In this document: positions 1-64,000 of the stretch, piece after piece
Layout: the number at the start of each line of letters is the position of its first letter
Position numbering within the stretch: the first letter of the stretch is position 1
Origin: Maylandia zebra
Lineage: Eukaryota; Chordata; Actinopteri; Cichliformes; Cichlidae
Assembly: GCF_041146795.1 (NCBI RefSeq)
Contig: NC_135184.1
Location: forward strand, 5,469,467 to 5,533,466
DNA length: 64,000 nt
Reading direction: 5' to 3'
The notes under the pieces: model-generated
What the model was told of the DNA's origin: nothing
What the model saw: the letters and a program-made list of their open reading frames with translations, nothing else
The model's database searches: none
Program-made: the position numbers and the translations under genes

Positions 1-3
1 AGT

Positions 4-1656
4 CTATCTGATTTCGCAAAAGTTTCCTGCATCACCTTCAAGCCAAAGTCCGACATAGACTGGCTGACTGAATGTGGTCTTGACCCTGAGGAGGTGACTC
101 ATGTTTTCAGAGATGGTGTAGAAAGACAAAACACCTGCACTGTGATCCAGGTACACTCCTAATCTGGAACACCGAGGACCTGAGACAGGAGTTTGGCTGT
201 TGTTGTACCAAAGTGTATAAGTATCTTTGGAAAAATTCAATGCCCAAGATTTGTCATTTCGTCCAAATCCACATTTTTTCCAGCTCTGCTCTCTGTTGAT
301 ACTCTTGTATGCGACTGCTACATAAACTCCTCCCCCTCTCCTCTCCACCTCCCAGTAACAACGTCCAGTCAGACTCTCTCTACTCAGGACCTGCCAACAT
401 TTAGTGAATCTGTCTGGATGATCAGAATAAAACTGATCTTGTTTCATTAACGTTACTCTTTTGTTCCCCTTTGATAACAACAGATATGTGTGCGCTGTGT
501 TTGGATCCAGTGTGATCTCATGTGAATATTTTAAGAACTCAGCTCTGGTCTTTGGTTCTGGCTCCACTTCAGTGACTGTCAGTGAGATTTTTGTCCAGTC
601 CTCTCTCAGAATGTCCTGTAGTTTATCTCTGACCTTTGAAACAGCTGCTGTCACATCCTCAAAGAACTTCAGAGGACGGATATTGATGCTGGATGAGTCT
701 GTAGACTCACTGAGTGCTGACAGTGAGGAATAGTTGTGTAGAAACTGGTTGTGATCCTCTGTGTGTGAGAGCTGCTTCAGCTCAGCATCTTTCCTCTTCA
801 GCTCAGTGATCTCCTGCTCCAGCTTCTCCTGAAGCTCTTTGACTCGACTCGCTTCAGTTTCCTGCTGGGATCTGATCTGCTGCTTCACATCAGAGCTTCT
901 TTTCTGGATGAGATGGATCAGCTCAGTGAAGATCTTCTCACTGTGCTCCACTGTTTGATCAGCAGACTGATTGATGGCCTCCACATCATGTTGAAGCAGC
1001 TTCACATCTTTCTCTCTGTCCTGGATTCTCTGCTGGATGTTTTGTCGACTCACCTCCAGCTCTCTCTGCCTCTCAGTCCTTTCTGCTGCAGCTGAGACTG
1101 TGTCGTGGCCTTTATGTTCATCCACAGAGCAGAGATAACAGATACTCTGCTGATCAGTACGGCAGAACATCTTCATCACCTCATCATGACGAGAGCAGAT
1201 GTTCTCCTGGAGCTTCTTGGAGGGCTCCACCAGCTTGTGTTTCTTTAATGGAGCCACATCATAATGAGGCTGAAGGTGTTTCTCACAGTAAGAAACCAAA
1301 CACACTAGACAGGATTTCACGGCTTTTAGCTTCATGCCAGAGCACAGATCACAGGCCACATCTTCAGGTCCAACATAGCAGTGATCAGCAGGAGCAGCTT
1401 GGAGTCCAGTCTTCTTCAGCTCCTCCACTAAATCTGCTAACATGGTGTTTTTCACCAGGACAGGCCTCGCTGTGAACGTCTGTCTGCACTGAGGGCAGCT
1501 GTAGATTTTCTTCTTTTCCTCTTCATCCCAAAAGCCATTAATACAGTTCATGCAGTAGTTGTGTCCACAGGGAAGAGCCACCGGATTCTTCAGTAGATCC
1601 AAACAGATCGAACAAGAGAAGTTTTCTCGGTCCAGCTGAACTCCTTTCTGCGCCAT
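4..1656 (-). CDS. TRIM E3 ubiquitin ligase, TRIM16/TRIM25-like, copy 1
   Basis: Single-exon gene for a RING, B-box1, B-box2, coiled-coil, PRY-SPRY protein of 550 residues. Visible parts are a C3HC4 RING (CSIC, CGHNYC, CPQC), a B-box1-like Cys cluster, B-box2 (CSRHDEV, CYLC, DEHKGHD), a long Glu/Lys/Gln-rich coiled coil, then PRY (LDP) and SPRY (WEVE, YLDHSAG). Such proteins usually transfer ubiquitin in the cytoplasm, with the SPRY domain selecting the target. The open frame runs 42 codons further upstream to 1782. I chose the Met at 1656 because MAQKG lines up with the start of the copy at 6784-8421 (MAQQE) and lies just before the RING. The TAG stop is at 4-6, so the 3' UTR is outside the window. 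The gene lacks the DVLLSDPP-like linker present in most copies, as does the next gene. The exact TRIM subfamily is an inference. Confidence 0.93.
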   Translation of the reverse strand: MAQKGVQLDRENFSCSICLDLLKNPVALPCGHNYCMNCINGFWDEEEKKKIYSCPQCRQTFTARPVLVKNTMLADLVEELKKTGLQAAPADHCYVGPEDVACDLCSGMKLKAVKSCLVCLVSYCEKHLQPHYDVAPLKKHKLVEPSKKLQENICSRHDEVMKMFCRTDQQSICYLCSVDEHKGHDTVSAAAERTERQRELEVSRQNIQQRIQDREKDVKLLQHDVEAINQSADQTVEHSEKIFTELIHLIQKRSSDVKQQIRSQQETEASRVKELQEKLEQEITELKRKDAELKQLSHTEDHNQFLHNYSSLSALSESTDSSSINIRPLKFFEDVTAAVSKVRDKLQDILREDWTKISLTVTEVEPEPKTRAEFLKYSHEITLDPNTAHTYLLLSKGNKRVTLMKQDQFYSDHPDRFTKCWQVLSRESLTGRCYWEVERRGGGVYVAVAYKSINREQSWKKCGFGRNDKSWALNFSKDTYTLWYNNSQTPVSGPRCSRLGVYLDHSAGVLSFYTISENMSHLLRVKTTFSQPVYVGLWLEGDAGNFCEIR

Positions 1657-2023
1657 TTCACCCAACAGTGTCAGCGACTGTCTGAGTTTCTTTTCCTTAT
1701 AACCAAAACTACGCTGAGCTGTTATGTAAGCAACATAACCTTCTGCAGTAAATGGGTTCTGCCAGCTCTTACGCAAGACCACCTGTTGATCAAACTGCAG
1801 AATTGAAGGGAAAAAGCAAACATGTGGACCACAAAGAAATAAAGTGTTAGAGAGTGAGAAGAATAGGAGGGATTATCAGGTTTTAAAAAATTTTAACTTT
1901 AAGACTTTGGTCACCTTAATTTTTAGATGGTAAATTAAAAATAAAGTTGTATACAAGCGATTACTAAAACTCTTAGTTTTGTCACTTATAGACCAATGTG
2001 ACCTTTAGTCCAGGAAAGCTGTA
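1657..2023. other. 5' flank of TRIM copy 1, no gene seen
   Basis: This is AT-rich sequence upstream of the first TRIM gene. I see no convincing TATA box and no coding signal beyond the in-frame extension to 1782. Confidence 0.4.
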
Positions 2024-2260
2024 AGCTTTACTTTACTTACTTAGTACTTAGTTCCTCCTACGCCGAGCGGCGCATCGGGCAGCTAGTGATCTCCATCGAT
2101 GTCGGTCAGCAGCGACTGCTTCAGCTTCGTCCCAGGCAATGTCGACAGTTCTCAGGTCGTCCATAAATGTTCGACGCCATGTGGTCTTTGGTCGGCCTTG
2201 CTTTCGCTTGCCAGTTCGTGGACGCCATGTCATGGCAATCTTAGCTTTACTTTACTATGT
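2024..2260 (-). mobile_element. LINE fragment, C-terminal end of a non-LTR reverse transcriptase ORF
   Basis: The minus-strand frame at 2048-2233 reads GKRKQGRPKTTWRRTF, then a Trp/Arg-rich tail (DRHRWRSLAARCA). This matches the short C-terminal tail found in many fish non-LTR retrotransposon ORFs. Similar ctttactttactt-type sequence lies on both sides (about 2025-2040 and 2243-2255), which suggests a short inserted piece. No reverse transcriptase core is present. The clade is not certain. Confidence 0.6.
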
Positions 2261-3138
2261 ATAAAAAAACAAACAAAAACCCCCCAAAATCTTTCTCAGC
2301 TGTCTTTGCATGTAAGGTGGCGTATGCCCTGGATAGGTGTCCAGGCTATAGAACATTTAGACATTTCAACTAAATATTCCAATCACAGGCCAAATGAGGG
2401 TATTGTGAAAATGGGGTAGGGTTACTTTGACTAAGGTAAGGCCCCAGTTCCACAGGCATAGAGACCAGGCTTAAAATGTATTGGTTACATAGTAAGGTAC
2501 AATGCAGTCAGGCACAGCTTTGGCAGCGTTTCCAGTTTGTGTACTTTGAATGGCATCAGTCATGTTTGAACCTATAGTAACGCAACAAGAGATCCTTTCT
2601 TTCAGTAAACACAGTGTACTAGGCTTTTGTTGTCAAAGGGAGGATGGATGTTATGCAAACTTAAGCTGCATTAAATGAGCTCCTATATAAACAGTAGCTT
2701 GATTGATAACATACAAATGCAAATATAGTTGTCACCTGACTCTGCAGCTGAACCTGTTGGAGACCGATCCAGAGCTGAGTGAATCTGGCTGTATGATAAT
2801 CATGTGATTTGATTTCAACAATATGAAGAGGCTGCGGGACATAAATGAAGGTTAAACAAGTTAACTTGTGTTATCCACAATCAAACAAGACCGTCCTGAT
2901 AAGTTTCAACCTTTGAACAGTTTGTATCTTTGAACTGTGATTGACTGGCCACCAGAAATTCAGAGAAAACGACATACAGAGACCGTGTTGAAAATGTTGA
3001 TGTCAGGAACAAACCGAAATTACAAGGCCAGTAAATGTAGCTTGTGAAAATAGTTGAAAAATTAAAGGGAAACGTCATCCCACGACTCCAATCACACAGA
3101 AAATGTCTAAAGCAAGTCCTGTTTTTCAATTCTACAAT
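2261..3138. other. Unassigned intergenic DNA
   Basis: I see no supported gene or clear repeat in this stretch. The open frames are short and have no recognisable motif. Confidence 0.4.
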
Positions 3139-3143
3139 GTTAG

Positions 3144-3733
3144 TGTCACAGTCTGCGAGGCAGGAGGAGCAGACACAGGCAAGGAGACGGGACTGAACTG
3201 GAACAAAGACCGAGTTTTTATTTGGCTGGTAACAAGAGATACACATGAAACTGTGAAGACTATGAAAAACAAAGAAGCTATGACAACAATGTCTTTAAAC
3301 TATGACATTTAACTATGACATGCGCTATGATCTTAAACTATGACTAGACGTGGAAACACAGATGTTCTGACAAAGACAGAATAAAACACAGACTAAATAC
3401 ACACCAGGACTGATCAGGGGAAGTGGAAACACACAAGGAAACAGCTGACACAAATGCACATAATGACACACAGTGGAGTTGTAAAGCTAAGCACACTGAC
3501 CAAGGGAAACACAGGACCTTTACAAAATAAAATAGAAAACATAGACAAGACAATACCAGCTTAACAGATTTGGCAACTAGACAGGAACCCAAACACAGAC
3601 AGTGATAAATAATGGCCGAGCTCATCCTCAACTAAAACCGAAATAAGAATCACACAAATTATAATCACAAATCGAACATAAGACAAATACAAACTACACT
3701 CAGATAGCCGAGTCAGAGACCCAGCCTGTGACA
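3144..3733 (-). mobile_element. Short LTR-like fossil with TGTCA...TGACA ends (copy 1)
   Basis: The 590 bp element starts TGTCACAG and ends CTGTGACA. It is flanked by a perfect 5 bp target duplication, gttag (3139-3143 and 3734-3738). A reverse-strand AATAAA-type signal lies near the left end, so it points to the minus strand. TG...CA ends and a 5 bp duplication fit a solo LTR or a short non-autonomous LTR element. It carries no coding region I can support. It belongs to the same family as the elements at 5314, 12521, 37425 and 53031. Confidence 0.65.
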
Positions 3734-3789
3734 GTTAGATGGTACAGCTCCAGACCAAATAACTGAGTAACGAACGATACACTCGTACA

Positions 3790-4290
3790 GGACGCCATGA
3801 TTTATTAGCAGGATGAAGGCAGGGTTGTGCATCACTTTCAGGCTGTTAACCTGCAGGAAGACAAAACTTCACTGAAACTTCAGCAGCTTCAGCATCATTA
3901 GTAAAGACAGATTTAAATATGTGTAATATCACACTGTGTCATAAACTGTAATACTGATGCTGCATTCAGGGACCATGGGACAGATGGATTAGAAAAGTTA
4001 CCTGTTGAAAAAGATCATAGAACACTTTATTGCTGCTGAAAACAGAAGGAAATGATGTAAAAATCGTGTTTATTATAAAACCCTGACCTAGAGCGGCTGA
4101 GTGAATGTGGTCTGGACTCTGTGGAGGAGAGTCATGGTTTCAGAGACGCTGTAGAAGGACAAAATACCTGCTCTGTGATCCAGGTACACTCCTACTCTGG
4201 AGGAACGAGGACCTGAGACAGCTCTGGTCTTTGGCCCTGGTTGTGTGAGTAAAGCCTCCACTTCAGTGATTGCTAATGAAATAAACTTTT
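3790..4290 (-). pseudogene. Decayed TRIM unit with a truncated PRY-SPRY remnant
   Basis: Positions about 4088-4215 match the SPRY 3' coding end of the intact genes, including the stretch coding for the YLDHRAG and QPLYAGL-type segments. The match then jumps to sequence from just before PRY (about 4218-4280), so most of SPRY is deleted and RING to coiled coil is absent. The flank at 3800-3990 matches the 3' flank of the TRIM unit at 24478-24670 (ttagcaggatgaaggc, then cctgcaggaagacaaaac). This is the remains of a whole duplicated TRIM unit. Confidence 0.8.
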
Positions 4291-4329
4291 TTACTTGTGG
4301 TGCTTTTTTAAAAGACGCTTATAAAACAG

Positions 4330-4660
4330 TTGGAACAAATTGATTAAAATAGCAACCCTGTTTTGAGCCCCTTGCTGCTCCTGATGTGGATGATTAGGTT
4401 TTGCTGTTTGTTTTGTGAATTGAATAAATAATTTGGGGTTTCATCAAACACAAGAAAACAATAAATAAGAGAATACAGTCACTTCATGTACTACACATAC
4501 GATGTGTTTATTTTTATTCTTATTTATTACCAGTTCTACTGTCTTAGTCTGTGATGCTTCTTCATGGTTCGAGCTCCAACAGAAGCTGAGTTTCAACCCT
4601 GTTTTGAGCCCCTTGCTGCTCTTGCTGTGGAGGTTTTGCTGTTTCTTTTGTGATTTGTGT
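4330..4660. repeat. Locally duplicated segment, partner of 8885-9115
   Basis: Positions 4443-4650 closely match 8890-9115 in the same orientation (both hold agaatacagtcacttcatg and gttttgagccccttgctgct). A partial third copy of the last part sits at 4350-4420. This is a local direct duplication next to TRIM copies. I see no coding function. Confidence 0.75.
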
Positions 4661-4814
4661 TTTTTGGAGGACTTGGGTATTGCCCTTAAGGTGGACTAGA
4701 GTAGCTGCCTTGGCAGAGGTTTGCACTCTCAGAGTGCTTCCTGTTGACACTGGTCTGCTCTGGTGGCATCCTGTCCACTCATATCTTATCTTCCCACTAA
4801 AGAGCCATTTCAAA

Positions 4815-5235
4815 TAAATGAATCTTCTTATATGGTACAGTACAGTTCAGCTGTGGGTGTGGCAGCCTGCTATTGAATGTACAAGACTTATCCGTAGGTT
4901 ACGGCATGACATTGAAAACAATATAAATACATATGTACGAGCTAAAGCTGTTGCTCTCAGTCCCTCTCAGACCGAGCGTTCTCTATTGTGGCCCCGAAGG
5001 TTCGGGATGATCTTCCTCTTCACATTAGGCCGTCTATATCAATGGTGGTAAATCTCATTAAAACTCATTTTTATTTGCTGGCCTTTGACTCAGTCGGTAA
5101 CTGGAACTGTTATTTTATTGTTATTTATGTACAGTATTTGTTATTTTTATTGTACTTTTTATATTTCTGCTGTACAGCACTTTGGTCGGCCATGTGTTGT
5201 TTTTAAGGTGCTGTATGAATAAATTATGGTATGTA
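4815..5235 (+). mobile_element. LINE 3' fragment
   Basis: The frame around 4975-5095 reads VAPKVRDDLPLHIRPS and then LIKTHFYLLAFDSV. This pattern (NDLPLHIR, then KTHFYxLAF) is typical of the C-terminus of a common fish non-LTR retrotransposon ORF. The tail includes gtacagcactttggtcgg and ends in an ataaatt-type 3' end near 5235. The element is strongly 5'-truncated and broken. Confidence 0.6.
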
Positions 5236-5313
5236 TGGGGTTACTTGAGTTCATATATGTATTTAACAATACAGCTACAATACAGTAAAAAGCATAAACT
5301 TTAAATGGCCTTC

Positions 5314-5647
5314 TGTCAGGGTTCCTGGGTCGCTGACAGAGTGTTTTCTGTTTATGTTTGGTTCCTTTTTCACCTGTTCATATTTCCTGCTTGTCTGTGC
5401 CTCCTGTCCACATGCATTATGTTCTAGTTCTCTTCCTGTGTGTCATCAGTTCAATCACGTTCAGCTGTGTATTCCCTTGTTGTGTCATTGTTGATGTTGC
5501 CGTTACGGTCGTGCGTGTTTTCAGTTTGGTGTTCGTTCATGTTCTGTTCATCCATTCTCAATAATAAACAGCCTTCAGTTCATCACTCATCCACGAGTCC
5601 TGCGTTTGGGTCCTCTTTTCCTTCCCTCCACACCATGAAGCCTGACA
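5314..5647 (+). mobile_element. Short LTR-like fossil with TGTCA...TGACA ends (copy 2)
   Basis: The 334 bp element starts TGTCAGG and ends CCTGACA. It is flanked by a perfect 5 bp duplication, ccttc (5309-5313 and 5648-5652). An AATAAA signal near 5563 is followed by the family's conserved gtcctgcgtttgggtcc segment. It has the same end structure as the copies at 3144 and 53031 and no supported coding content. Confidence 0.68.
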
Positions 5648-5652
5648 CCTTC

Positions 5653-6783
5653 AGTACTGAACCCTGATTTAACCCTTATGACCTCACCGGGCATTTTTAT
5701 TCATTTACTTGAACTTTTTTGTTGTTTCCTTGTCTGTGTTACAGCTTGTTGGATGAATTATTTCCAGGAAATCTACTTTTAAGTCAAATTTTTGAAATGT
5801 AGTGCTTTTTACCCTTACATGTCATCCATACAGTTGATGCATTTTGCATGCTTTTGATTCTTTGTCATAAAATCCTCATACAACAATATGTGTTTTTTTT
5901 TTTTTTTTTTTTTTTTAGCTTTTTTTTCATAAATGACCTAATCAGCTTGACCCCTTTTCCAAAATGATCTAACATTGAATTATTTTCAGGATTTCAATCA
6001 TTTTAATGCCAGTTTAAATATTTAAATTATTAAGAATTTATTCAAACCAACACAAAAAAACTAAATATTTTTCATGCAATAAATAGTTCACGGATGTCAC
6101 ATGATTACATTATTATTTTTTGTGTCATGCAAAGTACATCCATGGACAAAAATGTGCATGAACAAAATCTGTTCATTTTCTCATATGAATATAATCTCAT
6201 ATAAATCGTATTCCCTGATTATGAAACGGTTTCAGTTCACTCTTAAACTTTATTTTTTTGTGGGAGATCCTAGAATCAAGACAAAGGACTGTGACATTCT
6301 TTTAATTATTAAAACCTTCAATTTGTTTGTCAGCTTAGACAACAAAATCATAAGTATTTGGTGTGCTAAACATAAATATAATTCTCTATCCTTTCTTTAT
6401 ATACTGATACAAAAAACTGTGTGAACATTTCTTTAAAGGGGGTCTGCCCACGTCTCTGTTCTTGAAAGTGGAATAGAAACAACAAGATAAAAATACATCA
6501 ATACAAATATTCATTTACACATTTGGAGCACAGAGATGTTTCCATTTTCATGTAAAAAATAATTTTACAAATTAAAAACATTATGAGGGATGATAGTCTC
6601 CATGGCTAAACAGACAAAGGAATAATCTCCAGAGAATAAACTGCAAAACATCAGGAGAACAACTGGAAATTTTGAGGTACCACCCACAATGTTGACTGAC
6701 AGCTGATCTCTGTGCAGAACAGAAATGGCGCAACAATGATGGAGAAAACATTAAATGCAGATTTATATGAATATGAAATTCTA
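5653..6783. other. AT-rich intergenic DNA and 3' flank of TRIM copy 2
   Basis: A long poly-T run lies at about 5888-5918. Positions 6530-6780 are similar to the 3' UTR region of the other TRIM copies (for example gaggtaccacccacaatg and gactgacagctgatctctgtgcag), so this is the likely 3' UTR of the gene at 6784-8421. No other gene is supported. Confidence 0.5.
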
Positions 6784-8421
6784 TTATAATTTACAGAATT
6801 TAGCGCTTATTACACCAGAGTAAAGCCAGAGTCCAGCATAGAGCGGCTGAGTGAATGTGGTCTGGACTCTGTGGAGGAGAGTCATGGTTTCAGAGACGCT
6901 GTAGAAGGACAAAATACCTGCTCTGTGATCCAGGTACACTCCTACTCTGGAGGAACGAGGACCTGAGACAGGAGTTTGGATGTTGTTGTACCAAAATGTA
7001 TAACTGTTTTTGTAATAATTGAATGCCCAAGAATTTTCATTACGTCCCAATTTGCACTCATTACCCCACCCTGCTCTACCGATATCCTTGTAAGCGACTG
7101 CGACATGAATTCCTCTCCCTCTCCACTCCACCTCCCAGTAACAACGTCCAGTCAGACTCTCTCTACTCAGGACCTGACACCAATAAGTGAATTTGTCTGG
7201 ATGATGGTAATAACACTGTTGTTCATTCATTACTGTTACTTTTCTGTTCCCCTCTGACAATAACAGACATTTGTGTGCTGTGTTTGGATCCAGTGTGATT
7301 TCACATGAATACTTTAAGAACTCAGCTCTGGTCTTTGGTTCTGGCTCCACTTCAGTGACTGTCAGTGAGATGTTTGTCCATTCCTCTCTCAGAATGTCCT
7401 GTAGTTTATCTCTGACCTCTGACACAGCTGCTGTCACATCCTCAAAGTAGCTCAGAGGACGGATATTGATGCTGGATGAGTCTGTAGACTCACTGAGTGC
7501 TGACAGTGAGGGGTAGTTGTGTAGAAACTGGATGTGATCCTCTGTGTGTGAGAGCTGCTTCAGCTCAGCATCTTTCCTCTTCAGCTCAGTGATCTCCTGC
7601 TCCAGCTTCTCCTGAAGCTCTTTGACTCGACTCACTTCAGTTTCCTGCTGGGATCTGATCTGCTGCTTCACATCAGAGCTTCTTTTCTGGATGAGATGGA
7701 TCAGCTCAGTGAAGATCTTCTCACTGTGCTCCACTGTTTGATCAGCAGACTGATTGATGGCCTCCACCTCTTGTTGAAGCAGCTTCACATCTTTCTCTCT
7801 GTCCTGGATTCTCTGCTGGATGTTTTGTCGACTCACCTCCAGCTCTCTCTGCCTCTCAGTCCTTTCTGCTGCAGCTGAGACTGTGTCGTGGCCTTTATGT
7901 TCATCCACAGAGCAGAGATAACAGATACTCTGCTGATCAGTACGGCAGAACATCTTCATCACCTCATCATGACGAGAGCAGATGTTCTCCTGGAGCTTCT
8001 TGGAGGGCTCCACCAGCTTGTGTTTCATTAATGCAGCCACATCATAATGAGGCTGAAGGTGTTTCTCACAGTAAGATGCCAGACAGAATAAACAGGACTT
8101 GAAGGCTTTCATTTGTCTCCCAGTGCAGACATCACAGGCCACATCTTCAGGTCCAACATAGCAGTGATCAGCAGGAGCAGCTTGGAGTCCAGTCTTCTTC
8201 AGCTCCTCCACTAAATCTGCTAACATGGTGTTTTTCACCAGTGCAGGTCTCGGTGTGAAGGGGTGTCTGCACTGAGGGCACCTACAGTTTTCCTTCTGAT
8301 CCTCTTCATCCCAGTGGGTTTTAATACAGTTCATGCAGTAGTTGTGTCCACAGGGAATAGTCACCGGATTCTTCAGTAAATCCAGACAGATTGAACAGCA
8401 GAACCTTTCTTGCTGTGCCAT
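6784..8421 (-). CDS. TRIM E3 ubiquitin ligase, TRIM16/TRIM25-like, copy 2
   Basis: Intact single-exon gene of 545 residues. It has a RING near residues 8-52 (CCSIC, CGHNYC, CPQC), B-box1 (CDVCTGRQMKAFKSC), B-box2 (CSRHDEVMKMFC, CYLC, HKGHD), a coiled coil (~180-295), then PRY (LDP) and SPRY (WEVEW, YLDHRAG). The start MAQQE lies directly before the RING and no longer start is open. Its coiled coil is nearly identical to the other copies. Its PRY-SPRY differs at several places (YWC after the DKFT motif) and its C-terminal tail (SGVISAKFCKL) differs from the ATAELIK-type tail of most copies. The expected role is ubiquitin ligation in innate defence, inferred from the family. Confidence 0.94.
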   Translation of the reverse strand: MAQQERFCCSICLDLLKNPVTIPCGHNYCMNCIKTHWDEEDQKENCRCPQCRHPFTPRPALVKNTMLADLVEELKKTGLQAAPADHCYVGPEDVACDVCTGRQMKAFKSCLFCLASYCEKHLQPHYDVAALMKHKLVEPSKKLQENICSRHDEVMKMFCRTDQQSICYLCSVDEHKGHDTVSAAAERTERQRELEVSRQNIQQRIQDREKDVKLLQQEVEAINQSADQTVEHSEKIFTELIHLIQKRSSDVKQQIRSQQETEVSRVKELQEKLEQEITELKRKDAELKQLSHTEDHIQFLHNYPSLSALSESTDSSSINIRPLSYFEDVTAAVSEVRDKLQDILREEWTNISLTVTEVEPEPKTRAEFLKYSCEITLDPNTAHKCLLLSEGNRKVTVMNEQQCYYHHPDKFTYWCQVLSRESLTGRCYWEVEWRGRGIHVAVAYKDIGRAGWGNECKLGRNENSWAFNYYKNSYTFWYNNIQTPVSGPRSSRVGVYLDHRAGILSFYSVSETMTLLHRVQTTFTQPLYAGLWLYSGVISAKFCKL

Positions 8422-8884
8422 TTCACCTTGCAGTGTCTAATTGTCAGAAACAAGGAAAGTAGTTGCTCACCACAGACATGCTGGTTACACCCATCGAGGA
8501 ACTAGAAAACATGTGAACAAGGAAATTTATGCACCACCGAAGTGGGCGGAGTCAACAGTGGTTTTTCCAGGAACAGGAGTTTCTGAAGAGGCAGGACATG
8601 TTTGGCAAGTACAGCCATACAAACCTGTCACAGTAGAGAGGACATAAATGCAAGACAGATCTGTTAAGAAACAAAACGCGAGCCTTCATTGGCTGAAGAA
8701 AGACAGAAGAATCCCCTAAAAGGACATTAGAATCACACAAAACAGGAGGGAGAGGAACGTGAAACAAACAGGTTAAAGAACGGACGCTGTGATAACCACA
8801 AAAAAGAAAACCACACAATGATGCAGACAGTTTTTTTTTAAAGCTTAGAAAATCAAAATCATAAGTCAAAGAATAGAACATTTG
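8422..8884. other. 5' flank of TRIM copy 2
   Basis: This stretch lies upstream of the second TRIM gene and includes a variant of the ctggttacaccca segment found upstream of other copies (8480-8495). I see no clear promoter elements and no other gene. Confidence 0.35.
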
Positions 8885-9130
8885 GAGTTTAATCAAACAC
8901 AAGAAAACAATAAATAAGAGAATACAGTCACTTCATGCACTACACCTACAGCATGTGTTTATTTTTATTCTTATTTATTCATATTTATTACCAGTTCTAA
9001 TGTCTTAGTCTGTGATGCTCCTTCATGGTTCGAGCTCCAACAGAAGCTGAGTTTCAACCCTGTTTTGAGCCCCTTGCTGCTCTTGCTGTGGAGGTTTTGC
9101 TGTTTCTTTTGTGATTCGTTTTTTTTGGGG
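8885..9130. repeat. Locally duplicated segment, partner of 4443-4650
   Basis: This is a direct copy of the segment at 4443-4650 with small indels, for example an extra run of tattcatatttatt. It shows that part of the DNA between TRIM genes was duplicated together with them. Confidence 0.75.
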
Positions 9131-10200
9131 GGGATTTACTCATTTGTCTCGCCCATCCTGGTAAGTGAGCCAGTACAGATAAAAAAAGAGTTGTGTGTTC
9201 CCCTTAAGGTGGACTAGACTTTTTTGTCCTTTTTTATGTTTATGCATTGATGTGTTTGCTTCTTACGGGCTGCAGTGAAACTAATTAGGTGTAAAAATCA
9301 AGAACAAAGTTTGTTCTCTTCACTTATTGTGCTTTTAACCTGTTACAGTGCAGTGAAATTGTTCTCAGCCTGCTGTTGAGATTGCGGAACAACTGGGTAT
9401 TGCTTTGTTTGTCATGAGCTGATTAATTCATGTGAAACAAAGATTGTTTTTTTTTCCCATTAATCTTCATTGAACAGAAGCTTTTTGGTGTAACCTGTCC
9501 TGGGTACTAACATATGTTGTTACTGCAAGCAACAAAGTGCCTAAAGCTACAGTTTTAAAAGCCTTCTTTGCCAAGTTGTCTGTCATTTGTATGCACAACA
9601 CTGATTCTTTCCTTGAGTTGCGTGTTTTTTTTATGCTTGAAGGATTATCAGGTCAATGTTAAGCAGCTTAAAAGTGTGTGTGGGGACTATAAAACACTAT
9701 CACAAACCCTTCAGAATTATTGCTGAAGGACATTAAATTTTTTTTAGAAAGTCTGGATCCTGGAAAGCAAAATATAAACAAATGAAGGGTGACTCAAAGC
9801 TTTTACACAGCACTGCAAGTCTTGTAAAAGATTTTTATTATTGAATATATAAACCAATTTTTCCACACTGGTAGAAACAACATTATTCTGGCATTGTCAT
9901 CCTCTACTTAACACATTGTTCACACGTATATGTTCTTGTAGGAATACACATTGGGGCATTCCACATACTGAAGACTTGATTAGCTGTAAACACGTGCTTT
10001 CAAGTTTTAAGAAAATCAAATCAAATAATAATAGATAATAACTTTATGTATCTACAGCTGGTTCCTACACCACAGGAATGAGGTCTAGGAACAAATTACT
10101 CTGTATCAAAGGTGGTATTCTAGATCTTTTAGGACAATATCGTGATTTAATGTGTGAAACAGAATTCAATTATTAGTTGGTCAAAAGTCAATGATGTTGC
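9131..10200. other. Unassigned intergenic DNA
   Basis: AT-rich sequence without a supported gene or clear repeat. Confidence 0.35.
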
Positions 10201-10204
10201 AGTT

Positions 10205-10645
10205 TTACACTTGCATCATTGAATCTATCCTCACCTCCTCCATCACCATCTGCTATGCTGCCCATGGACAAAGGCTGGCTGCAGTGCGTCATCCACTAAG
10301 GAGAAGGTGATTGGCTGCCCGTACAAGATCACCTGAGACAGGCAAGGAAGAGTGCTGCTGACTCTTCCCACTCCGGACATGAACTGTTTGTCTCCTCAGG
10401 GTCCATCAGAACTAACAGCTCAGAGCATAACAGCAGTTTCTTTCACCAGGCTGCTGGACTATTAAACACCCCCCCCCCACAACTTTGCACATCATCTTCT
10501 ATTTATTCTCCCTCGCTCCCATTTATGGCCTTTTCATGCATTTTAATTTCTGTTATAATATCTGTGCATATGACTCACTCATATCACTGTGACTCCAGGA
10601 CAAATTGCTTGTTTGTGTGTAAACCAATTCTGATTCTGAGCTATG
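10205..10645 (+). mobile_element. L2/Rex-like LINE 3' fragment
   Basis: Sequence coding for remnants of the C-terminal reverse transcriptase region (SIITSSITICYA-like, then HSGHELFVSSGS and FFHQAAGLLN) is followed by a 3' untranslated tail ending in accaattctgattctga. This layout is typical of fish L2/Maui-type LINE ends. A run of nine C lies near 10475. The element is 5'-truncated and broken. Confidence 0.6.
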
Positions 10646-12180
10646 GTTTCCCGTCCTTAACATAGATGGCCTCCTTCACTCTGCTTTGCAAAGAGCCTGT
10701 CCTTTGTGATTTTACAATATGAGTATTGTTGTCCTCAAAGCAGCTGAGGAGGAGGAACGGGCACTGCGTCAAGTTATTTTAGTTAGTTAATGCAGGTAGT
10801 TTGAAAGTTCTTAGATCGTTAGTAGAGATGTAGAGAAACCAACACCGCGAGAAGATCTGTGACTTCACTTATGCATTAAGCTTTTCTTTGGTAATAAATA
10901 TCCTGATTTATCAAACTTACCCAGAAAGACTTGTTGGTAGGAGTTTATTTTGTTGCTTATAATGACTAACTGCCTGTCAGACACTCACACTCATTGTTTC
11001 TTTCCGTGTTTATTTATATGCTCAGCGTCAGTCACAATGCACAATAGCTGGAAAAACCAGTATGTAAAAAAAAGTAAAAGTTCTCTACGAGTCATAGGGC
11101 TGATCATTTTCTTATTTAAAAAAGTACACGTAGTGTGCGGTATAGTGCCATAGTTACTTAACTTATGAAGCCTAGTTTACTTTTGAATAAACAATTTCTG
11201 ACAGATTAGAAATTCAGGGTTCAGGGTTTAGTATATGTGTTCGTTACCATGTTGATGTTGAGCCTAAACACAGACAAGGCCACTAATTATGTGTTATAGA
11301 TGATTCCTTTAAGATTTATATTTAACTGTAAAACATTATTTATAGTAAATGTTGTTATTCTCTGAAAAACATCAGCAGGTGAAGCAGTCGGTATATTAGG
11401 TGACAAAAAACTGGGAAGGGTTAAAGGCAAGACTTCACTGAGCAACAAATGATTGTCACCTGTTTACCATCAAGCCGATCATTAACAGGAAGCAGCAGGT
11501 GCAAAGAAAAAAATCATGGGCCGTAATGGAAAGCTCAAACTGTCACTACCTTATTAACTACTTATCTAGTATAATTTCTGCATTTCTGCATTATTATTAC
11601 TATTTTTTTCACACTTTGTACTGCACTGTGTTTTAATCTCACACCTGGAGTGTGAGACAGTCTCGGGATTAAACCACGACAGGCCAAAGATTAAATCGTT
11701 GGGTGTGGCACAACAATGTGTTGAAAAAGAAAGTAACGTTTGCCAACAAATTTATGGTTTAAATATTTAATTCCGACAATTAACTATAGTAAAGTATAGT
11801 CATCTATCAATTGAGCTTGAAATGTTTCCCTTCATTTGTTTATAATAATGTTTAATAAAATATACAAATTAAGAATTGTGTAATTTTATACTAAAAATGA
11901 TAATAATAGCATATAGTGATAATTTGCAGTCAATATATGACACCGTTGTCCATGAATCTGTAGATATAATTACACAGTTATTACACAAGGTTTGATCGTT
12001 ACTGTGAGCTACAGTGGGGATGAAAGACAATCCTGGCAAAAGCCTCATTTAATACTGTAGCTTGTGTTTAAGTGTTTAATAAATCAGATGAACACACATT
12101 CAGATTTTTAATTATTTTTTACATGTGGAAACTGCACGTGAGTCTAACGTTCTGGGTGAAAAAGTGCACAATAGAAGTGA
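10646..12180. other. Unassigned intergenic DNA
   Basis: No supported gene. A segment at 10660-10740 (atggcctccttc...cctgtc) resembles 18670-18740, so it is probably part of an old dispersed repeat. Some sequence at 11440-11510 resembles 19370-19430 (catcaagccgatcattaacaggaag type), again a sign of duplicated flanks. Confidence 0.35.
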
Positions 12181-12214
12181 AGAATATAACATGGCATGGT
12201 GGAGTGGGTGGGTG

Positions 12215-12330
12215 TGTTTATCATGTCCTCCTCCCTCAGTCCCAACTGGGCACTGCAGAGCCTGGTTCTGCTGGAGGTTTCTTTGCTTTAAAAGGGAGTT
12301 TTTATTTCCACTGTTGCCAAAGTGCTCCAA
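12215..12330 (+). repeat. Dispersed fish repeat (gagcctggttctg...ggtttctt motif)
   Basis: It carries gagcctggttctgctgga, ggtttctt and aaaagggagttttt, a motif seen in many fish intergenic regions. Related copies lie at 41400-41475 and 51815-51925, with a weaker one at 41040-41115. I do not know the element class. Confidence 0.5.
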
Positions 12331-12369
12331 ACTTCATCTTCCTGCACTTGTGTGAGTTCCCAGCTCCTC

Positions 12370-12450
12370 TGTTAGCAGGATGAAGGCGCCCTCTTGTGTT
12401 GACCTCAGTTCACAGACTTTAGTTGTCAACCTGCAGGAAGATGTGTAAAA
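12370..12450. repeat. TRIM-unit 3' boundary segment
   Basis: The run ttagcaggatgaaggcgccc followed by cctgcaggaag is shared with 24478-24540 and about 3808-3860. It appears to mark the far 3' edge of the duplicated TRIM unit, here belonging to the gene at 13127-14806. Confidence 0.6.
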
Positions 12451-12520
12451 ACTAAATGTCATAAAACACTTTTGAACTAACTTAAAAAAAAATCATAACC
12501 CCCAAAACCCAAACTGTCTA

Positions 12521-12823
12521 TGTCACGGTTAGCCAGGCAACCATGTGGAGAGAAGAGGCACTGACAACAGCGCAGCTGTGAGTGAATTTATTTAAAGTGA
12601 AAGGCAAAATCCAAACAAAGTCTTAGACAGACAGAACCTGAACTGGGATAAACTAACTAAAAGAACATGAGTAAGGTAGTAAACGTTATGAAAACCTGAA
12701 CCCCGGGAACGAAGAGCCTGAGACACAGAAGCAGAGCACTGAAAATAATACTGAAAACCAAAACCAAAAATCAATAATAGTACAAAACTCAAAACACTGG
12801 GTGGCAGACGCAGGACTGTGACA
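12521..12823 (-). mobile_element. Short LTR-like fossil with TGTCA...TGACA ends (copy 3)
   Basis: The 303 bp element starts TGTCACGG and ends CTGTGACA. The flanking 5-mers gtcta and gtctt match at four of five places. Orientation is minus, judged from tttattt near the left end. It is the same family as the copies at 3144 and 5314 and sits just downstream of a TRIM gene. Confidence 0.55.
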
Positions 12824-13126
12824 GTCTTAACAAACAACCCCAAAACAAACAAAAACTGTTTGTTTTGTTTGACTGACAGCTGATCTCTGTGGTGTTGAGA
12901 AATGCCACAACCAGCATGGAGAGAAAAAACAATAACGATATATTATAGATTAAAAAGCAGAACAATATGAAAGATTTTGATCTATTTCAGTTTAATAAAA
13001 CTAGCAGAATCTCCATGAGTGCAAACATCCGGATATGTGATTTCAGAATCCAACAGGGATTCAAGCATGTCACCATTGTATAAAAGTAAAATACAACAAT
13101 ATTAGACAATACCAAAATACTTCATT

Positions 13127-14806
13127 CTACTTGAGTTTAATGAACTCAGCAGTGTCTCCAAAATTGCAGTAAAGCCAAAGTCCAGCATAGAGCGGCTGAG
13201 TGAATGTGGTCTGGACTCTGTGGAGGAGAGTCATGGTTTCAGAGACGCTGTAGAAGGACAAAATACCTGCTCTGTGATCCAGGTACACTCCTACTCTGGA
13301 GGAACGAGGACCTGAGACAGGAGTTTGGATGTTGTTGTACCACAATTTATAACGGTTTTGATAACAATTTAATGCCCAAGATTTGTCATTATGTCCAAAT
13401 TTAGATTCATTCCCACAATCTTCTCTGATAATATTCTTATACGAAACTACTACATAACCTCCTCTCCCTCTCCACTCCACCTCCCAGTAACAACGTCCAG
13501 TCAGACTCTCTCTACTCAGGACCTGATATCGTACAGTGAATCTGTCTGGATGATCAGAATAAGACTGTTGTTGATTCATTAATGTTGTTTTTCTGTTCCC
13601 CTCTGATAATAACAGCTGTTTGTTTGCTGTGTTTGGATCCAGTGTGATTTCACATGAATATTTTAAGAATCCAGCTCTGGTCTTTGGCTCTGGTGTATCC
13701 GACAGTAAAACATCCACTTCAGTGACTGTCAGTGAGATGTTTGTCCATTCCTCTCTCAGAATGTCCTGTAGTTTATCTCTGACCTCTGACACAGCTGCTG
13801 TCACATCCTCAAAGTATCTCAGAGGACGGATATTGATGCTGGATGAGTCTGTAGACTCACTGAGTGCTGACAGTGAGGGGTAGTTGTGTAGAAACTGGAT
13901 GTGATCCTCTGTGTGTGAGAGCTGCTTCAATAGCTGCTTCAGCTCAGCATCTTTCCTCTTCAGCTCAGTGATCTCCTGCTCCAGCTTCTCCTCAAGCTCT
14001 TTGACTCGACTCACTTCAGTTTCCTGCTGGGATCTGATCTGCTGCTTCACATCAGAGCTTCTTTTCTGGATGAGATGGATCAGCTCAGTGAAGATCTTCT
14101 CACTGTGCTCCACTGTTTGATCAGCAGACTGATTGATGGCCTCCACATCCTGTTGAAGCAGCTTCACATCTTTCTCTCTGTCCTGGATTCTCTGCTGGAT
14201 GTTTTGTCGACTCACCTCCAGCTCTCTCTGCCTCTCAGTCCTTTCTGCTGCAGCTGAGACTGTGTCGTGGCCTTTATGTTCATCCATAGAGCAGAGATAA
14301 CAGATAATCTGCTGATCAGTACGGCAGAACATTTTCTTCACCTCATCATGACGAGAGCAGATGTTGTCCTGGAGCTTCTTGGATGGTTCCATTAGCTTGT
14401 GTTTCTTTAATGGAACCACATCATAATGAGGCTGAAGGTGTTCCTTACAGAAAGATGCCAGACAGAATAAACAGGACTTGAAGGCTTTGATTTTTCTTCC
14501 AGTGCAGACATCACAGGCCACATCTTCAGGTCCAGCATAGCAGTGATCAGCAGGAGCAGCTTGGAGTCCAGTCTTCTTCAGCTCCTCCACTAATTCTGCT
14601 AACATGGTGTTTTTCATCAGGGCAGGCCTCGGTGTGAAAGTCTGTCTGCACTGAGGGCAGCTGTAGATTTTCTTCTTTTCCTCTCCATCCCAGTGGATTT
14701 TAATACAGTTCATGCAGTAGTTGTGTCCACAGGGAATAGTCACCGGATCCTTCAGTAGATCCAAACAGACTGAACAGCAGAATTTTATTTGATCCATTTG
14801 ATTCAT
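13127..14806 (-). CDS. TRIM E3 ubiquitin ligase, TRIM16/TRIM25-like, copy 3
   Basis: Intact single-exon gene of 559 residues starting MNQMDQ, a start shared by the copies at 27044, 34718 and 58144. It has a RING (CCSVC, CGHNYC, CPQC), B-box1 ([15 protein letters not shown]), B-box2 (CSRHDEVKKMFC, CYLC, HKGHD), a coiled coil, then PRY and SPRY (WEVEW, YLDHRAG). At the end of the coiled coil it carries four extra residues (KQLLKQLS, where other copies have KQLS), made by a 12 bp tandem duplication near 13921-13944. Its PRY-SPRY has its own variable residues (VRY after DRFT) and its tail is FGDTAEFIKLK. The likely role is target-specific ubiquitin ligation in innate defence. Confidence 0.94.
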   Translation of the reverse strand: MNQMDQIKFCCSVCLDLLKDPVTIPCGHNYCMNCIKIHWDGEEKKKIYSCPQCRQTFTPRPALMKNTMLAELVEELKKTGLQAAPADHCYAGPEDVACDVCTGRKIKAFKSCLFCLASFCKEHLQPHYDVVPLKKHKLMEPSKKLQDNICSRHDEVKKMFCRTDQQIICYLCSMDEHKGHDTVSAAAERTERQRELEVSRQNIQQRIQDREKDVKLLQQDVEAINQSADQTVEHSEKIFTELIHLIQKRSSDVKQQIRSQQETEVSRVKELEEKLEQEITELKRKDAELKQLLKQLSHTEDHIQFLHNYPSLSALSESTDSSSINIRPLRYFEDVTAAVSEVRDKLQDILREEWTNISLTVTEVDVLLSDTPEPKTRAGFLKYSCEITLDPNTANKQLLLSEGNRKTTLMNQQQSYSDHPDRFTVRYQVLSRESLTGRCYWEVEWRGRGGYVVVSYKNIIREDCGNESKFGHNDKSWALNCYQNRYKLWYNNIQTPVSGPRSSRVGVYLDHRAGILSFYSVSETMTLLHRVQTTFTQPLYAGLWLYCNFGDTAEFIKLK

Positions 14807-16066
14807 GTGCTGTGCCGTTTCACCGTCTCTCAGTGACTGTCAGACAGTTTGACTTTCTCTGAACAGAAACAACCTCTGTGCTCTGAAGGGAAACAGATCT
14901 CTGCTCTTGTTCACCTCCTACAGGAAATGAGGCTCACCAGCAACTGCATTTACACCATGTTGTTTAGACCCATCCTGATACAGACACATCTGTGAAGGGA
15001 GGCGCTAAAAATATCTTGGCAGAGTGACAATGAGTTGTTTATAAGAGCCAGGGTATGGCTGCAGTTCTATTGTGCAGTCACAGACACACTCTGTTCTATC
15101 CAAAGTTTTGTAGAATTCAAAATGTTATTTGAGTTTTCCGATCTCCTTGCTGTGCAGCTTTGCCCTCACTGACTGACACTTTCTGAATTCCGTAGCAAAA
15201 AAAAATTGCTACTCGTGTTCACATCTTAAAGGAAATGAGACTTACTGCACATACACCATAAATTTTAGATACACCCTAATACAGATTGGTCCGTAAATGG
15301 TAGGTACCACAAGTCATAAAATCACGAGGCACTGTTTTCAGGGTGTGTTATGTTTGCATTACAGTGTGCTGTAACAACTGCGACCTAGTTAATCTTTGAT
15401 AGATGGACCTGGAGATTTGACATTTGGAATGTAACAACCAGGGACTTTGTATTTGTTACGTTTTTAAAATCTTTATCAAAATTAATGAAGCTATAATGAA
15501 TTAAGGTCACACTTTAAATTTTAAATCGTTTCAATGTTAGTTCCTTCCTGCACTTTGTGAATGAGACACGGCTCCTGTTGACCTCTTACACAAAATGAGG
15601 CTCTTTAGCAACTATGTAAACACCATGCATTTTCAATACAGGCTTAAATGAACTTGTCTGTAAAGGGAATGTAACAAAGAGTCATAAAGAGCTTTATCTG
15701 TGACAGGCAGGGTGTGCTATGTTTTCTTTATGTCATGCAATAACAACAGTGACCTAGTTACACTTTGGTTGTTGGACTTGTTGGAGCTGTAACATTCAGC
15801 AAGCAACACCAGGGGATTTTTTAAAAAAATATTTTTTAAAACCTAAGCAAAAACATTGCGTTTCAATGAATAAAGACCAAACTTTATATTTAGAAACATC
15901 TTCATCCAAGTTCTTTCCCACACTTTGAGAATGACGCATGGGCACAACTGTACAGTCACACTGTAACAAATCAAACTCATTTTTAGATGAGAAGACTGTA
16001 TGAGAAGCATTACACCAGATATTTGATATGTATTTTGTTTATTTAACACAAATCTAAACTTTGATG
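14807..16066. repeat. Tandem decayed copies of the TRIM 5' flank
   Basis: The segment just upstream of TRIM copy 3 (14880-15110: gttcacctcctacaggaaat, ttacaccatg, cagacacatctgtgaaggga, then a gtgt/cagtca region) recurs in worn form at about 15200-15440 (tgttcacatcttaaaggaaa, atacaccata, gtgttatgtttgcatta, gacctagtta) and at 15560-15800 (gttgacctcttacacaaaat, aacaccatg, gtgctatg, gacctagtta). Each unit also ends in a similar gtaacaa/ggga-type run. They are footprints of TRIM units whose coding parts were lost. Confidence 0.7.
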
Positions 16067-16069
16067 TCG

Positions 16070-16576
16070 TCATGGTCCTGGGTCATTAGACCCAGTGTTT
16101 GTGTTTAATATTGGTATCATCTGCTGCTTCACATCAGAGCTTCTTTTCTGGATGAGATGGATCAGCTCAGTGAAGATCTTCTCACTGTGCTCCACTGTTT
16201 GATCAGCAGACTGATTGATGGCCTCCACCTCCTGTTTCTCACAGTAAGAGATCAAAAATGCCAGACAGGACTTGAAGGCTTTGATTTTTCTTCCAGTGCA
16301 GACATCACAGGCCACATCTTCAGGTCCAGCATAGCAGTGATCAGCAGGAGCAGCTTGGAGTCCAGTCTTCTTCAGCTCCTCCACTAAATCTGCTAACATG
16401 GTGCTTTTCATCAGGACAGGCCTCGCTGTGAAAGTCTGTCTGCACTGAGGGCAGCTGTAGATTTTCTTCTTTTCCTCTTCATCCCAGAAGCTTTTAATAC
16501 AGTTCATGGAGTAGCTGTGTCCACAGGGAATAGTCACCGGATGCTTCAGTTCTTCAAGATCTCTGCTCTTGTTCAC
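16070..16576 (-). pseudogene. Truncated TRIM pseudogene
   Basis: A 168-codon open frame holds only part of a TRIM. The first RING Cys pair is gone (the frame enters at [15 protein letters not shown]), one RING Cys is replaced (SYSMNC where others have SYCMNC), and B-box1 is cut after SYCEKQ. The frame then jumps straight into the coiled coil ([11 protein letters not shown]) and ends in unrelated sequence. B-box2, most of the coiled coil and PRY-SPRY are missing. The 3' end is joined to a fragment (about 16067-16115) resembling the left end of the LTR-like element at 53031. The upstream flank (16575-16760) is TRIM-like, so this was once a full unit. Confidence 0.88.
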
Positions 16577-16760
16577 CTCCTACAGGAAATGCTGTTTAGA
16601 CCCATCCTGATCAAACACATCTGTGAAGGGAGGCTCTAAAGAATGATTCTGACAGAGATACAAATGGCATTTAAGGAAGGCAATGTTTGTGTTTGTCTGA
16701 TGTGTTTGTGTGATTTGCAGGAGCATGCAGCAATACGTTTGACCCAGTTAAACTTTGATA

Positions 16761-18348
16761 CAGTGGGATGCAAAAGTTTGGGCAACCTTGTTAATAGTCA
16801 TTATTTTTCTGTATAAATCGTTGGTTGTTACAATAAAAAACATCAGTTAAATATATCATATAGGAGACACACACAGTGATATTTGAGAAGTGAAATGAAG
16901 TTTAATGGATTTACAGAAAGTGTGCAATAAATGTTTAAACAAAGTCAGGCAGGTGCATAAATTTGGGCACTGTTGTCATTTTATTGATTCCAAAACCTTT
17001 AGAACTAATTATTGGAGCTCAAATTGGCTTAGTAAGCTCAGTGACCCCTGACCTACATTTACAGGTGAATCCAATAATGAGAAAGAGTATTTAAGGGGGG
17101 CAAACTGTAAGTTTCCCTCTTTTAATTTTCTCTGAAGAGTAGCAACATGGGGGTCTCAAAACAACTCTCCAATGACCTGAAGACAAAGACTGTTCATCAT
17201 CATGGTTTAGGGGAAGGACACAGAAAGTTGTCTCAGAGATTTAAGCTGTCCGTTTCCACAGTTAGGAACATACTGAGAAAATGAAAGACCACAGGCTCAG
17301 TTCAAGTTAAGGCTCGAAGTGGCAGACCAAGACAAATCTCGGATAGACAGAAGCGACGATTGGTGAGAACATTCCGAGTCAACACACAGACCAGCACCAA
17401 AGACCTACAACATCATCTTGCAGCAGATGGAGTCACTGTGCATCGTTCAACCATTTCAGGCACTTTACACAAGGAGATGCTGTATGCAAGAGTGATGCAG
17501 AGGAAGCCTTTGCTCCGCCCACAGCACAAACAGAGCCGATTGAGGTTTGCTAAAGCACATTTGGACAAGCCAGCTTCATTCTGGAATAAGGTGCTGTGGG
17601 CTGATCAAACTAAAAATGAGCTATTTGGGCATAACAAGGGATGTTATGTATGGAGGAAAAAGAACACAGCAGTCCAAGAAAAACACCTGCTACCTACAGT
17701 AAAATATGGTGGTGGCTCCATCATGCTGTGGGGCTGCGTGGCCAGTGCAGGGACTGGGAATCTTGTCAAAGTTGAGGGACACATGGATTCCACTCAGTAT
17801 CAGCAGATCCTGGAGACCAATATCCAGGAATCAGTGACAAAGCTGGATTTTTCAACAAGACAACGACCCGAACCACTACTCAAAATCCACTAAGGCTTTC
17901 ATGCAGAGGAACAAGTACAACGTTCTGGAATGGCCATCTCAGTCCCCAGACCTGAAAATTACTGAAAATCTGGGGTGTGAGTTAAAGAGAGCTGTCCATG
18001 CTCGGAAGCCATCAAACCTGAATGAACTAGAGATGTTTAGTAAAGAGGAATGGTCCAAAATACCTTTCAACCACAATCCAGACTCTCATTGGAACCTACA
18101 GGAAGCGTTTAGAGGCTGTAATTTCTGCAAAAAATGTGGTGTCCAAATTTATGCACCTGCCTGATTTTGTTTAAACATTTATTGCACACTTTCTGTAAAT
18201 CCAATAAACTTCATTTCACTTTTCAAATATCACTGTGTGTGTCTCCTATATGATATATTTAACTGATGTTTTTTATTGTAACATCCAACGATTTATACAG
18301 GAAAATAATGACTATTAACAAGGTTGCCCAAACTTTTGCATCCTACTG
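16761..18348 (+). mobile_element. Tc1/mariner-type DNA transposon
   Basis: The 1588 bp element has inverted ends beginning CAGTGGGATGCAAAAGTTTG and ending CAAACTTTTGCATCCTACTG. The inverted similarity continues for about 200 bp on each side (to about 16970 and from about 18140). TA dinucleotides flank it at 16759-16760 and 18349-18350, the standard Tc1 target duplication. It interrupts the worn 5' flank of the TRIM pseudogene (the gacccagttaaacttt motif lies just outside its left end). The inside codes for a broken transposase. Confidence 0.95.
17147..18164 (+). pseudogene. Tc1-type transposase, broken
   Basis: The ATG at 17147 opens MGVSKQLSNDLK followed by a helix-turn-helix region (LSQRFKLSVSTVRNIL). 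There is an in-frame TGA at 17282-17284, where relatives have Trp after ILRK. The frame resumes with the second paired-like region (SGRPRQIS) and the DDE domain: first Asp in VLWADQTK and a GGGSIMLWGC motif. A frameshift near 17850 moves the second Asp segment (FQQDNDPNHYSKS) into another frame, where SPDLKITENL carries the acidic third residue, ending at 18164. Relatives are about 340 residues long. With one stop and one frameshift the copy should not make active transposase. Confidence 0.92.
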
Positions 18349-18350
18349 TA

Positions 18351-20118
18351 ATTTTACACAAAACACCAGTTTGTTTAAATTATTTAAAATGTTCAGCAAA
18401 CTTCTATCTTCTATCTAATGAATAAAAATGCATTGTGTGATCCTCTTGCACTGAATCTGTGAGACACTGTAAGATGAGCCCTCGGTTGTCATAAATCCAG
18501 TCCCACATCCATGACAACGAGATGTCCTCGATGTGGCATCATGCGGGCAAAAAAAACACAAAGCACAAATAACATCACATGATGAGGCCTGTGGGTGTTT
18601 TAAACTGCTGGGAAGTGATGAAAGAACAGCACTTATTGCCCTCCTCCTCTACAGAGCGATAGTTTCTCTACTTGAACACAAATGGCCTCCTTCCTTTTGT
18701 CAAACAGCCTGTCTGTTTCTCAGGATCTGTACATTGTCCTCAACACCGTATAACAACTTACTTATTCTGGATTGAGAGTCCAGACAGTCAGAAAAATGGA
18801 GGGATTTAAAGAGGAGACTTTAAAGTCTTTAAACTTAAAGAGGAGACTTTCTTGATTTTCAGTAGCCGAATGACTGAATTAAATTCACAAAGTATCTTTA
18901 AGTTAAAAAAACTGGCTCACTATAAAGTGCCGAACCACAAAAAACAGAACAATAAAGACAAGCGTCTTTAAAGATGACTCAAAAACAGTTGTAGGAGCAG
19001 TTTTATGAACCATGTTCTGTTAATATACTGACTGACCAGCAGCAACACTCTGACTCAGTGTTTCCATCTGTGTTTATTTCCATCTTTACATGAGAAACAT
19101 CACCTGAACAGTGAGAGTGATAACTTCAGTTAAACAAAAGTACTTATATTGTGTGGTATACTATGATACTAACTTATTGTAAACATATACTGCTTAAGAG
19201 CAACACAGCAAATCAAAGAGTCACAACTATAAACATCCAATGATGAAACACACGTGATGCATTTAAAATTTAATTGTAAAATTTGAGGACACAAACCAGA
19301 AACAAAAGCAAAGAGTTAAAAGAAGACATTTGAAAATGAAAACAAGACGTCACTGAGCAACAACCTGACAGAACGAGAGACAACAGTTTACTATCAGAAC
19401 TGAGGCTGATCATTAACAGGGAGCAGCAGGTAACAAGGTCATCAGCAGTGGAGGAAAGTACGAAAGTAATACTCAGCTTCATATTTGAAGATACTCGAGT
19501 ATCTTAGCTGCAGGTCTGGAACAATTTACATACGAAGTCATATTAAAAACATGAAAAGCTCCAATAACTCCAAGTAGGAACAAAGACATTTAAAGTTATC
19601 AAATGATCCACAGAGATTATATAACCGTACAAAACACGAAAAGAAAATCTGGCATCAGAACTGTTTTAAATTTCCTCTCATCCATTTGTTTCTCTTTGCA
19701 AACCCACTGAAAATCTAACTCTACATAAAGCAGATCAAACCACTGAGACACAAATTAAATTGCTGCTTCCACTTGGATGCATCAGTTTCAGGACTCTAAT
19801 AACATCATATATAAAAATATAGCAGATTCAGGCATTATTTTACTGCCGTGAGTAAATCTACTTTGTACTTTACTCTGTTTTACATAATAAGTCTAAACAG
19901 CATTTCCTAAACTCTTCAGCTACCAAAAAAACAAAACAAAGACTGAAAGGTCATAGGTGATGATGATGATGGTGTGGAGGAGGAGGTGAAATAAAAAGTC
20001 ACTGTTGTCATAGAATACTGTGTCTCTAGATACTTGCAAGTCTTGAATACCACTTCTTATTCTTGAAATGTAACAATGATGATAAAAAGAAAAAAAATAA
20101 TCTTGCAGGTCGTCTCAT
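18351..20118. other. Unassigned DNA with worn repeats and 3' flank of the next TRIM
   Basis: Positions 18460-18775 look like an old dispersed repeat (atggcctccttcc...cctgtctgtttctcagg), with a weak match at 10660-10740. No gene is supported. The last few hundred bases before 20119 are presumably the 3' UTR of the B-box-less TRIM gene. Confidence 0.35.
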
Positions 20119-21471
20119 TTATGCTCTGAGCTCAATGAACTCTGCAGTGGCTCTGTGATATCCACTGAACCAAAGTCCAGCATAGAGCGGCTGATTGAAT
20201 GCGGTCTGAACTCTGTGGAGGAGAGTCATGCTTTCAGAGACGCTGTAGAAAGCCAGGACACCTGCACTGTGATCCAGGTACACTCCGAGCCGGGACGTCC
20301 ACGGGCCCGAGACGGCTGTTTTCACGCTGTTGTGTATGAATTTGTAGCTGCTGCTGCAATTACACTCCAGCGCCCAGGACTTGTCGTTGAATCCAAACGC
20401 GCACTCGTTCATGGACCCCTCTCTGCTGATATCTTTGTATGCCAGCGCCACTGTGACTCTCTTCCTGCACCACTCCACCTCCCAGTAACGACGGCCGGTC
20501 AGGCTCTGGTTACTCAGGACCTGCCTCCACCTAATGAATCTGTCCGGGTGAGTAGGATAAGACTGCTCCTCTCTCATTAATGTCGCTCTCCTGTTCCCCT
20601 CTGATAATGACAGCTGTGTGTTTACGGTGTTGGGATCCAGCGTGATTTGGAATGAATATTTTAAGAAGTCAGCTCTGGTCTTTGGCTCTGTTTGTGGGTT
20701 TACATCAACCACGGGTGAAACATCCACCCAGGTGTCCCTCAGGATGTCCTGTACTTTAGCTCTGAGCTTGGACACAGCTGCTGTCACCTCCCCAAAGAAG
20801 CTCAGAGGAAGGATTTTGGTTCTGGGTAACTCTGTAGGTGGATGAGTGAATGAAGGAAGGCGATGCAGAAACTGGTTGTGATCCTCTGTGTGTGAGAGCT
20901 CCTCCAGTTCAGCGTCTTTCCTTTTCAGGTCAGTGATCTCCTGCTCCAGCTCCTGCTGAAGCTCTTTGATTCGATTCTGTTCGGCTTTCTGCAGGGATCT
21001 GATCCGATACATCACATCAAAGCTTCTTTTTTTGATCTGCTGGGTGAGTTGATCAAAAACGCTCCTGCTCTCCTTCAGGGCTTTATCTGCAGAGAGATTG
21101 ATTTTCTCCACCTCCAGCTTAAGCAGCTTCACGTCCTTTTGTCTGGTCTCGATTCTCTGCTTGATTTTTTGCCTGCTTGACCCCAGCTCGGTCTGACTGT
21201 CACCGTTCATTCCCACATTAAGTCCACTGTTCTTCAGCTCCTCCACCAACTCTTCTAACGTGGTGTTTGCTGCCAGGTCAGGCCGCGCTGTGAAGGACTT
21301 CCCGCACTTTGGGCAGCTGTAGGTGGCATTCCTGTCCTCCTTATCCCAGTGGGAATTAATGCAGTTGGTACAGTAGCTGTGACCACAGGAAACAGTCACC
21401 GGATCCTTTAACAAATCCAAACAGATCAAACAACAGGTCTTTTTATCCAGAAGGACGCCTTTCTCTGCCAT
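20119..21471 (-). CDS. RING-coiled coil-PRY-SPRY protein lacking B-boxes (divergent TRIM)
   Basis: Intact single-exon gene of 450 residues from MAEKG. The frame is open 16 codons further to 21519, but MAEKG lines up with MAQKG of the copy at 4-1656. It has a RING (CCLIC, CGHSYC, CPKC; ~14-56). About 25 residues after VEELKNSGL it goes straight into the coiled coil (SSRQKIKQRIE), so B-box1 and B-box2 are both absent. PRY (LDP) and SPRY (WEVEW, YLDHSAG) are complete and the end is EFIELRA. It is clearly diverged from the other copies, with higher GC and different codon choices, so it is an older family member. It may still act as an E3 ligase, as B-box-less RING-SPRY proteins are known. Confidence 0.92.
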   Translation of the reverse strand: MAEKGVLLDKKTCCLICLDLLKDPVTVSCGHSYCTNCINSHWDKEDRNATYSCPKCGKSFTARPDLAANTTLEELVEELKNSGLNVGMNGDSQTELGSSRQKIKQRIETRQKDVKLLKLEVEKINLSADKALKESRSVFDQLTQQIKKRSFDVMYRIRSLQKAEQNRIKELQQELEQEITDLKRKDAELEELSHTEDHNQFLHRLPSFTHPPTELPRTKILPLSFFGEVTAAVSKLRAKVQDILRDTWVDVSPVVDVNPQTEPKTRADFLKYSFQITLDPNTVNTQLSLSEGNRRATLMREEQSYPTHPDRFIRWRQVLSNQSLTGRRYWEVEWCRKRVTVALAYKDISREGSMNECAFGFNDKSWALECNCSSSYKFIHNSVKTAVSGPWTSRLGVYLDHSAGVLAFYSVSESMTLLHRVQTAFNQPLYAGLWFSGYHRATAEFIELRA

Positions 21472-21785
21472 TTCTCCCCGTAAGTGTGGACAGAAACACG
21501 TGTGTGCGCTCCGATTCAAACCAAACCCTCCTCCTCTGGTTTCTGTTTAGCCGCAGATCTGCGTTTGAATGGAACCTTTCAGCTCACGCAGTCACGCGCT
21601 GGTTACACCCATCCTCACACTTGTAGATCGGCGACGGGGAGAGCGTGAAGACGAGCATGCGCAGAGCATGCGCAGTTAGAGCGGGAACGGGTTGTCTTAA
21701 AGTGGCAGTTTCATTTGAAGATAAAATGAAAATAGAATTCACATCGTGAAAAGAGATGTTTAATTTATTTTTTACTGTAAAACTG
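21472..21785. promoter_or_regulatory. 5' flank of the B-box-less TRIM gene
   Basis: A GC-richer region with ctggttacacccatcctcac near 21599, a segment also found near other TRIM copies (8480, 14960, 27440). A direct repeat agcatgcgcagagcatgcgcag at 21654-21675 contains two copies of GCATGCGCA, a sequence resembling NRF1-type sites. Its promoter role is an inference. Confidence 0.4.
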
Positions 21786-21837
21786 AAATATTAAAAAAAG
21801 GCTGACGGAGGAAGAGGAAAGACAAATGATTTTAAAG

Positions 21838-22352
21838 TTATAAAATCAGAATCATCTTTATTACCATGTATGTGCCAAAAACCTGTGACAAAGTTGGCCT
21901 GTCTGTCAGAACTCTGGCAGTTTTTCAGCCAACAGGCCCTTAGACGGGCAGCCCAATCATCAACGACCCCTCTCACATTCTTCACCCCGCATTTCAGCGG
22001 CTCCTCTCTGAGCGAAGCCTCCGCTGCATTTCCTGCAGGACCGAGAGGAGGAGAGCCACCCTGCTTTTTAACTCCAGCCGATAAGACGATTTCCCACACC
22101 AGAAACATAAACTACACTACACTCTTTTTGTGCTGCTGACACTTTACTCACGTTTAGTCACTCAGTTATTTATTCAGCTATTCAGTCACTTTAATTTTAA
22201 AACTGTGTAATTTTAAAACTGTGTATACTGTATATTCTGTGTATTTATTATCTCACTCTTATTGCCTGTATCTGCCCTGCCCTTATCTTCAACGCCATGC
22301 TGCTCTGTTGTATCTTAATTGCCCCTTGGGGATAAATAAAGTCTTTCTGATT
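21838..22352 (+). mobile_element. LINE 3' fragments
   Basis: At 21838-21875 a reversed LINE tail (aaaatcagaatcatctttatta) is seen. From about 21890 to 22350 a plus-strand piece codes for fragments such as LRRAAQSSTTP and ends in attgccccttggggataaat followed by aaagtctttctgattctg, the common 3' end of fish L2/Rex-type LINEs. Both pieces are 5'-truncated and carry no intact ORF. Confidence 0.6.
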
Positions 22353-22599
22353 CTGCGCACACATCCAAGGAAATGGGTTCTGTTTCTTTGCTTTTCAGTA
22401 AACTTATCAGAAAAAACGAACAGACAGCAACAACATGTATAACATATTTATGTGTACAAAGATACTGGAATAAATAATGGAGTAAATAAGGGATGGATAA
22501 CTGGTTATTATGAATACAGAACTTGAGAATATAACTTGATGACATACATATATATCTGCTTAAGTGTTTGACCAGTAAGCATCCTGCCGGGGGTCTGGT

Positions 22600-23180
22600 A
22601 GTGGGGGCTGTGATGTCCTACAGGGCGACAGGTCTGTAGTCATTTAACTCAGTGACAGAGGGTTTTTTTTTTTTTTTAGACCGCGATGATTGTGGAGTGC
22701 TTGAAGCAGGAGGGGACTTCACACAGGTCCAGGGATCTGCTGAAGATCTGTGTGATGATGGGAGCCAGCTGGTCAGCTCAGACTTTGGGGCAGGAGGGTG
22801 ACTCACTGTCTGTTACCTGTGTTTTGTCTGCTGAAGAGTTACCTCACATCTTCTTCACAGTGTAGATGGTGAGTCAGTAAGGAGGGGTGGGTGGTGGTGG
22901 GAAGTGGTGTGTGATGTGGTTGGAGAGGGTGAGGGGTGTGAAGATGTGATCGTTAAACCTGCAGGAAAACATTCAGGTCTTTGACCAGTTGATTGTTCTC
23001 CCTGGTGTGGGGGGATGGTCTCCTGTGGTTGGTGATATCCTGCAGTCCTCTCCACATTGATGCAGGGTCGTTACCTGAAAACTTGGCGCAGAAACTGATG
23101 GAAGATGTTACAGCACCGGTGAGATCATCAGGTCTGTAGCTGTGGCCTCAAAAACACTCCAGTCTGTGCTGTCAAAGCAC
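22600..23180 (-). mobile_element. LINE fragment, N-terminal part of a reverse transcriptase
   Basis: On the minus strand, fragments in more than one frame read LAPIIT-like, then CEVPSCFKHS-like, then SVTELNDYRPVAL at 22618-22665. That last motif is the start of the conserved reverse transcriptase core in L2/Rex1 LINEs. A poly-T run (22663-22677) breaks the frame just before it. The copy is broken and lacks the catalytic core. Confidence 0.65.
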
Positions 23181-24477
23181 TAATGAATTTACATTGGTTG
23201 TTAAAGGGAAAGATTAAATATATGAAAAATAGAAAAACTGGAAATTCTGTTTATGTGACACTTTTAAAAGCATAGAGAAAATAAAGAGAGTACAAAATAA
23301 GCACATAAAGTGTACGTGTCCTCTTTAGGAACATGAAAGTGATCTTTTTGTCAGAACACACATTAACAAACTGTAGACCCACCAGATGAGACCCTGAAAC
23401 TCCAATGATGCTGATGGATGTGGCCCTCTGACCTCACACACTAATTTGTTCATGAAGACAGAGGTGTGGTTATTTTTCACCACTGTTGTAGATGAAAGCT
23501 TTTTAAATGTTTATCATATTTTCTTGGTTAGAAAAGACCAGAGAATGACATAAAACACGAGTTCAAAATATGCTGCTGGAGGTCAAAGAGTCCTTAAGTC
23601 TCATGGGTGATAAATTTTAACAAGTCCTGGTTTTAAATTTGGAGTTTCATTATTATTATTATTTTGTGTCTGAGTCACTTTTTATGGAGGCTTCTGTCCA
23701 AAGTGAAATGTCTGAGGGCTGAAGCTCTTCTTCACTGCACAAAAGTGCATCAGAGTCAACATCTGGTAAGAAATGAGACACAGCAGCTGATCGAATCATT
23801 TCATGTTGAGATCTTCAGACAAAATGATCATGAATACAAATAAATGACAGCAGCCTCCAGCTGCTCTGTCGTCACCATTACTGTTTCATGATGTAGTTGT
23901 TCTGCTGAAACTGACCTATTTTTCTCTTGTTATGAAGAGTAATACTGTGGTTTTAAATGTGGCCCATATGGTGCATTTACAAAGCTGTTGATTTTTTTTC
24001 GTTCAAGAGGAATAAAAGGCTTGGATCTGTAACTTTATTTAGCAAAGTTAGAGAGCCAAGCTAAATGAAAGAGTTTGACTCAGCCAGTCACATTTTTAAC
24101 AGGTGCTATGAAAATGTTAACGTCAGGAATAAAGTGAAATTACAGGGACCAGAAAAGGTGTGGAAAAAAAGACGTGTATTATTGCAATCACCCCCAGAGA
24201 GGCGCTGTAGATGACAGACAACATATTAAGAGAGTCCACATAGTCATTTTATGAGATTTTTACTGTTCATGTTAAACCATGGTGTTTGCTGATACAGTGT
24301 TAGTCAATTATTTAGTTTGGAGTTTAATCTAACTAATGATGCTTTGATCCAGTTTACCAGGATCTATGACACAGTGCACTTTATGATAAAGGCTTTATTC
24401 AGCCTAAAAACATGGCAGAATGTAAAACATGTGGACAAACTGAGCTGAGGTGCTTTAACCTCCTCTACATCCCTGTT
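23181..24477. other. Duplicated flank, no gene seen
   Basis: Parts resemble flanks elsewhere: 23400-23600 is a worn relative of 58980-59180 (gatgctgccctctgacct type), and 23770-23900 resembles 29640-29740. No coding region is supported. Confidence 0.45.
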
Positions 24478-25385
24478 AGCAGGATGAAGGCGCCCTCTTG
24501 TGCATCACTTTCAGATTTCACTTGTTAACCTGCAGGAAGACAAAACATAACTGAGCCTTCAGCAGCTTCAACATCATCAGTAAAGACAGATTTAAATATG
24601 TGTAATATCACACTGTGTCAGTTTGTTCACAGGAGTCACAACCTGTAACACTGATGCTGCATTCAAGGACCATTAAAAACATTTGAAAGGACTTAAGAAC
24701 ATGAAGAAAATGTGACTTGTTTCTCTGTAATGAAGCTGTTTTAGTGAAGAAAGTTGAAAGGTCACAGAGCGACTGCTGAATCTTCTGCTCTAAACATGAA
24801 CTCTGAACTTTGTGATGCTTCAGGAGGAAAACTGCTTCAGTTATTCTCTCAGATTAGTTTCATATTTTCTGCATCAGATTTGAGTGAGATCCTGGAATGA
24901 AGACAGAAGAAAAGACTTTGTTCAAAGTTTGATTTATAGTCAAACCTTCCAGTTTATTCACACAATAAAACATCAACACAATATATGAATTCATTCATTA
25001 AAATCACAGTTTTTCCTCATTTCTTTGATGATTTTGACAAAAACAAACACAAACACACACACATGGTCTGCCATACTCATAAAGAGAAATGTCGACATTT
25101 TTCAAGACAAATATTCCAGAAACATTTAGAGGATAGAGAAGTTTACATTTTCATGTGGAGAAATATTTTAGTAAATCAAAATGATGATGAGCAGTGATAG
25201 CCTCCATAAACAGTCACAGGAAAGATCTCCTTTAAAAACTCAGAAACATCAAGAGAACAACTAGAAGATGTGGAGGTACCACCCATAATGTTTGACTGAC
25301 AGCTGATCTCTGTGCAGAAATGATGGAGAGAAAATAAAATGAAACTAAAATACAGATTTAAACCCACAATATGAAAGACTTCAGT
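24478..25385 (-). other. 3' UTR and 3' flank of TRIM copy 4
   Basis: The reverse-strand polyadenylation signal (TTTATT on the plus strand) is at 24953-24958. The region up to the stop at 25386 is almost the same as 30780-31269 and 55980-56485, and as the inverted copy 36380-36900. The small open frames here recur in all copies because the DNA is duplicated, not because they code. Confidence 0.7.
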
Positions 25386-27044
25386 CTATTTCACTTTAAT
25401 CAACTCAGCAGTATCTTCACTATAGTAAACCAACAGTCCAGCATAGAGCGGCTGAGTGAATGTGGTCTGGACTCTGTGGAGGAGAGTCATGGTTTCAGAG
25501 ACGCTGTAGAAGGACAAAATACCTGCTCTGTGATCCAGGTACACTCCTACTCTGGAGGAACGAGGACCTGAGACAGGAGTTTGGATGTTGTTGTACCAAA
25601 ATGTATAACTGTTGTTGTCACAATCTAATGACCAAGATTTGTCATTACATCCAAATACACACTCATTCACACTCCCTGTTCTGCTGATATTCTTGTATGC
25701 GACTGCTACATCAACTCTCCCTCTCCACTCCACCTCCCAGTAACAACGTCCAGTTAGACTCTCTCTACTCAGGACCTGTTTATACGAAGTAAATCTGTCT
25801 GGATGATCAGAATAATGTTTTTGTTTCATTAAGGTTGCTTTTCTGTTCCCCTCTGATAATAACAGCTCTTTGTATGCTGTGTTTGGATCCAGTGTGATTT
25901 CACATGAATATTTTAAGAATCCAGCTCTGGTCTTTGGCTCTGGTGGATCTGACAGTAAAACATCCACTTCAGTGACTGTCAGTGAGATGTTTGTCCATTC
26001 CTCTCTCAGAATGTCCTGTAGTTTATCTCTGACCTCTGACACAGCTGCTGTCACATCCTCAAAGTAGCTCAGAGGACGGATATTGATGCTGGATGAGTCT
26101 GTAGACTCACTGAGTGCTGACAGTGAGGGGTAGTTGTGTAGAAACTGGATGTGATCCTCTGTGTGTGAGAGCTGCTTCAGCTCAGCATCTTTCCTCTTCA
26201 GCTCAGTGATCTCCTGCTCCAGCTTCTCCTGAAGCTCTTTGACTCGACTCGCTTCAGCTTCCTGCTGGGATCTGATCTGCTGCTTCACATCAGAGCTTCT
26301 TTTCTGGATGAGATGGATCAGCTCAGTGAAGATCTTCTCACTGTGCTCCACTGTTTGATCAGCAGACTGATTGATGGCCTCCACCTCCTGTTGAAGCAGC
26401 TTCACATCTTTCTCTCTGTCCTGGATTCTCTGCTGGATGTTTTGTCGACTCACCTCCAGCTCTCTCTGCCTCTCAGTCCTTTCTGCTGCAGCTGAGACTG
26501 TGTCGTGGCCTTTATGTTCATCCACAGAGCAGAGATAACAGATACTCTGCTGATCAGTACGGCAGAACATCTTCATCACCTCATCATGACGAGAGCAGAT
26601 GTTCTCTTGGAGCTTCTTGGAGGGCTCCACCAGCTTGTGTTTCTTTAATGGAGCCACATCATAATGACGCTGAAGGTGTTTCTCACAGTAAGATGCCAGA
26701 CAGAATAAACAGGACTTGAATGCTTTCACTTTTCTTCCAGTGCAGACATCACAGGCCACATCTCCAGGTCCAGCATAGCAGTGATCAGCAGGAGCAGCTT
26801 GGAGTCCAGTCTTCTTCAGCTCCTCCACTAAATCTGCTAACATGGTGTTTTTCATCAGGACAGGCCTCGCTGTGAAAGTCCTCCGGCACTGAGGGCAGCT
26901 GTAGATTTTCCTGTTTTCCTCTCCATCCCAGTGGGTTTTAATACAGTTCATGCAGTAGCTGTGTCCACAAGGAATAGTCACCGGATCCTTCAGTAGATCC
27001 AAACAGACTGAACAGCAGAATTTTGTTTGATCCATTTGATTCAT
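25386..27044 (-). CDS. TRIM E3 ubiquitin ligase, TRIM16/TRIM25-like, copy 4
   Basis: Intact single-exon gene of 552 residues from MNQMDQ. The frame is open to 27152 (588 codons). That extension is translated 5' flank shared by other copies, where it is closed by an in-frame stop (GTCTGA in relatives, GTCGGA here), so I take 27044 as the start. RING (CCSVC, CGHSYC, CPQC), B-box1 ([15 protein letters not shown]), B-box2, coiled coil, PRY and SPRY are complete. The variable SPRY residues after DRFT are SYK and the tail is SEDTAELIKVK. It lies in a unit nearly identical to that at 56486-58144. Its expected role is E3 ligase in innate defence. Confidence 0.94.
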   Translation of the reverse strand: MNQMDQTKFCCSVCLDLLKDPVTIPCGHSYCMNCIKTHWDGEENRKIYSCPQCRRTFTARPVLMKNTMLADLVEELKKTGLQAAPADHCYAGPGDVACDVCTGRKVKAFKSCLFCLASYCEKHLQRHYDVAPLKKHKLVEPSKKLQENICSRHDEVMKMFCRTDQQSICYLCSVDEHKGHDTVSAAAERTERQRELEVSRQNIQQRIQDREKDVKLLQQEVEAINQSADQTVEHSEKIFTELIHLIQKRSSDVKQQIRSQQEAEASRVKELQEKLEQEITELKRKDAELKQLSHTEDHIQFLHNYPSLSALSESTDSSSINIRPLSYFEDVTAAVSEVRDKLQDILREEWTNISLTVTEVDVLLSDPPEPKTRAGFLKYSCEITLDPNTAYKELLLSEGNRKATLMKQKHYSDHPDRFTSYKQVLSRESLTGRCYWEVEWRGRVDVAVAYKNISRTGSVNECVFGCNDKSWSLDCDNNSYTFWYNNIQTPVSGPRSSRVGVYLDHRAGILSFYSVSETMTLLHRVQTTFTQPLYAGLLVYYSEDTAELIKVK

Positions 27045-27451
27045 GTGCTGTGCCGTTTCACCGTCTCTCAGTGACTGTCCGACAGTTTGACTTCCTCTGA
27101 ACAGAAACAACCTCTGTGCTCTGAAGGGAAACAGATCTCTGCTCTTGTTCACCTCCTACAGGAAATGAGGCTCACCAGCAACTGCATTTACACCATGTTG
27201 TTTAGACCCATCCTGATACAGACACATCTGTGAAGGGAGGCAACAACAAGTCATAAATGCTTATTTCATCAGTGCCATGGTTTGTTATGTTTGATTTACA
27301 ATATGCAGTTAAAACTGTGACCTAGCTAACCTTGTTAACTAGTAACTTAGCCTATACGAAATGCCTTGTGGCGATGATTTAAGTAAGGTAAAACTTTATT
27401 GGTATAGTACCTTTTGAGATAATAAAGCGCTCCATGATAACGCTGGTTACA
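27045..27451 (-). promoter_or_regulatory. 5' flank of TRIM copy 4
   Basis: It shares the first ~190 bp with other copies (aacctctgtgctctgaaggg, ttcacctcctacaggaaat). The match stops after gtgaagggaggcaaca, so the CCAAT and TATA-like segment present in the units at 33060-33110, 34539-34570 and about 58340-58380 is missing here. The gene may use another promoter. Confidence 0.45.
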
Positions 27452-27459
27452 CCCTTGTG

Positions 27460-27900
27460 CACAGGTGTCAAAACTCCAGTCCTTGAGGTCCTGAAACTTT
27501 TACATGCGTCGCTGCTCCAACACACCTCAATAAAATTAGATCAAGTAGCAAGAGCCCTGACTGCATACTGAGGTGACAATTCAGCCATTAGATTCATGTT
27601 ATAGCAGCTCATGAATGAACGTGGCACAATATAAGCATTTTTATTGTTGAAGTACATTTTTTCCCAACACTTTCATTTATTTCAAACTAGAAAATGCATT
27701 TTCTGAAGAAACTGCAGTGTGAATGCTGATAACTGAACGTTTTGAGTTGAAATAATTGCTGAATGTTAAGTTAAAAATGTTGAGGTTTAGGGGTTCCCAC
27801 CTCAGCATGTAGTCAAGACTCTTGCTAATGACCTACTCATTTTATTCAGGTGTGTTGCAGCAGGGACACATGTAAAAGTTTCAGGACTTTGACACCCCTG
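27460..27900. mobile_element. Non-autonomous hAT-type DNA transposon (MITE)
   Basis: The 441 bp element is flanked by a perfect 8 bp target duplication, cccttgtg (27452-27459 and 27901-27908). It has imperfect inverted ends: CACAGGTGTCAAAA... on the left and ...CTTTGACACCCCTG on the right, with further inverted similarity (cctgaaacttttacatg against catgtaaaagtttcagg, and aacacacct against aggtgtgtt). An 8 bp duplication and CAGGGGTGTC-type ends are hallmarks of hAT elements. It has no coding capacity. It inserted in a TRIM-type ggttacaccc flank. Confidence 0.92.
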
Positions 27901-28114
27901 CCCTTGTGGATTAAACAGGATGAATTTGTTACACTCTTAACTCATCTAAACAAGGCATTTTGTAGAGGGTACAGCAGCCATGGCAGTTTTTCTTGAAACA
28001 ACTAATCTCACGTGTTGACTTTTTCTCAAAATAAGCATGGGAACAACTGTCTACAATAAATCAAACATATGTTTTACTCATTATGTAAGAATTGTTATAC
28101 AAATGACCAGTGCC

Positions 28115-28995
28115 AAGTAGGGCTTCCACAAATGATGATTTTGATCGTCGACTAGTCGCCGATTATTTTTGCGATTAGTTGACTGATCAGACCATGCATC
28201 CATTGGACGCACAGCTTACTGCACTAGCATGACCCATCCTCCAAATCCGGGGAAAAGGACGACGCATTTGTCGGAGTCTTCGTCGCGTCGCTGTAACGCA
28301 ATCGGGTGGTGTAAAAAAAGTCATTAACTGCATGCTTGCTTCACCTACTTAGCTTTAGTATTTTAATTTCCTAACTGTACATCCAAAGCTTTGCTCACTG
28401 CAGCTGTATTGCGCAGTTATGTTACACCCCTGAAAGCAGAGGGGAAATTACGAGTGATTTTCAAGTGATTCTCTCATGCAGTAGTTTAATGCAATGAAAA
28501 ATGAACATAAGTAATTCACATTGCGTACTGCTCAATGTCACACAGTGGAAGAAAGAGCTAATTAATAACCCAAAAATAACAATTGAGTGCTTACTATTTG
28601 TATCTGAACATGTTTCTGTACAAAATAGATAACAATAGAAACGTTTGTAGCTCCTGCCGTTAGCTTAATGGCCATTGTGCAACTGAGGCTCAAAACCGCG
28701 GCCTACCCACTAAAAATCTATAATAAAATGTTTCTGAAGCTCACAAAATAACGAAAGACTACCTATAAAATATCTCAACAACGTACAGAGTATAAAATAT
28801 CCTGTTTTGACCACCATTACCTTAAAACACGGAGGAAAGAATGACGAGGGTGATTTTGAGATGCTTCTCTTGTGCATTAGTTTTGTAATGAGGAGAGAGC
28901 GCGCGAAAGCCCCCTGGTAGAGAAAGAAGCCATTACCAATCGATCCCAGAAAAGACTTACTAGCCGATTACTGATGTACAGATCGCAGTTCTCTT
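28115..28995. mobile_element. Possible worn hAT-like element
   Basis: The left part contains gatcgtcgactagtcgccga and gcgattagttgactgatc, a sequence type common at the ends of fish hAT-like elements. The right part (cgatcccagaaaagacttac, agccgattac) is a weak counterpart. I cannot define target duplications or exact ends. Confidence 0.4.
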
Positions 28996-29460
28996 GAATC
29001 AAATGACAACAATTAATGCAACATGAAAAATAACCAATTTAAAACAATTTCGCAGTGTATTTACATTGTTTTCTGGGTAGCTCCCCAACTGGGTCTAGAC
29101 TGGGTCTAGAGAGTATTTTAAATTCAGGGAATTTAAAATAGAAAGTAGCTCGTCAACAGAAGGACTGGTAGCTCCCCTTACGATAAGGGTTCAGATCGCG
29201 CGAACAGGTGTGAAATGTGTGTGTTTAGTTAGTTTGTTTGTTTGCTTGTTTTAATCAATTTTAAATCATGCTTTTTATTTGTTTTTGTTTCTAATGTCTC
29301 TGTAAAGCACTTTGAATCACCTTGTTGTTGAATTGTGCTATACAAATAAATTTGCCTTGCCTTGCCTTTTCATGCTTATGAATTTGTATTAATATCCAAC
29401 AGACTGTTTTCCTTCCTCATCAGCAGTAAACAGCTCAACTCCGTCTGTGCATTTGTGTCC
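28996..29460 (+). repeat. Retroposon-like tail and small palindrome
   Basis: A perfect 11 bp inverted repeat with a 3-base loop lies at 29115-29139 (attttaaattc agg gaatttaaaat), next to a two-copy tandem of actgggtctag. Positions 29280-29365 carry gtaaagcactttgaatcacc and end in tacaaataaatttgcc followed by repeats of ttgcc, the tail of a common fish retroposon. No gene is seen. Confidence 0.5.
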
Positions 29461-29750
29461 AAATGATCATTTCATGCTGAAGACATCCTCAGACAGAATT
29501 AAACACATACATAAACACAGCCTGGTGCCAATAACACAGCTAATGACACTGCTGTATCACTGGCTTTACTGATTAAAGACCATATCTGAAGGAAATCTTT
29601 GAACACAACAGAAAGTGACCTTTTAAACACTGAGTGTCATCCTCACCTCAGTTCAGTCTTCAGCTGTTCTGTGGTCACATGACTGTTTCACTGTACACAT
29701 CAACTAGTTGTTAAACTGTAATAGACTTCATTTGAAATGATTTGTTGTTA
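29461..29750. repeat. Duplicated TRIM-unit flank (partner of 55576-55742)
   Basis: Positions 29463-29629 are nearly identical to 55576-55742 (atgatcatttcatgctgaag, cctggtgccaataacacagc). Both lie on the 3' side of a minus-strand TRIM unit, so they belong to the same segmental duplication. Confidence 0.8.
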
Positions 29751-29754
29751 ACAA

Positions 29755-30612
29755 GTGTAAGGAGATGATTGTCGACTTCAGGAAGACTCCACTCACACAT
29801 CACTCAGCATCCGTGGTTCCACGGTAGAGACTGTTACCAGCATCACGTTCCTGGGAGTTCACATCTCAGACAACCTCACCTGGACCACCAACACCACCCC
29901 CATCACCAAAAAAAGGCCCAGCAGCGCTTCCACTTCCTGAGACGCCTGAAGCGGGCCAACCTCACTCCTCCCATCCTCACCACGTTCTACAGAGCACCAT
30001 TGAGAGTGTTCTGACCAGCTGCATCTCCGTGTGGTTTGGCAACTGCAATGCTGGTGATCTTAGCAAACTACAATGCATTGTTAAAGCAGCTGCCAAGATC
30101 ATCGGAACATCTCTCCCTCTGCTACAAAACCGCTGCATCAGTAAAGCCTCCAGCATCGTGCTTGACCCCTCTCACCCCTCACATATACTCTTTTCTCTCC
30201 TTCCATCCTGCAGACACTACTGCAGCATCGGGGCCTGATCCCCCAGACTGCAGAATAGCTTTTTCCCACAAGCCCTCAGACTCGTGAACTCCCTCTCTCC
30301 CCCACACAAACTGCTAACCGACTCTTTTGCACTTTACACACCACTGCCTCTGTAAGACATGCTGCTCTATGGACATTTATTTACTCCAGGTTTACAAGCT
30401 GCTACACTGGTCACTTTAAACTCCAAACTGTAAATTCTAATTGAGAAGTTTCTTGATCACCTTAGACTTAAGCTTTTATTTATTTTCTTCTCCTTTCTTT
30501 ATCTATTTATTGCCTTTTTTGCACTGATCTAACCAGAGCCCCATAGTCTTGTCTCCCTGTATGCTGCACCAGATATAGTAGAGATTACAATAAAGTTTCT
30601 TTTGACTTGACA
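29755..30612 (+). mobile_element. L2-like LINE, 3' end with C-terminal reverse transcriptase remnants
   Basis: Fragments read EMIVDFRKTPL, then VTSITFLGVHISDNLTW, then FLRRLKRANLTPPILTTFY, then ISVWFGNCNAGDLSKLQ and DPSHPSHILFSLLPS. This order is that of L2/Rex1-type reverse transcriptases after the catalytic core. The frames are shifted against each other, so it is broken. The tail ends in acaataaagtttcttttgac. The insert splits the 3' flank of the TRIM unit at 31270-32931. Confidence 0.85.
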
Positions 30613-30836
30613 TTGACTAATACTGTAGTGAAGATAGTTGAAAGGTCACAGAGCGACTGCTGAATCTTCTGCTCTAAACATGAACTCTGAACTTTGTGAT
30701 GCTTCAGGAGGAAAACTTCTTCAGTTATTCTCTCAGATTAGTTTCATATTTTCTGCATCAGATTTGAGTGAGATCCTGGAATGAAGACAGAAGAAAAGAC
30801 TTTGTTCAAAGTTTGATTTATAGTCAAACCTTCCAG

Positions 30837-30842
30837 TTTATT
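30837..30842 (-). other. Polyadenylation signal of TRIM copy 5
   Basis: TTTATT on the plus strand (AATAAA on the minus strand), at the same place relative to the gene as 24953-24958 and 56053-56058, about 430 bp after the stop codon. Confidence 0.6.
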
Positions 30843-31269
30843 CACACAATAAAACATCAACACAATATATGAATTCATTCATTAAAATCACAGTTTTTCC
30901 TCATTTGTTTGATGATTTTGACAAAAACAAACACAAACACACACACATGGTCTGCCATACTCATAAAGAGAAATGTCGACATTTTTCAAGACAAATATTC
31001 CAGAAACATTTAGAGGATAGAGAAGTTTACATTTTCATGTGGAGAAATATTTTAGTAAATCAAAATGATGATGAGCAGTGATAGCCTCCATAAACAGTCA
31101 CAGGAAAGATCTCCTTTAAAAACTCAGAAACATCAAGAGAACAACTAGAAGATGTGGAGGTACCACCCATAATGTTTGACTGACAGCTGATCTCTGTGCA
31201 GAAATGATGGAGAGAAAATAAAATGAAACTAAAACACAGATTTAAACACACAATATGAAAGACTTCAGT

Positions 31270-32931
31270 CTATTTGAGCTTAATCAACTCAGCTGTGTCT
31301 CCATAATAGTGAACCCAAAGTCCAGCATAGAGCGGCTGAGTGAATGTGGTCTGGACTCTGTGGAGGAGAGTCATGGTTTCAGAGATGCTGTAGAAGGACA
31401 AAATACCTGCTCTGTGATCCAGGTACACTCCTACTCTGGAGGAACGAGGACCTGAGACAGGAGTTTGGATGTTGTTGTACAAAAATGTATAACTGTTGTT
31501 GTCACAATGTAATACCCAAGATTTGTCATTATGTCCAAATTTACATTTAATCCCTTTTCTGCTGATATTCTTGTATGCGACTGCTACATAACCTCCTCCC
31601 CCTCTCCTCTCCACTTCCCAGTAACAACGTGCAGTCAGTCTCTCTCTACTCAGAACCTGAAACCAGTCAGTGAATCTGTCTGGATGATCAGAATAAGACT
31701 GTTGTTGAATCACTGCTGTTGCTTTTCTGTTCCCCTCTGACAATAACAGACATTTGTTTGCTGTGTTTGGATCCAGTGTGATTTCACATGAATATTTTAA
31801 GAATTCAGCTCTGGTCTTTGGCTCTGCTGGTGGATCTGACAGTAAAACATCCACTTCAGTGACTGTCAGTGAGATGTTTGTCCGTTCCTCTCTCAGAATG
31901 TCCTGTAGTTTATCTCTGACCTCTGACACAGCTGCTGTCACATCCTCAAAGTAGCTCAGAGGACGGATATTGATGCTGGATGAGTCTGTAGACTCACTGA
32001 GTGCTGACAGTGAGGGGTAGTTGTGTAGAAACTGGATGTGATCCTCTGTGTGTGAGAGCTGCTTCAGCTCAGCATCTTTCCTCTTCAGCTCAGTGATCTC
32101 CTGCTCCAGCTTCTCCTCAAGCTCTTTGACTCGACTCACTTCAGTTTCCTGCTGGGATCTGCTCTGCTGCTTCACATCAGAGCTTCTTTTCTGGATGAGA
32201 TGGATCAGCTCAGTGAAGATCTTCTCACTGTGCTCCACTGTTTGATCAGCAGACTGATTGATGGCCTCCACCTCCTGTTGAAGCAGCTTCACATCTTTCT
32301 CTCTGTCCTGGATTCTCTGCTGGATGTTTTGTCGACTCACCTCCAGCTCTCTCTGCCTCTCAGTCCTTTCTGCTGCAGCTGAGACTGTGTCGTGGCCTTT
32401 ATGTTCATCCACAGAGCAGAGATAACAGATACTCTGCTGATCAGTACGGCAGAACATCTTCATCACCTCATCATGACGAGAGCAGATGTTCTCCTGGAGC
32501 TTCTTGGAGGGCTCCACCAGCTTGTGTTTCTTTAACTGAGCTGCTACATAATGAGGCTGAAGGTGTTTCTCACAGTAAGATGTCAAACAGACTAAACAGG
32601 ATTTGAAGGCTTTCATTTTTCTTCCAGTGCAGACATCACAGGCCACATCTTCAGGTCCAGCATAGCAGTGATCAGCAGGAGCAGCTTGGAGTCCAGTCTT
32701 CTTCAGCTCCTCCACTAAATCTGCTAACATGGTGTTTTTCTCCAGGACAGGCCTCGCTGTGAAAGTCCTCCGGCACTGAGGGCAGCTGTAGATTTTCTTC
32801 TTATCCTCTTCATCCCAGAAGCTTTTAATACAGTTCATGCAGTAGCTGTGTCCACAGGGAATAGTCACTGGATCCTTCAGTAGATCCAAACAGACTGAAC
32901 AGCAGATTTTTGTTTGATCCATTTGCTTCAT
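31270..32931 (-). CDS. TRIM E3 ubiquitin ligase, TRIM16/TRIM25-like, copy 5 (left of inverted pair)
   Basis: Intact single-exon gene of 553 residues starting MKQMDQ. RING (CCSVC, CGHSYC, CPQC), B-box1 ([15 protein letters not shown]), B-box2 (CSRHDEVMKMFC, CYLC, HKGHD), coiled coil, PRY and SPRY (WEVER, YLDHRAG) are complete. It shares HYVAAQLKKHK only with its inverted partner at 34718-36379. Differences from that partner concentrate in PRY-SPRY (DWF against WWF after DRFT; CKFGHN against SEFGCN) and in the tail (YYGDTAELIKLK). It carries an extra Ala in SDPPAEPK. It faces its partner head to head. Expected function as for the family. Confidence 0.94.
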   Translation of the reverse strand: MKQMDQTKICCSVCLDLLKDPVTIPCGHSYCMNCIKSFWDEEDKKKIYSCPQCRRTFTARPVLEKNTMLADLVEELKKTGLQAAPADHCYAGPEDVACDVCTGRKMKAFKSCLVCLTSYCEKHLQPHYVAAQLKKHKLVEPSKKLQENICSRHDEVMKMFCRTDQQSICYLCSVDEHKGHDTVSAAAERTERQRELEVSRQNIQQRIQDREKDVKLLQQEVEAINQSADQTVEHSEKIFTELIHLIQKRSSDVKQQSRSQQETEVSRVKELEEKLEQEITELKRKDAELKQLSHTEDHIQFLHNYPSLSALSESTDSSSINIRPLSYFEDVTAAVSEVRDKLQDILREERTNISLTVTEVDVLLSDPPAEPKTRAEFLKYSCEITLDPNTANKCLLLSEGNRKATAVIQQQSYSDHPDRFTDWFQVLSRERLTARCYWEVERRGGGGYVAVAYKNISRKGIKCKFGHNDKSWVLHCDNNSYTFLYNNIQTPVSGPRSSRVGVYLDHRAGILSFYSISETMTLLHRVQTTFTQPLYAGLWVHYYGDTAELIKLK

Positions 32932-33059
32932 GTGCTGTGCCGTTTCACCGTCTCTCAGTGACTGTCAGACAGTTTGACTTCCTCTGAACAGAAACAACCT
33001 CTGTGCTCTGAAGGGAAACAGATCTCTGCTCTTGTTCACCTTTAGACCCATCCTGATAC

Positions 33060-33240
33060 AGACACATCTGTGAAGGGAGATATATTCTTACAGAGCGACC
33101 AAGAACCAATCACATGATGCTGGGTGCGGTATGTGTGATTACATCATGCAGTAACAAGTCTGACCCAGTTAAAGTTTAATAGTTTATCTTTACTTGGTAC
33201 TTTGAAATGTGACAGTCAACACTCAGTGAGTTCATTTTAT
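33060..33240 (-). promoter_or_regulatory. Candidate promoter of TRIM copy 5
   Basis: On the minus strand a CCAAT box in reversed form (ccaat on plus at 33106-33110) lies about 20 bp upstream of a TATA-like aatatatc (gatatatt on plus at 33079-33086), about 150 bp before the start codon. The same arrangement is mirrored at 34539-34570. Function is inferred from spacing only. Confidence 0.45.
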
Positions 33241-34406
33241 ATTTCAAAAAGTTCAGCAAAGTTTAGGATGCTGTGATGAATAAAAATAAATGACACTTTA
33301 TATTTTGACATTTTCTAATCTTAGTTCATTCTCACACTTACAGAATGATGCATGGGAACAACTGACTCCACTAAATCAAACCTATGTTCAAATGAGATTA
33401 TGATCATTAAATAGTAACAAATATTTAAATTTAGCAACAACAAATGCAGATCAGTCCACAGTGTTTACAAAAACAAACAAACAAACATTATTTTGTAGTC
33501 TTTCCTGTGTACACAGTCACTGTGGAGTTTAAATGAAAACTTTCAAGTTTAATTCAAGGTTTTAGTAAAATTTTGCCTGAACTGTTTAGTAATTTTTCAC
33601 AAAGTGTCCATGTCAGTAATTCATTCAAATGTATTTTGGTCTTAAACTGATCCAGTAAATGTAACTTTTTCTCACCTACTTAATCGAGTATTTTAGTTGT
33701 TTAACTGTCATTATAACTAAACTGAACATCCAAAGCTTTTCTCACTGCAGTTTTGTTGTGCAGTTATAGCAGCACTTTGAATCATCCACAGTTTTATAGA
33801 ACTGTCTGTTGAATTGTTGTTTTGTTTGGTGCAATGCTTGCTTTCATTTAAATATTGATGATCATTTGATATATTTGATTATTTATTACTGTTTCAAACA
33901 ATTCATTTCTTCATGGTGCAAATATATAGTAGACTCAGGAGTTTAACTCAGTTTTCTTGGCCTTTGTTTATCGTTCATTTAAAATCTTAATGGGTAAAGA
34001 TCATCATAATTACATATGAAATTATATGTGCAAATTATATGTTCCATTACACTATTAACAGCACAGATTATACAGCAAACATCAGATTCATGGATGGAGC
34101 CAGAGGCTAAATGACTGTTCAGTCCTCTTTAGGAAACGATCTTCATATGACTACAAACACGACAACAATCAGCTGTCAAACTGTACAAGAAGTTCACAGT
34201 AATGTAAAAGAAGTTATATCACTTTATTTTTAAACGTACGCACTCAGGGTCAGGACTGAAGACACTGATCGAGAAAATACTCTAAATATAAATATTCACC
34301 TAAACATTCAAAATTATTCAATTGCATGAAAAGAAATATGAACTCTCTACAATACTGGCTTCTGATTGGTTGAAAAAGATGGTGCTGAACTTCAGAAGAG
34401 CTAAAC
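33241..34406. other. Spacer of the inverted TRIM pair
   Basis: AT-rich DNA without a supported gene. Positions 33643-34000 are nearly identical to 44093-44450, and 33899-34390 to 58447-58940, so pieces of this spacer occur at three places in the window. It may hold shared control sequence for the two divergent TRIM genes, but I see no clear motif. Confidence 0.55.
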
Positions 34407-34538
34407 CGAATGAATGAACTCACTGAGTGTTGACTGTCACATTTCAAAGTACCAAGTAAAGATAAACTATTAAACTTTAACTGGGTCAGACTTGTTACTG
34501 CATGATGTAATCACACATACCACACCCTGCATCTTGTG

Positions 34539-34570
34539 ATTGGCTCTTGGTCGCTCTGTAAGAATATATC
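34539..34570 (+). promoter_or_regulatory. Candidate promoter of TRIM copy 6
   Basis: ATTGG (reversed CCAAT) at 34539-34543 is followed 19 bases later by a TATA-like aatatatc at 34563-34570, about 150 bp before the ATG at 34718. It mirrors 33079-33110 in the left arm. Confidence 0.45.
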
Positions 34571-34717
34571 TCCCTTCACAGATGTGTCTGTATCAGGATG
34601 GGTCTAAAGGTGAACAAGAGCAGAGATCTGTTTCCCTTCAGAGCACAGAGGTAGTTTCTGTTCAGAGGAAGTCAAGCTGTCTGACAGTCACTGAGAGACG
34701 GTGAAACGGCACAGCAC

Positions 34718-36379
34718 ATGAATCAAATGGATCAAACAAAAATCTGCTGTTCAGTCTGTTTGGATCTACTGAAGGATCCAGTGACTATTCCCTGTGGACA
34801 CAGCTACTGCATGAACTGTATTAAAAGCTTCTGGGATGAAGAGGATAAGAAGAAAATCTACAGCTGCCCTCAGTGCCGGAGGACTTTCACAGCGAGGCCT
34901 GTCCTGATGAAAAACACCATGTTAGCAGATTTAGTGGAGGAGCTGAAGAAGACTGGACTCCAAGCTGCTCCTGCTGATCACTGCTATGCTGGACCTGAAG
35001 ATGTGGCCTGTGATGTCTGCACTGGAAGAAAAATGAAAGCCTTCAAGTCCTGTTTTGTGTGTTTGGTCTCTTACTGTGAGAAACACCTTCAGCCTCATTA
35101 TGTAGCAGCTCAGTTAAAGAAACACAAGCTGGTGGAGCCCTCCAAGAAGCTCCAGGAGAACATCTGCTCTCGTCATGATGAGGTGATGAAGATGTTCTGC
35201 CGTACTGATCAGCAGAGTATCTGTTATCTCTGCCCTGTGGATGAACATAAAGGCCACGACACAGTCTCAGCTGCAGCAGAAAGGACTGAGAGGCAGAGAG
35301 AGCTGGAGGTGAGTCGACAAAACATCCAGCAGAGAATCCAGGACAGAGAGAAAGATGTGAAGCTGCTTCAACATGATGTGGAGGCCATCAATCAGTCTGC
35401 TGATCAAACAGTGGAGCACAGTGAGAAGATCTTCACTGAGCTGATCCATCTCATCCAGAAAAGAAGCTCTGATGTGAAGCAGCAGATCAGATCCCAGCAG
35501 GAAACTGAAGTGAGTCGAGTCAAAGAGCTTGAGGAGAAGCTGGAGCAGGAGATCACTGAGCTGAAGAGGAAAGATGCTGAGCTGAAGCAGCTCTCACACA
35601 CAGAGGATCACATCCAGTTTCTACACAACTACCCCTCACTGTCAGCACTCAGTGAGTCTACAGACTCATCCAGCATCAATATCCGTCCTCTGAGCTACTT
35701 TGAGGATGTGACAGCAGCTGTGTCAGAGGTCAGAGATAAACTACAGGACATTCTGAGAGAGCAATGGACAAACATCTCACTGACAGTCACTGAAGTGGAT
35801 GTTTCACTGTCAGATCCACCAGAGCCAAAGACCAGAGCTGGATTCTTAAAATATTCATGTGAAATCACACTGGATCCAATCACAGCAAACAAAAAGCTGT
35901 TATTATCAGAGGGGAACAGAAAAGTGCAAGCAGTGATTCAACAACAGTCTTATTCTGATCATCCAGACAGATTCACTTGGTGGTTTCAGGTTCTGAGTAG
36001 AGAGAGTCTGACTGGACGTTGTTACTGGGAGGTGGAGTGGAGAGGGGGAGGAGTTTATGTAGCAGTCACTTACAAGAATATCAGAAGAAAAGGAGATGAA
36101 TCTGAATTTGGATGTAATGACAAATCTTGGGCATTAGAGTGTTACAACAACAGTTTTACATTTTTGTACAACAACATCCAAACTCCTGTCTCAGGTCCTC
36201 GTTCCTCCAGAGTAGGAGTGTACCTGGATCACAGAGCAGGTATTTTGTCCTTCTACAGCGTCTCTGAAACCATGACTCTCCTCCACAGAGTCCAGACCAC
36301 ATTCACTCAGCCGCTCTATGCTGGACTGTTGGTTTACTATAATTATGGAGCCACTGCTGAGTTGATTAAGCTCAAATAG
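34718..36379 (+). CDS. TRIM E3 ubiquitin ligase, TRIM16/TRIM25-like, copy 6 (right of inverted pair)
   Basis: Intact single-exon gene of 553 residues, the only TRIM here on the plus strand. It has a RING (CCSVC, CGHSYC, CPQC), B-box1 ([15 protein letters not shown]), B-box2 (with CPVDEHKGHD where others have CSVDEH), coiled coil, PRY (LDP) and SPRY (WEVEW, YLDHRAG). Its variable residues after DRFT are WWF and its tail is YGATAELIKLK. It is closest to the gene at 31270-32931 in the scaffold but differs in PRY-SPRY. The start MNQMDQ follows a stop-containing 5' flank and agrees with its paralogues. The 3' UTR ends near an AATAAA at 36807-36812. Confidence 0.94.
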   Translation: MNQMDQTKICCSVCLDLLKDPVTIPCGHSYCMNCIKSFWDEEDKKKIYSCPQCRRTFTARPVLMKNTMLADLVEELKKTGLQAAPADHCYAGPEDVACDVCTGRKMKAFKSCFVCLVSYCEKHLQPHYVAAQLKKHKLVEPSKKLQENICSRHDEVMKMFCRTDQQSICYLCPVDEHKGHDTVSAAAERTERQRELEVSRQNIQQRIQDREKDVKLLQHDVEAINQSADQTVEHSEKIFTELIHLIQKRSSDVKQQIRSQQETEVSRVKELEEKLEQEITELKRKDAELKQLSHTEDHIQFLHNYPSLSALSESTDSSSINIRPLSYFEDVTAAVSEVRDKLQDILREQWTNISLTVTEVDVSLSDPPEPKTRAGFLKYSCEITLDPITANKKLLLSEGNRKVQAVIQQQSYSDHPDRFTWWFQVLSRESLTGRCYWEVEWRGGGVYVAVTYKNIRRKGDESEFGCNDKSWALECYNNSFTFLYNNIQTPVSGPRSSRVGVYLDHRAGILSFYSVSETMTLLHRVQTTFTQPLYAGLLVYYNYGATAELIKLK

Positions 36380-36806
36380 ACTGAAGTCTTTCATATTGTG
36401 GGTTTAAATCTGTATTTTAGTTTCATTTTATTTTCTCTCCATCATTTCTGCACAGAGATCAGCTGTCAGTCAAACATTATGGGTGGTACCTCCACATCTT
36501 CTAGTTGTTCTCTTGATGTTTCTGAGTTTTTAAAGGAGATCTTTCCTGTGACTGTTTATGGAGGCTATCACTGCTCATCATCATTTTGATTTACTAAAAT
36601 ATTTCTCCACATCAAAATGTAAACTTCTCTATCCTCTAAATGTTTCTGGAATATTTGTCTTGAAAAATGTCGACATTTCTCTTCATGAGTATGGCAGACC
36701 ATGTGTGTGTGTTTGTGTTTGTGTTTGTCAAAATCATCAAACAAATGAGGAAAAACTGTGATTTTAATGAATGAATTCATATATTGTGTTGATGTTTTAT
36801 TGTGTG

Positions 36807-36812
36807 AATAAA
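36807..36812 (+). other. Polyadenylation signal of TRIM copy 6
   Basis: AATAAA about 430 bp after the stop codon, conserved in all units of this type. Confidence 0.6.
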
Positions 36813-36964
36813 CTGGAAGGTTTGACTATAAATCAAACTTTGAACAAAGTCTTTTCTTCTGTCTTCATTCCAGGATCTCACTCAAATCTGATGCAGAAAA
36901 TATGAAACTAATCTGAGAGAATAACTGCTGCATTGCAGATGTGTTATACCCCCTGCCCAGCCGA

Positions 36965-37225
36965 ATGATTCTCAAAAAGAAAATTTTGCAGAAAATCAAT
37001 GTGATCGCTTGGATCACTGGAATTATCATCTCGATATCTCTTGTCCTTCTTTCATTTCAGACGTCTTGAAAACAAGTTTTAACAAAGTCCTGGAGAAGTG
37101 CCCAATGCTGGAGGACCTCCTGCTTTACCCCTGGCTCAGATAAACTCCTCTCTGACACAAACACACACGCATACTGAATTCACATCTTGCCATACAAATG
37201 TGATACAGTAACCAACTTTCTTTCT
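36965..37225 (+). pseudogene. Decayed last exon of a PIM-like kinase gene
   Basis: An exon-like piece at 37061-37143 follows a splice acceptor (tttcag). It reads in the expected phase to VLEKCPMLEDLLLYPWLR and stop. This matches the last exon of the intact kinase gene at 40759-40850 (LVPEKRPTLEELQLHPWLR, stop). The intron before it (cgcttggatcactggaattatcatct) and the 3' flank (acacaaacacac..., then tgatacag and aactttctttc) also match. No other kinase exons lie next to it. It touches the outer end of the TRIM inverted repeat, so the duplication may once have included a kinase gene. Confidence 0.85.
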
Positions 37226-37424
37226 TTCAGAAAAAAAGAAAATTGGGAGATTCAAAATTTTCCTCACAGTAATGTTTGCATCAGTCTATCAGATGAATCC
37301 CCTTCAAGTCCAATATTTACATCAGTTACAGTGATAATGCTTGGTGTCTACTTTCAGCCACCGCAGTAGAATGCCAGGAATGAATCTCATTGAAATTGTA
37401 GTTGCATTTGCTATTTCATTTAAT

Positions 37425-38070
37425 TGTCATGGATGATACACAGACAACCCAACAGCAAACAGAGGAAAACAATGGGCTTAAATACACAGAGGGATAAATG
37501 AGGGAATAAGACACAGGATGAGAGCACAGCTGCGAGAAATCACAAACAACAAGACCATGGGGAAGGAAAACTGAAAACACTAACATAGTCTAAGGAGCTT
37601 AGAAAGAAAACGTCTGGACTTCTTTAAGTTGCTTGAAGACGTTCAAGCAAAGTTGAAGTTCTTTTCATCCGAGAAGGTGAAACATCTTCAAGCAACTTCA
37701 AGTCCAGACGCTTTCTTTCCAAACTCCTTAGACTACGATGACCTAGATGACTGAGACCCTTCACAGACATGAAAACACTAACATAGCACACAAGACTATC
37801 AAAGTAAAACAGCAAACAAGAGACTTTTACAAAGACACAGAGTTGACACAGAGACATGACTGACTGGGGAGAAATTGGGGAACATGGAAAGAAGAGTGAC
37901 TAGACATGACACGTGGGACACAGGGGCAAGGCAAAGTAACAGAAACCTAAAGCCTAAGAATATAACACAAGAAGAAAACAATAAAGAGAACCAAAAACAT
38001 ACATAAGAATAATCAATGAATATAAATGAACAAACACAAAACACTGGGTCACAGACTCACTACCATGACA
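37425..38070 (-). mobile_element. Short LTR-like fossil with TGTCA...TGACA ends (copy 4), with a nested insert
   Basis: The 646 bp element starts TGTCATGG and ends CCATGACA. Orientation is minus. The neighbouring bases do not show an exact target duplication. A 181 bp foldback insert (37589-37769) lies inside it, so the true element is about 450 bp. Same family as the copies at 3144, 5314, 12521 and 53031. Confidence 0.55.
37589..37769. mobile_element. 181 bp foldback element with 17 bp flanking direct repeats
   Basis: The insert contains inverted arms (37589-37638 and about 37689-37735: tctaaggagcttag...gcttgaag against cttcaagcaac...ctccttaga) with a loop of about 50 bases. It is flanked by perfect 17 bp direct repeats, tgaaaacactaacatag (37572-37588 and 37770-37786). 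A long duplication of this kind fits retroposition better than a cut-and-paste transposon. It has no coding capacity. Confidence 0.75.
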
Positions 38071-38498
38071 GTTAAATGTACAATAATAAATACTTTAAAT
38101 CAGATGACAATGTAGCTGACACTGTGTTTATTAGTGTGTGGTCAACCACAAATCTTCATACTGTCATCCATACATGAGGTCTTTATACAAACGATGAAAG
38201 ATAATGAAAGAAACTGTTTAATTGATATGAAATGATTGAATTATATGAAATATTATGGCTTTGTCTGCCAGAGTGTTTTTCTGTGAACTACTTTGAACTA
38301 CTGGCAGTCAGTGAAGTCACTGAAAGGCAAGATTCTATGTTGTGTTGCCGTAGTTTCCAGAGTTTACTTATAAAGCTCACTTACAGAATTCAGTTAGAAA
38401 AGTCAAGCATTTGAAGGGCGCACATTTGAAGGAGTATTAACTCAATATTAACTCATTACGGTTTACATTTTCGAGTTTAAAAGTTCTCTGAAATTACA

Positions 38499-40850
38499 AT
38501 GAAAAAGGAAACAAGGAAAATTACCACTCCAGCCGTTAAGAAAGATTCAGGAGATCAAGGTAAGTAAAATAATAAAATCAAATCCTGGTAAAATCCAAAT
38601 CCTAGAAATGTTGACACTGTGTGAATCATTTTTAGAGCAATTGAATCATATGTTTGATTGAAAATAGCTTTAATACAAGATGTCTAATCAAAGAAAGGTT
38701 ACCGGTCTTTTGGTAAAATAATGTAATAAGTTTATTCTTGGACTCAACAGTAAAAACAGACCAACAAGTGTCATCAAGATGTAAGACTTAGTAAACCTAG
38801 TATCAATTCGCACTGGTCAGTTTTTTTATCCCAAGAATAAACTTGTGATAATTTAAGCAAAAGCAATTTCAAATTCTTTGCCATCAAACTGCTTCCAGTC
38901 CTGATGTCGGGGACTCTTTTTCACCACTGTGTTGTTGTCGTTTATAGATTGTAAGAGCAGGACTGCTAAAAGAAAGGCCAGTCCTGAAAAGAAGACCCCA
39001 ATGAAAAGGAGGAGGGTCGCTGAGCAGGCTGGTCCTTCCACCAGCTCAGATGTGGTCAAAGGAGTGAAGCGCAAGGTTGTGCAAGATGAAGAGGGCACAA
39101 CAAAGAAAGCAAAGAAGGCTAAACTTCTCCACCATATGAGCGGTGACAAGGAGCAAGCATCCTCCTTGTTGGACTCTGGTAAAGGTAGGCTAATTAGTTG
39201 AATAAGGGGGTAGATTAAGTGTGGTTGCTAGGTTTAAGATATTAGTGTTTAGTGTTTGTGTCTATCATCCAGTGAGCTGATGTGCTTTTGGTGTTTTCCA
39301 CATCTCCAGACTTGAACAACAAACAGGTGTGCGCAAAACATGGCAAAAGAAAGGCCACGGGAGACAACAGAGAGCCACCCAAGAAAAAAAAAAGGAATGT
39401 GGACCAGGACAAAAAATCAGTGGCAGACCAAAAACGTAAGTAGCAAGCAGCTTGGGTTTTATATTCAGGGGAAGGGCAAAAGGAACATTTAGGCTACAGA
39501 GGAGAGTAATTTGTGTCACAGCTGTAATAAAACAAGATTTGTTGTTTTGTCTGTTCAGGTGAATTCCAAGCCAGATATGTGGAGGAGCACCAGCTCGGAG
39601 AAGGAGGCTGCGGAGCAGTGTTTGCTGGCTACCGGATAGAAGATCGTTTTCCAGTAAGTGTTCAGATGATGGTAGTAAGACAGGCAGTAACGCAGATAAT
39701 GGATAATATCGTAAACTGAGACGTCTGCTGTGTTTCCACCTTTCATTATGTCATACTGAGGAAATGCTCACCAATGCTCTGTGTCTTCTAGGTTGCCATC
39801 AAACACATTCCCAAAAATAAAGTCTACTGCAAAGTGGCGGTAAGCGTCCAACACTTGAATCAGTTTTACATTACTGGATTGAATGCGGCGTTCCTCATCA
39901 TCCACTTTGTTGTAATATTTCAGGATGAAAGCGGGAAGAAGCTCTCAGTGGAAGTGGCCATTATGGTTAAACTTGCAGGTGAAGCAGAAGGGTCAGTGGG
40001 AATATCTGCACCTGTGTCCTTGCTGGAGTGGTTCGACCTTGGCAAAGAGCTGATCCTGGTGCTGGAGAGACCTGTCCCCGCTGTGGACCTGCAAAAATAC
40101 AAAGCAGAACATGGAAGAACTTTAACAGAGGACAAGGCCAAGGTAGGTTGACTGGGAGAGCCTTAGACTGTACAGCATTCAATCAAGGCAGAAAAGCATT
40201 AACTCATTATTGTGTTTTTCATCTTTTCCAGGTCATTCTGAAGCAACTAGTTGATGCTGTAAAGGAACTTGAGGATAAACACATCTTTCATCGGGACATC
40301 AAGGGACCAAACATTCTGATTGAGACCGGCTCAGATGTGCCTCGAGTTCGCATCATTGACTTTGGACTGAGCTGCTTTGTTAAGCAGCGATCTCTGTATC
40401 GCATCTTCTATGGTAACATATTCTGCTCCTGCTTTTCACAGATGTAACAATTTGTGTCTTTTGTTTTAGAAGAAATTGCAATTGTGTCTGTTTGTTAGGC
40501 ACTCCTCTTCACATCCCTCCCGAGTGGTACATTAGGAGCTGCTACAGGTGTGGACCCACCACGGTGTGGCAAATGGGAGTGGTGTTGTATGAAGCGCTTC
40601 ATGCACGATACTTTAGTACCGCGAGGTTCCTCACAAAGCAACTGAGCATCAAAAAGCGTCTGTCCACAGGTAAGAAAACTTCACACTTCCAGATTCACTG
40701 ATGCCTTGGATCACTAGAACTATCATCTTCATCTTTTTGATCTTTTCTTTCTTTCAAGAATGCCGGGATTTCTTGGACGCATGTTTAGCTTTAGTCCCGG
40801 AGAAGCGCCCAACACTGGAGGAGCTCCAGCTTCACCCCTGGCTAAGATAA
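38499..40850 (+). CDS. PIM-like serine/threonine kinase, nine exons
   Basis: Exons at 38499-38559, 38948-39184, 39310-39435, 39559-39653, 39792-39839, 39924-40142, 40232-40412, 40499-40669 and 40759-40850, all with GT/AG ends and matching phases, sum to 1230 nt (409 residues plus stop). Residues 1-141 are Lys/Arg-rich and nuclear-signal-like (KRKASPEKKTPMKRRRV). The kinase domain has a glycine loop (LGEGGCGAVFAG), VAIK (K177), an aC Glu (E199), a PIM-type hinge (ERPVP, 237-241), HRD (D284), DFG (305-307), a short activation segment and PPEW in place of APE. All catalytic residues are present. It has TTVWQMG where most kinases have DVWS, as known for PIMs. It ends with HPWLR. PIM kinases favour survival and cytokine signalling; PIM-like genes are expanded in fish. 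The exon set was read by eye. Confidence 0.9.
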
Positions 40851-41230
40851 CACACACAAACACACAATTCACACCTTATCATATAAGTATGATACGCTGT
40901 AGTAACTTCCTTTCTTTTTTCTGTTGGACAGGAATAGATAGAATGGGTCAATCTTAAAAAATAAATAAATAAAAATTTAGCTTTTTTGGAGTTCCTGTAA
41001 CCCCCCCAGCCATCCCAGGAAAGGGGATCTCTCTTTGAATGGGCTTTCCCGAGGTTTCTTCCCATCGATCTGGCCCCCTGGGGAGTTTTTCCTCGTCTTC
41101 ATAGAGAGCTTGGGCTGGGTCAGGAGCTCCATCAAAACTGTCTTTATTTGATGACATTAAAGTCATCAAATAAAGATGTGTTTTACTTAAAGTAAAATTT
41201 GATCAAAATAAAACTTGTTTAATTCATCTT
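40851..41230 (+). other. 3' UTR of the PIM-like gene with a stem-loop
   Basis: AATAAA-type signals lie at about 40960-40973. A perfect 14 bp inverted repeat with a 6-base loop lies at 41142-41175 (ctttatttgatgac attaaa gtcatcaaataaag); its right arm contains an AATAAA (41169-41174). A worn copy of the fish ggtttcttcc repeat spans 41040-41115. I cannot tell which signal is used. Confidence 0.5.
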
Positions 41231-42777
41231 TGCTGAGGATTCTCCTTCATTACTATTTTGTTTTGTTTTGTTTTTACCCATGGTGCATTTTGACAAATAA
41301 GAAAACTGAATCAGGTTAAAGTGTGCACAAAGACAGTCACACTGCAAATGATCTGAAGACTTGCATCTGTTGCTCTAACCCCCAACTAGTTTAGACAGAT
41401 TTCCTGGTTCTACCAGAGGTTTTTTCCTTCAAGAAGGGAGTTCTTCCTTCCCACTGTTGCTGAGTGTTTGCTCATAGTGGGTTGTAAAAGCATAAAAGTT
41501 AATAAGAGGCATTCATAGCAGAGTTATCACAGCGGGAACTATATAGCTTAAATGTACAATTTCTACAGGACGAATTATAACTTCATTATGTATAAAAGCT
41601 CCTGTGGATAATTACTCCTATTTGTAACTTTACACAAGAGAAAGTTTGCTGTCACACTATTTATAACAGGTTGGATTTTGTCCTCTGAGTTGAGCCTTTG
41701 GTTGCAGTTTATTGAAGAATTTCCTCTAAAGTAGCTGTTGATAAAGATTTAAAGTCCTGTTTATATACAGAAATATGCTTTAGTTCATGTTTTTTTACAT
41801 GTCTGCCTCAGTGGATCAGTAGAAGATCTGGCACAGGAAACTAGATGATGAAAAAGGGTACGAATACACATATATATCTATATAGATACAGATATATACA
41901 CACACACACACAGGTTGCAATGTAGTATTTTCATTTTTTCTTAGCATTTCTTTAACGTCTTGGTGCAAAAGAATACCTGCATTTGTGTGTAAAGAAATGT
42001 TACATATATACTCAAAACAGTTGGAAAAAAGAACTACAAATTTGGAAAGGAATTTATTCATGTTCTTACTCATAGATGGAGTACATGGTTTAAAAAACAC
42101 TGAGGAAACAGATATGAGGCGGCTGTATCAACATAAAAAAATTAATACAGTTAAAAATGAATAAAAAGTTGCACGCTTAAACTTAGTTCTCTACAGTTTG
42201 TACAATTAATCCATGTAACAATAGGTTCTCTCTTAATATAGTAGTTAATTAAAATATCTTTACATAAAATAAATTTTTAAGTATTCTCTGGTGGAAGTCT
42301 GTTGTGGCTTATGTTTCTAAATGACACAACCATAAAGCAGCCCACAGAATATACAAATATGTCTTTGATAAGTGAATGTTGGCTCCCACAATGGCCTGTT
42401 AAGTTATTGCAAAAATAACTTAACTTGTCATGTTTCCACTATGACAGTTTATAATTTCAGTGTTTCCCATTGCAAAAACAATTGGTGACACCTGAAAATG
42501 CTGACGACAGCACTATGGCCTACCTGTACAGCCATCTGAAATGTGCAGTAAAGTCACTGTAGATGTTATGGGAGTCTTGGGAGTAACTGAGACACTGAAT
42601 ACGTACGTTTCACATTTCCATTGTGTAAAAGTGTTTGTAATCCTACAGAATTGTGCAAAAGAAAAATATGCTACAGTCACTTGTTCACTGTAGAATACAT
42701 GTAAACATAAAATCACCCATTTGGTAGAGCTGTGCACTAATGTGAACAATAAACAGCACATGTAACAGTACAGTAAA
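41231..42777. other. Unassigned AT-rich DNA
   Basis: No supported gene. A dispersed ggtttcttcc-type repeat lies at about 41400-41475 (ctggttctaccagaggtttt). A short CA run lies near 41896-41912. Confidence 0.4.
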
Positions 42778-43506
42778 TCATTCTGGCACATCCAGACGTT
42801 CCTGTCTGTCTGGCCACATATGTTCATCTACATCACAATAGATGTTATCCCTCGCAATGCAGCGAGGAAAGTATCTCCTGGAGTGGCGAATCCATCCTCT
42901 GCAGGACCCTGCTGTGATGTCGTCACATGCTGCATCCATGGCTGCAAGCAGGGCCATTTGCTCATGTGGATTTCATTTGTCTTGAGTACTCTGTCAATTG
43001 TTGAAATTGGAACAGATTCAATATTGCCAAATACCGTGTAATTCTCTATGACAGCGCTTTGTATGTCTCTCAGCTTTATTGCATTGTTTGCAATGACCAT
43101 TGCACAAATGGCTTCTTCTTGCTGTGGGGTAAGAAGGGGCCCTCTTCCGCCTCCGCGAGGTTGTCTTACAATCCTATGTGGTGCAGAGTGAACTTTTTGT
43201 GAAATTGCAAATACAGTACAGTAACATGTGATGTGTCTGAGATGGCACAGTACAGTACAGTATATTACTGTTTGCATACCTGTTTTCCCTACGGAATGTT
43301 TGAATGATTGAACTGACAGTAGTTCTTCCAATATTGGGTTGCACCCTTCGACCAGCCTCCTCCATGGTGAGGCCGTGATTGACAACATGGTCCACAATTG
43401 TAGCCCTTATTTCATTAGGAATCCGCCTATATCTGCCTCTTCTCCCTCTTCCCCTTCCCCTTCCTCCCCGCATCCTCACCCCTCTTCCACGGTGCTGACC
43501 TTCCAT
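42778..43506 (-). pseudogene. Internally deleted Tc1/IS630-type transposase
   Basis: A minus-strand exon (43506-43280) starts MEGQHRGRG and has a Gly/Arg-rich stretch, then a helix-turn-helix domain (PNEIRATIVDHVVNHGLTM...GRRVQPN...SSIIQTFRREN). After an intron with GT/AG ends (43279-43174) the frame continues RIVRQPRGGG, LTPQQEEAIC and VLKTNEIHM. Near 42953 the sequence jumps, in another frame, to the family's C-terminal end (GWIRHSRRYFPRC, CDVDEHMWPD), with TGA at 42778-42780. The whole DDE catalytic core between them is missing, so this copy could not transpose itself. Confidence 0.88.
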
Positions 43507-44092
43507 TTTGTGTCACAGAAGTGTAGAAATGGTACACACTAGCTCCTGCGCAGTTTATATATGCTTGCCAATTGGGGATTCACAGGATTCATCCATAATT
43601 GACAGTGAACAAGTTGTTTGTCATTGGTTACAACTAAACTTTCACACGCCTCCTCATGAGTGACAGCTGTAATTCACCTGAGATCAATTGTTCAATTTCG
43701 GAGACATTTCCAGGAAAAATGATACAGAAAGGTATAGGATTTGCTTGACAGATGGCCAATATTTGGCATGTGATAACTAGTTCAACAATTTTGTGTGTGA
43801 TGACTCAAGCAATGGATGTATGACTATTAGTTTTATTGGGAACGACTATTCAGCATCCATAGGTATGATTACTTTTGACTGACATGACATAAGCAAATGG
43901 AAATGTCAGAAAGCAGCAAGGAAATGTATGGAAGCAACTGATTCATGTCCAAAATCATTTGCAGTTTGTTCAGAGAGAGGAGAAATTGCTACTATGATGT
44001 GCACAAATGACTGAGTGTTGTGGAGGTTGAACTAATAGTTATGAGAATTTCAATTCTGATCTGAGAAACGCACCAAAGCGACTGAGAAAAAC
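43507..44092 (-). mobile_element. 5' non-coding part of the deleted Tc1/IS630-type element
   Basis: The minus strand reads from a likely element end (tacagtttttctcagtcgct at 44074-44093) towards the transposase start at 43506. It includes an ATATATAAAC TATA-like stretch (43553-43564). The right edge meets duplicated DNA homologous to 33643-34000, with TA at the joint, as expected for a Tc1-type insertion. I could not find the other end. Confidence 0.55.
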
Positions 44093-44450
44093 TGTAAACT
44101 GATCCAGTAAATGTAACTTTTTCTCACCTACTTAATCGAGTATTTTAGTTGTTTAACTGTCATTATAACTAAACGGAACATCCAAAGCTTTTCTCACTGC
44201 AGTTTTGTTGTGCAGTTATAGCAGCACTTTGAATCATCCACAGTTTTATAGAACTGTCTGTTGAATTGTTGTTTTGTTTGGTGCAATGCTTGCTTTTATT
44301 TAAATATTGATGATAATTTGATATATTTGATTATTTATTACTGGTGCAAACAATTCATTTCTTCATGGTGCAAATATATAGTAGACTCAGGAGTTTAACT
44401 CAGTTTTCTTGGCCTTTGTTTATCGTTTCATTTAAAATCTTAATGGGTAA
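44093..44450. repeat. Duplicate of the TRIM spacer segment 33643-34000
   Basis: Nearly identical to 33643-34000 in the same orientation (for example tgtaactttttctcacctac and gcagcactttgaatcatcc). It ends at tcttaatgggtaaa, where the retroposon-like insert begins. Confidence 0.85.
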
Positions 44451-45140
44451 ATCAGAATCAGAATACTTCATTAATCCATTAATTAAGCAGTAGATATCAG
44501 TAGATACTAAATAATAAACGATATTGTGCAGCACGCAAGATAGACAGCGCACAATGTGCTTTGAGGCAGCAGCCAAGAAAGCTGTAGTCCGCGTCTGTGA
44601 ATACCCGTGTGTACACCTGTGTGCATACCTGTGTGGATCAGCATGCTTGCATTCCAAAGGTTTCTCCATGTAACGATCTGCTAGGGAGTGTGGGGAGCCA
44701 CAGCCCCGTCCTCCAGGGTATGAAGCAGGTATGGAGGAGATGAAAACTCCAGACATCCAGAGGCCCCCAGAACACAAGAGACCAAGGAAGACCAACAGAG
44801 GGGCAGCCGCGCCACTGTCCCAGTAAAAGCTGAGGAGAGTCCCAGGTGAGGGCTCACTCAGCAGCCGCGGAGCAGAAGCGATAGTTTGTGAGTTGCAGTG
44901 ATGCGCCCGTGAGCTCCGCCGGCAGCCAGCTGTGCCTGAGTGACCGAGCCCCGGGCCGAGAGGCCGGGGCACCCCACCTCCGAAGTGGCCCGAGCGAGTC
45001 CCAGGTTCCAGGCCCCGATAAGCGGCCGCCAAGGAGTGAGCCGGTGTGTACCCGGACGCCCACCCCCAGACACAAAGAACCACCAACGCACCGACACCTG
45101 AGGGAGTCCTCCACTGGGGTTTATAATAAATATTAACTGA
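44451..45140 (-). mobile_element. GC-rich retroposon-like insert
   Basis: At 44451-44480 a reversed tail reads atcagaatcagaatacttca, the 3' end style of fish LINE or SINE elements. The following ~600 bp is unusually GC-rich for this window (44690-45120). Open frames of up to 228 codons exist there but have no recognisable domain. It interrupts the duplicated spacer segment. Class uncertain. Confidence 0.5.
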
Positions 45141-48100
45141 GAGAGAAAAGATACACCAAAGCTACTCTAGGGTAATAACAAAACGAGGGAAATTAACAAA
45201 CTACATCTAACTGTTTTGGATTCAGAACAAATATTTTCAGCCTTTTATAAGGATTAAAATTTAATTCTGGATTTATTTTGGCAGCTTGAACTAGTTAAAG
45301 AAGATGCTGCCTATCCTGACATTTATATGAAAAGTCAAAACTACTATTTAAGCACAATGACGACAGACTCCAGGCAGACAATCCTGTAAAACATGGAAAT
45401 ATGAAGCATCTCTGATGGCTCAACACAGTAAGAAGAAGGGATGGAAATGATGTATAACTAGTTGAATACTGGAATCGGTGTTTTAAGCTGTGATGTAATA
45501 AACTAGTGCTGGGAAAATGAAAAAGGAAGAAGACAAATGTTTCCCTTTTGTGTTTTCCCGATTATGTGTCCGATATTTAAAAAAACAACAACTATCTGTC
45601 ATATACAAACTCTTTACAGGAATAAACCTGAAACCAATTGTTCTGCTGGGGAAGTTTCGTAAGTGGTACGAAGTTTAAAAACCACCATTCACCTGAGGGA
45701 GGCTCCCAGGAGCTCAGGTCTGACTGGTTTCAGTGACCAGAAACTGGAATGTACGGTGAGCAAACTGTGTTAAAATGCAGTGACTGATAAAAGACGGATG
45801 AGCACCATCACCATCACAATTAGTTGATCAATATTCTCAATAATATAACAAAAGGCTTTCTTACAGACTGTATTATAATACAAATACAAACCACACATGG
45901 ATTATTGCATGGTCCTGAAGCCAGCAGCGCCCTTGGTCATGAGATTGGTTTTAAATGTTTGCTGTATTATTGTTTTTAAATCATTGGAGTATACAGATTT
46001 TAAAAGTGTTTTATGATTACAATAGTTCGTAAAGTAGCAGAAGTATTCACACATCACAGTGACGGAGGTTAAAGGTTAATTATCAACCTTCTGTGGAGGA
46101 AATAAGGTGCTTGTTGTGCATTACGTTCAACATTTTCCTAATGTACCTTCAAACAGCTAATACCGCTTGAGCATTCCTGTCTGTGCCTAATGTCAAGTCA
46201 TAGTCATGTAGTTTCTCTTTTCAAGTTCTTCTTGATGAAAATCACACTTTAACCTTTGACTTTCATAAATGATGTGACAGACTTAACACCATGTTAAGTC
46301 TATTTGGCAAATTCTGATCAATTATGAAGGATTAACCAGAATATTCTGACCGGCTACCTTTGATAACGCAGAAACAGAACTCTTGAGTTGTGGTATCAGG
46401 GTGCTCAGCCCACAGATATTGAACTTCACATACCCCATCTGCCTCCATTTGGGACTGCAATGGCCTTAAAAGCCCTACACATATCTTCCCTACTTAAGTG
46501 CAGCCTTTTTTCTAATGGAATTACAATATCGGCATCTGGCCTCTGACTTCTCATCAATTGTGTGGGCGTCCTTTAGAGGACATTTCATCGGAATAAAGGC
46601 AAATACGGTGGTGCCTTTATCTGCAGAAATATGTGGCCTGTAGCCAGTGGGTGGGGCACCACATGCTCGCTCTCACTGTTAGATTGGATAGAAAAGTCTG
46701 CAGCAGGACAAGCGAATATTAATGACGTTTCTGAGTGTTTCGATTCCATCAAGAACAAAAACAAATCTTAGCTAACCAACACTCACTGGGTTTTAGTGGA
46801 TTACTTTATTTCACAGAAATATTACAGAAACAGTTTCTTTGGTACAATAATCCAGCTGTGCAGAAATCAGGGAGTCGGGAAGAAGCAGCTCATTAAATTC
46901 TGTGCTTGTTTAAGACTGAAGCACATATTATATTATCATAATACCAGAGCTGAACTGGATGACTCATTCCTCATTAAATTACTTCAGATGTTATTTAAAA
47001 AAATATATATTTTATAGAAGTAAAGCTGCTTGTGCTGCCACCTAAACCAATCATAACGTGGCCTCAAATGTTAAAGTAACCTTATGAGCAGAAACTGATA
47101 TAAGAGACTATCAGTTATGGAGACAAAGATAAAGGCAAAAAAAACCTGTATTAAATTAAATAAGCAAACTGATATGAATGAACCTTACATTTAGATAATA
47201 CAAATCATCAGCAAGAATAATAAAAAACAAGCAAAAACAAATAATAAAACAAATCTCAGCTAACGTGGAAGCTACACTGCAAGGTGGTCTGTTTAATAAA
47301 TAAAATGTGACAGGTCACATACAGGACCATTAACATCTCTGTAAACAGAACTCAGCTCCCACAAAGCTCCAAATGAAGAAAAACTGCATCTGCATGCAGA
47401 GAACTGTTTGTGGAGACATCCAGCATATCGACGCACAGTGAGTGAATGATGAAGAACAAACCATAACGAGGGGCAGGGCTACTACACTGCATTGTGTCCA
47501 TCAGGTAAAAAAAGAAAAGAAATCTGTTGGCTAATCTACACCATATCAATAACAGCTTCCTTAAGGTTTTAAAATGCACTGCAGCTGCATTTTAAAACAT
47601 ATCTACAAGCAATGCCAAAGAAACACACAGGTATGAGTACAGAGGTACTATGAAGGTAGCTCACTTCTTACTGGAGTATATCACCATAGTGACTTAAACT
47701 GTAGAGCAAACCTGCTTCAGAGCAGGTTGTGTTTGAGATTACGGATCAACAAGTATGAAATCACCACTTAGCTACCAATCAGTTCTCTGGAAAACTGCTT
47801 TACAACAAGTACCTGAAAGATCCCTTTGGACTGCTGTGCCATGGATAGTGGGAGGATATTTCCATTGATGAGCATCAGTAGTCTAATCAGTTTACATTCT
47901 TAAATTCGACTTCATTCTTTGACTTTTCCCATTTGTCTGCAGAACAATTTCACAACATTTTGAATTCCTCTATAAACATTAATCTCGTTTTTTTCTTTTG
48001 TCTGCAACGCTTGTCCCTAGCATGTCCTCGTCCATGAAAGCATTTAATCTTATCTGAGCAATTCCTCTTGGTCTCCTGTATCACTGCTCATCATTCGACA

Positions 48101-49900
48101 TGCTTTTCCCAGTATATCCACGGCCATTTTTGTATTTATGCTTGTATTTTCTACCTGACTGGTAAACATCAACAGAGCTCAGCAAAAGAACTTTTAGTTC
48201 CTATTTGAACTTTATTAATACAAGTGTTTAACCTTTTCATGTTTATAGTTTTATCTTTCTTTGTAAAGTCAGCTGTTCTGCTGCTCTGTATGTGATTGGT
48301 CAGATGCCCCCAACGCCACCCCTTTCATGTAAACAGGCTAGTAGCTAAAATGGGAAACCCTGGTTTACCTTATAGAGTTGATAACTAGCGTCATGTGATC
48401 ACTTAGCCTGATTGACAATGTTGGGATAAGTTAATCAAGATAACAGAAAGATTTCTTGAGTATGATGAACAATGAATTTAACTCCTAAATGTGACTTCCT
48501 AACACAGAATGTGATGACGTCATACGCTTTGTACTTTGATGTGTGGTGATTGGAAGTGTCTGTGTGGTGCAGCCTGGACAGACCAGACCAGCTGCACCAC
48601 ACAGACACTTCAAACCTCACCCGAGGACAAAAAGCACAAGAACAACAAGAAAAAAAGAAAGAAAACAAACCTTAGAAACATGCAGGGTTACAGGAGAAGC
48701 CAGCCGTGCAGAGTCTGAATTTAACTCCTATTTATGACTTCCTACCAAAGAATGATGATGGGAGAATTTCGATTTATTTATTACGCATTAGTTTTATGGG
48801 TCTGTTCCACTTAAGGTCAGATTGGTGTCTATGAACCAAAATGAGTTTCACACCAAGACTAAACTCGTGTCATGGTTTGCATTATGCAGTGGTTACAGTG
48901 GTGACACTTATTAGACTCTGAAGTCTGTGCACCAGTTTTTCAGGGTCCTATAGGTGCAATTGTTGCGACCACTGTAAATGTGACACCATCACAGAAAAAT
49001 GGTATAAAATCAGAAGAAGAAAGAGAACTCTAATATGATGGCTGCACACCAGCTGGATCATTATAACAACATCACATCACATGAGTAACTTCAACATGAT
49101 GAGACTTCAAGGACTCCAACAATGTTCATACAGTGAGGATAAATAATGTTTTTTTTTATTATTTATTATAAAAAGGACACAATATAGATATATAAAATGC
49201 AGCCAGAACTCCAATAACTAACATGTCCATTAATTTGACACGTTGATTTATATATAATTTCTTTTTCTCTCTTAGCTTTTCAGCTCCACATTTTTGCCAT
49301 TTCTTCCACACTCAACTCTTTTCTACAAGCTGAGCACACAGTGAAGGTAGGGGAGGGCTGGTGGCATTAAGAGATTTGATTGGGCAATCTAGGGGCCAGT
49401 TAGTTCTTTCCTTTGGTGAAAGTTGGGCTCTTCAATTCAGCATGGTACAACTCCAAAGATTCTGCAACATCAAACCCTCTGTCTGCTAATATTACATCCA
49501 GTTACAAGATGAGCTTCCCGACCCCCTGAACTACAGATGCCCTACATGACTGTTAGGACAACTTATGTATTGCAAGTATGCAGTACTAAGAATAACTTGA
49601 TGTTTCTGACTTTGCATTATGAATTGTTTATCCACTGACAAACATTTCAAGTTCTACTAAATTAAAAGACAATTTGTGGTAACCTGATTAGGATTCAAAA
49701 AGAATAATTAACAACACTTCTTGTAATGGTGTTAAAATCAGCCCAGCTTTTATTTTCATATGCAAAAAGTAAAAGCAAATCAGCCAACATACTGGACACA
49801 TAATTGTCAATTATACTGTCACCATTGTTACTGGTATTGAAAGCTTATTGATAATTTGTCCAAGTAAGGAATGCCCTCTCACAAATGTCATGTGACAACC
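45141..49900. other. Long stretch without a supported gene
   Basis: No open frame here carries a recognisable domain. Small structures seen: a 33 bp near-perfect palindrome at 47566-47598 (arms gttttaaaatgca and tgcattttaaaac), a 20 bp perfect inverted repeat at 48553-48611 and a CRE-like tgacgtca at 48515-48522. A pair of ~45 bp imperfect direct repeats lies at 48473-48516 and 48717-48760. Confidence 0.45.
48553..48611. repeat. Perfect 20 bp inverted repeat (hairpin)
   Basis: The arms gaagtgtctgtgtggtgcag (48553-48572) and its exact complement (48592-48611) are separated by 19 bases. It lies between two ~45 bp imperfect direct repeats. The function is unknown. Confidence 0.75.
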
Positions 49901-49902
49901 TC

Positions 49903-49991
49903 ATTGGCTTACGGAACTGTGATGTCACACACATTTAGAATCTTACCACCACTGTGATCCTTCGATCCTTTGATCCTAAAACCTATAAATA
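49903..49991 (+). promoter_or_regulatory. Promoter of the coiled-coil gene
   Basis: ATTGG (reversed CCAAT) at 49903-49907, tgatgtcac (CRE-like) at about 49919-49927, three GATCCT copies at 8 bp spacing (49956-49978), and a strong TATAAATA at 49984-49991. The ATG lies 43 bp after the TATA box, giving a very short 5' UTR of roughly 20 bases. Confidence 0.7.
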
Positions 49992-50034
49992 GGGGTGAGA
50001 CGCAAGAACTTTTAGTCCGTTATTCGCAGCATTT

Positions 50035-51720
50035 ATGTTTGCAGCATTCAAACGAACGTTCGCCAGAGAAGCCCTTTTTGGATCCTTTTCAGAGTCACTG
50101 TTAACAGATTCCAACATGTCTCCAAGAAAGCAGAAAAAAAGAGAAAACGTAAAGCCCAGCGCTCCTCTTTGCAATCGAGAAGACGATACGCAACTGCAGA
50201 AGATGTGCTTGGAAGAAATGCATGAGGAAAATCTCATGAACAATCACAATACGCGACACCCGCCCCAGCCAGAGTACACCAATTACATCTGGGAAAGTTT
50301 TTTTAAACAACGAACGGAGATTATCTTACTGAGAGAGCACTGTGAGAGAAGGACCGCTGAAGCAGATAAACTGTTCAGACAGCTTCTCGATAAGGAAGAT
50401 ATTATAAAGGAGAAAGAAATGGAACTCCTAGACATGCGGGGAAGGATCTTTGAGCTCCAAGCAAAGCTTAATAAAGTACAAGAAAAACCAACAGAAGAAA
50501 TCCTCCAACAGAAGAAAAACGAGAAAGAGAGGGGAAAAAAGATTCAGGAGCTGCAAGTAAAGCTGGATGAAGCTCTGCAAAAAAATCAAGAACTCCTCCA
50601 AGAGAAGAAACAACTGGTCATAAAACTCCAAGGCACTGAGATAAATGAAAAAGTGCTGAAAGGAAGGGTTGAGTTTCTTCGAAAGAAAGCGCAACAGACC
50701 ATGAAAAAGGAAGATATGGATTGCAAGCTTCAGGACAGCGAGAAACACAAGGAAGCCTTGCAAATAAAGCTTGATGAAGCTCTGCAAAAAAATCAAGAAC
50801 TCCTCCAAGAAAAAGAACAAATGGACATAAAGCAGCGCAAACTGCAAGGCATGGAGGGAAAGTACAAAGCACTGCAGGCGAAGCTTGATAAAACACTGAA
50901 CAAAAATAAAGAGTTGCTTCAAGAAAAAAAGCAACTAGAAATTAAACAGAAAGAAACGGACTCCAAGCTTGAAGGCGTGGAGGAAAAATACACCGCGCTG
51001 AAAATAAAGCTTGATAAAACAGTGCAAAGAAATAAGGATTTCCTACAAGACAAAGAACAATGGGAAATAAAGCAGAAAGAAGATAAACAAATTCTCCAGG
51101 ACTTTGAGAGGAAAAACCAACAACTGCAAGACCGTTATAACAAACTGAACTCCAAAACAACTGAGCTGGAGGGGGAAAAGAAAAAAGTGCAAAAACAATG
51201 CTCAGAGATGCAGAGTAAGCTCAGTGACATGCTGAGAAAAAACACAGAACTGGAGAAACTTTCCAACAACTTGAAGTGCAAAAACACTGAGGTGCAGATG
51301 TTAAAGCAGCAAGTAGAGAAAACAAACAAAGACCTGCAGTGTACACTTCAAGAACTCGAGAGAAGTCAGCAGCTACAAGACGCACACAACAAATTACAAC
51401 ACAGTTATACAGAGATGCACGAGGCAAAGCTTATGCAGGAGGCCAAATGTAAAGAACTGAAAGAAAGGCTGGAAGAAAAACAAGGCAAATTAGAAGAAGT
51501 GGAGACAACATGCAGGAAACTTGAGAAGGAAAACACACAAACAATTGATGAGTTACGAACCCTCATCCTAGAGAAAAGAGTGCTCGTGGAAAAGATCACG
51601 GAAAAGAAGAAAAAACGCTTCCGCTTCTTCTGGAGAAAGAGCACTCCTGCCTTTTCTACTTTTTCTGCTTTTCCTTCTGCTGATGTCACCCCGTCTTCCT
51701 CCTCCACCGTTGCATCGTAA
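50035..51720 (+). CDS. Unrecognised long coiled-coil protein, intronless
   Basis: One exon codes for 561 residues. Residues 1-90 are not coiled and include a basic stretch (SPRKQKKREN). Residues ~95-525 are an almost unbroken Glu/Lys/Gln/Leu-rich coiled coil. Inside it a 25-residue module (consensus LQxKLDEALQKNQELLQEKKQLxIK) occurs four times, at 173, 242, 280 and 322. A basic, aromatic patch follows (KKKKRFRFFWRK, 523-534), then a Ser/Thr/Pro-rich tail. A second in-frame Met at residue 28 (50116) has a better start context (A at -3) than the first. No enzyme motif, signal peptide or membrane segment is visible. I do not recognise the family; a structural or trafficking scaffold is possible but unproven. 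TATA box, an open frame of 1.7 kb and AATAAA at 52031-52036 argue for a real gene. Confidence 0.8.
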   Translation: MFAAFKRTFAREALFGSFSESLLTDSNMSPRKQKKRENVKPSAPLCNREDDTQLQKMCLEEMHEENLMNNHNTRHPPQPEYTNYIWESFFKQRTEIILLREHCERRTAEADKLFRQLLDKEDIIKEKEMELLDMRGRIFELQAKLNKVQEKPTEEILQQKKNEKERGKKIQELQVKLDEALQKNQELLQEKKQLVIKLQGTEINEKVLKGRVEFLRKKAQQTMKKEDMDCKLQDSEKHKEALQIKLDEALQKNQELLQEKEQMDIKQRKLQGMEGKYKALQAKLDKTLNKNKELLQEKKQLEIKQKETDSKLEGVEEKYTALKIKLDKTVQRNKDFLQDKEQWEIKQKEDKQILQDFERKNQQLQDRYNKLNSKTTELEGEKKKVQKQCSEMQSKLSDMLRKNTELEKLSNNLKCKNTEVQMLKQQVEKTNKDLQCTLQELERSQQLQDAHNKLQHSYTEMHEAKLMQEAKCKELKERLEEKQGKLEEVETTCRKLEKENTQTIDELRTLILEKRVLVEKITEKKKKRFRFFWRKSTPAFSTFSAFPSADVTPSSSSTVAS

Positions 51721-51742
51721 TTTTCACCTTAACTCCTAACAC

Positions 51743-51774
<32 letters not shown>

Positions 51775-52055
51775 CTCTCTTTCACCCTCACCCCCCAACC
51801 AGTCCCGACAGTTGACTGGCCCCTCTAGAGCCTGGTTCTGTCATAGGTTTCTTCCTTTAAAGGGAGTTGTTCCTATCCACTGTCGCACCCAGTGCTTGCT
51901 CAGAGGGCATAGTTGGGGTTCTCTCTCCTCTCTTTCCTCCTTTCTATCCCTTTCCTTTACCCTCTTCTTTACCCCCCACCCCTCCCCCCTTTTCTATTCC
52001 CCCGCTTTTCTATTTCCTTAATAATTAAATAATAAACACAATTGGCTACATTTTA
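51721..52055 (+). other. 3' UTR of the coiled-coil gene
   Basis: It contains a run of 28 C (51746-51773), a CT-rich tract, a copy of the fish gagcctggttctg...ggtttcttcc repeat (51826-51925) and an AATAAA at 52031-52036. Confidence 0.55.
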
Positions 52056-53030
52056 AATGTGTCTGATCAACGTCTTCATTCAAGAATGAATTGTCTTTCT
52101 CACAGAGTCATGTGTATTTTGTGTTTTCCTCGGGCTGGTGATCTCCGCGGTCGTTCAGCCCCGGAGTCCAGAGTTTTAGTGTTTTAATCACATTTAGTGT
52201 TACATTTTAGATCACCACAATAGGATATCCATAATTTAGGATTCAGGCATTTGTTTTAGTTCAATATCGTAATCATTCTATGACTGAGTAGTTTACAGAA
52301 CCTTCAGTCTGCACCAATAACTTCTGTTGGAGCTATTTGTTCTTATTTTTTTATTATTTTGAAATTAGTTAAAGTTTGTTGTTAGTTTACTTATATTTTG
52401 GGGTTTATTTACAAGTTTATTTGTAGGTTAATATTTGTTTCAATGTTTTGTTTGTTTGATGTTACCTTGTTAAATTAGTCAGTAAAAGCTGTAGGGCCAT
52501 TTTGTTTCTATAAATAAAGAGACTGGTATAGGACCAGCATGCACTGGGGTGAGCCTATGGTTTTTTACTAGAGCAGGAGAAGCAGCAGGACGTAACTAAA
52601 AATGGATCTTGTTATTGCTTGCCAAACTGGATAAAATAAACCATAAGAACGCAACTTTAAAGTTTGGACAGTGGACTTCTTTTGCCTGCGTACGAAATAT
52701 TATCTCAGTGCAGCAGTGGCTTGTGGACTTTTAATTGTGGGATGTTTGGTTTGTCAAACAAAAGGAATTGCCACTACAAAAAGTAAAAAACCTGCCCGTG
52801 GACAAAGGAATAATCCTTCATTAATGGATATGTTGGATATATGGATTTCAAGGATCACCGTCGAACTCGAATAAAAGTTACTGGATCGTCTGTAAGTACT
52901 CCAGACGGATTTGATGTTGAAGCCTGGATCAACATGTCACTCGTTCATCAAAGCTGGTGAGTGACAATATTGTTTAAGCCGTAAAGGAAAACGGTGAAGC
53001 TATTGGAGTTTAAAGACATTATTTCACTAC

Positions 53031-53623
53031 TGTCATGGTCCTGGGCCATGTGGGCCCAGTATTCTTAGTTCCTTGTATTTTTGTATTTCGTTCCTTATTT
53101 AGGCCATGTTTTCTGAGTTGCCCTGTTGTGTTGTTCCCTAAGTGTTTTCCCTTCATGGCTTTTACCCCCTGTGTGCCCCTCTGTGTATCTGTGAGCCCTC
53201 GTCTCCCCTTGTGGTTGTTTCATGTTTCCCCAGCCCGTTATGTCTGTGTTTTCCCCGTGCTCTCTCTCCTCCTGTCTGAACCTCTGTGCCTGTACATGTC
53301 ATGTTCAGTTCACCCCGCCCTGTCTCGTTATGATTATCAGTATCACCTGTGTTCCCCGTGTGTGCCCACTTTCCTCGTTTATACCCTCTGTGTATTTCTG
53401 TCTGAGTCTCCCTCTGTTCAGCGTCGCGTTCTCCCTCATGTTGTGTGTAATTCTCCCCGTGGTTCGGTTCCTTGTACAGTTCATGCGTTAGTTTTCCCAG
53501 TTTTAGTTTATTCTGTATTGCTTCCCGTGGCCAGCAATAAAGCTGTGTTTTTGAGTTTATCCCCGTGTCTGTGAACCTGCATCTTGGGTCCTTCCCCTGC
53601 CTGCCACACAACGTATCATGACA
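53031..53623 (+). mobile_element. Short LTR-like fossil with TGTCA...TGACA ends (copy 5)
   Basis: 593 bp, starting TGTCATGG and ending ATCATGACA, with a perfect 5 bp target duplication actac (53026-53030 and 53624-53628). An AATAAA signal at about 53537 is followed by the family's ctgcatcttgggtcc segment. It inserted into the leader of the BEL/Pao fossil, so it is younger than that element. The open frame inside it has no recognisable domain. Confidence 0.72.
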
Positions 53624-54349
53624 ACTACAAAGACTGATGAACTGAGTTTTGATGTACTAAATTTGTGCATAATAGGATCACTAATTGAAACATGCCAACG
53701 CCCTCCGTGGAAATGTTTGTTCGGTGCAATCATGTTTGCGCTTTATGCTATGGATTCTCAGTGTGCTGTGCATCTTTATAATGTTTGAAATAATCCAAGA
53801 GGACAATAAAAATGTCGGATATTAAGAGTAAACAAGAGAGTAAACAAGAGGATGACACTCAGATGCAAGCAGAGAAAAGAAGCATCAAATTTACGCCAAA
53901 AGGTTTGGATTTGTATATAAAGACATGCCAAGAAAAGCGGAGTTCAATGTGTAAGCAAGCATCTAAGTACATGGGGAAAACTTCTGCTTTAATGACCTCA
54001 CATGAGAACGTTAAGGAAGTGTCTTCGGAATTTGGGAAGTTTATTAAATGCTATCAAGATGCAAACGCTTTGCAAGAATCCTTTTTAAGTTTGCCACTGC
54101 CAGAAGATGAAGTGAAAAGGCAAAGCGCACATTTTCAGTCTAAGGTGACAGCATTCTGTGTTTTTATGGACAAAGTAAAGGTTTGGTTGCAGGAAGCAGG
54201 CGAGCCGTATACTGAACAAAGCAATACTGCTCTTAATGATCAAGCTGTTGAAAGTTTGGATGAAATAAATCCTGAAGACAGTGTCTCTAATATCTCAAGT
54301 GTAAAGCCACCTTCGAAAACATTGTCACAGCTGTTATGATATTTTGATA

Positions 54350-54960
54350 CCACGGTAAGCATTTACAGGATATTGTTTTATACAGGAAAACTGTTACTCA
54401 ATAAGGCCAATCTACTAGTTGTTTTTCTCTTTCTCTGTGACCCAAGAATTAATGTGTAAGACTCACAAGCTGGTACCAGAAGGTCGAAAACACCACAGAG
54501 ATGAGACCACTTCCTTACTCCCATCCTCCCTTTTTCTTTATCTCCTGGAAAAGGCTCGTTAAAGGCTAGGTGGTTTGTTTCAGAATTCACTAATGAAAGA
54601 ACTCTGTATTTTATGTCTAGGAGTGTATTTTGCTGGGATGATCATAAATTGTAGCTGAACTGATAAACTACACACAGGATACTTCTTGGCTCACAAGGCA
54701 GGAAGACGTTTCCTTATTTGGTCTGTACCGGTTTGAACTGGGAAAGCTGACACACGAACCTTTTTTTTCATCTATATAAACTGCTGTGTATCAAATAAAC
54801 CTTTGAGTCGATTTGGGAAGACAACCTGAAGCAGTCTGTGTTTCCTTGTTCTCCCAAGCTGCTCCCGACGTCGTAACTAACCCAGCTGAATGGCATACCT
54901 GAGTGTTACTTTAAATAATTAGGAATCTTATAAGGAAAGGACAGAACTCTGCTTATCGCT
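54350..54960 (+). mobile_element. Probable solo LTR inserted in the BEL/Pao fossil
   Basis: A TATA-like tatataaac at about 54773 and an AATAAA at about 54796 stand close together, followed by a short region that includes cccgacgtcg. This promoter and polyadenylation layout is typical of an LTR. It separates the two gag-like pieces of the BEL/Pao fossil. Exact ends and family are not certain. Confidence 0.5.
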
Positions 54961-55575
54961 CACGCCACGGAGGAAACCCGGGAAGGCAATTTCCTTCAAC
55001 AGCAAAGTCGAATTTCATCAACATCTTCCGCACGCATTAAAGCTGCGGCTGACAAGGCAGCGCTCATGGAGCGACTCGCTGCATTAAAGAAAAACATTCT
55101 ATTGAAGCGCAAGAGGAAAAACTGAGAAAAGAAAAGGAGAAATTATCCTTGGAAACAGAGTTGGCAGCAACTAAGGCAAAGCTTCGTGTCTTAAAAATAA
55201 ACTCAGTTTGTAGCTCTGAGCGTTCTGATGGAATGAACTCTTATTTTGAAAGAGGGCACGTACAAGAAGCGCCTTGTGCTGATACATTTGTTCCGGCAGA
55301 AAGAGATTACTCTGGTACAAATTCTACATCTGAATCACAAGTAATCGTACCTCAAAACTCAATCAACTGGAAGCAGAACAAATTCCACTGTTCTGCATAG
55401 TTGTTTGTTTTGTTCACACAGCAATCATTTACTAGAGAATTGTAAGCAGCTTAAAGCTAAAATTCATCGGGATAAGCTGACTTTTATCAAGGAAAGGGGA
55501 ATTTGTTTTGGTTGTTTAAAAGTTGGTCACATAAGCAAAGACTGTAGGAGTCATTTGAGACACAGCAGCTGAGCA

Positions 55576-56485
55576 AATGATCATTTCATGCTGAAGACAT
55601 CCTCAGACAGATTTAAACACATACATAAACACAGCCTGGTGCCAATAACACAGCTAATGACACTGCTGTATCACTGGCTTTACTGATTAAAGACCATATC
55701 TGAAGGAAATCTTTGAACACAACAGAAAGTGACCTTTTAAACCTGCCACACTGATGCTGCATTCAAGGACCATTAAAAACATTTGAAAGGACTTAAGAAC
55801 ATCAAGAAAATGTGACTTGTTTCTCTGTAATGAAGCTGTTTTAGTGAAGAAAGTTGAAAGGTCACAGAGCGACTGCTGAATCTTCTGCTCCAAACATGAA
55901 CTCTGAACTTTGTGATGCTTCAGGAGGAAAACTGCTTCAGTTATTCTCTCAGATTAGTTTCATATTTTCTGCATCAGATTTGAGTGAGATCCTGGAATGA
56001 AGACAGAAGAAAAGACTTTGTTCAAAGTTTGATTTATAGTCAAACCTTCCAGTTTATTCACACAATAAAACATCAACACAATATATGAATTCATTCATTA
56101 AAATCACAGTTTTTCCTCATTTGTTTGATGATTTTGACAAAAACAAACACAAACACACACACATGGTCGGCCATACTCATAAAGAGAAATGTCGACATTG
56201 TTCAATACAAATATTCCAGAAACATTTAGAGGATAGAGAAGTTTACATTTTCATGTGGAGAAATATTTTAGTAAATCAAAATGATGATGAGCAGTGATAG
56301 CCTCCATAAACAGTCACAGGAAAGATCTCCTTTAAAAACTCAGAAACATCAAGAGAACAACTAGAAGATGTGGAGGTACCACCCATAATGTTTGACTGAC
56401 AGCTGATCTCTGTGCAGAAATGATGGAGAGAAAATAAAATGAAACTTAAATACAGATTTAAACCCACAATATGAAAGACTTCAGT
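55576..56485 (-). other. 3' UTR and 3' flank of TRIM copy 7
   Basis: Positions 55576-55742 match 29463-29629. Positions 55743-56485 match 24635-25385 almost base for base. The reversed polyadenylation signal TTTATT is at 56053-56058. There is no other gene. Confidence 0.7.
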
Positions 56486-58144
56486 CTATTTCACTTTAAT
56501 CAACTCAGCTGTGGCTCCAAAGTAAACCCAAAGTCCAGCATAGAGCGGCTGAGTGAATGTGGTCTGGACTCTGTGGAGGAGAGTCATGGTTTCAGAGACG
56601 CTGTAGAAGGACAAAATACCTGCTCTGTGATCCAGGTACACTCCTACTCTGGAGGAACGAGGACCTGAGACACGAGTTTGGATGTTGTTGTACCAAAATG
56701 TATAACTGTTGTTGTTACAATCTAATGACCAAGATTTGTCATTATGTCCAAATAAACATTCATTTCCTTTTCTGCTGATATTCTTGTATGCGACTGCTAC
56801 ACAAACTCCTTCCCCTCTCCACTCCACCTCCCAGTAACAACGTCCAGTCAGACTCTCTCTACTCAGGACCTGTTCATATCCAGTGAATCTGTCTGGATGA
56901 TCAGAATAAGACTGTCCAAATAAATTGAATGTTGCTTTTCTGTTCCCCTCTGATAATAACAGCAATATGTGTGCTGTGTTTGGATCCAGTGTGATTTCAC
57001 ATGAATATTTTAAGAATCCAGCTCTGGTCTTTGGCTCTGGTGGATCTGACAGTAAAACATCCACTTCAGTGACTGTCAGTGAGATGTTTGTCCGTTCCTC
57101 TCTCAGAATGTCCTGTAGTTTATCTCTGACCTCTGACACAGCTGCTGTCACATCCTCAAAGTAGCTCAGAGGACGGATATTGATGCTGGATGAGTCTGTA
57201 GACTCACTGAGTGCTGACAGTGAGGGGTAGTTGTGTAGAAACTGGATGTGATCCTCTGTGTGTGAGAGCTGCTTCAGCTCAGCATCTTTCCTCTTCAGCT
57301 CAGTGATCTCCTGCTCCAGCTTCTCCTGAAGCTCTTTGACTCGACTCGCTTCAGTTTCCTGCTGGGATCTGATCTGCTGCTTCACATCAGAGCTTCTTTT
57401 CTGGATGAGATGGATCAGCTCAGTGAAGATCTTCTCACTGTGCTCCACTGTTTGATCAGCAGACTGATTGATGGCCTCCACCTCCTGTTGAAGCAGCTTC
57501 ACATCTTTCTCTCTGTCCTGGATTCTCTGCTGGATGTTTTGTCGACTCACCTCCAGCTCTCTCTGCCTCTCAGTCCTTTCTGCTGCAGCTGAGACTGTGT
57601 CGTGGCCTTTATGTTCATCCACAGAGCAGAGATAACAGATACTCTGCTGATCAGTACGGCAGAACATCTTCATCACCTCATCATGACGAGAGCAGATGTT
57701 CTCCTGGAGCTTCTTGGAAGGCTCCACCAGCTTGTGTTTCTTGAATGAAGCTGCAACAATATTATGAGTCTGAAGGTGTTTCTCACAATAAGATGCCAGA
57801 CAGAATAAACAGGACTTGAAGGCTTTCATTTTTCTTCCAGTGCAGACATCACAGGCCACATCTTCAGGTCCAGCATAGCAGTGATCAGCAGGAGCAGCTT
57901 GGAGTCCAGTCTTCTTCAGCTCCTCCACTAAATCTGCTAACATGGTGTTTTTCACCAGGACAGGCCTCGCTGTGAAAGTCTGTCTGCACTGAGGGCAGCT
58001 GTAGATTTTCTTCTTTTCCTCTTCATCCCAGAAGCTTTTAATACAGTTCATGCAGTAGCTGTGTCCACAGGGAATAGTCACCGGATCCTTCAGTAGATCC
58101 AAACAGACTGAACAGCAGAATTTTGTTTGGTCCATTTGATTCAT
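56486..58144 (-). CDS. TRIM E3 ubiquitin ligase, TRIM16/TRIM25-like, copy 7
   Basis: Intact single-exon gene of 552 residues starting MNQMDQ. RING at residues 11-53 (zinc ligands C11/C14, C26/H28, C31/C34, C50/C53), B-box1 (98-135), B-box2 (151-181), coiled coil (~185-295), PRY from ~383 (LDP at 386-388) and SPRY to the end (WEVE 438-441; YLDHRAG about 503-509). Variable residues are 404-411 (ATFNLFGQ), 422-424 (GYE), several within 442-480 and the tail (YFGATAELIKVK). B-box1 has a unique HNIVAASFKKHK where others have HYDVAPLKKHK. The unit is almost the same as that at 25386-27044. Expected role: E3 ligase in innate defence. Confidence 0.94.
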   Translation of the reverse strand: MNQMDQTKFCCSVCLDLLKDPVTIPCGHSYCMNCIKSFWDEEEKKKIYSCPQCRQTFTARPVLVKNTMLADLVEELKKTGLQAAPADHCYAGPEDVACDVCTGRKMKAFKSCLFCLASYCEKHLQTHNIVAASFKKHKLVEPSKKLQENICSRHDEVMKMFCRTDQQSICYLCSVDEHKGHDTVSAAAERTERQRELEVSRQNIQQRIQDREKDVKLLQQEVEAINQSADQTVEHSEKIFTELIHLIQKRSSDVKQQIRSQQETEASRVKELQEKLEQEITELKRKDAELKQLSHTEDHIQFLHNYPSLSALSESTDSSSINIRPLSYFEDVTAAVSEVRDKLQDILREERTNISLTVTEVDVLLSDPPEPKTRAGFLKYSCEITLDPNTAHILLLLSEGNRKATFNLFGQSYSDHPDRFTGYEQVLSRESLTGRCYWEVEWRGEGVCVAVAYKNISRKGNECLFGHNDKSWSLDCNNNSYTFWYNNIQTRVSGPRSSRVGVYLDHRAGILSFYSVSETMTLLHRVQTTFTQPLYAGLWVYFGATAELIKVK

Positions 58145-58185
58145 GTGCTGTGCCGTTTCACCGTCTCTCAGTGACTGTCAGACAG

Positions 58186-58195
58186 TTTCACTTCC
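58186..58195 (-). promoter_or_regulatory. Candidate ETS/IRF composite site of TRIM copy 7
   Basis: On the minus strand GGAAGTGAAA lies about 42 bp before the ATG. It fits the ETS-IRF composite pattern GGAANNGAAA. The paralogues have GGAAGTCAAA (or AGAAAGTCAAA) here, so the match is unique to this copy. It may lie in the 5' UTR. Function is inferred. Confidence 0.4.
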
Positions 58196-58446
58196 TCTGA
58201 ACAGAAACAACCTCTGTGCTCTGAAGGGAAACAGATCTCTGCTCTTGTTCACCTCCTACAGGAAATGAGGCTCACCAGCAACTGCATTTACACCATGTTG
58301 TTTAGACCCATCCTGATACAGACACATCTGTGAAGGGAGGCACTAAAGAAATATTCTTACAGTGCGACCAAGAGCCAATCACATGATGCAGGGTGTGGTA
58401 TGTTTGGTTACAGCATGCAGTAACAAGTCTGACCCAGTTAAACTTT
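58196..58446 (-). promoter_or_regulatory. 5' flank of TRIM copy 7
   Basis: Shares ctcctacaggaaatgaggct and ttacaccatgttgtttagac with the unit at 25386-27044, and keeps the attcttacag...gccaatcacatg segment with a CCAAT box that the latter lacks. Confidence 0.4.
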
Positions 58447-58960
58447 AACAATTCATTTCTTCATGGTGCAAATATATAGTAGACTCAGGAGTTTAACTCA
58501 GTTTTCTTGGCCTTTGTTTATCGTTTCATTTGAAATCTTAATGGGTAAAGATCATCATAATTACATATGAAATTATATGTACAAATTATATGTTCCATTA
58601 CACTATTAACAGCACAGATTATACAGCAAAGATCAGATTCATGGATGGAGCCAGAGGCTAAATGACTGTTCAGTCCTCTTTAGGAAACGATCTTCATATG
58701 ACGACAAACACGACAACAATCAGCTGTCAAACTGTACAAGAAGTTCACAGTAATGTAAAAGAAGTTATATCACTTTATTTTTAAATGTACGCACTCAGGG
58801 TCAGGACTGAAGACACTGATCGAGAAAATACTCTAAATATAAATATTCACCTAAACATTCAAAATTATTCAATTGCATGAAAAGAAATATGAACTCTCTA
58901 CAATACTGGCTTCTGATTGGTTGAAAAAGCAGGTGCTGAACTTCAGAAGAGCTAAAGCTG
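58447..58960. repeat. Duplicate of TRIM spacer segment 33899-34400
   Basis: Nearly identical to 33899-34400 (atatatagtagactcaggag, gaaattatatg, ctacaatactggcttctgat). It lies just upstream of a TRIM unit, as it does in the spacer of the inverted pair. Confidence 0.85.
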
Positions 58961-61529
58961 CAAAACTGTGTAAACCCAGAGTGGATGCTGCCCTCTGACC
59001 TTTCAGAAGTACGATCTTTTTATGAAGACACAGAGGCAGAGTTATTATTCATCACTTTAAAGATGATATTCGTTACATGTTCTTCACTCGTTGTCTAGTA
59101 AAGTCCAGAGAATGAGACACATGATTTCAAAACATACAGCTGCATGTTAGAGATCACAGAGTTCTTCAGTCTTATGAGAACTCATGGAGACTAAATGTCA
59201 GACACATCAACAGTAAATGTCGTTCCTCCCCCCGTCAGTTTGTGTCCTCCACACTTGTTTACACAAACATCTGAGGTTTGAACAGTGTGCAAAACCACAT
59301 GTTACAAAGCTGCTGAGCTACTGAATACTGGAATATTTCATTCAATATCACCATCTGACCAAAGGACAAACACAGAGAGGATTAGAGCGCCAAACTTTGT
59401 TTCAAACTGTTTCAGATTTTAGAGGCAAAAAGCAGAATTTCTACCTGGACAAAGAAATCAAAGCAGGAGCAAAACAAGCTTTTACATTTATTCAAAGGCA
59501 TTATGTGAATGTACTCTGAGCCACAGCCTCCTAAAGTAAAGACATTTGATCATCTAAACCAGACAGAGTCATGTTTTCAGCAGTGTCTGTATCCTCCATA
59601 TAGACCATGCCATGGTCCACCTAGGGTGACCAGGTGTCTGACTTTATGTGGGACTACACAGCACTCAGTCCTTGTTTGCCTGTGCCACACACACATTGAG
59701 CCAATGTCCAGTTTTTTTATTGACTCTAGTTTCTGTCGATCGGTAGGCCCACAAAAAACCCTGTACAGGAAGTAGATTTCATCTCTCTGATAAAAGGAGT
59801 TCTAATCCCTGATCCTATGAGTCTGAGCCAGTAGATAATATTGATATGATCATATTTATGCCTTTGTTGTTTCACAAAGGGTTAAAAACATTCACAGGTT
59901 GGACTGTGGTTCTCCTTTTAGCATCTCTGCTGGAATTTTAACTGTGAACCTCTTAGATCCAAACTTCTGAACTGCTCATCTCACAGAGGACAAAAGGGAA
60001 GAACCCCGAATCTCTTCTTCACCTCACTTTTATACCTGCTCACCCTTTCTCCCCCCTTCCCTCAGTGGACGCCACATCTTCACACTTGGGCCAATCAGGT
60101 TGTTGACATTTGATCATCTGATGTGCACCCACACCTCATCTCTCTCTCTCTCTCTGATTTACAAGATTTAACACAAAGTTTAAACTTTAAAATCACTTCA
60201 TTACATTTTCTTTGTTATTCTTAACACAGAAAATTCACATTCAAAAACTTAACACAGAATAAAACAGAGTAGCCAGTAGTGGGACATGGTTCCAGCAACT
60301 CTGATGGTGACGGCCCGTTTGAAGCTGAAGCTCCGGCACGTGTGTCAAAAAATCAACACACTGCTTCAGAAACGCTGTGCTGAGGCTTGGTTTGACTGAA
60401 CAGAGTCACGTGATCAATGACGACTGAAGCTTCATTCAGCACGTCACTGCTTCAGTACCTGATTCAAAGATTTATAAGGAATTGAACCATTGGTGGGATT
60501 TGTGCTGTGTTTTGGTGGTTTTGTGAGAGCGAATCAGTGTGTGACATAATTATAGACATGGAGCCAGGAAGAGAGGACGCTCTGCCTGTTCCTCAATAAA
60601 AACCAGTTCATCAGCATTTCTGCTCCCAGGTCTAAAATGTACATAAGAAATATGATGTACACATAATTATAATGATATAACTTATAGTATATTATATATA
60701 AACGTACCAGTCTGCTGGTTAATTACATAATCAGGTGGAGGCAGTGACCTCACAGCACAATACTCACAACTATTATAATATTGTGCTTTACATTGTTATA
60801 TTTAGTGTATTTTTTATTACTAACAAACTACAAGAAGTCACAAGCAACAGGAGAACACACCATGGCACATGTTTACACAAGAACGTTTTATTCATCTAAA
60901 TTATTTATTATTAAAATCGACATAACAGAATTTTTTTCACGTAAAACAAATACATGTTCAAAGCACCATATCAGCCCGATATCAGACACAACTGTCACGT
61001 GACATTAAAGAGAAGCTGTCAGTTCATCTCTGCAGAGTGGGCAATCATAATGAAGCAGTTCATTATAAGCTGTAGATTCAAGCTGCGCTTCATAGTTTTG
61101 TCCACCAGATGTCACCAAACAGGACTGTGTTGAAAAGCTTCGAGTAATGAACCGTTTTTCAATCCAAGCTTCAGAAAGCTTCATTTGGACATCAGAGGCC
61201 GTCTGATGTTAACTGGCAGCCCTTTATAGACTGCTGCTAATTTACCCTGGAGCCAAACCACTATCTGGGGTTACATACTGAACTAAGCTACACACACATT
61301 TCACACACAATCAAGAGAAATCACAGGTAAGACAATCGTATCCAAAATTCTTGTCTGCAAGCAAAATACAAAAACATAAGAACAAGCAAAATATAAGAAC
61401 GGGTAAATCTGAGGATTATAAACAAACATTCAATAAAACATAACAAACTTTTGTATGAGTTAAATATCAATATTAAAACCACCCATGTGTGTTTATATGG
61501 TTAAGTAATGAAGACGACCTTCATTATGC

Positions 61530-61532
<3 letters not shown>
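58961..61532. other. Unassigned DNA with worn repeats
   Basis: No supported gene. A CT run lies at about 60138-60156. Two stretches at 60310-60470 and 61040-61195 share gcttca-rich sequence (gaagcttcattcag, agcttcagaaagcttcattt) and may be the two ends of an old non-autonomous DNA element. This is not certain. Confidence 0.35.

Positions 61533-61613
<81 letters not shown>
61533..61613. repeat. CA microsatellite
   Basis: A (CA)n run of 81 bp with a single interrupting g near 61578. Confidence 0.95.
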
Positions 61614-61617
<4 letters not shown>

Positions 61618-61734
61618 TGTGAAGCTTTGAGAAATGAACGTTTTGTGAACCACTTGGCTGGAAGACTCAACTGCTTCTAGGTGCACATGGAGTAAAGGCA
61701 GGAAAGGCACTCACACGAGCTAGCTGCTTACCCT

Positions 61735-61940
61735 AACCATCAAAAATGAATGCCTAACCCTGACCCTGACCCTTACCCTAAACCTAACCATAACCTAATT
61801 GTAACCCTGACACTAAAACCAAATTTTGAGTCTCAAAAATGCCTTCAAACATGTGGGGACTGGGATTTTGGTCCTTGTGAGGCCTGTTTGTCCCCATGAG
61901 TATAGAAAACTACCAAGTTTTGGTCCCAGCGAAGATGTTA
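61735..61940. repeat. Worn ccctaa-type repeat plus a fish dispersed repeat
   Basis: Degenerate ctaaccctgaccctgaccct units (61750-61810) are followed by ggggactgggattttggtcc and a gtccccatgag segment. This pairing is common at dispersed sites in fish and does not mark a telomere. Confidence 0.6.
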
Positions 61941-64000
61941 ATACCAGCTCTGGTAAAAAGCAGCTCTGATATTTAATGCTGAGCATTCAAACTGGGCAAA
62001 CTTTAAAATGAGATGCCTGACCATCACTCCTGAACCCCAGAAAGTTTACACTCATTTAAAGCCACCTGTTTCATTTGCTGCACGGTTTGAGCTCCAGCAG
62101 GTGAAGGACAATTTTTAAAACGTTTTCTGGCGGTTAACCTCTTTCACCAAACTAATAAAAACGCGATAAAAGCAGCTATTTAAGCAGTAAGACTTCAGAC
62201 AGATACCAACAGGTCGACTTGGGCTGTATTTTTATGCATTCATCAAAGATTCAGTACAAGGACTCGATGTTACAGTCCCTGACAATGCATTGCTTTAAAT
62301 GGAGAAAATCTTGAGTGATGGCTGTTATGAGGAAAAGCAGCCCAGAAACTTGACCAGCAGCACACATCGTTGTGTGCCTAAACTTTCGTTCTTTTACCCA
62401 AGCTAGTCTGCCCTTTTTCTTTGGTTAGATTTAAAGAATTTAAAATTCAAAATAGTTAAACTCAAAGGTTTGAGCAAGTCTAGGCATACCTGTAAAAAGA
62501 GAACAGTTGCTCATAAGTTTACGTTATACCTGCATTATTGACACAGTATTGTCACTTCATTGTAATCGTCAATACACGGTTATCATGAAACTCATAACAG
62601 CCAACAAACAATCGATCAGTCGACCCTTGTTTTTGTTTACAGTTACTGCATTAATATTATTATTATTATCATTATTATTATTGTTTTACACGTGCTTCCT
62701 ATTTTGTTCCCCTCAGAGAGTCGCGGTGCATCTTGTGCAGCAATAGGATAAAAAATAAAATTCAAGCTGGAATATTTCAAGATGAGGCGCGTGCTGGAGC
62801 TGATGACTGACTGGTGAGCTTTAAGGGTTCAGTGATGTTAAAAAAGATTCTTGTTTTAATTAAAGTGATTATCATGGTTGAACAGGTTAGAGCTCATGTC
62901 TGATGCAATAACATGTTTCTGTAATGTTAGAGTGACAATAATCACACATAAGAAACGTCGTTGGGACAAAAAGAAATCGCACCACTTCTCAGTAAATGGA
63001 AGGAAAACTTGACGCACGATTCCAGTAGAGAAAGTAGAGTAGAATCAAATTTCAGCACATCATTCCATTTTCATGTACAGCGAGAACAACTAATACAAAT
63101 CTCACCCGTGTCCGTCTGTGTCGTGTTAGAGATGCTCGTCCATCTGTTTAACATTTAACAACCAGAACATCTGCTGTTTCAGTTTGTCCATGCAGCGCTG
63201 CGGTTTAGCTGCAGGCGGCGCTGTTTCACGTCTCAAACGACACTGGGGGGATGAACTGCTGACACCAGTATTTCTTGATGGCTGGCTTTTTTCCCCCTTT
63301 TTGTACCACACAAAAAGAAAATGGGAAGTTTTTGTTTAACAGGAGGAAAAGGTGCGTTTATTGGGGACTATTTTTCATGGCGGATTAGTCAACCTGTTAC
63401 TTTTGGGGCAGCACAGTGATGCATGTGGGAGTGGGTCTGTGCTCATGGTAATAGAGGAACATTTTAGTCGTCTTTGGACAGCGGTGCAGTGCTGTTAGGA
63501 GGAAGTTTGTGGCTTTCTGGGTGTCGTACAGCTTAATAAACCTTGTAATGAGGCACACAGGAAGCCTCCTAATCACACACCTGGACCACCTGATGCACTG
63601 ATAGATATTCTGTAATCTTTATAATGAAGCTGAAAGCTTTTTAAGGGGTTCAAAGGTCCAGAAATTCTCATTTCTCATTCTAGCCGCACATAACCAGCCG
63701 TGCAGGTGGTGTCAGTATTTCATCCTCCGGCTTCAGGATTTTACCACATCGAGTCGTTTACCTCCGTGTGTTGCTTCATATGTGGCATCATTTCCAGACT
63801 GTGACTACAGACAAAGACTGAATCTTTACGAGCTCCTTCAGGCAGATGTAGGTTTTACCTTCTTCTTCTTCTTTTTTTTTTAAAGAAAAAAAAACAATCA
63901 GTATTGTATTTATTTCCAAACAGTGTTTTTGAATGACTGAACGATCGCACTGATGAGAGGCAACATGTAGATTTGTGGATGCACTGTTTACAGATGCCTT
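61941..64000. other. Unassigned DNA at the right edge
   Basis: No supported gene. An ATT-rich run lies at about 62653-62685 and a TTC/T-rich run with an A run at about 63861-63893. Open frames are short and without motifs. Confidence 0.4.

Follow-up and report, generated by a model that had tools for sequence, protein, structure and literature searches.

Introduction

Teleost finTRIM (ftr) genes lie in clusters, carry variable B30.2 loops under selection, and have TRIM16 and TRIM25 as their nearest relatives in mammals (van der Aa et al., 2009; PMC2657112). According to the same paper, further selected sites are located directly upstream of the RING, recombination breakpoints fall one in the B30.2 domain and one in the RING-B-box part, and 47 of 55 ftr genes in medaka consist of a single exon. 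Two other fish sets of RBCC-B30.2 genes, btr (TRIM39-like) and hltr (TRIM35-like), are reported to have selected B30.2 loops as well, with seven breakpoints for btr (Boudinot et al., 2011; PMC3137616). For primate TRIM5alpha, loop-focused diversification of the B30.2 domain that binds retroviral capsids is known (as described in PMC2657112). In the zebrafish NLR-B30.2 genes, conversion differs by domain, with one domain homogenised within groups and a variable B30.2 of high dN/dS, and the authors speculate on group-wise multimerisation (Howe et al., 2016; PMC4852459).

The DNA analysed here, called the window, is a stretch of 64,000 nucleotides from Maylandia zebra. It belongs to an extensive array of finTRIM-like genes with a single exon each; judged from their sequence, they encode putative E3 ligases. 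The papers cited above have already described finTRIM loops under selection, finTRIMs lacking introns, and, for NLR-B30.2 genes, conversion that acts by domain; what is new is a partition within one exon in a TRIM array.

Results

TRIM copies in the window and the genome-wide array

The ORF list and the alignment revealed seven full single-exon TRIM ORFs in the window. The three residues after the DRFT motif, proposed by a sequence-only reading to differ in every copy, were indeed seven distinct triplets in the alignment: KCW (T1, 4..1782, the most divergent of the seven), YWC (T2, 6784..8421), VRY (T3, 13127..14806), SYK (locus L020, 25386..27152), DWF (L026, 31270..32931), WWF (L029, 34718..36379), and GYE (T9, locus L001, 56486..58144). 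The WWF copy is the sole full window copy on the plus strand; the other six are on the minus strand. The SYK, DWF, WWF, and GYE copies were additionally identified by genome match. The motif itself reads DKFT in one copy. The same reading had placed all seven copies within 25386-58144; the number is correct for the window, but this interval holds four of them (starting at 25386, 31270, 34718, and 56486), and the KCW, YWC, and VRY copies (starts 4, 6784, and 13127) lie outside it.

Two of the seven copies, T1 and T9, were scanned with Pfam, and RING, B-box, TRIM_CC, PRY, and SPRY each scored above the cut-off; by alignment, the layout is the same in all seven. Pfam detected a single B-box, and B-box1 was read off the alignment with TRIM25. 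The order in the two scanned copies (RING, B-boxes, coiled coil, PRY-SPRY) is that of finTRIMs. Among PDB sequences, to which this comparison was confined, the top solved relatives were TRIM25 over the full length (9.4e-67) and TRIM16 over the PRY-SPRY (4.5e-40), the two nearest mammalian relatives of finTRIMs; neither TRIM39 nor TRIM35 was among the best 60 of 151 PDB matches. With one ORF per window copy, the gene structure is of the medaka type and not of the zebrafish type.

Genome-wide, at least 49 matches were found on C18, the chromosome of the window (4.10-5.82 Mb), at least 29 on C3, and at least one on C5, these counts being lower bounds with 79 of 1915 candidates scored. Of the scored matches, 78 of 79 were free of stops, and they covered nearly the whole query, except for one starting at residue 42. 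The latter (L046), in which the RING start motif was not found, was omitted from the C18 set (48 of 49 matches). The C3 set comprised 23 of 29 matches, with six not included, and the C5 copy (L050) was part of the 72-row alignment but of neither set. The zinc ligand pattern C3HC4 was intact in all 72 aligned copies and the B-box2 pattern in 69.

Two sub-arrays were compared. Sub-array A contains 12 copies at 4.36-4.61 Mb, seven of them with flanks; the more divergent L040 (4.34 Mb) was omitted. Sub-array B contains 20 copies at 5.49-5.81 Mb, or 22 (with L036 and L038) in the allele-sharing, linkage disequilibrium (LD) and tree analyses and in the last part of the analysis that gave the A-B divergences and the silent-neighbour counts. 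Long alignable flanks were available for five (A1), two (A2), and six (B) copies; one of the latter, L013, differs at its downstream end and so inflates the downstream figure for B.

A homogenised scaffold

Codons are numbered after T9, codon 1 being the F of FCCSVC (residue 9), and all T9 features given below are on the minus strand. The copies had been described as nearly identical from RING to coiled coil. This holds from B-box2 onward, where B-box2, coiled coil, and linker (codons 140-362, 57035..57703) are homogenised within C18, but not for RING and B-box1 (codons 1-139, 57704..58120), which are moderately variable with alleles common to the sub-arrays. Among the six window copies other than T1, dS and dN were 0.006 and 0.010 in the coiled coil, compared to 0.123 and 0.078 in the RING and 0.101 and 0.046 in the B-box part.

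The suggestion that gene conversion keeps the remainder uniform is well supported: the coiled coils of A and B are 0.5% apart although their flanks diverge by 36% upstream (60 nt) and 16% downstream (280 nt), compared to 56% in an unrelated control. Within the gene, divergence between A and B amounts to 0.6% for the SPRY core, 6% for RING-B-box1, and 14% for the loops. Constraint on silent sites does not explain why the coiled coil is uniform, with a pS of 0.077 between C18 and C3 versus 0.006 within C18; overall, the coiled-coil parts of C18 and C3 are 6% apart, silent sites included. Near-fixed C18-C3 codons in the coiled coil comprise 17 replacement and five silent ones. All 17 replacements lie in codons 140-362, with none in RING-B-box1 or PRY-SPRY. 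As 17:5 departs little from the 397:107 ratio of replacement to silent sites in the coiled coil, no selection for these replacements is claimed.

In RING-B-box1, B carries the same allele pair at 24 of the 29 sites that are polymorphic in A, and LD falls off with distance, as evidence of block exchange. Gene conversion shifts blocks of this region between copies.

Variable PRY-SPRY segments

All four PRY-SPRY places listed beforehand as variable were seen in the alignment: after GNRK (V1, codons 395-404, 56909..56938 in T9), at the post-DRFT triplet (V2, GYE in T9, codons 413-417, 56870..56884), around ISR/FGxND (V4, ISR..FGxN, codons 447-460, 56741..56782), and in the last ~12 residues (V6, C-terminus, codons 529-541, 56498..56536). 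Three further variable places were found, one after LDPNTA, one at WRGxGV, and one in the stretch following DKSW; the remaining segments are V1a (codons 383-387, 56960..56974), V3 (codons 435-441, 56798..56818), and V5 (codons 464-484, 56669..56731). A constant SPRY core (codons 485-528, 56537..56668) precedes V6. Variation is focused, as had been proposed, and not evenly spread: the hypervariable PRY-SPRY codons fall inside the segments in 19 of 19 cases on C18 and 23 of 25 on C3, the segments amounting to 75 codons with limits drawn partly from the data that were counted.

The per-site entropy of the PRY-SPRY in the 48 C18 and the 23 C3 copies was correlated (Spearman 0.724; none of 181 circular shifts reached this value). 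The two sets had 17 hypervariable sites in common versus 2.6 expected. Pairwise comparison of five A copies (ten pairs) showed differences at 32 of 16000 bases in the flanks (0.2%) and at 272 of 2250 in the loops (12%). The interloop codons in A were nearly uniform (frame pS 0.004). The loops have raised silent-site divergence as well (pS 0.07-0.19), and part of their divergence is therefore due to age or import.

The V3-V5 tree separated C18 from C3 with one label change; the split was less clean elsewhere in the PRY-SPRY, with three changes in PRY and five at the C-terminus. Nucleotide alleles common to C18 and C3 numbered one in V1a, three in V1, one in V2, and one in V3, and none was found in V4, V5, or V6. 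Wide sharing of loop alleles across chromosomes has little support, given that labels are not mixed in V3-V5 and slightly so in PRY and C-terminus. Silent loop differences lay within 2 nt of a replacement in nine of 13 cases in A and 22 of 52 in B. Directed mutation was considered and set aside, as near-identical backgrounds with clustered silent changes fit multi-nucleotide changes or conversion equally well.

Tests of diversifying selection

In a codon likelihood test partitioned into seven blocks, 2dlnL was 52.0 for C18 (maximum of 44 simulated nulls, 20.1) and 15.0 for C3 (maximum of 50 simulated nulls, 7.5). The proposal of diversifying selection is supported with limits, the partitioned statistic exceeding all simulated nulls in both sets. 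The expectation of dN/dS above 1 in the segments was borne out barely in the pooled loops (pN/pS by counting 1.14 in C18 and 1.06 in C3); it failed for V4 in both sets (0.77-0.78), V6 in C18, and V1 in C3.

Calls of individual sites were less robust. A one-tree analysis gave 31 sites, compared to up to 33 called under a recombination null, and the one-tree list of selected codons (27 in C18, 17 in C3) was not relied on after this result. The partitioned test called 16 sites in C18 and four in C3, and its nulls called up to 17 and nine. Since null calls match the observed ones, no site list is trustworthy alone.

Discussion

The array resembles the finTRIMs in its RING, B-boxes, coiled coil, and B30.2, in its TRIM16/TRIM25 relatives, in its clustering, and in its selected B30.2 loops, the last seen by the partitioned domain test with a counting ratio near 1 (PMC2657112). 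It differs from the six-exon zebrafish ftr genes in having one exon, and in the homogenised coiled coil, which that paper is not known to describe; the term 'gene conversion' does not occur in its main text. The btr and hltr genes are likewise RBCC-B30.2 multigene sets with selected B30.2 loops, but TRIM39- and TRIM35-like, (PMC3137616), whereas among solved structures the array is closest to TRIM25 and TRIM16. TRIM5alpha is one gene varying between primate species; here, paralogues vary in one genome (PMC2657112). Domain-dependent conversion and a variable B30.2 are shared with the NLR-B30.2 genes, a different protein family, in which NACHT is homogenised and B30.2 converted across groups (PMC4852459); in the TRIM array a single exon contains the partition, and what escapes is short loops instead of the whole B30.2.

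The sequence data are probably best explained by a scaffold kept uniform within each chromosome by conversion, from which PRY-SPRY loops under diversifying selection escape. As the comparison of copies shows, same-chromosome gene conversion keeps B-box2, coiled coil, and SPRY core uniform, and the seven short PRY-SPRY segments evade homogenisation and gather amino-acid changes. These changes may persist through diversifying selection for the binding of different ligands, probably viral ones, the loops presumably lying on the 'binding face' of the PRY-SPRY. The common RING-B-box-coiled-coil part would dimerise and ubiquitinate whatever the loops bind.

Recent tandem duplication combined with very strong positive selection, the scaffold being uniform from youth alone and without gene conversion, would account for the five A copies, whose flanks are as uniform as their coiled coils (0.1-0.4%) while the loops are 12% apart. 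We regard this as highly improbable: the divergence of the A and B flanks (16-36%) alongside coiled coils 0.5% apart argues against youth as the sole cause, and RING-B-box1, although bordered on both sides by uniform sequence (flank and coiled coil), differs by 4% with alleles common to B. Relaxed constraint or a mutation hot spot, such that nothing holds the loop residues, is hardly more credible. It would fit the pooled loop pN/pS near 1 and the raised silent sites, but is at odds with a partitioned test above all 44 and all 50 simulated nulls, with 78 of 79 scored copies lacking a stop, and with C18 and C3 varying at the same codons.

An old allele pool that conversion merely reshuffles in very short tracts, while few new substitutions arise, deserves somewhat more weight but appears unlikely. 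Of the 43 loop sites polymorphic in A, 34 have the same two alleles in B, and silent variants at codons 383, 480, 533, and 537 are present in both. On the other hand, the near-uniform interloop codons of A imply tracts only a few codons long, and LD in the PRY-SPRY is already low below 30 nt (r2 0.130 in A). C3, too, has the same two alleles at 28 of the 43 sites, and yet its V3-V5 tree is separate, which suggests recurrent substitution.

A uniform middle combined with changing, likely target-binding loops is known from other immune gene families and is unusually sharp here. As a speculative extension, to which we give little credence, the coiled coil could owe its uniformity to an array that functions as one mixed assembly, in which each of ~50 different PRY-SPRY heads would be able to pair with any other via the near-identical coiled coil, giving a combinatorial germline repertoire, with the C18 and C3 pools kept apart by the 17 near-fixed replacements. 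The pattern of these replacements could also follow from conversion alone.

For such families, the array is a warning that one-tree codon tests overstate selected sites. In one exon, and against near-identical flanks, it shows a common effector module retained while the recognition loops diversify. Its young copies, with flanks 0.2% and loops 12% apart, offer a clean natural system for the question of a combinatorial antiviral TRIM repertoire in fish.

Results

Gene copies and array size

The window (C18, the contig NC_135184.1, 5469467-5533466, in a 962-Mb genome) contains seven intronless open reading frames of 545-592 amino acids, each coding for a whole TRIM protein; the seven full copies counted in the sequence-only reading are thus single-exon genes. 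RING, B-box, TRIM coiled coil, PRY, and SPRY passed the Pfam cut-offs in the two of the seven copies that were scanned. Among solved structures, the best relative by sequence was TRIM25 across the full protein and TRIM16 in PRY-SPRY. A search of the same genome with one window protein gave at least 79 TRIM matches (79 scored from 1915 candidates), 49 of them on C18 (4.10-5.82 Mb), 29 on C3 (19.6-22.0 Mb), and one on C5, and 78/79 were free of internal stops. The analyses used 48 of the 49 C18 copies and 23 of the 29 C3 copies.

An eighth, divergent TRIM reading frame (20119-21519, minus strand) retains RING, coiled coil, and PRY-SPRY in frame, with both B-boxes absent. Over coiled coil and PRY-SPRY it is ~59% identical to the last copy (56486..58144, minus strand), the reference for all codon numbers (codon 1 is the F of FCCSVC). 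Two minus-strand fragments, RING-B-box1 fused to a coiled-coil piece (16118-16576) and a stretch of SPRY core alone (4091-4219; 43 amino acids, 100% identical to the last copy), are possibly conversion donors or debris.

A 561-amino-acid, coiled-coil-like frame without a Pfam match lies at 50035-51720 (plus strand). It has full-length 99% matches at four further places on C18 near TRIM genes, one more C18 match of 88% with stops, and weaker or partial relatives on other chromosomes. Its repetition near TRIM genes argues for array growth by larger segments too. The frame at 17360-17893 (plus strand) resembles a Tc1-type transposase remnant. Additionally, a 73-nt piece coding for part of the coiled coil occurs twice in one locus (L005, 935-1007 and 2170-2242; 94.6% identical), and such a repeat, placed ~0.5 kb upstream of RING, is found in several copies of the C18 sub-array A (4.36-4.61 Mb). 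Further SPRY clusters with long, mostly uninterrupted frames were located on C12 (33.13-33.6 Mb), C3 (8.1-8.7 Mb), C22 (22.0-22.1 Mb), and C23 (0.56-0.78 Mb); among one copy per cluster (L085, L071, L080, and L073), all except L080 have a RING-like start.

Distribution of variation

By counting, the coiled coil of the seven window copies had a dS of 0.010; RING (0.146), the PRY-SPRY frame (0.107), and the pooled variable segments (0.321) were all higher. The scaffold, previously described as constant from RING to coiled coil, is therefore constant only from B-box2 to the coiled coil, whereas RING and B-box1 vary.

The loops comprise 75 PRY-SPRY codons in seven variable segments (V1a, V1, V2, V3, V4, V5, and V6). 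Hypervariable codons (entropy >1.5 bits) numbered 21 in the 48 C18 copies and 27 in the 23 C3 copies, with none in codons 140-362 of either set. The loops took 19/19 of those in PRY-SPRY on C18 and 23 of 25 on C3, counts that are only partly independent, as the window copies and both entropy profiles had served to define the loops. Variation is accordingly focused in short PRY-SPRY segments, as had been proposed. Independently of the loop limits, the hypervariable PRY-SPRY sites of C18 and C3 coincide at 17 positions (2.6 expected). Each segment exists in 24 to 46 amino-acid versions among the 48 C18 copies, which carry 47 different seven-segment combinations.

Among five A copies (ten pairs), the flanks differed at 32/16,000 bases (0.2%), the coiled coil by 0.42%, the PRY-SPRY codons between loops by 0.25%, RING-B-box1 by 4.2%, and the loops by 12.1%, ~sixty times the flank divergence. 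The contrast was weaker for six copies of sub-array B (5.49-5.81 Mb): 1.1% upstream, 3.6% downstream (inflated by a single copy whose downstream end differs), 0.41% in the coiled coil, 1.9% in the frame, 4.3% in RING-B-box1, and 13.8% in the loops. Loop differences within A were mostly replacements (22.1 per pair, against 3.2 silent). Silent sites, however, are scarce and themselves elevated (pS 0.071 in A), so that loop pN/pS comes to 1.7 in A and 1.3 in B. Linkage between PRY-SPRY sites <30 nt apart was only weak (r2 of 0.130 and 0.107 in A and B, respectively).

Selection tests

Selection was assessed with a per-site grid of silent and replacement rates, either free or with replacement not exceeding silent. 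On one tree, 2dlnL for PRY-SPRY was 128.7 (C18) and 46.5 (C3). For C18, the maximum of 60 nulls simulated without recombination was 20.6. Recombination alone can produce part of such a signal: C18 nulls that followed seven different block trees, when fitted to a single tree, gave values up to 78.1 (mean 39.3) and up to 33 falsely selected sites. The C18 data gave 124.5 and 31 sites on the same coarser grid, so lists of selected sites are unreliable. When each of the seven blocks had its own tree, in data and nulls alike, the excess persisted: 2dlnL was 52.0 for C18 (44 nulls, maximum 20.1) and 15.0 for C3 (50 nulls, maximum 7.5), with 16 and 4 sites called (nulls, up to 17 and 9). The signal from simple counting was not strong: pooled loop pN/pS was 1.14 (C18) and 1.06 (C3), and fell below 1 in V4 (both sets), V6 (C18), and V1 (C3). 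The suggested diversifying selection is supported for the PRY-SPRY domain, but not for named codons.

Gene conversion

In codons 140-362, pS was 0.0057 within C18, 0.0158 within C3, and 0.0766 between them. Silent sites there are able to change, yet copies on the same chromosome are alike. Recent common descent would also yield uniform copies; the two sub-arrays, ~1 Mb apart, argue against it as the sole cause. Between A, represented by 7 copies with flanks, and B, represented by 20, codons 140-355 differed by 0.48% and the SPRY core (485-528) by 0.57%, whereas the flanks differed by 36% (the 60 nt before the RING codons) and 16% (280 nt downstream) in five by five copies; an unrelated control, three by three, differed by 56%. 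The divergence profile (20-codon) has edges near codons 140 and 340. Such uniform coiled coils between diverged flanks point to exchange between copies, in agreement with the earlier suggestion that gene conversion keeps the rest of the gene uniform. RING-B-box1 blocks are exchanged too: of 29 sites polymorphic among the 12 A copies, 24 show the identical pair of alleles among the 22 B copies, and linkage disequilibrium in A falls from r2 0.418 (<30 nt) to 0.119 (>=100 nt), a decay matched in 0/2000 permutations.

Discussion

In TRIM proteins, the coiled coil serves for dimerisation, RING brings in E2-ubiquitin, and the target is bound by PRY-SPRY. As PMC2657112 describes for finTRIM and TRIM5alpha, the variable segments would lie at the target-binding part of PRY-SPRY. 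Family membership suggests that the array may have an antiviral role.

PMC2657112 reports positive selection on finTRIM B30.2 loops, a recombination breakpoint, and 47/55 intronless medaka finTRIMs. For zebrafish NLRs, PMC4852459 describes gene conversion that is specific to domains and leaves B30.2 variable; PMC3944005 reports finTRIM duplication in cichlids. Gene conversion appears in the available text of PMC3944005 and PMC3137616 in a reference title only. In the literature searched, which excluded most subscription journals, no account of a TRIM array with a homogenised coiled coil was found; there, the papers matching concerted evolution of TRIM or coiled-coil paralogues did not, judged by title, concern fish TRIMs, and PMC2657112 was the sole match for intronless finTRIMs.

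The sequence-only reading was right in substance. Fish TRIM arrays whose recognition loops diversify are ordinary in kind; this one is an extreme, well-resolved example. New is the sharp split within one exon between a converted scaffold and loops that escape conversion, in arrays on two chromosomes, C18 and C3, that are each internally uniform and are set apart by 17 near-fixed replacement differences across B-box2, the coiled coil, and the linker.
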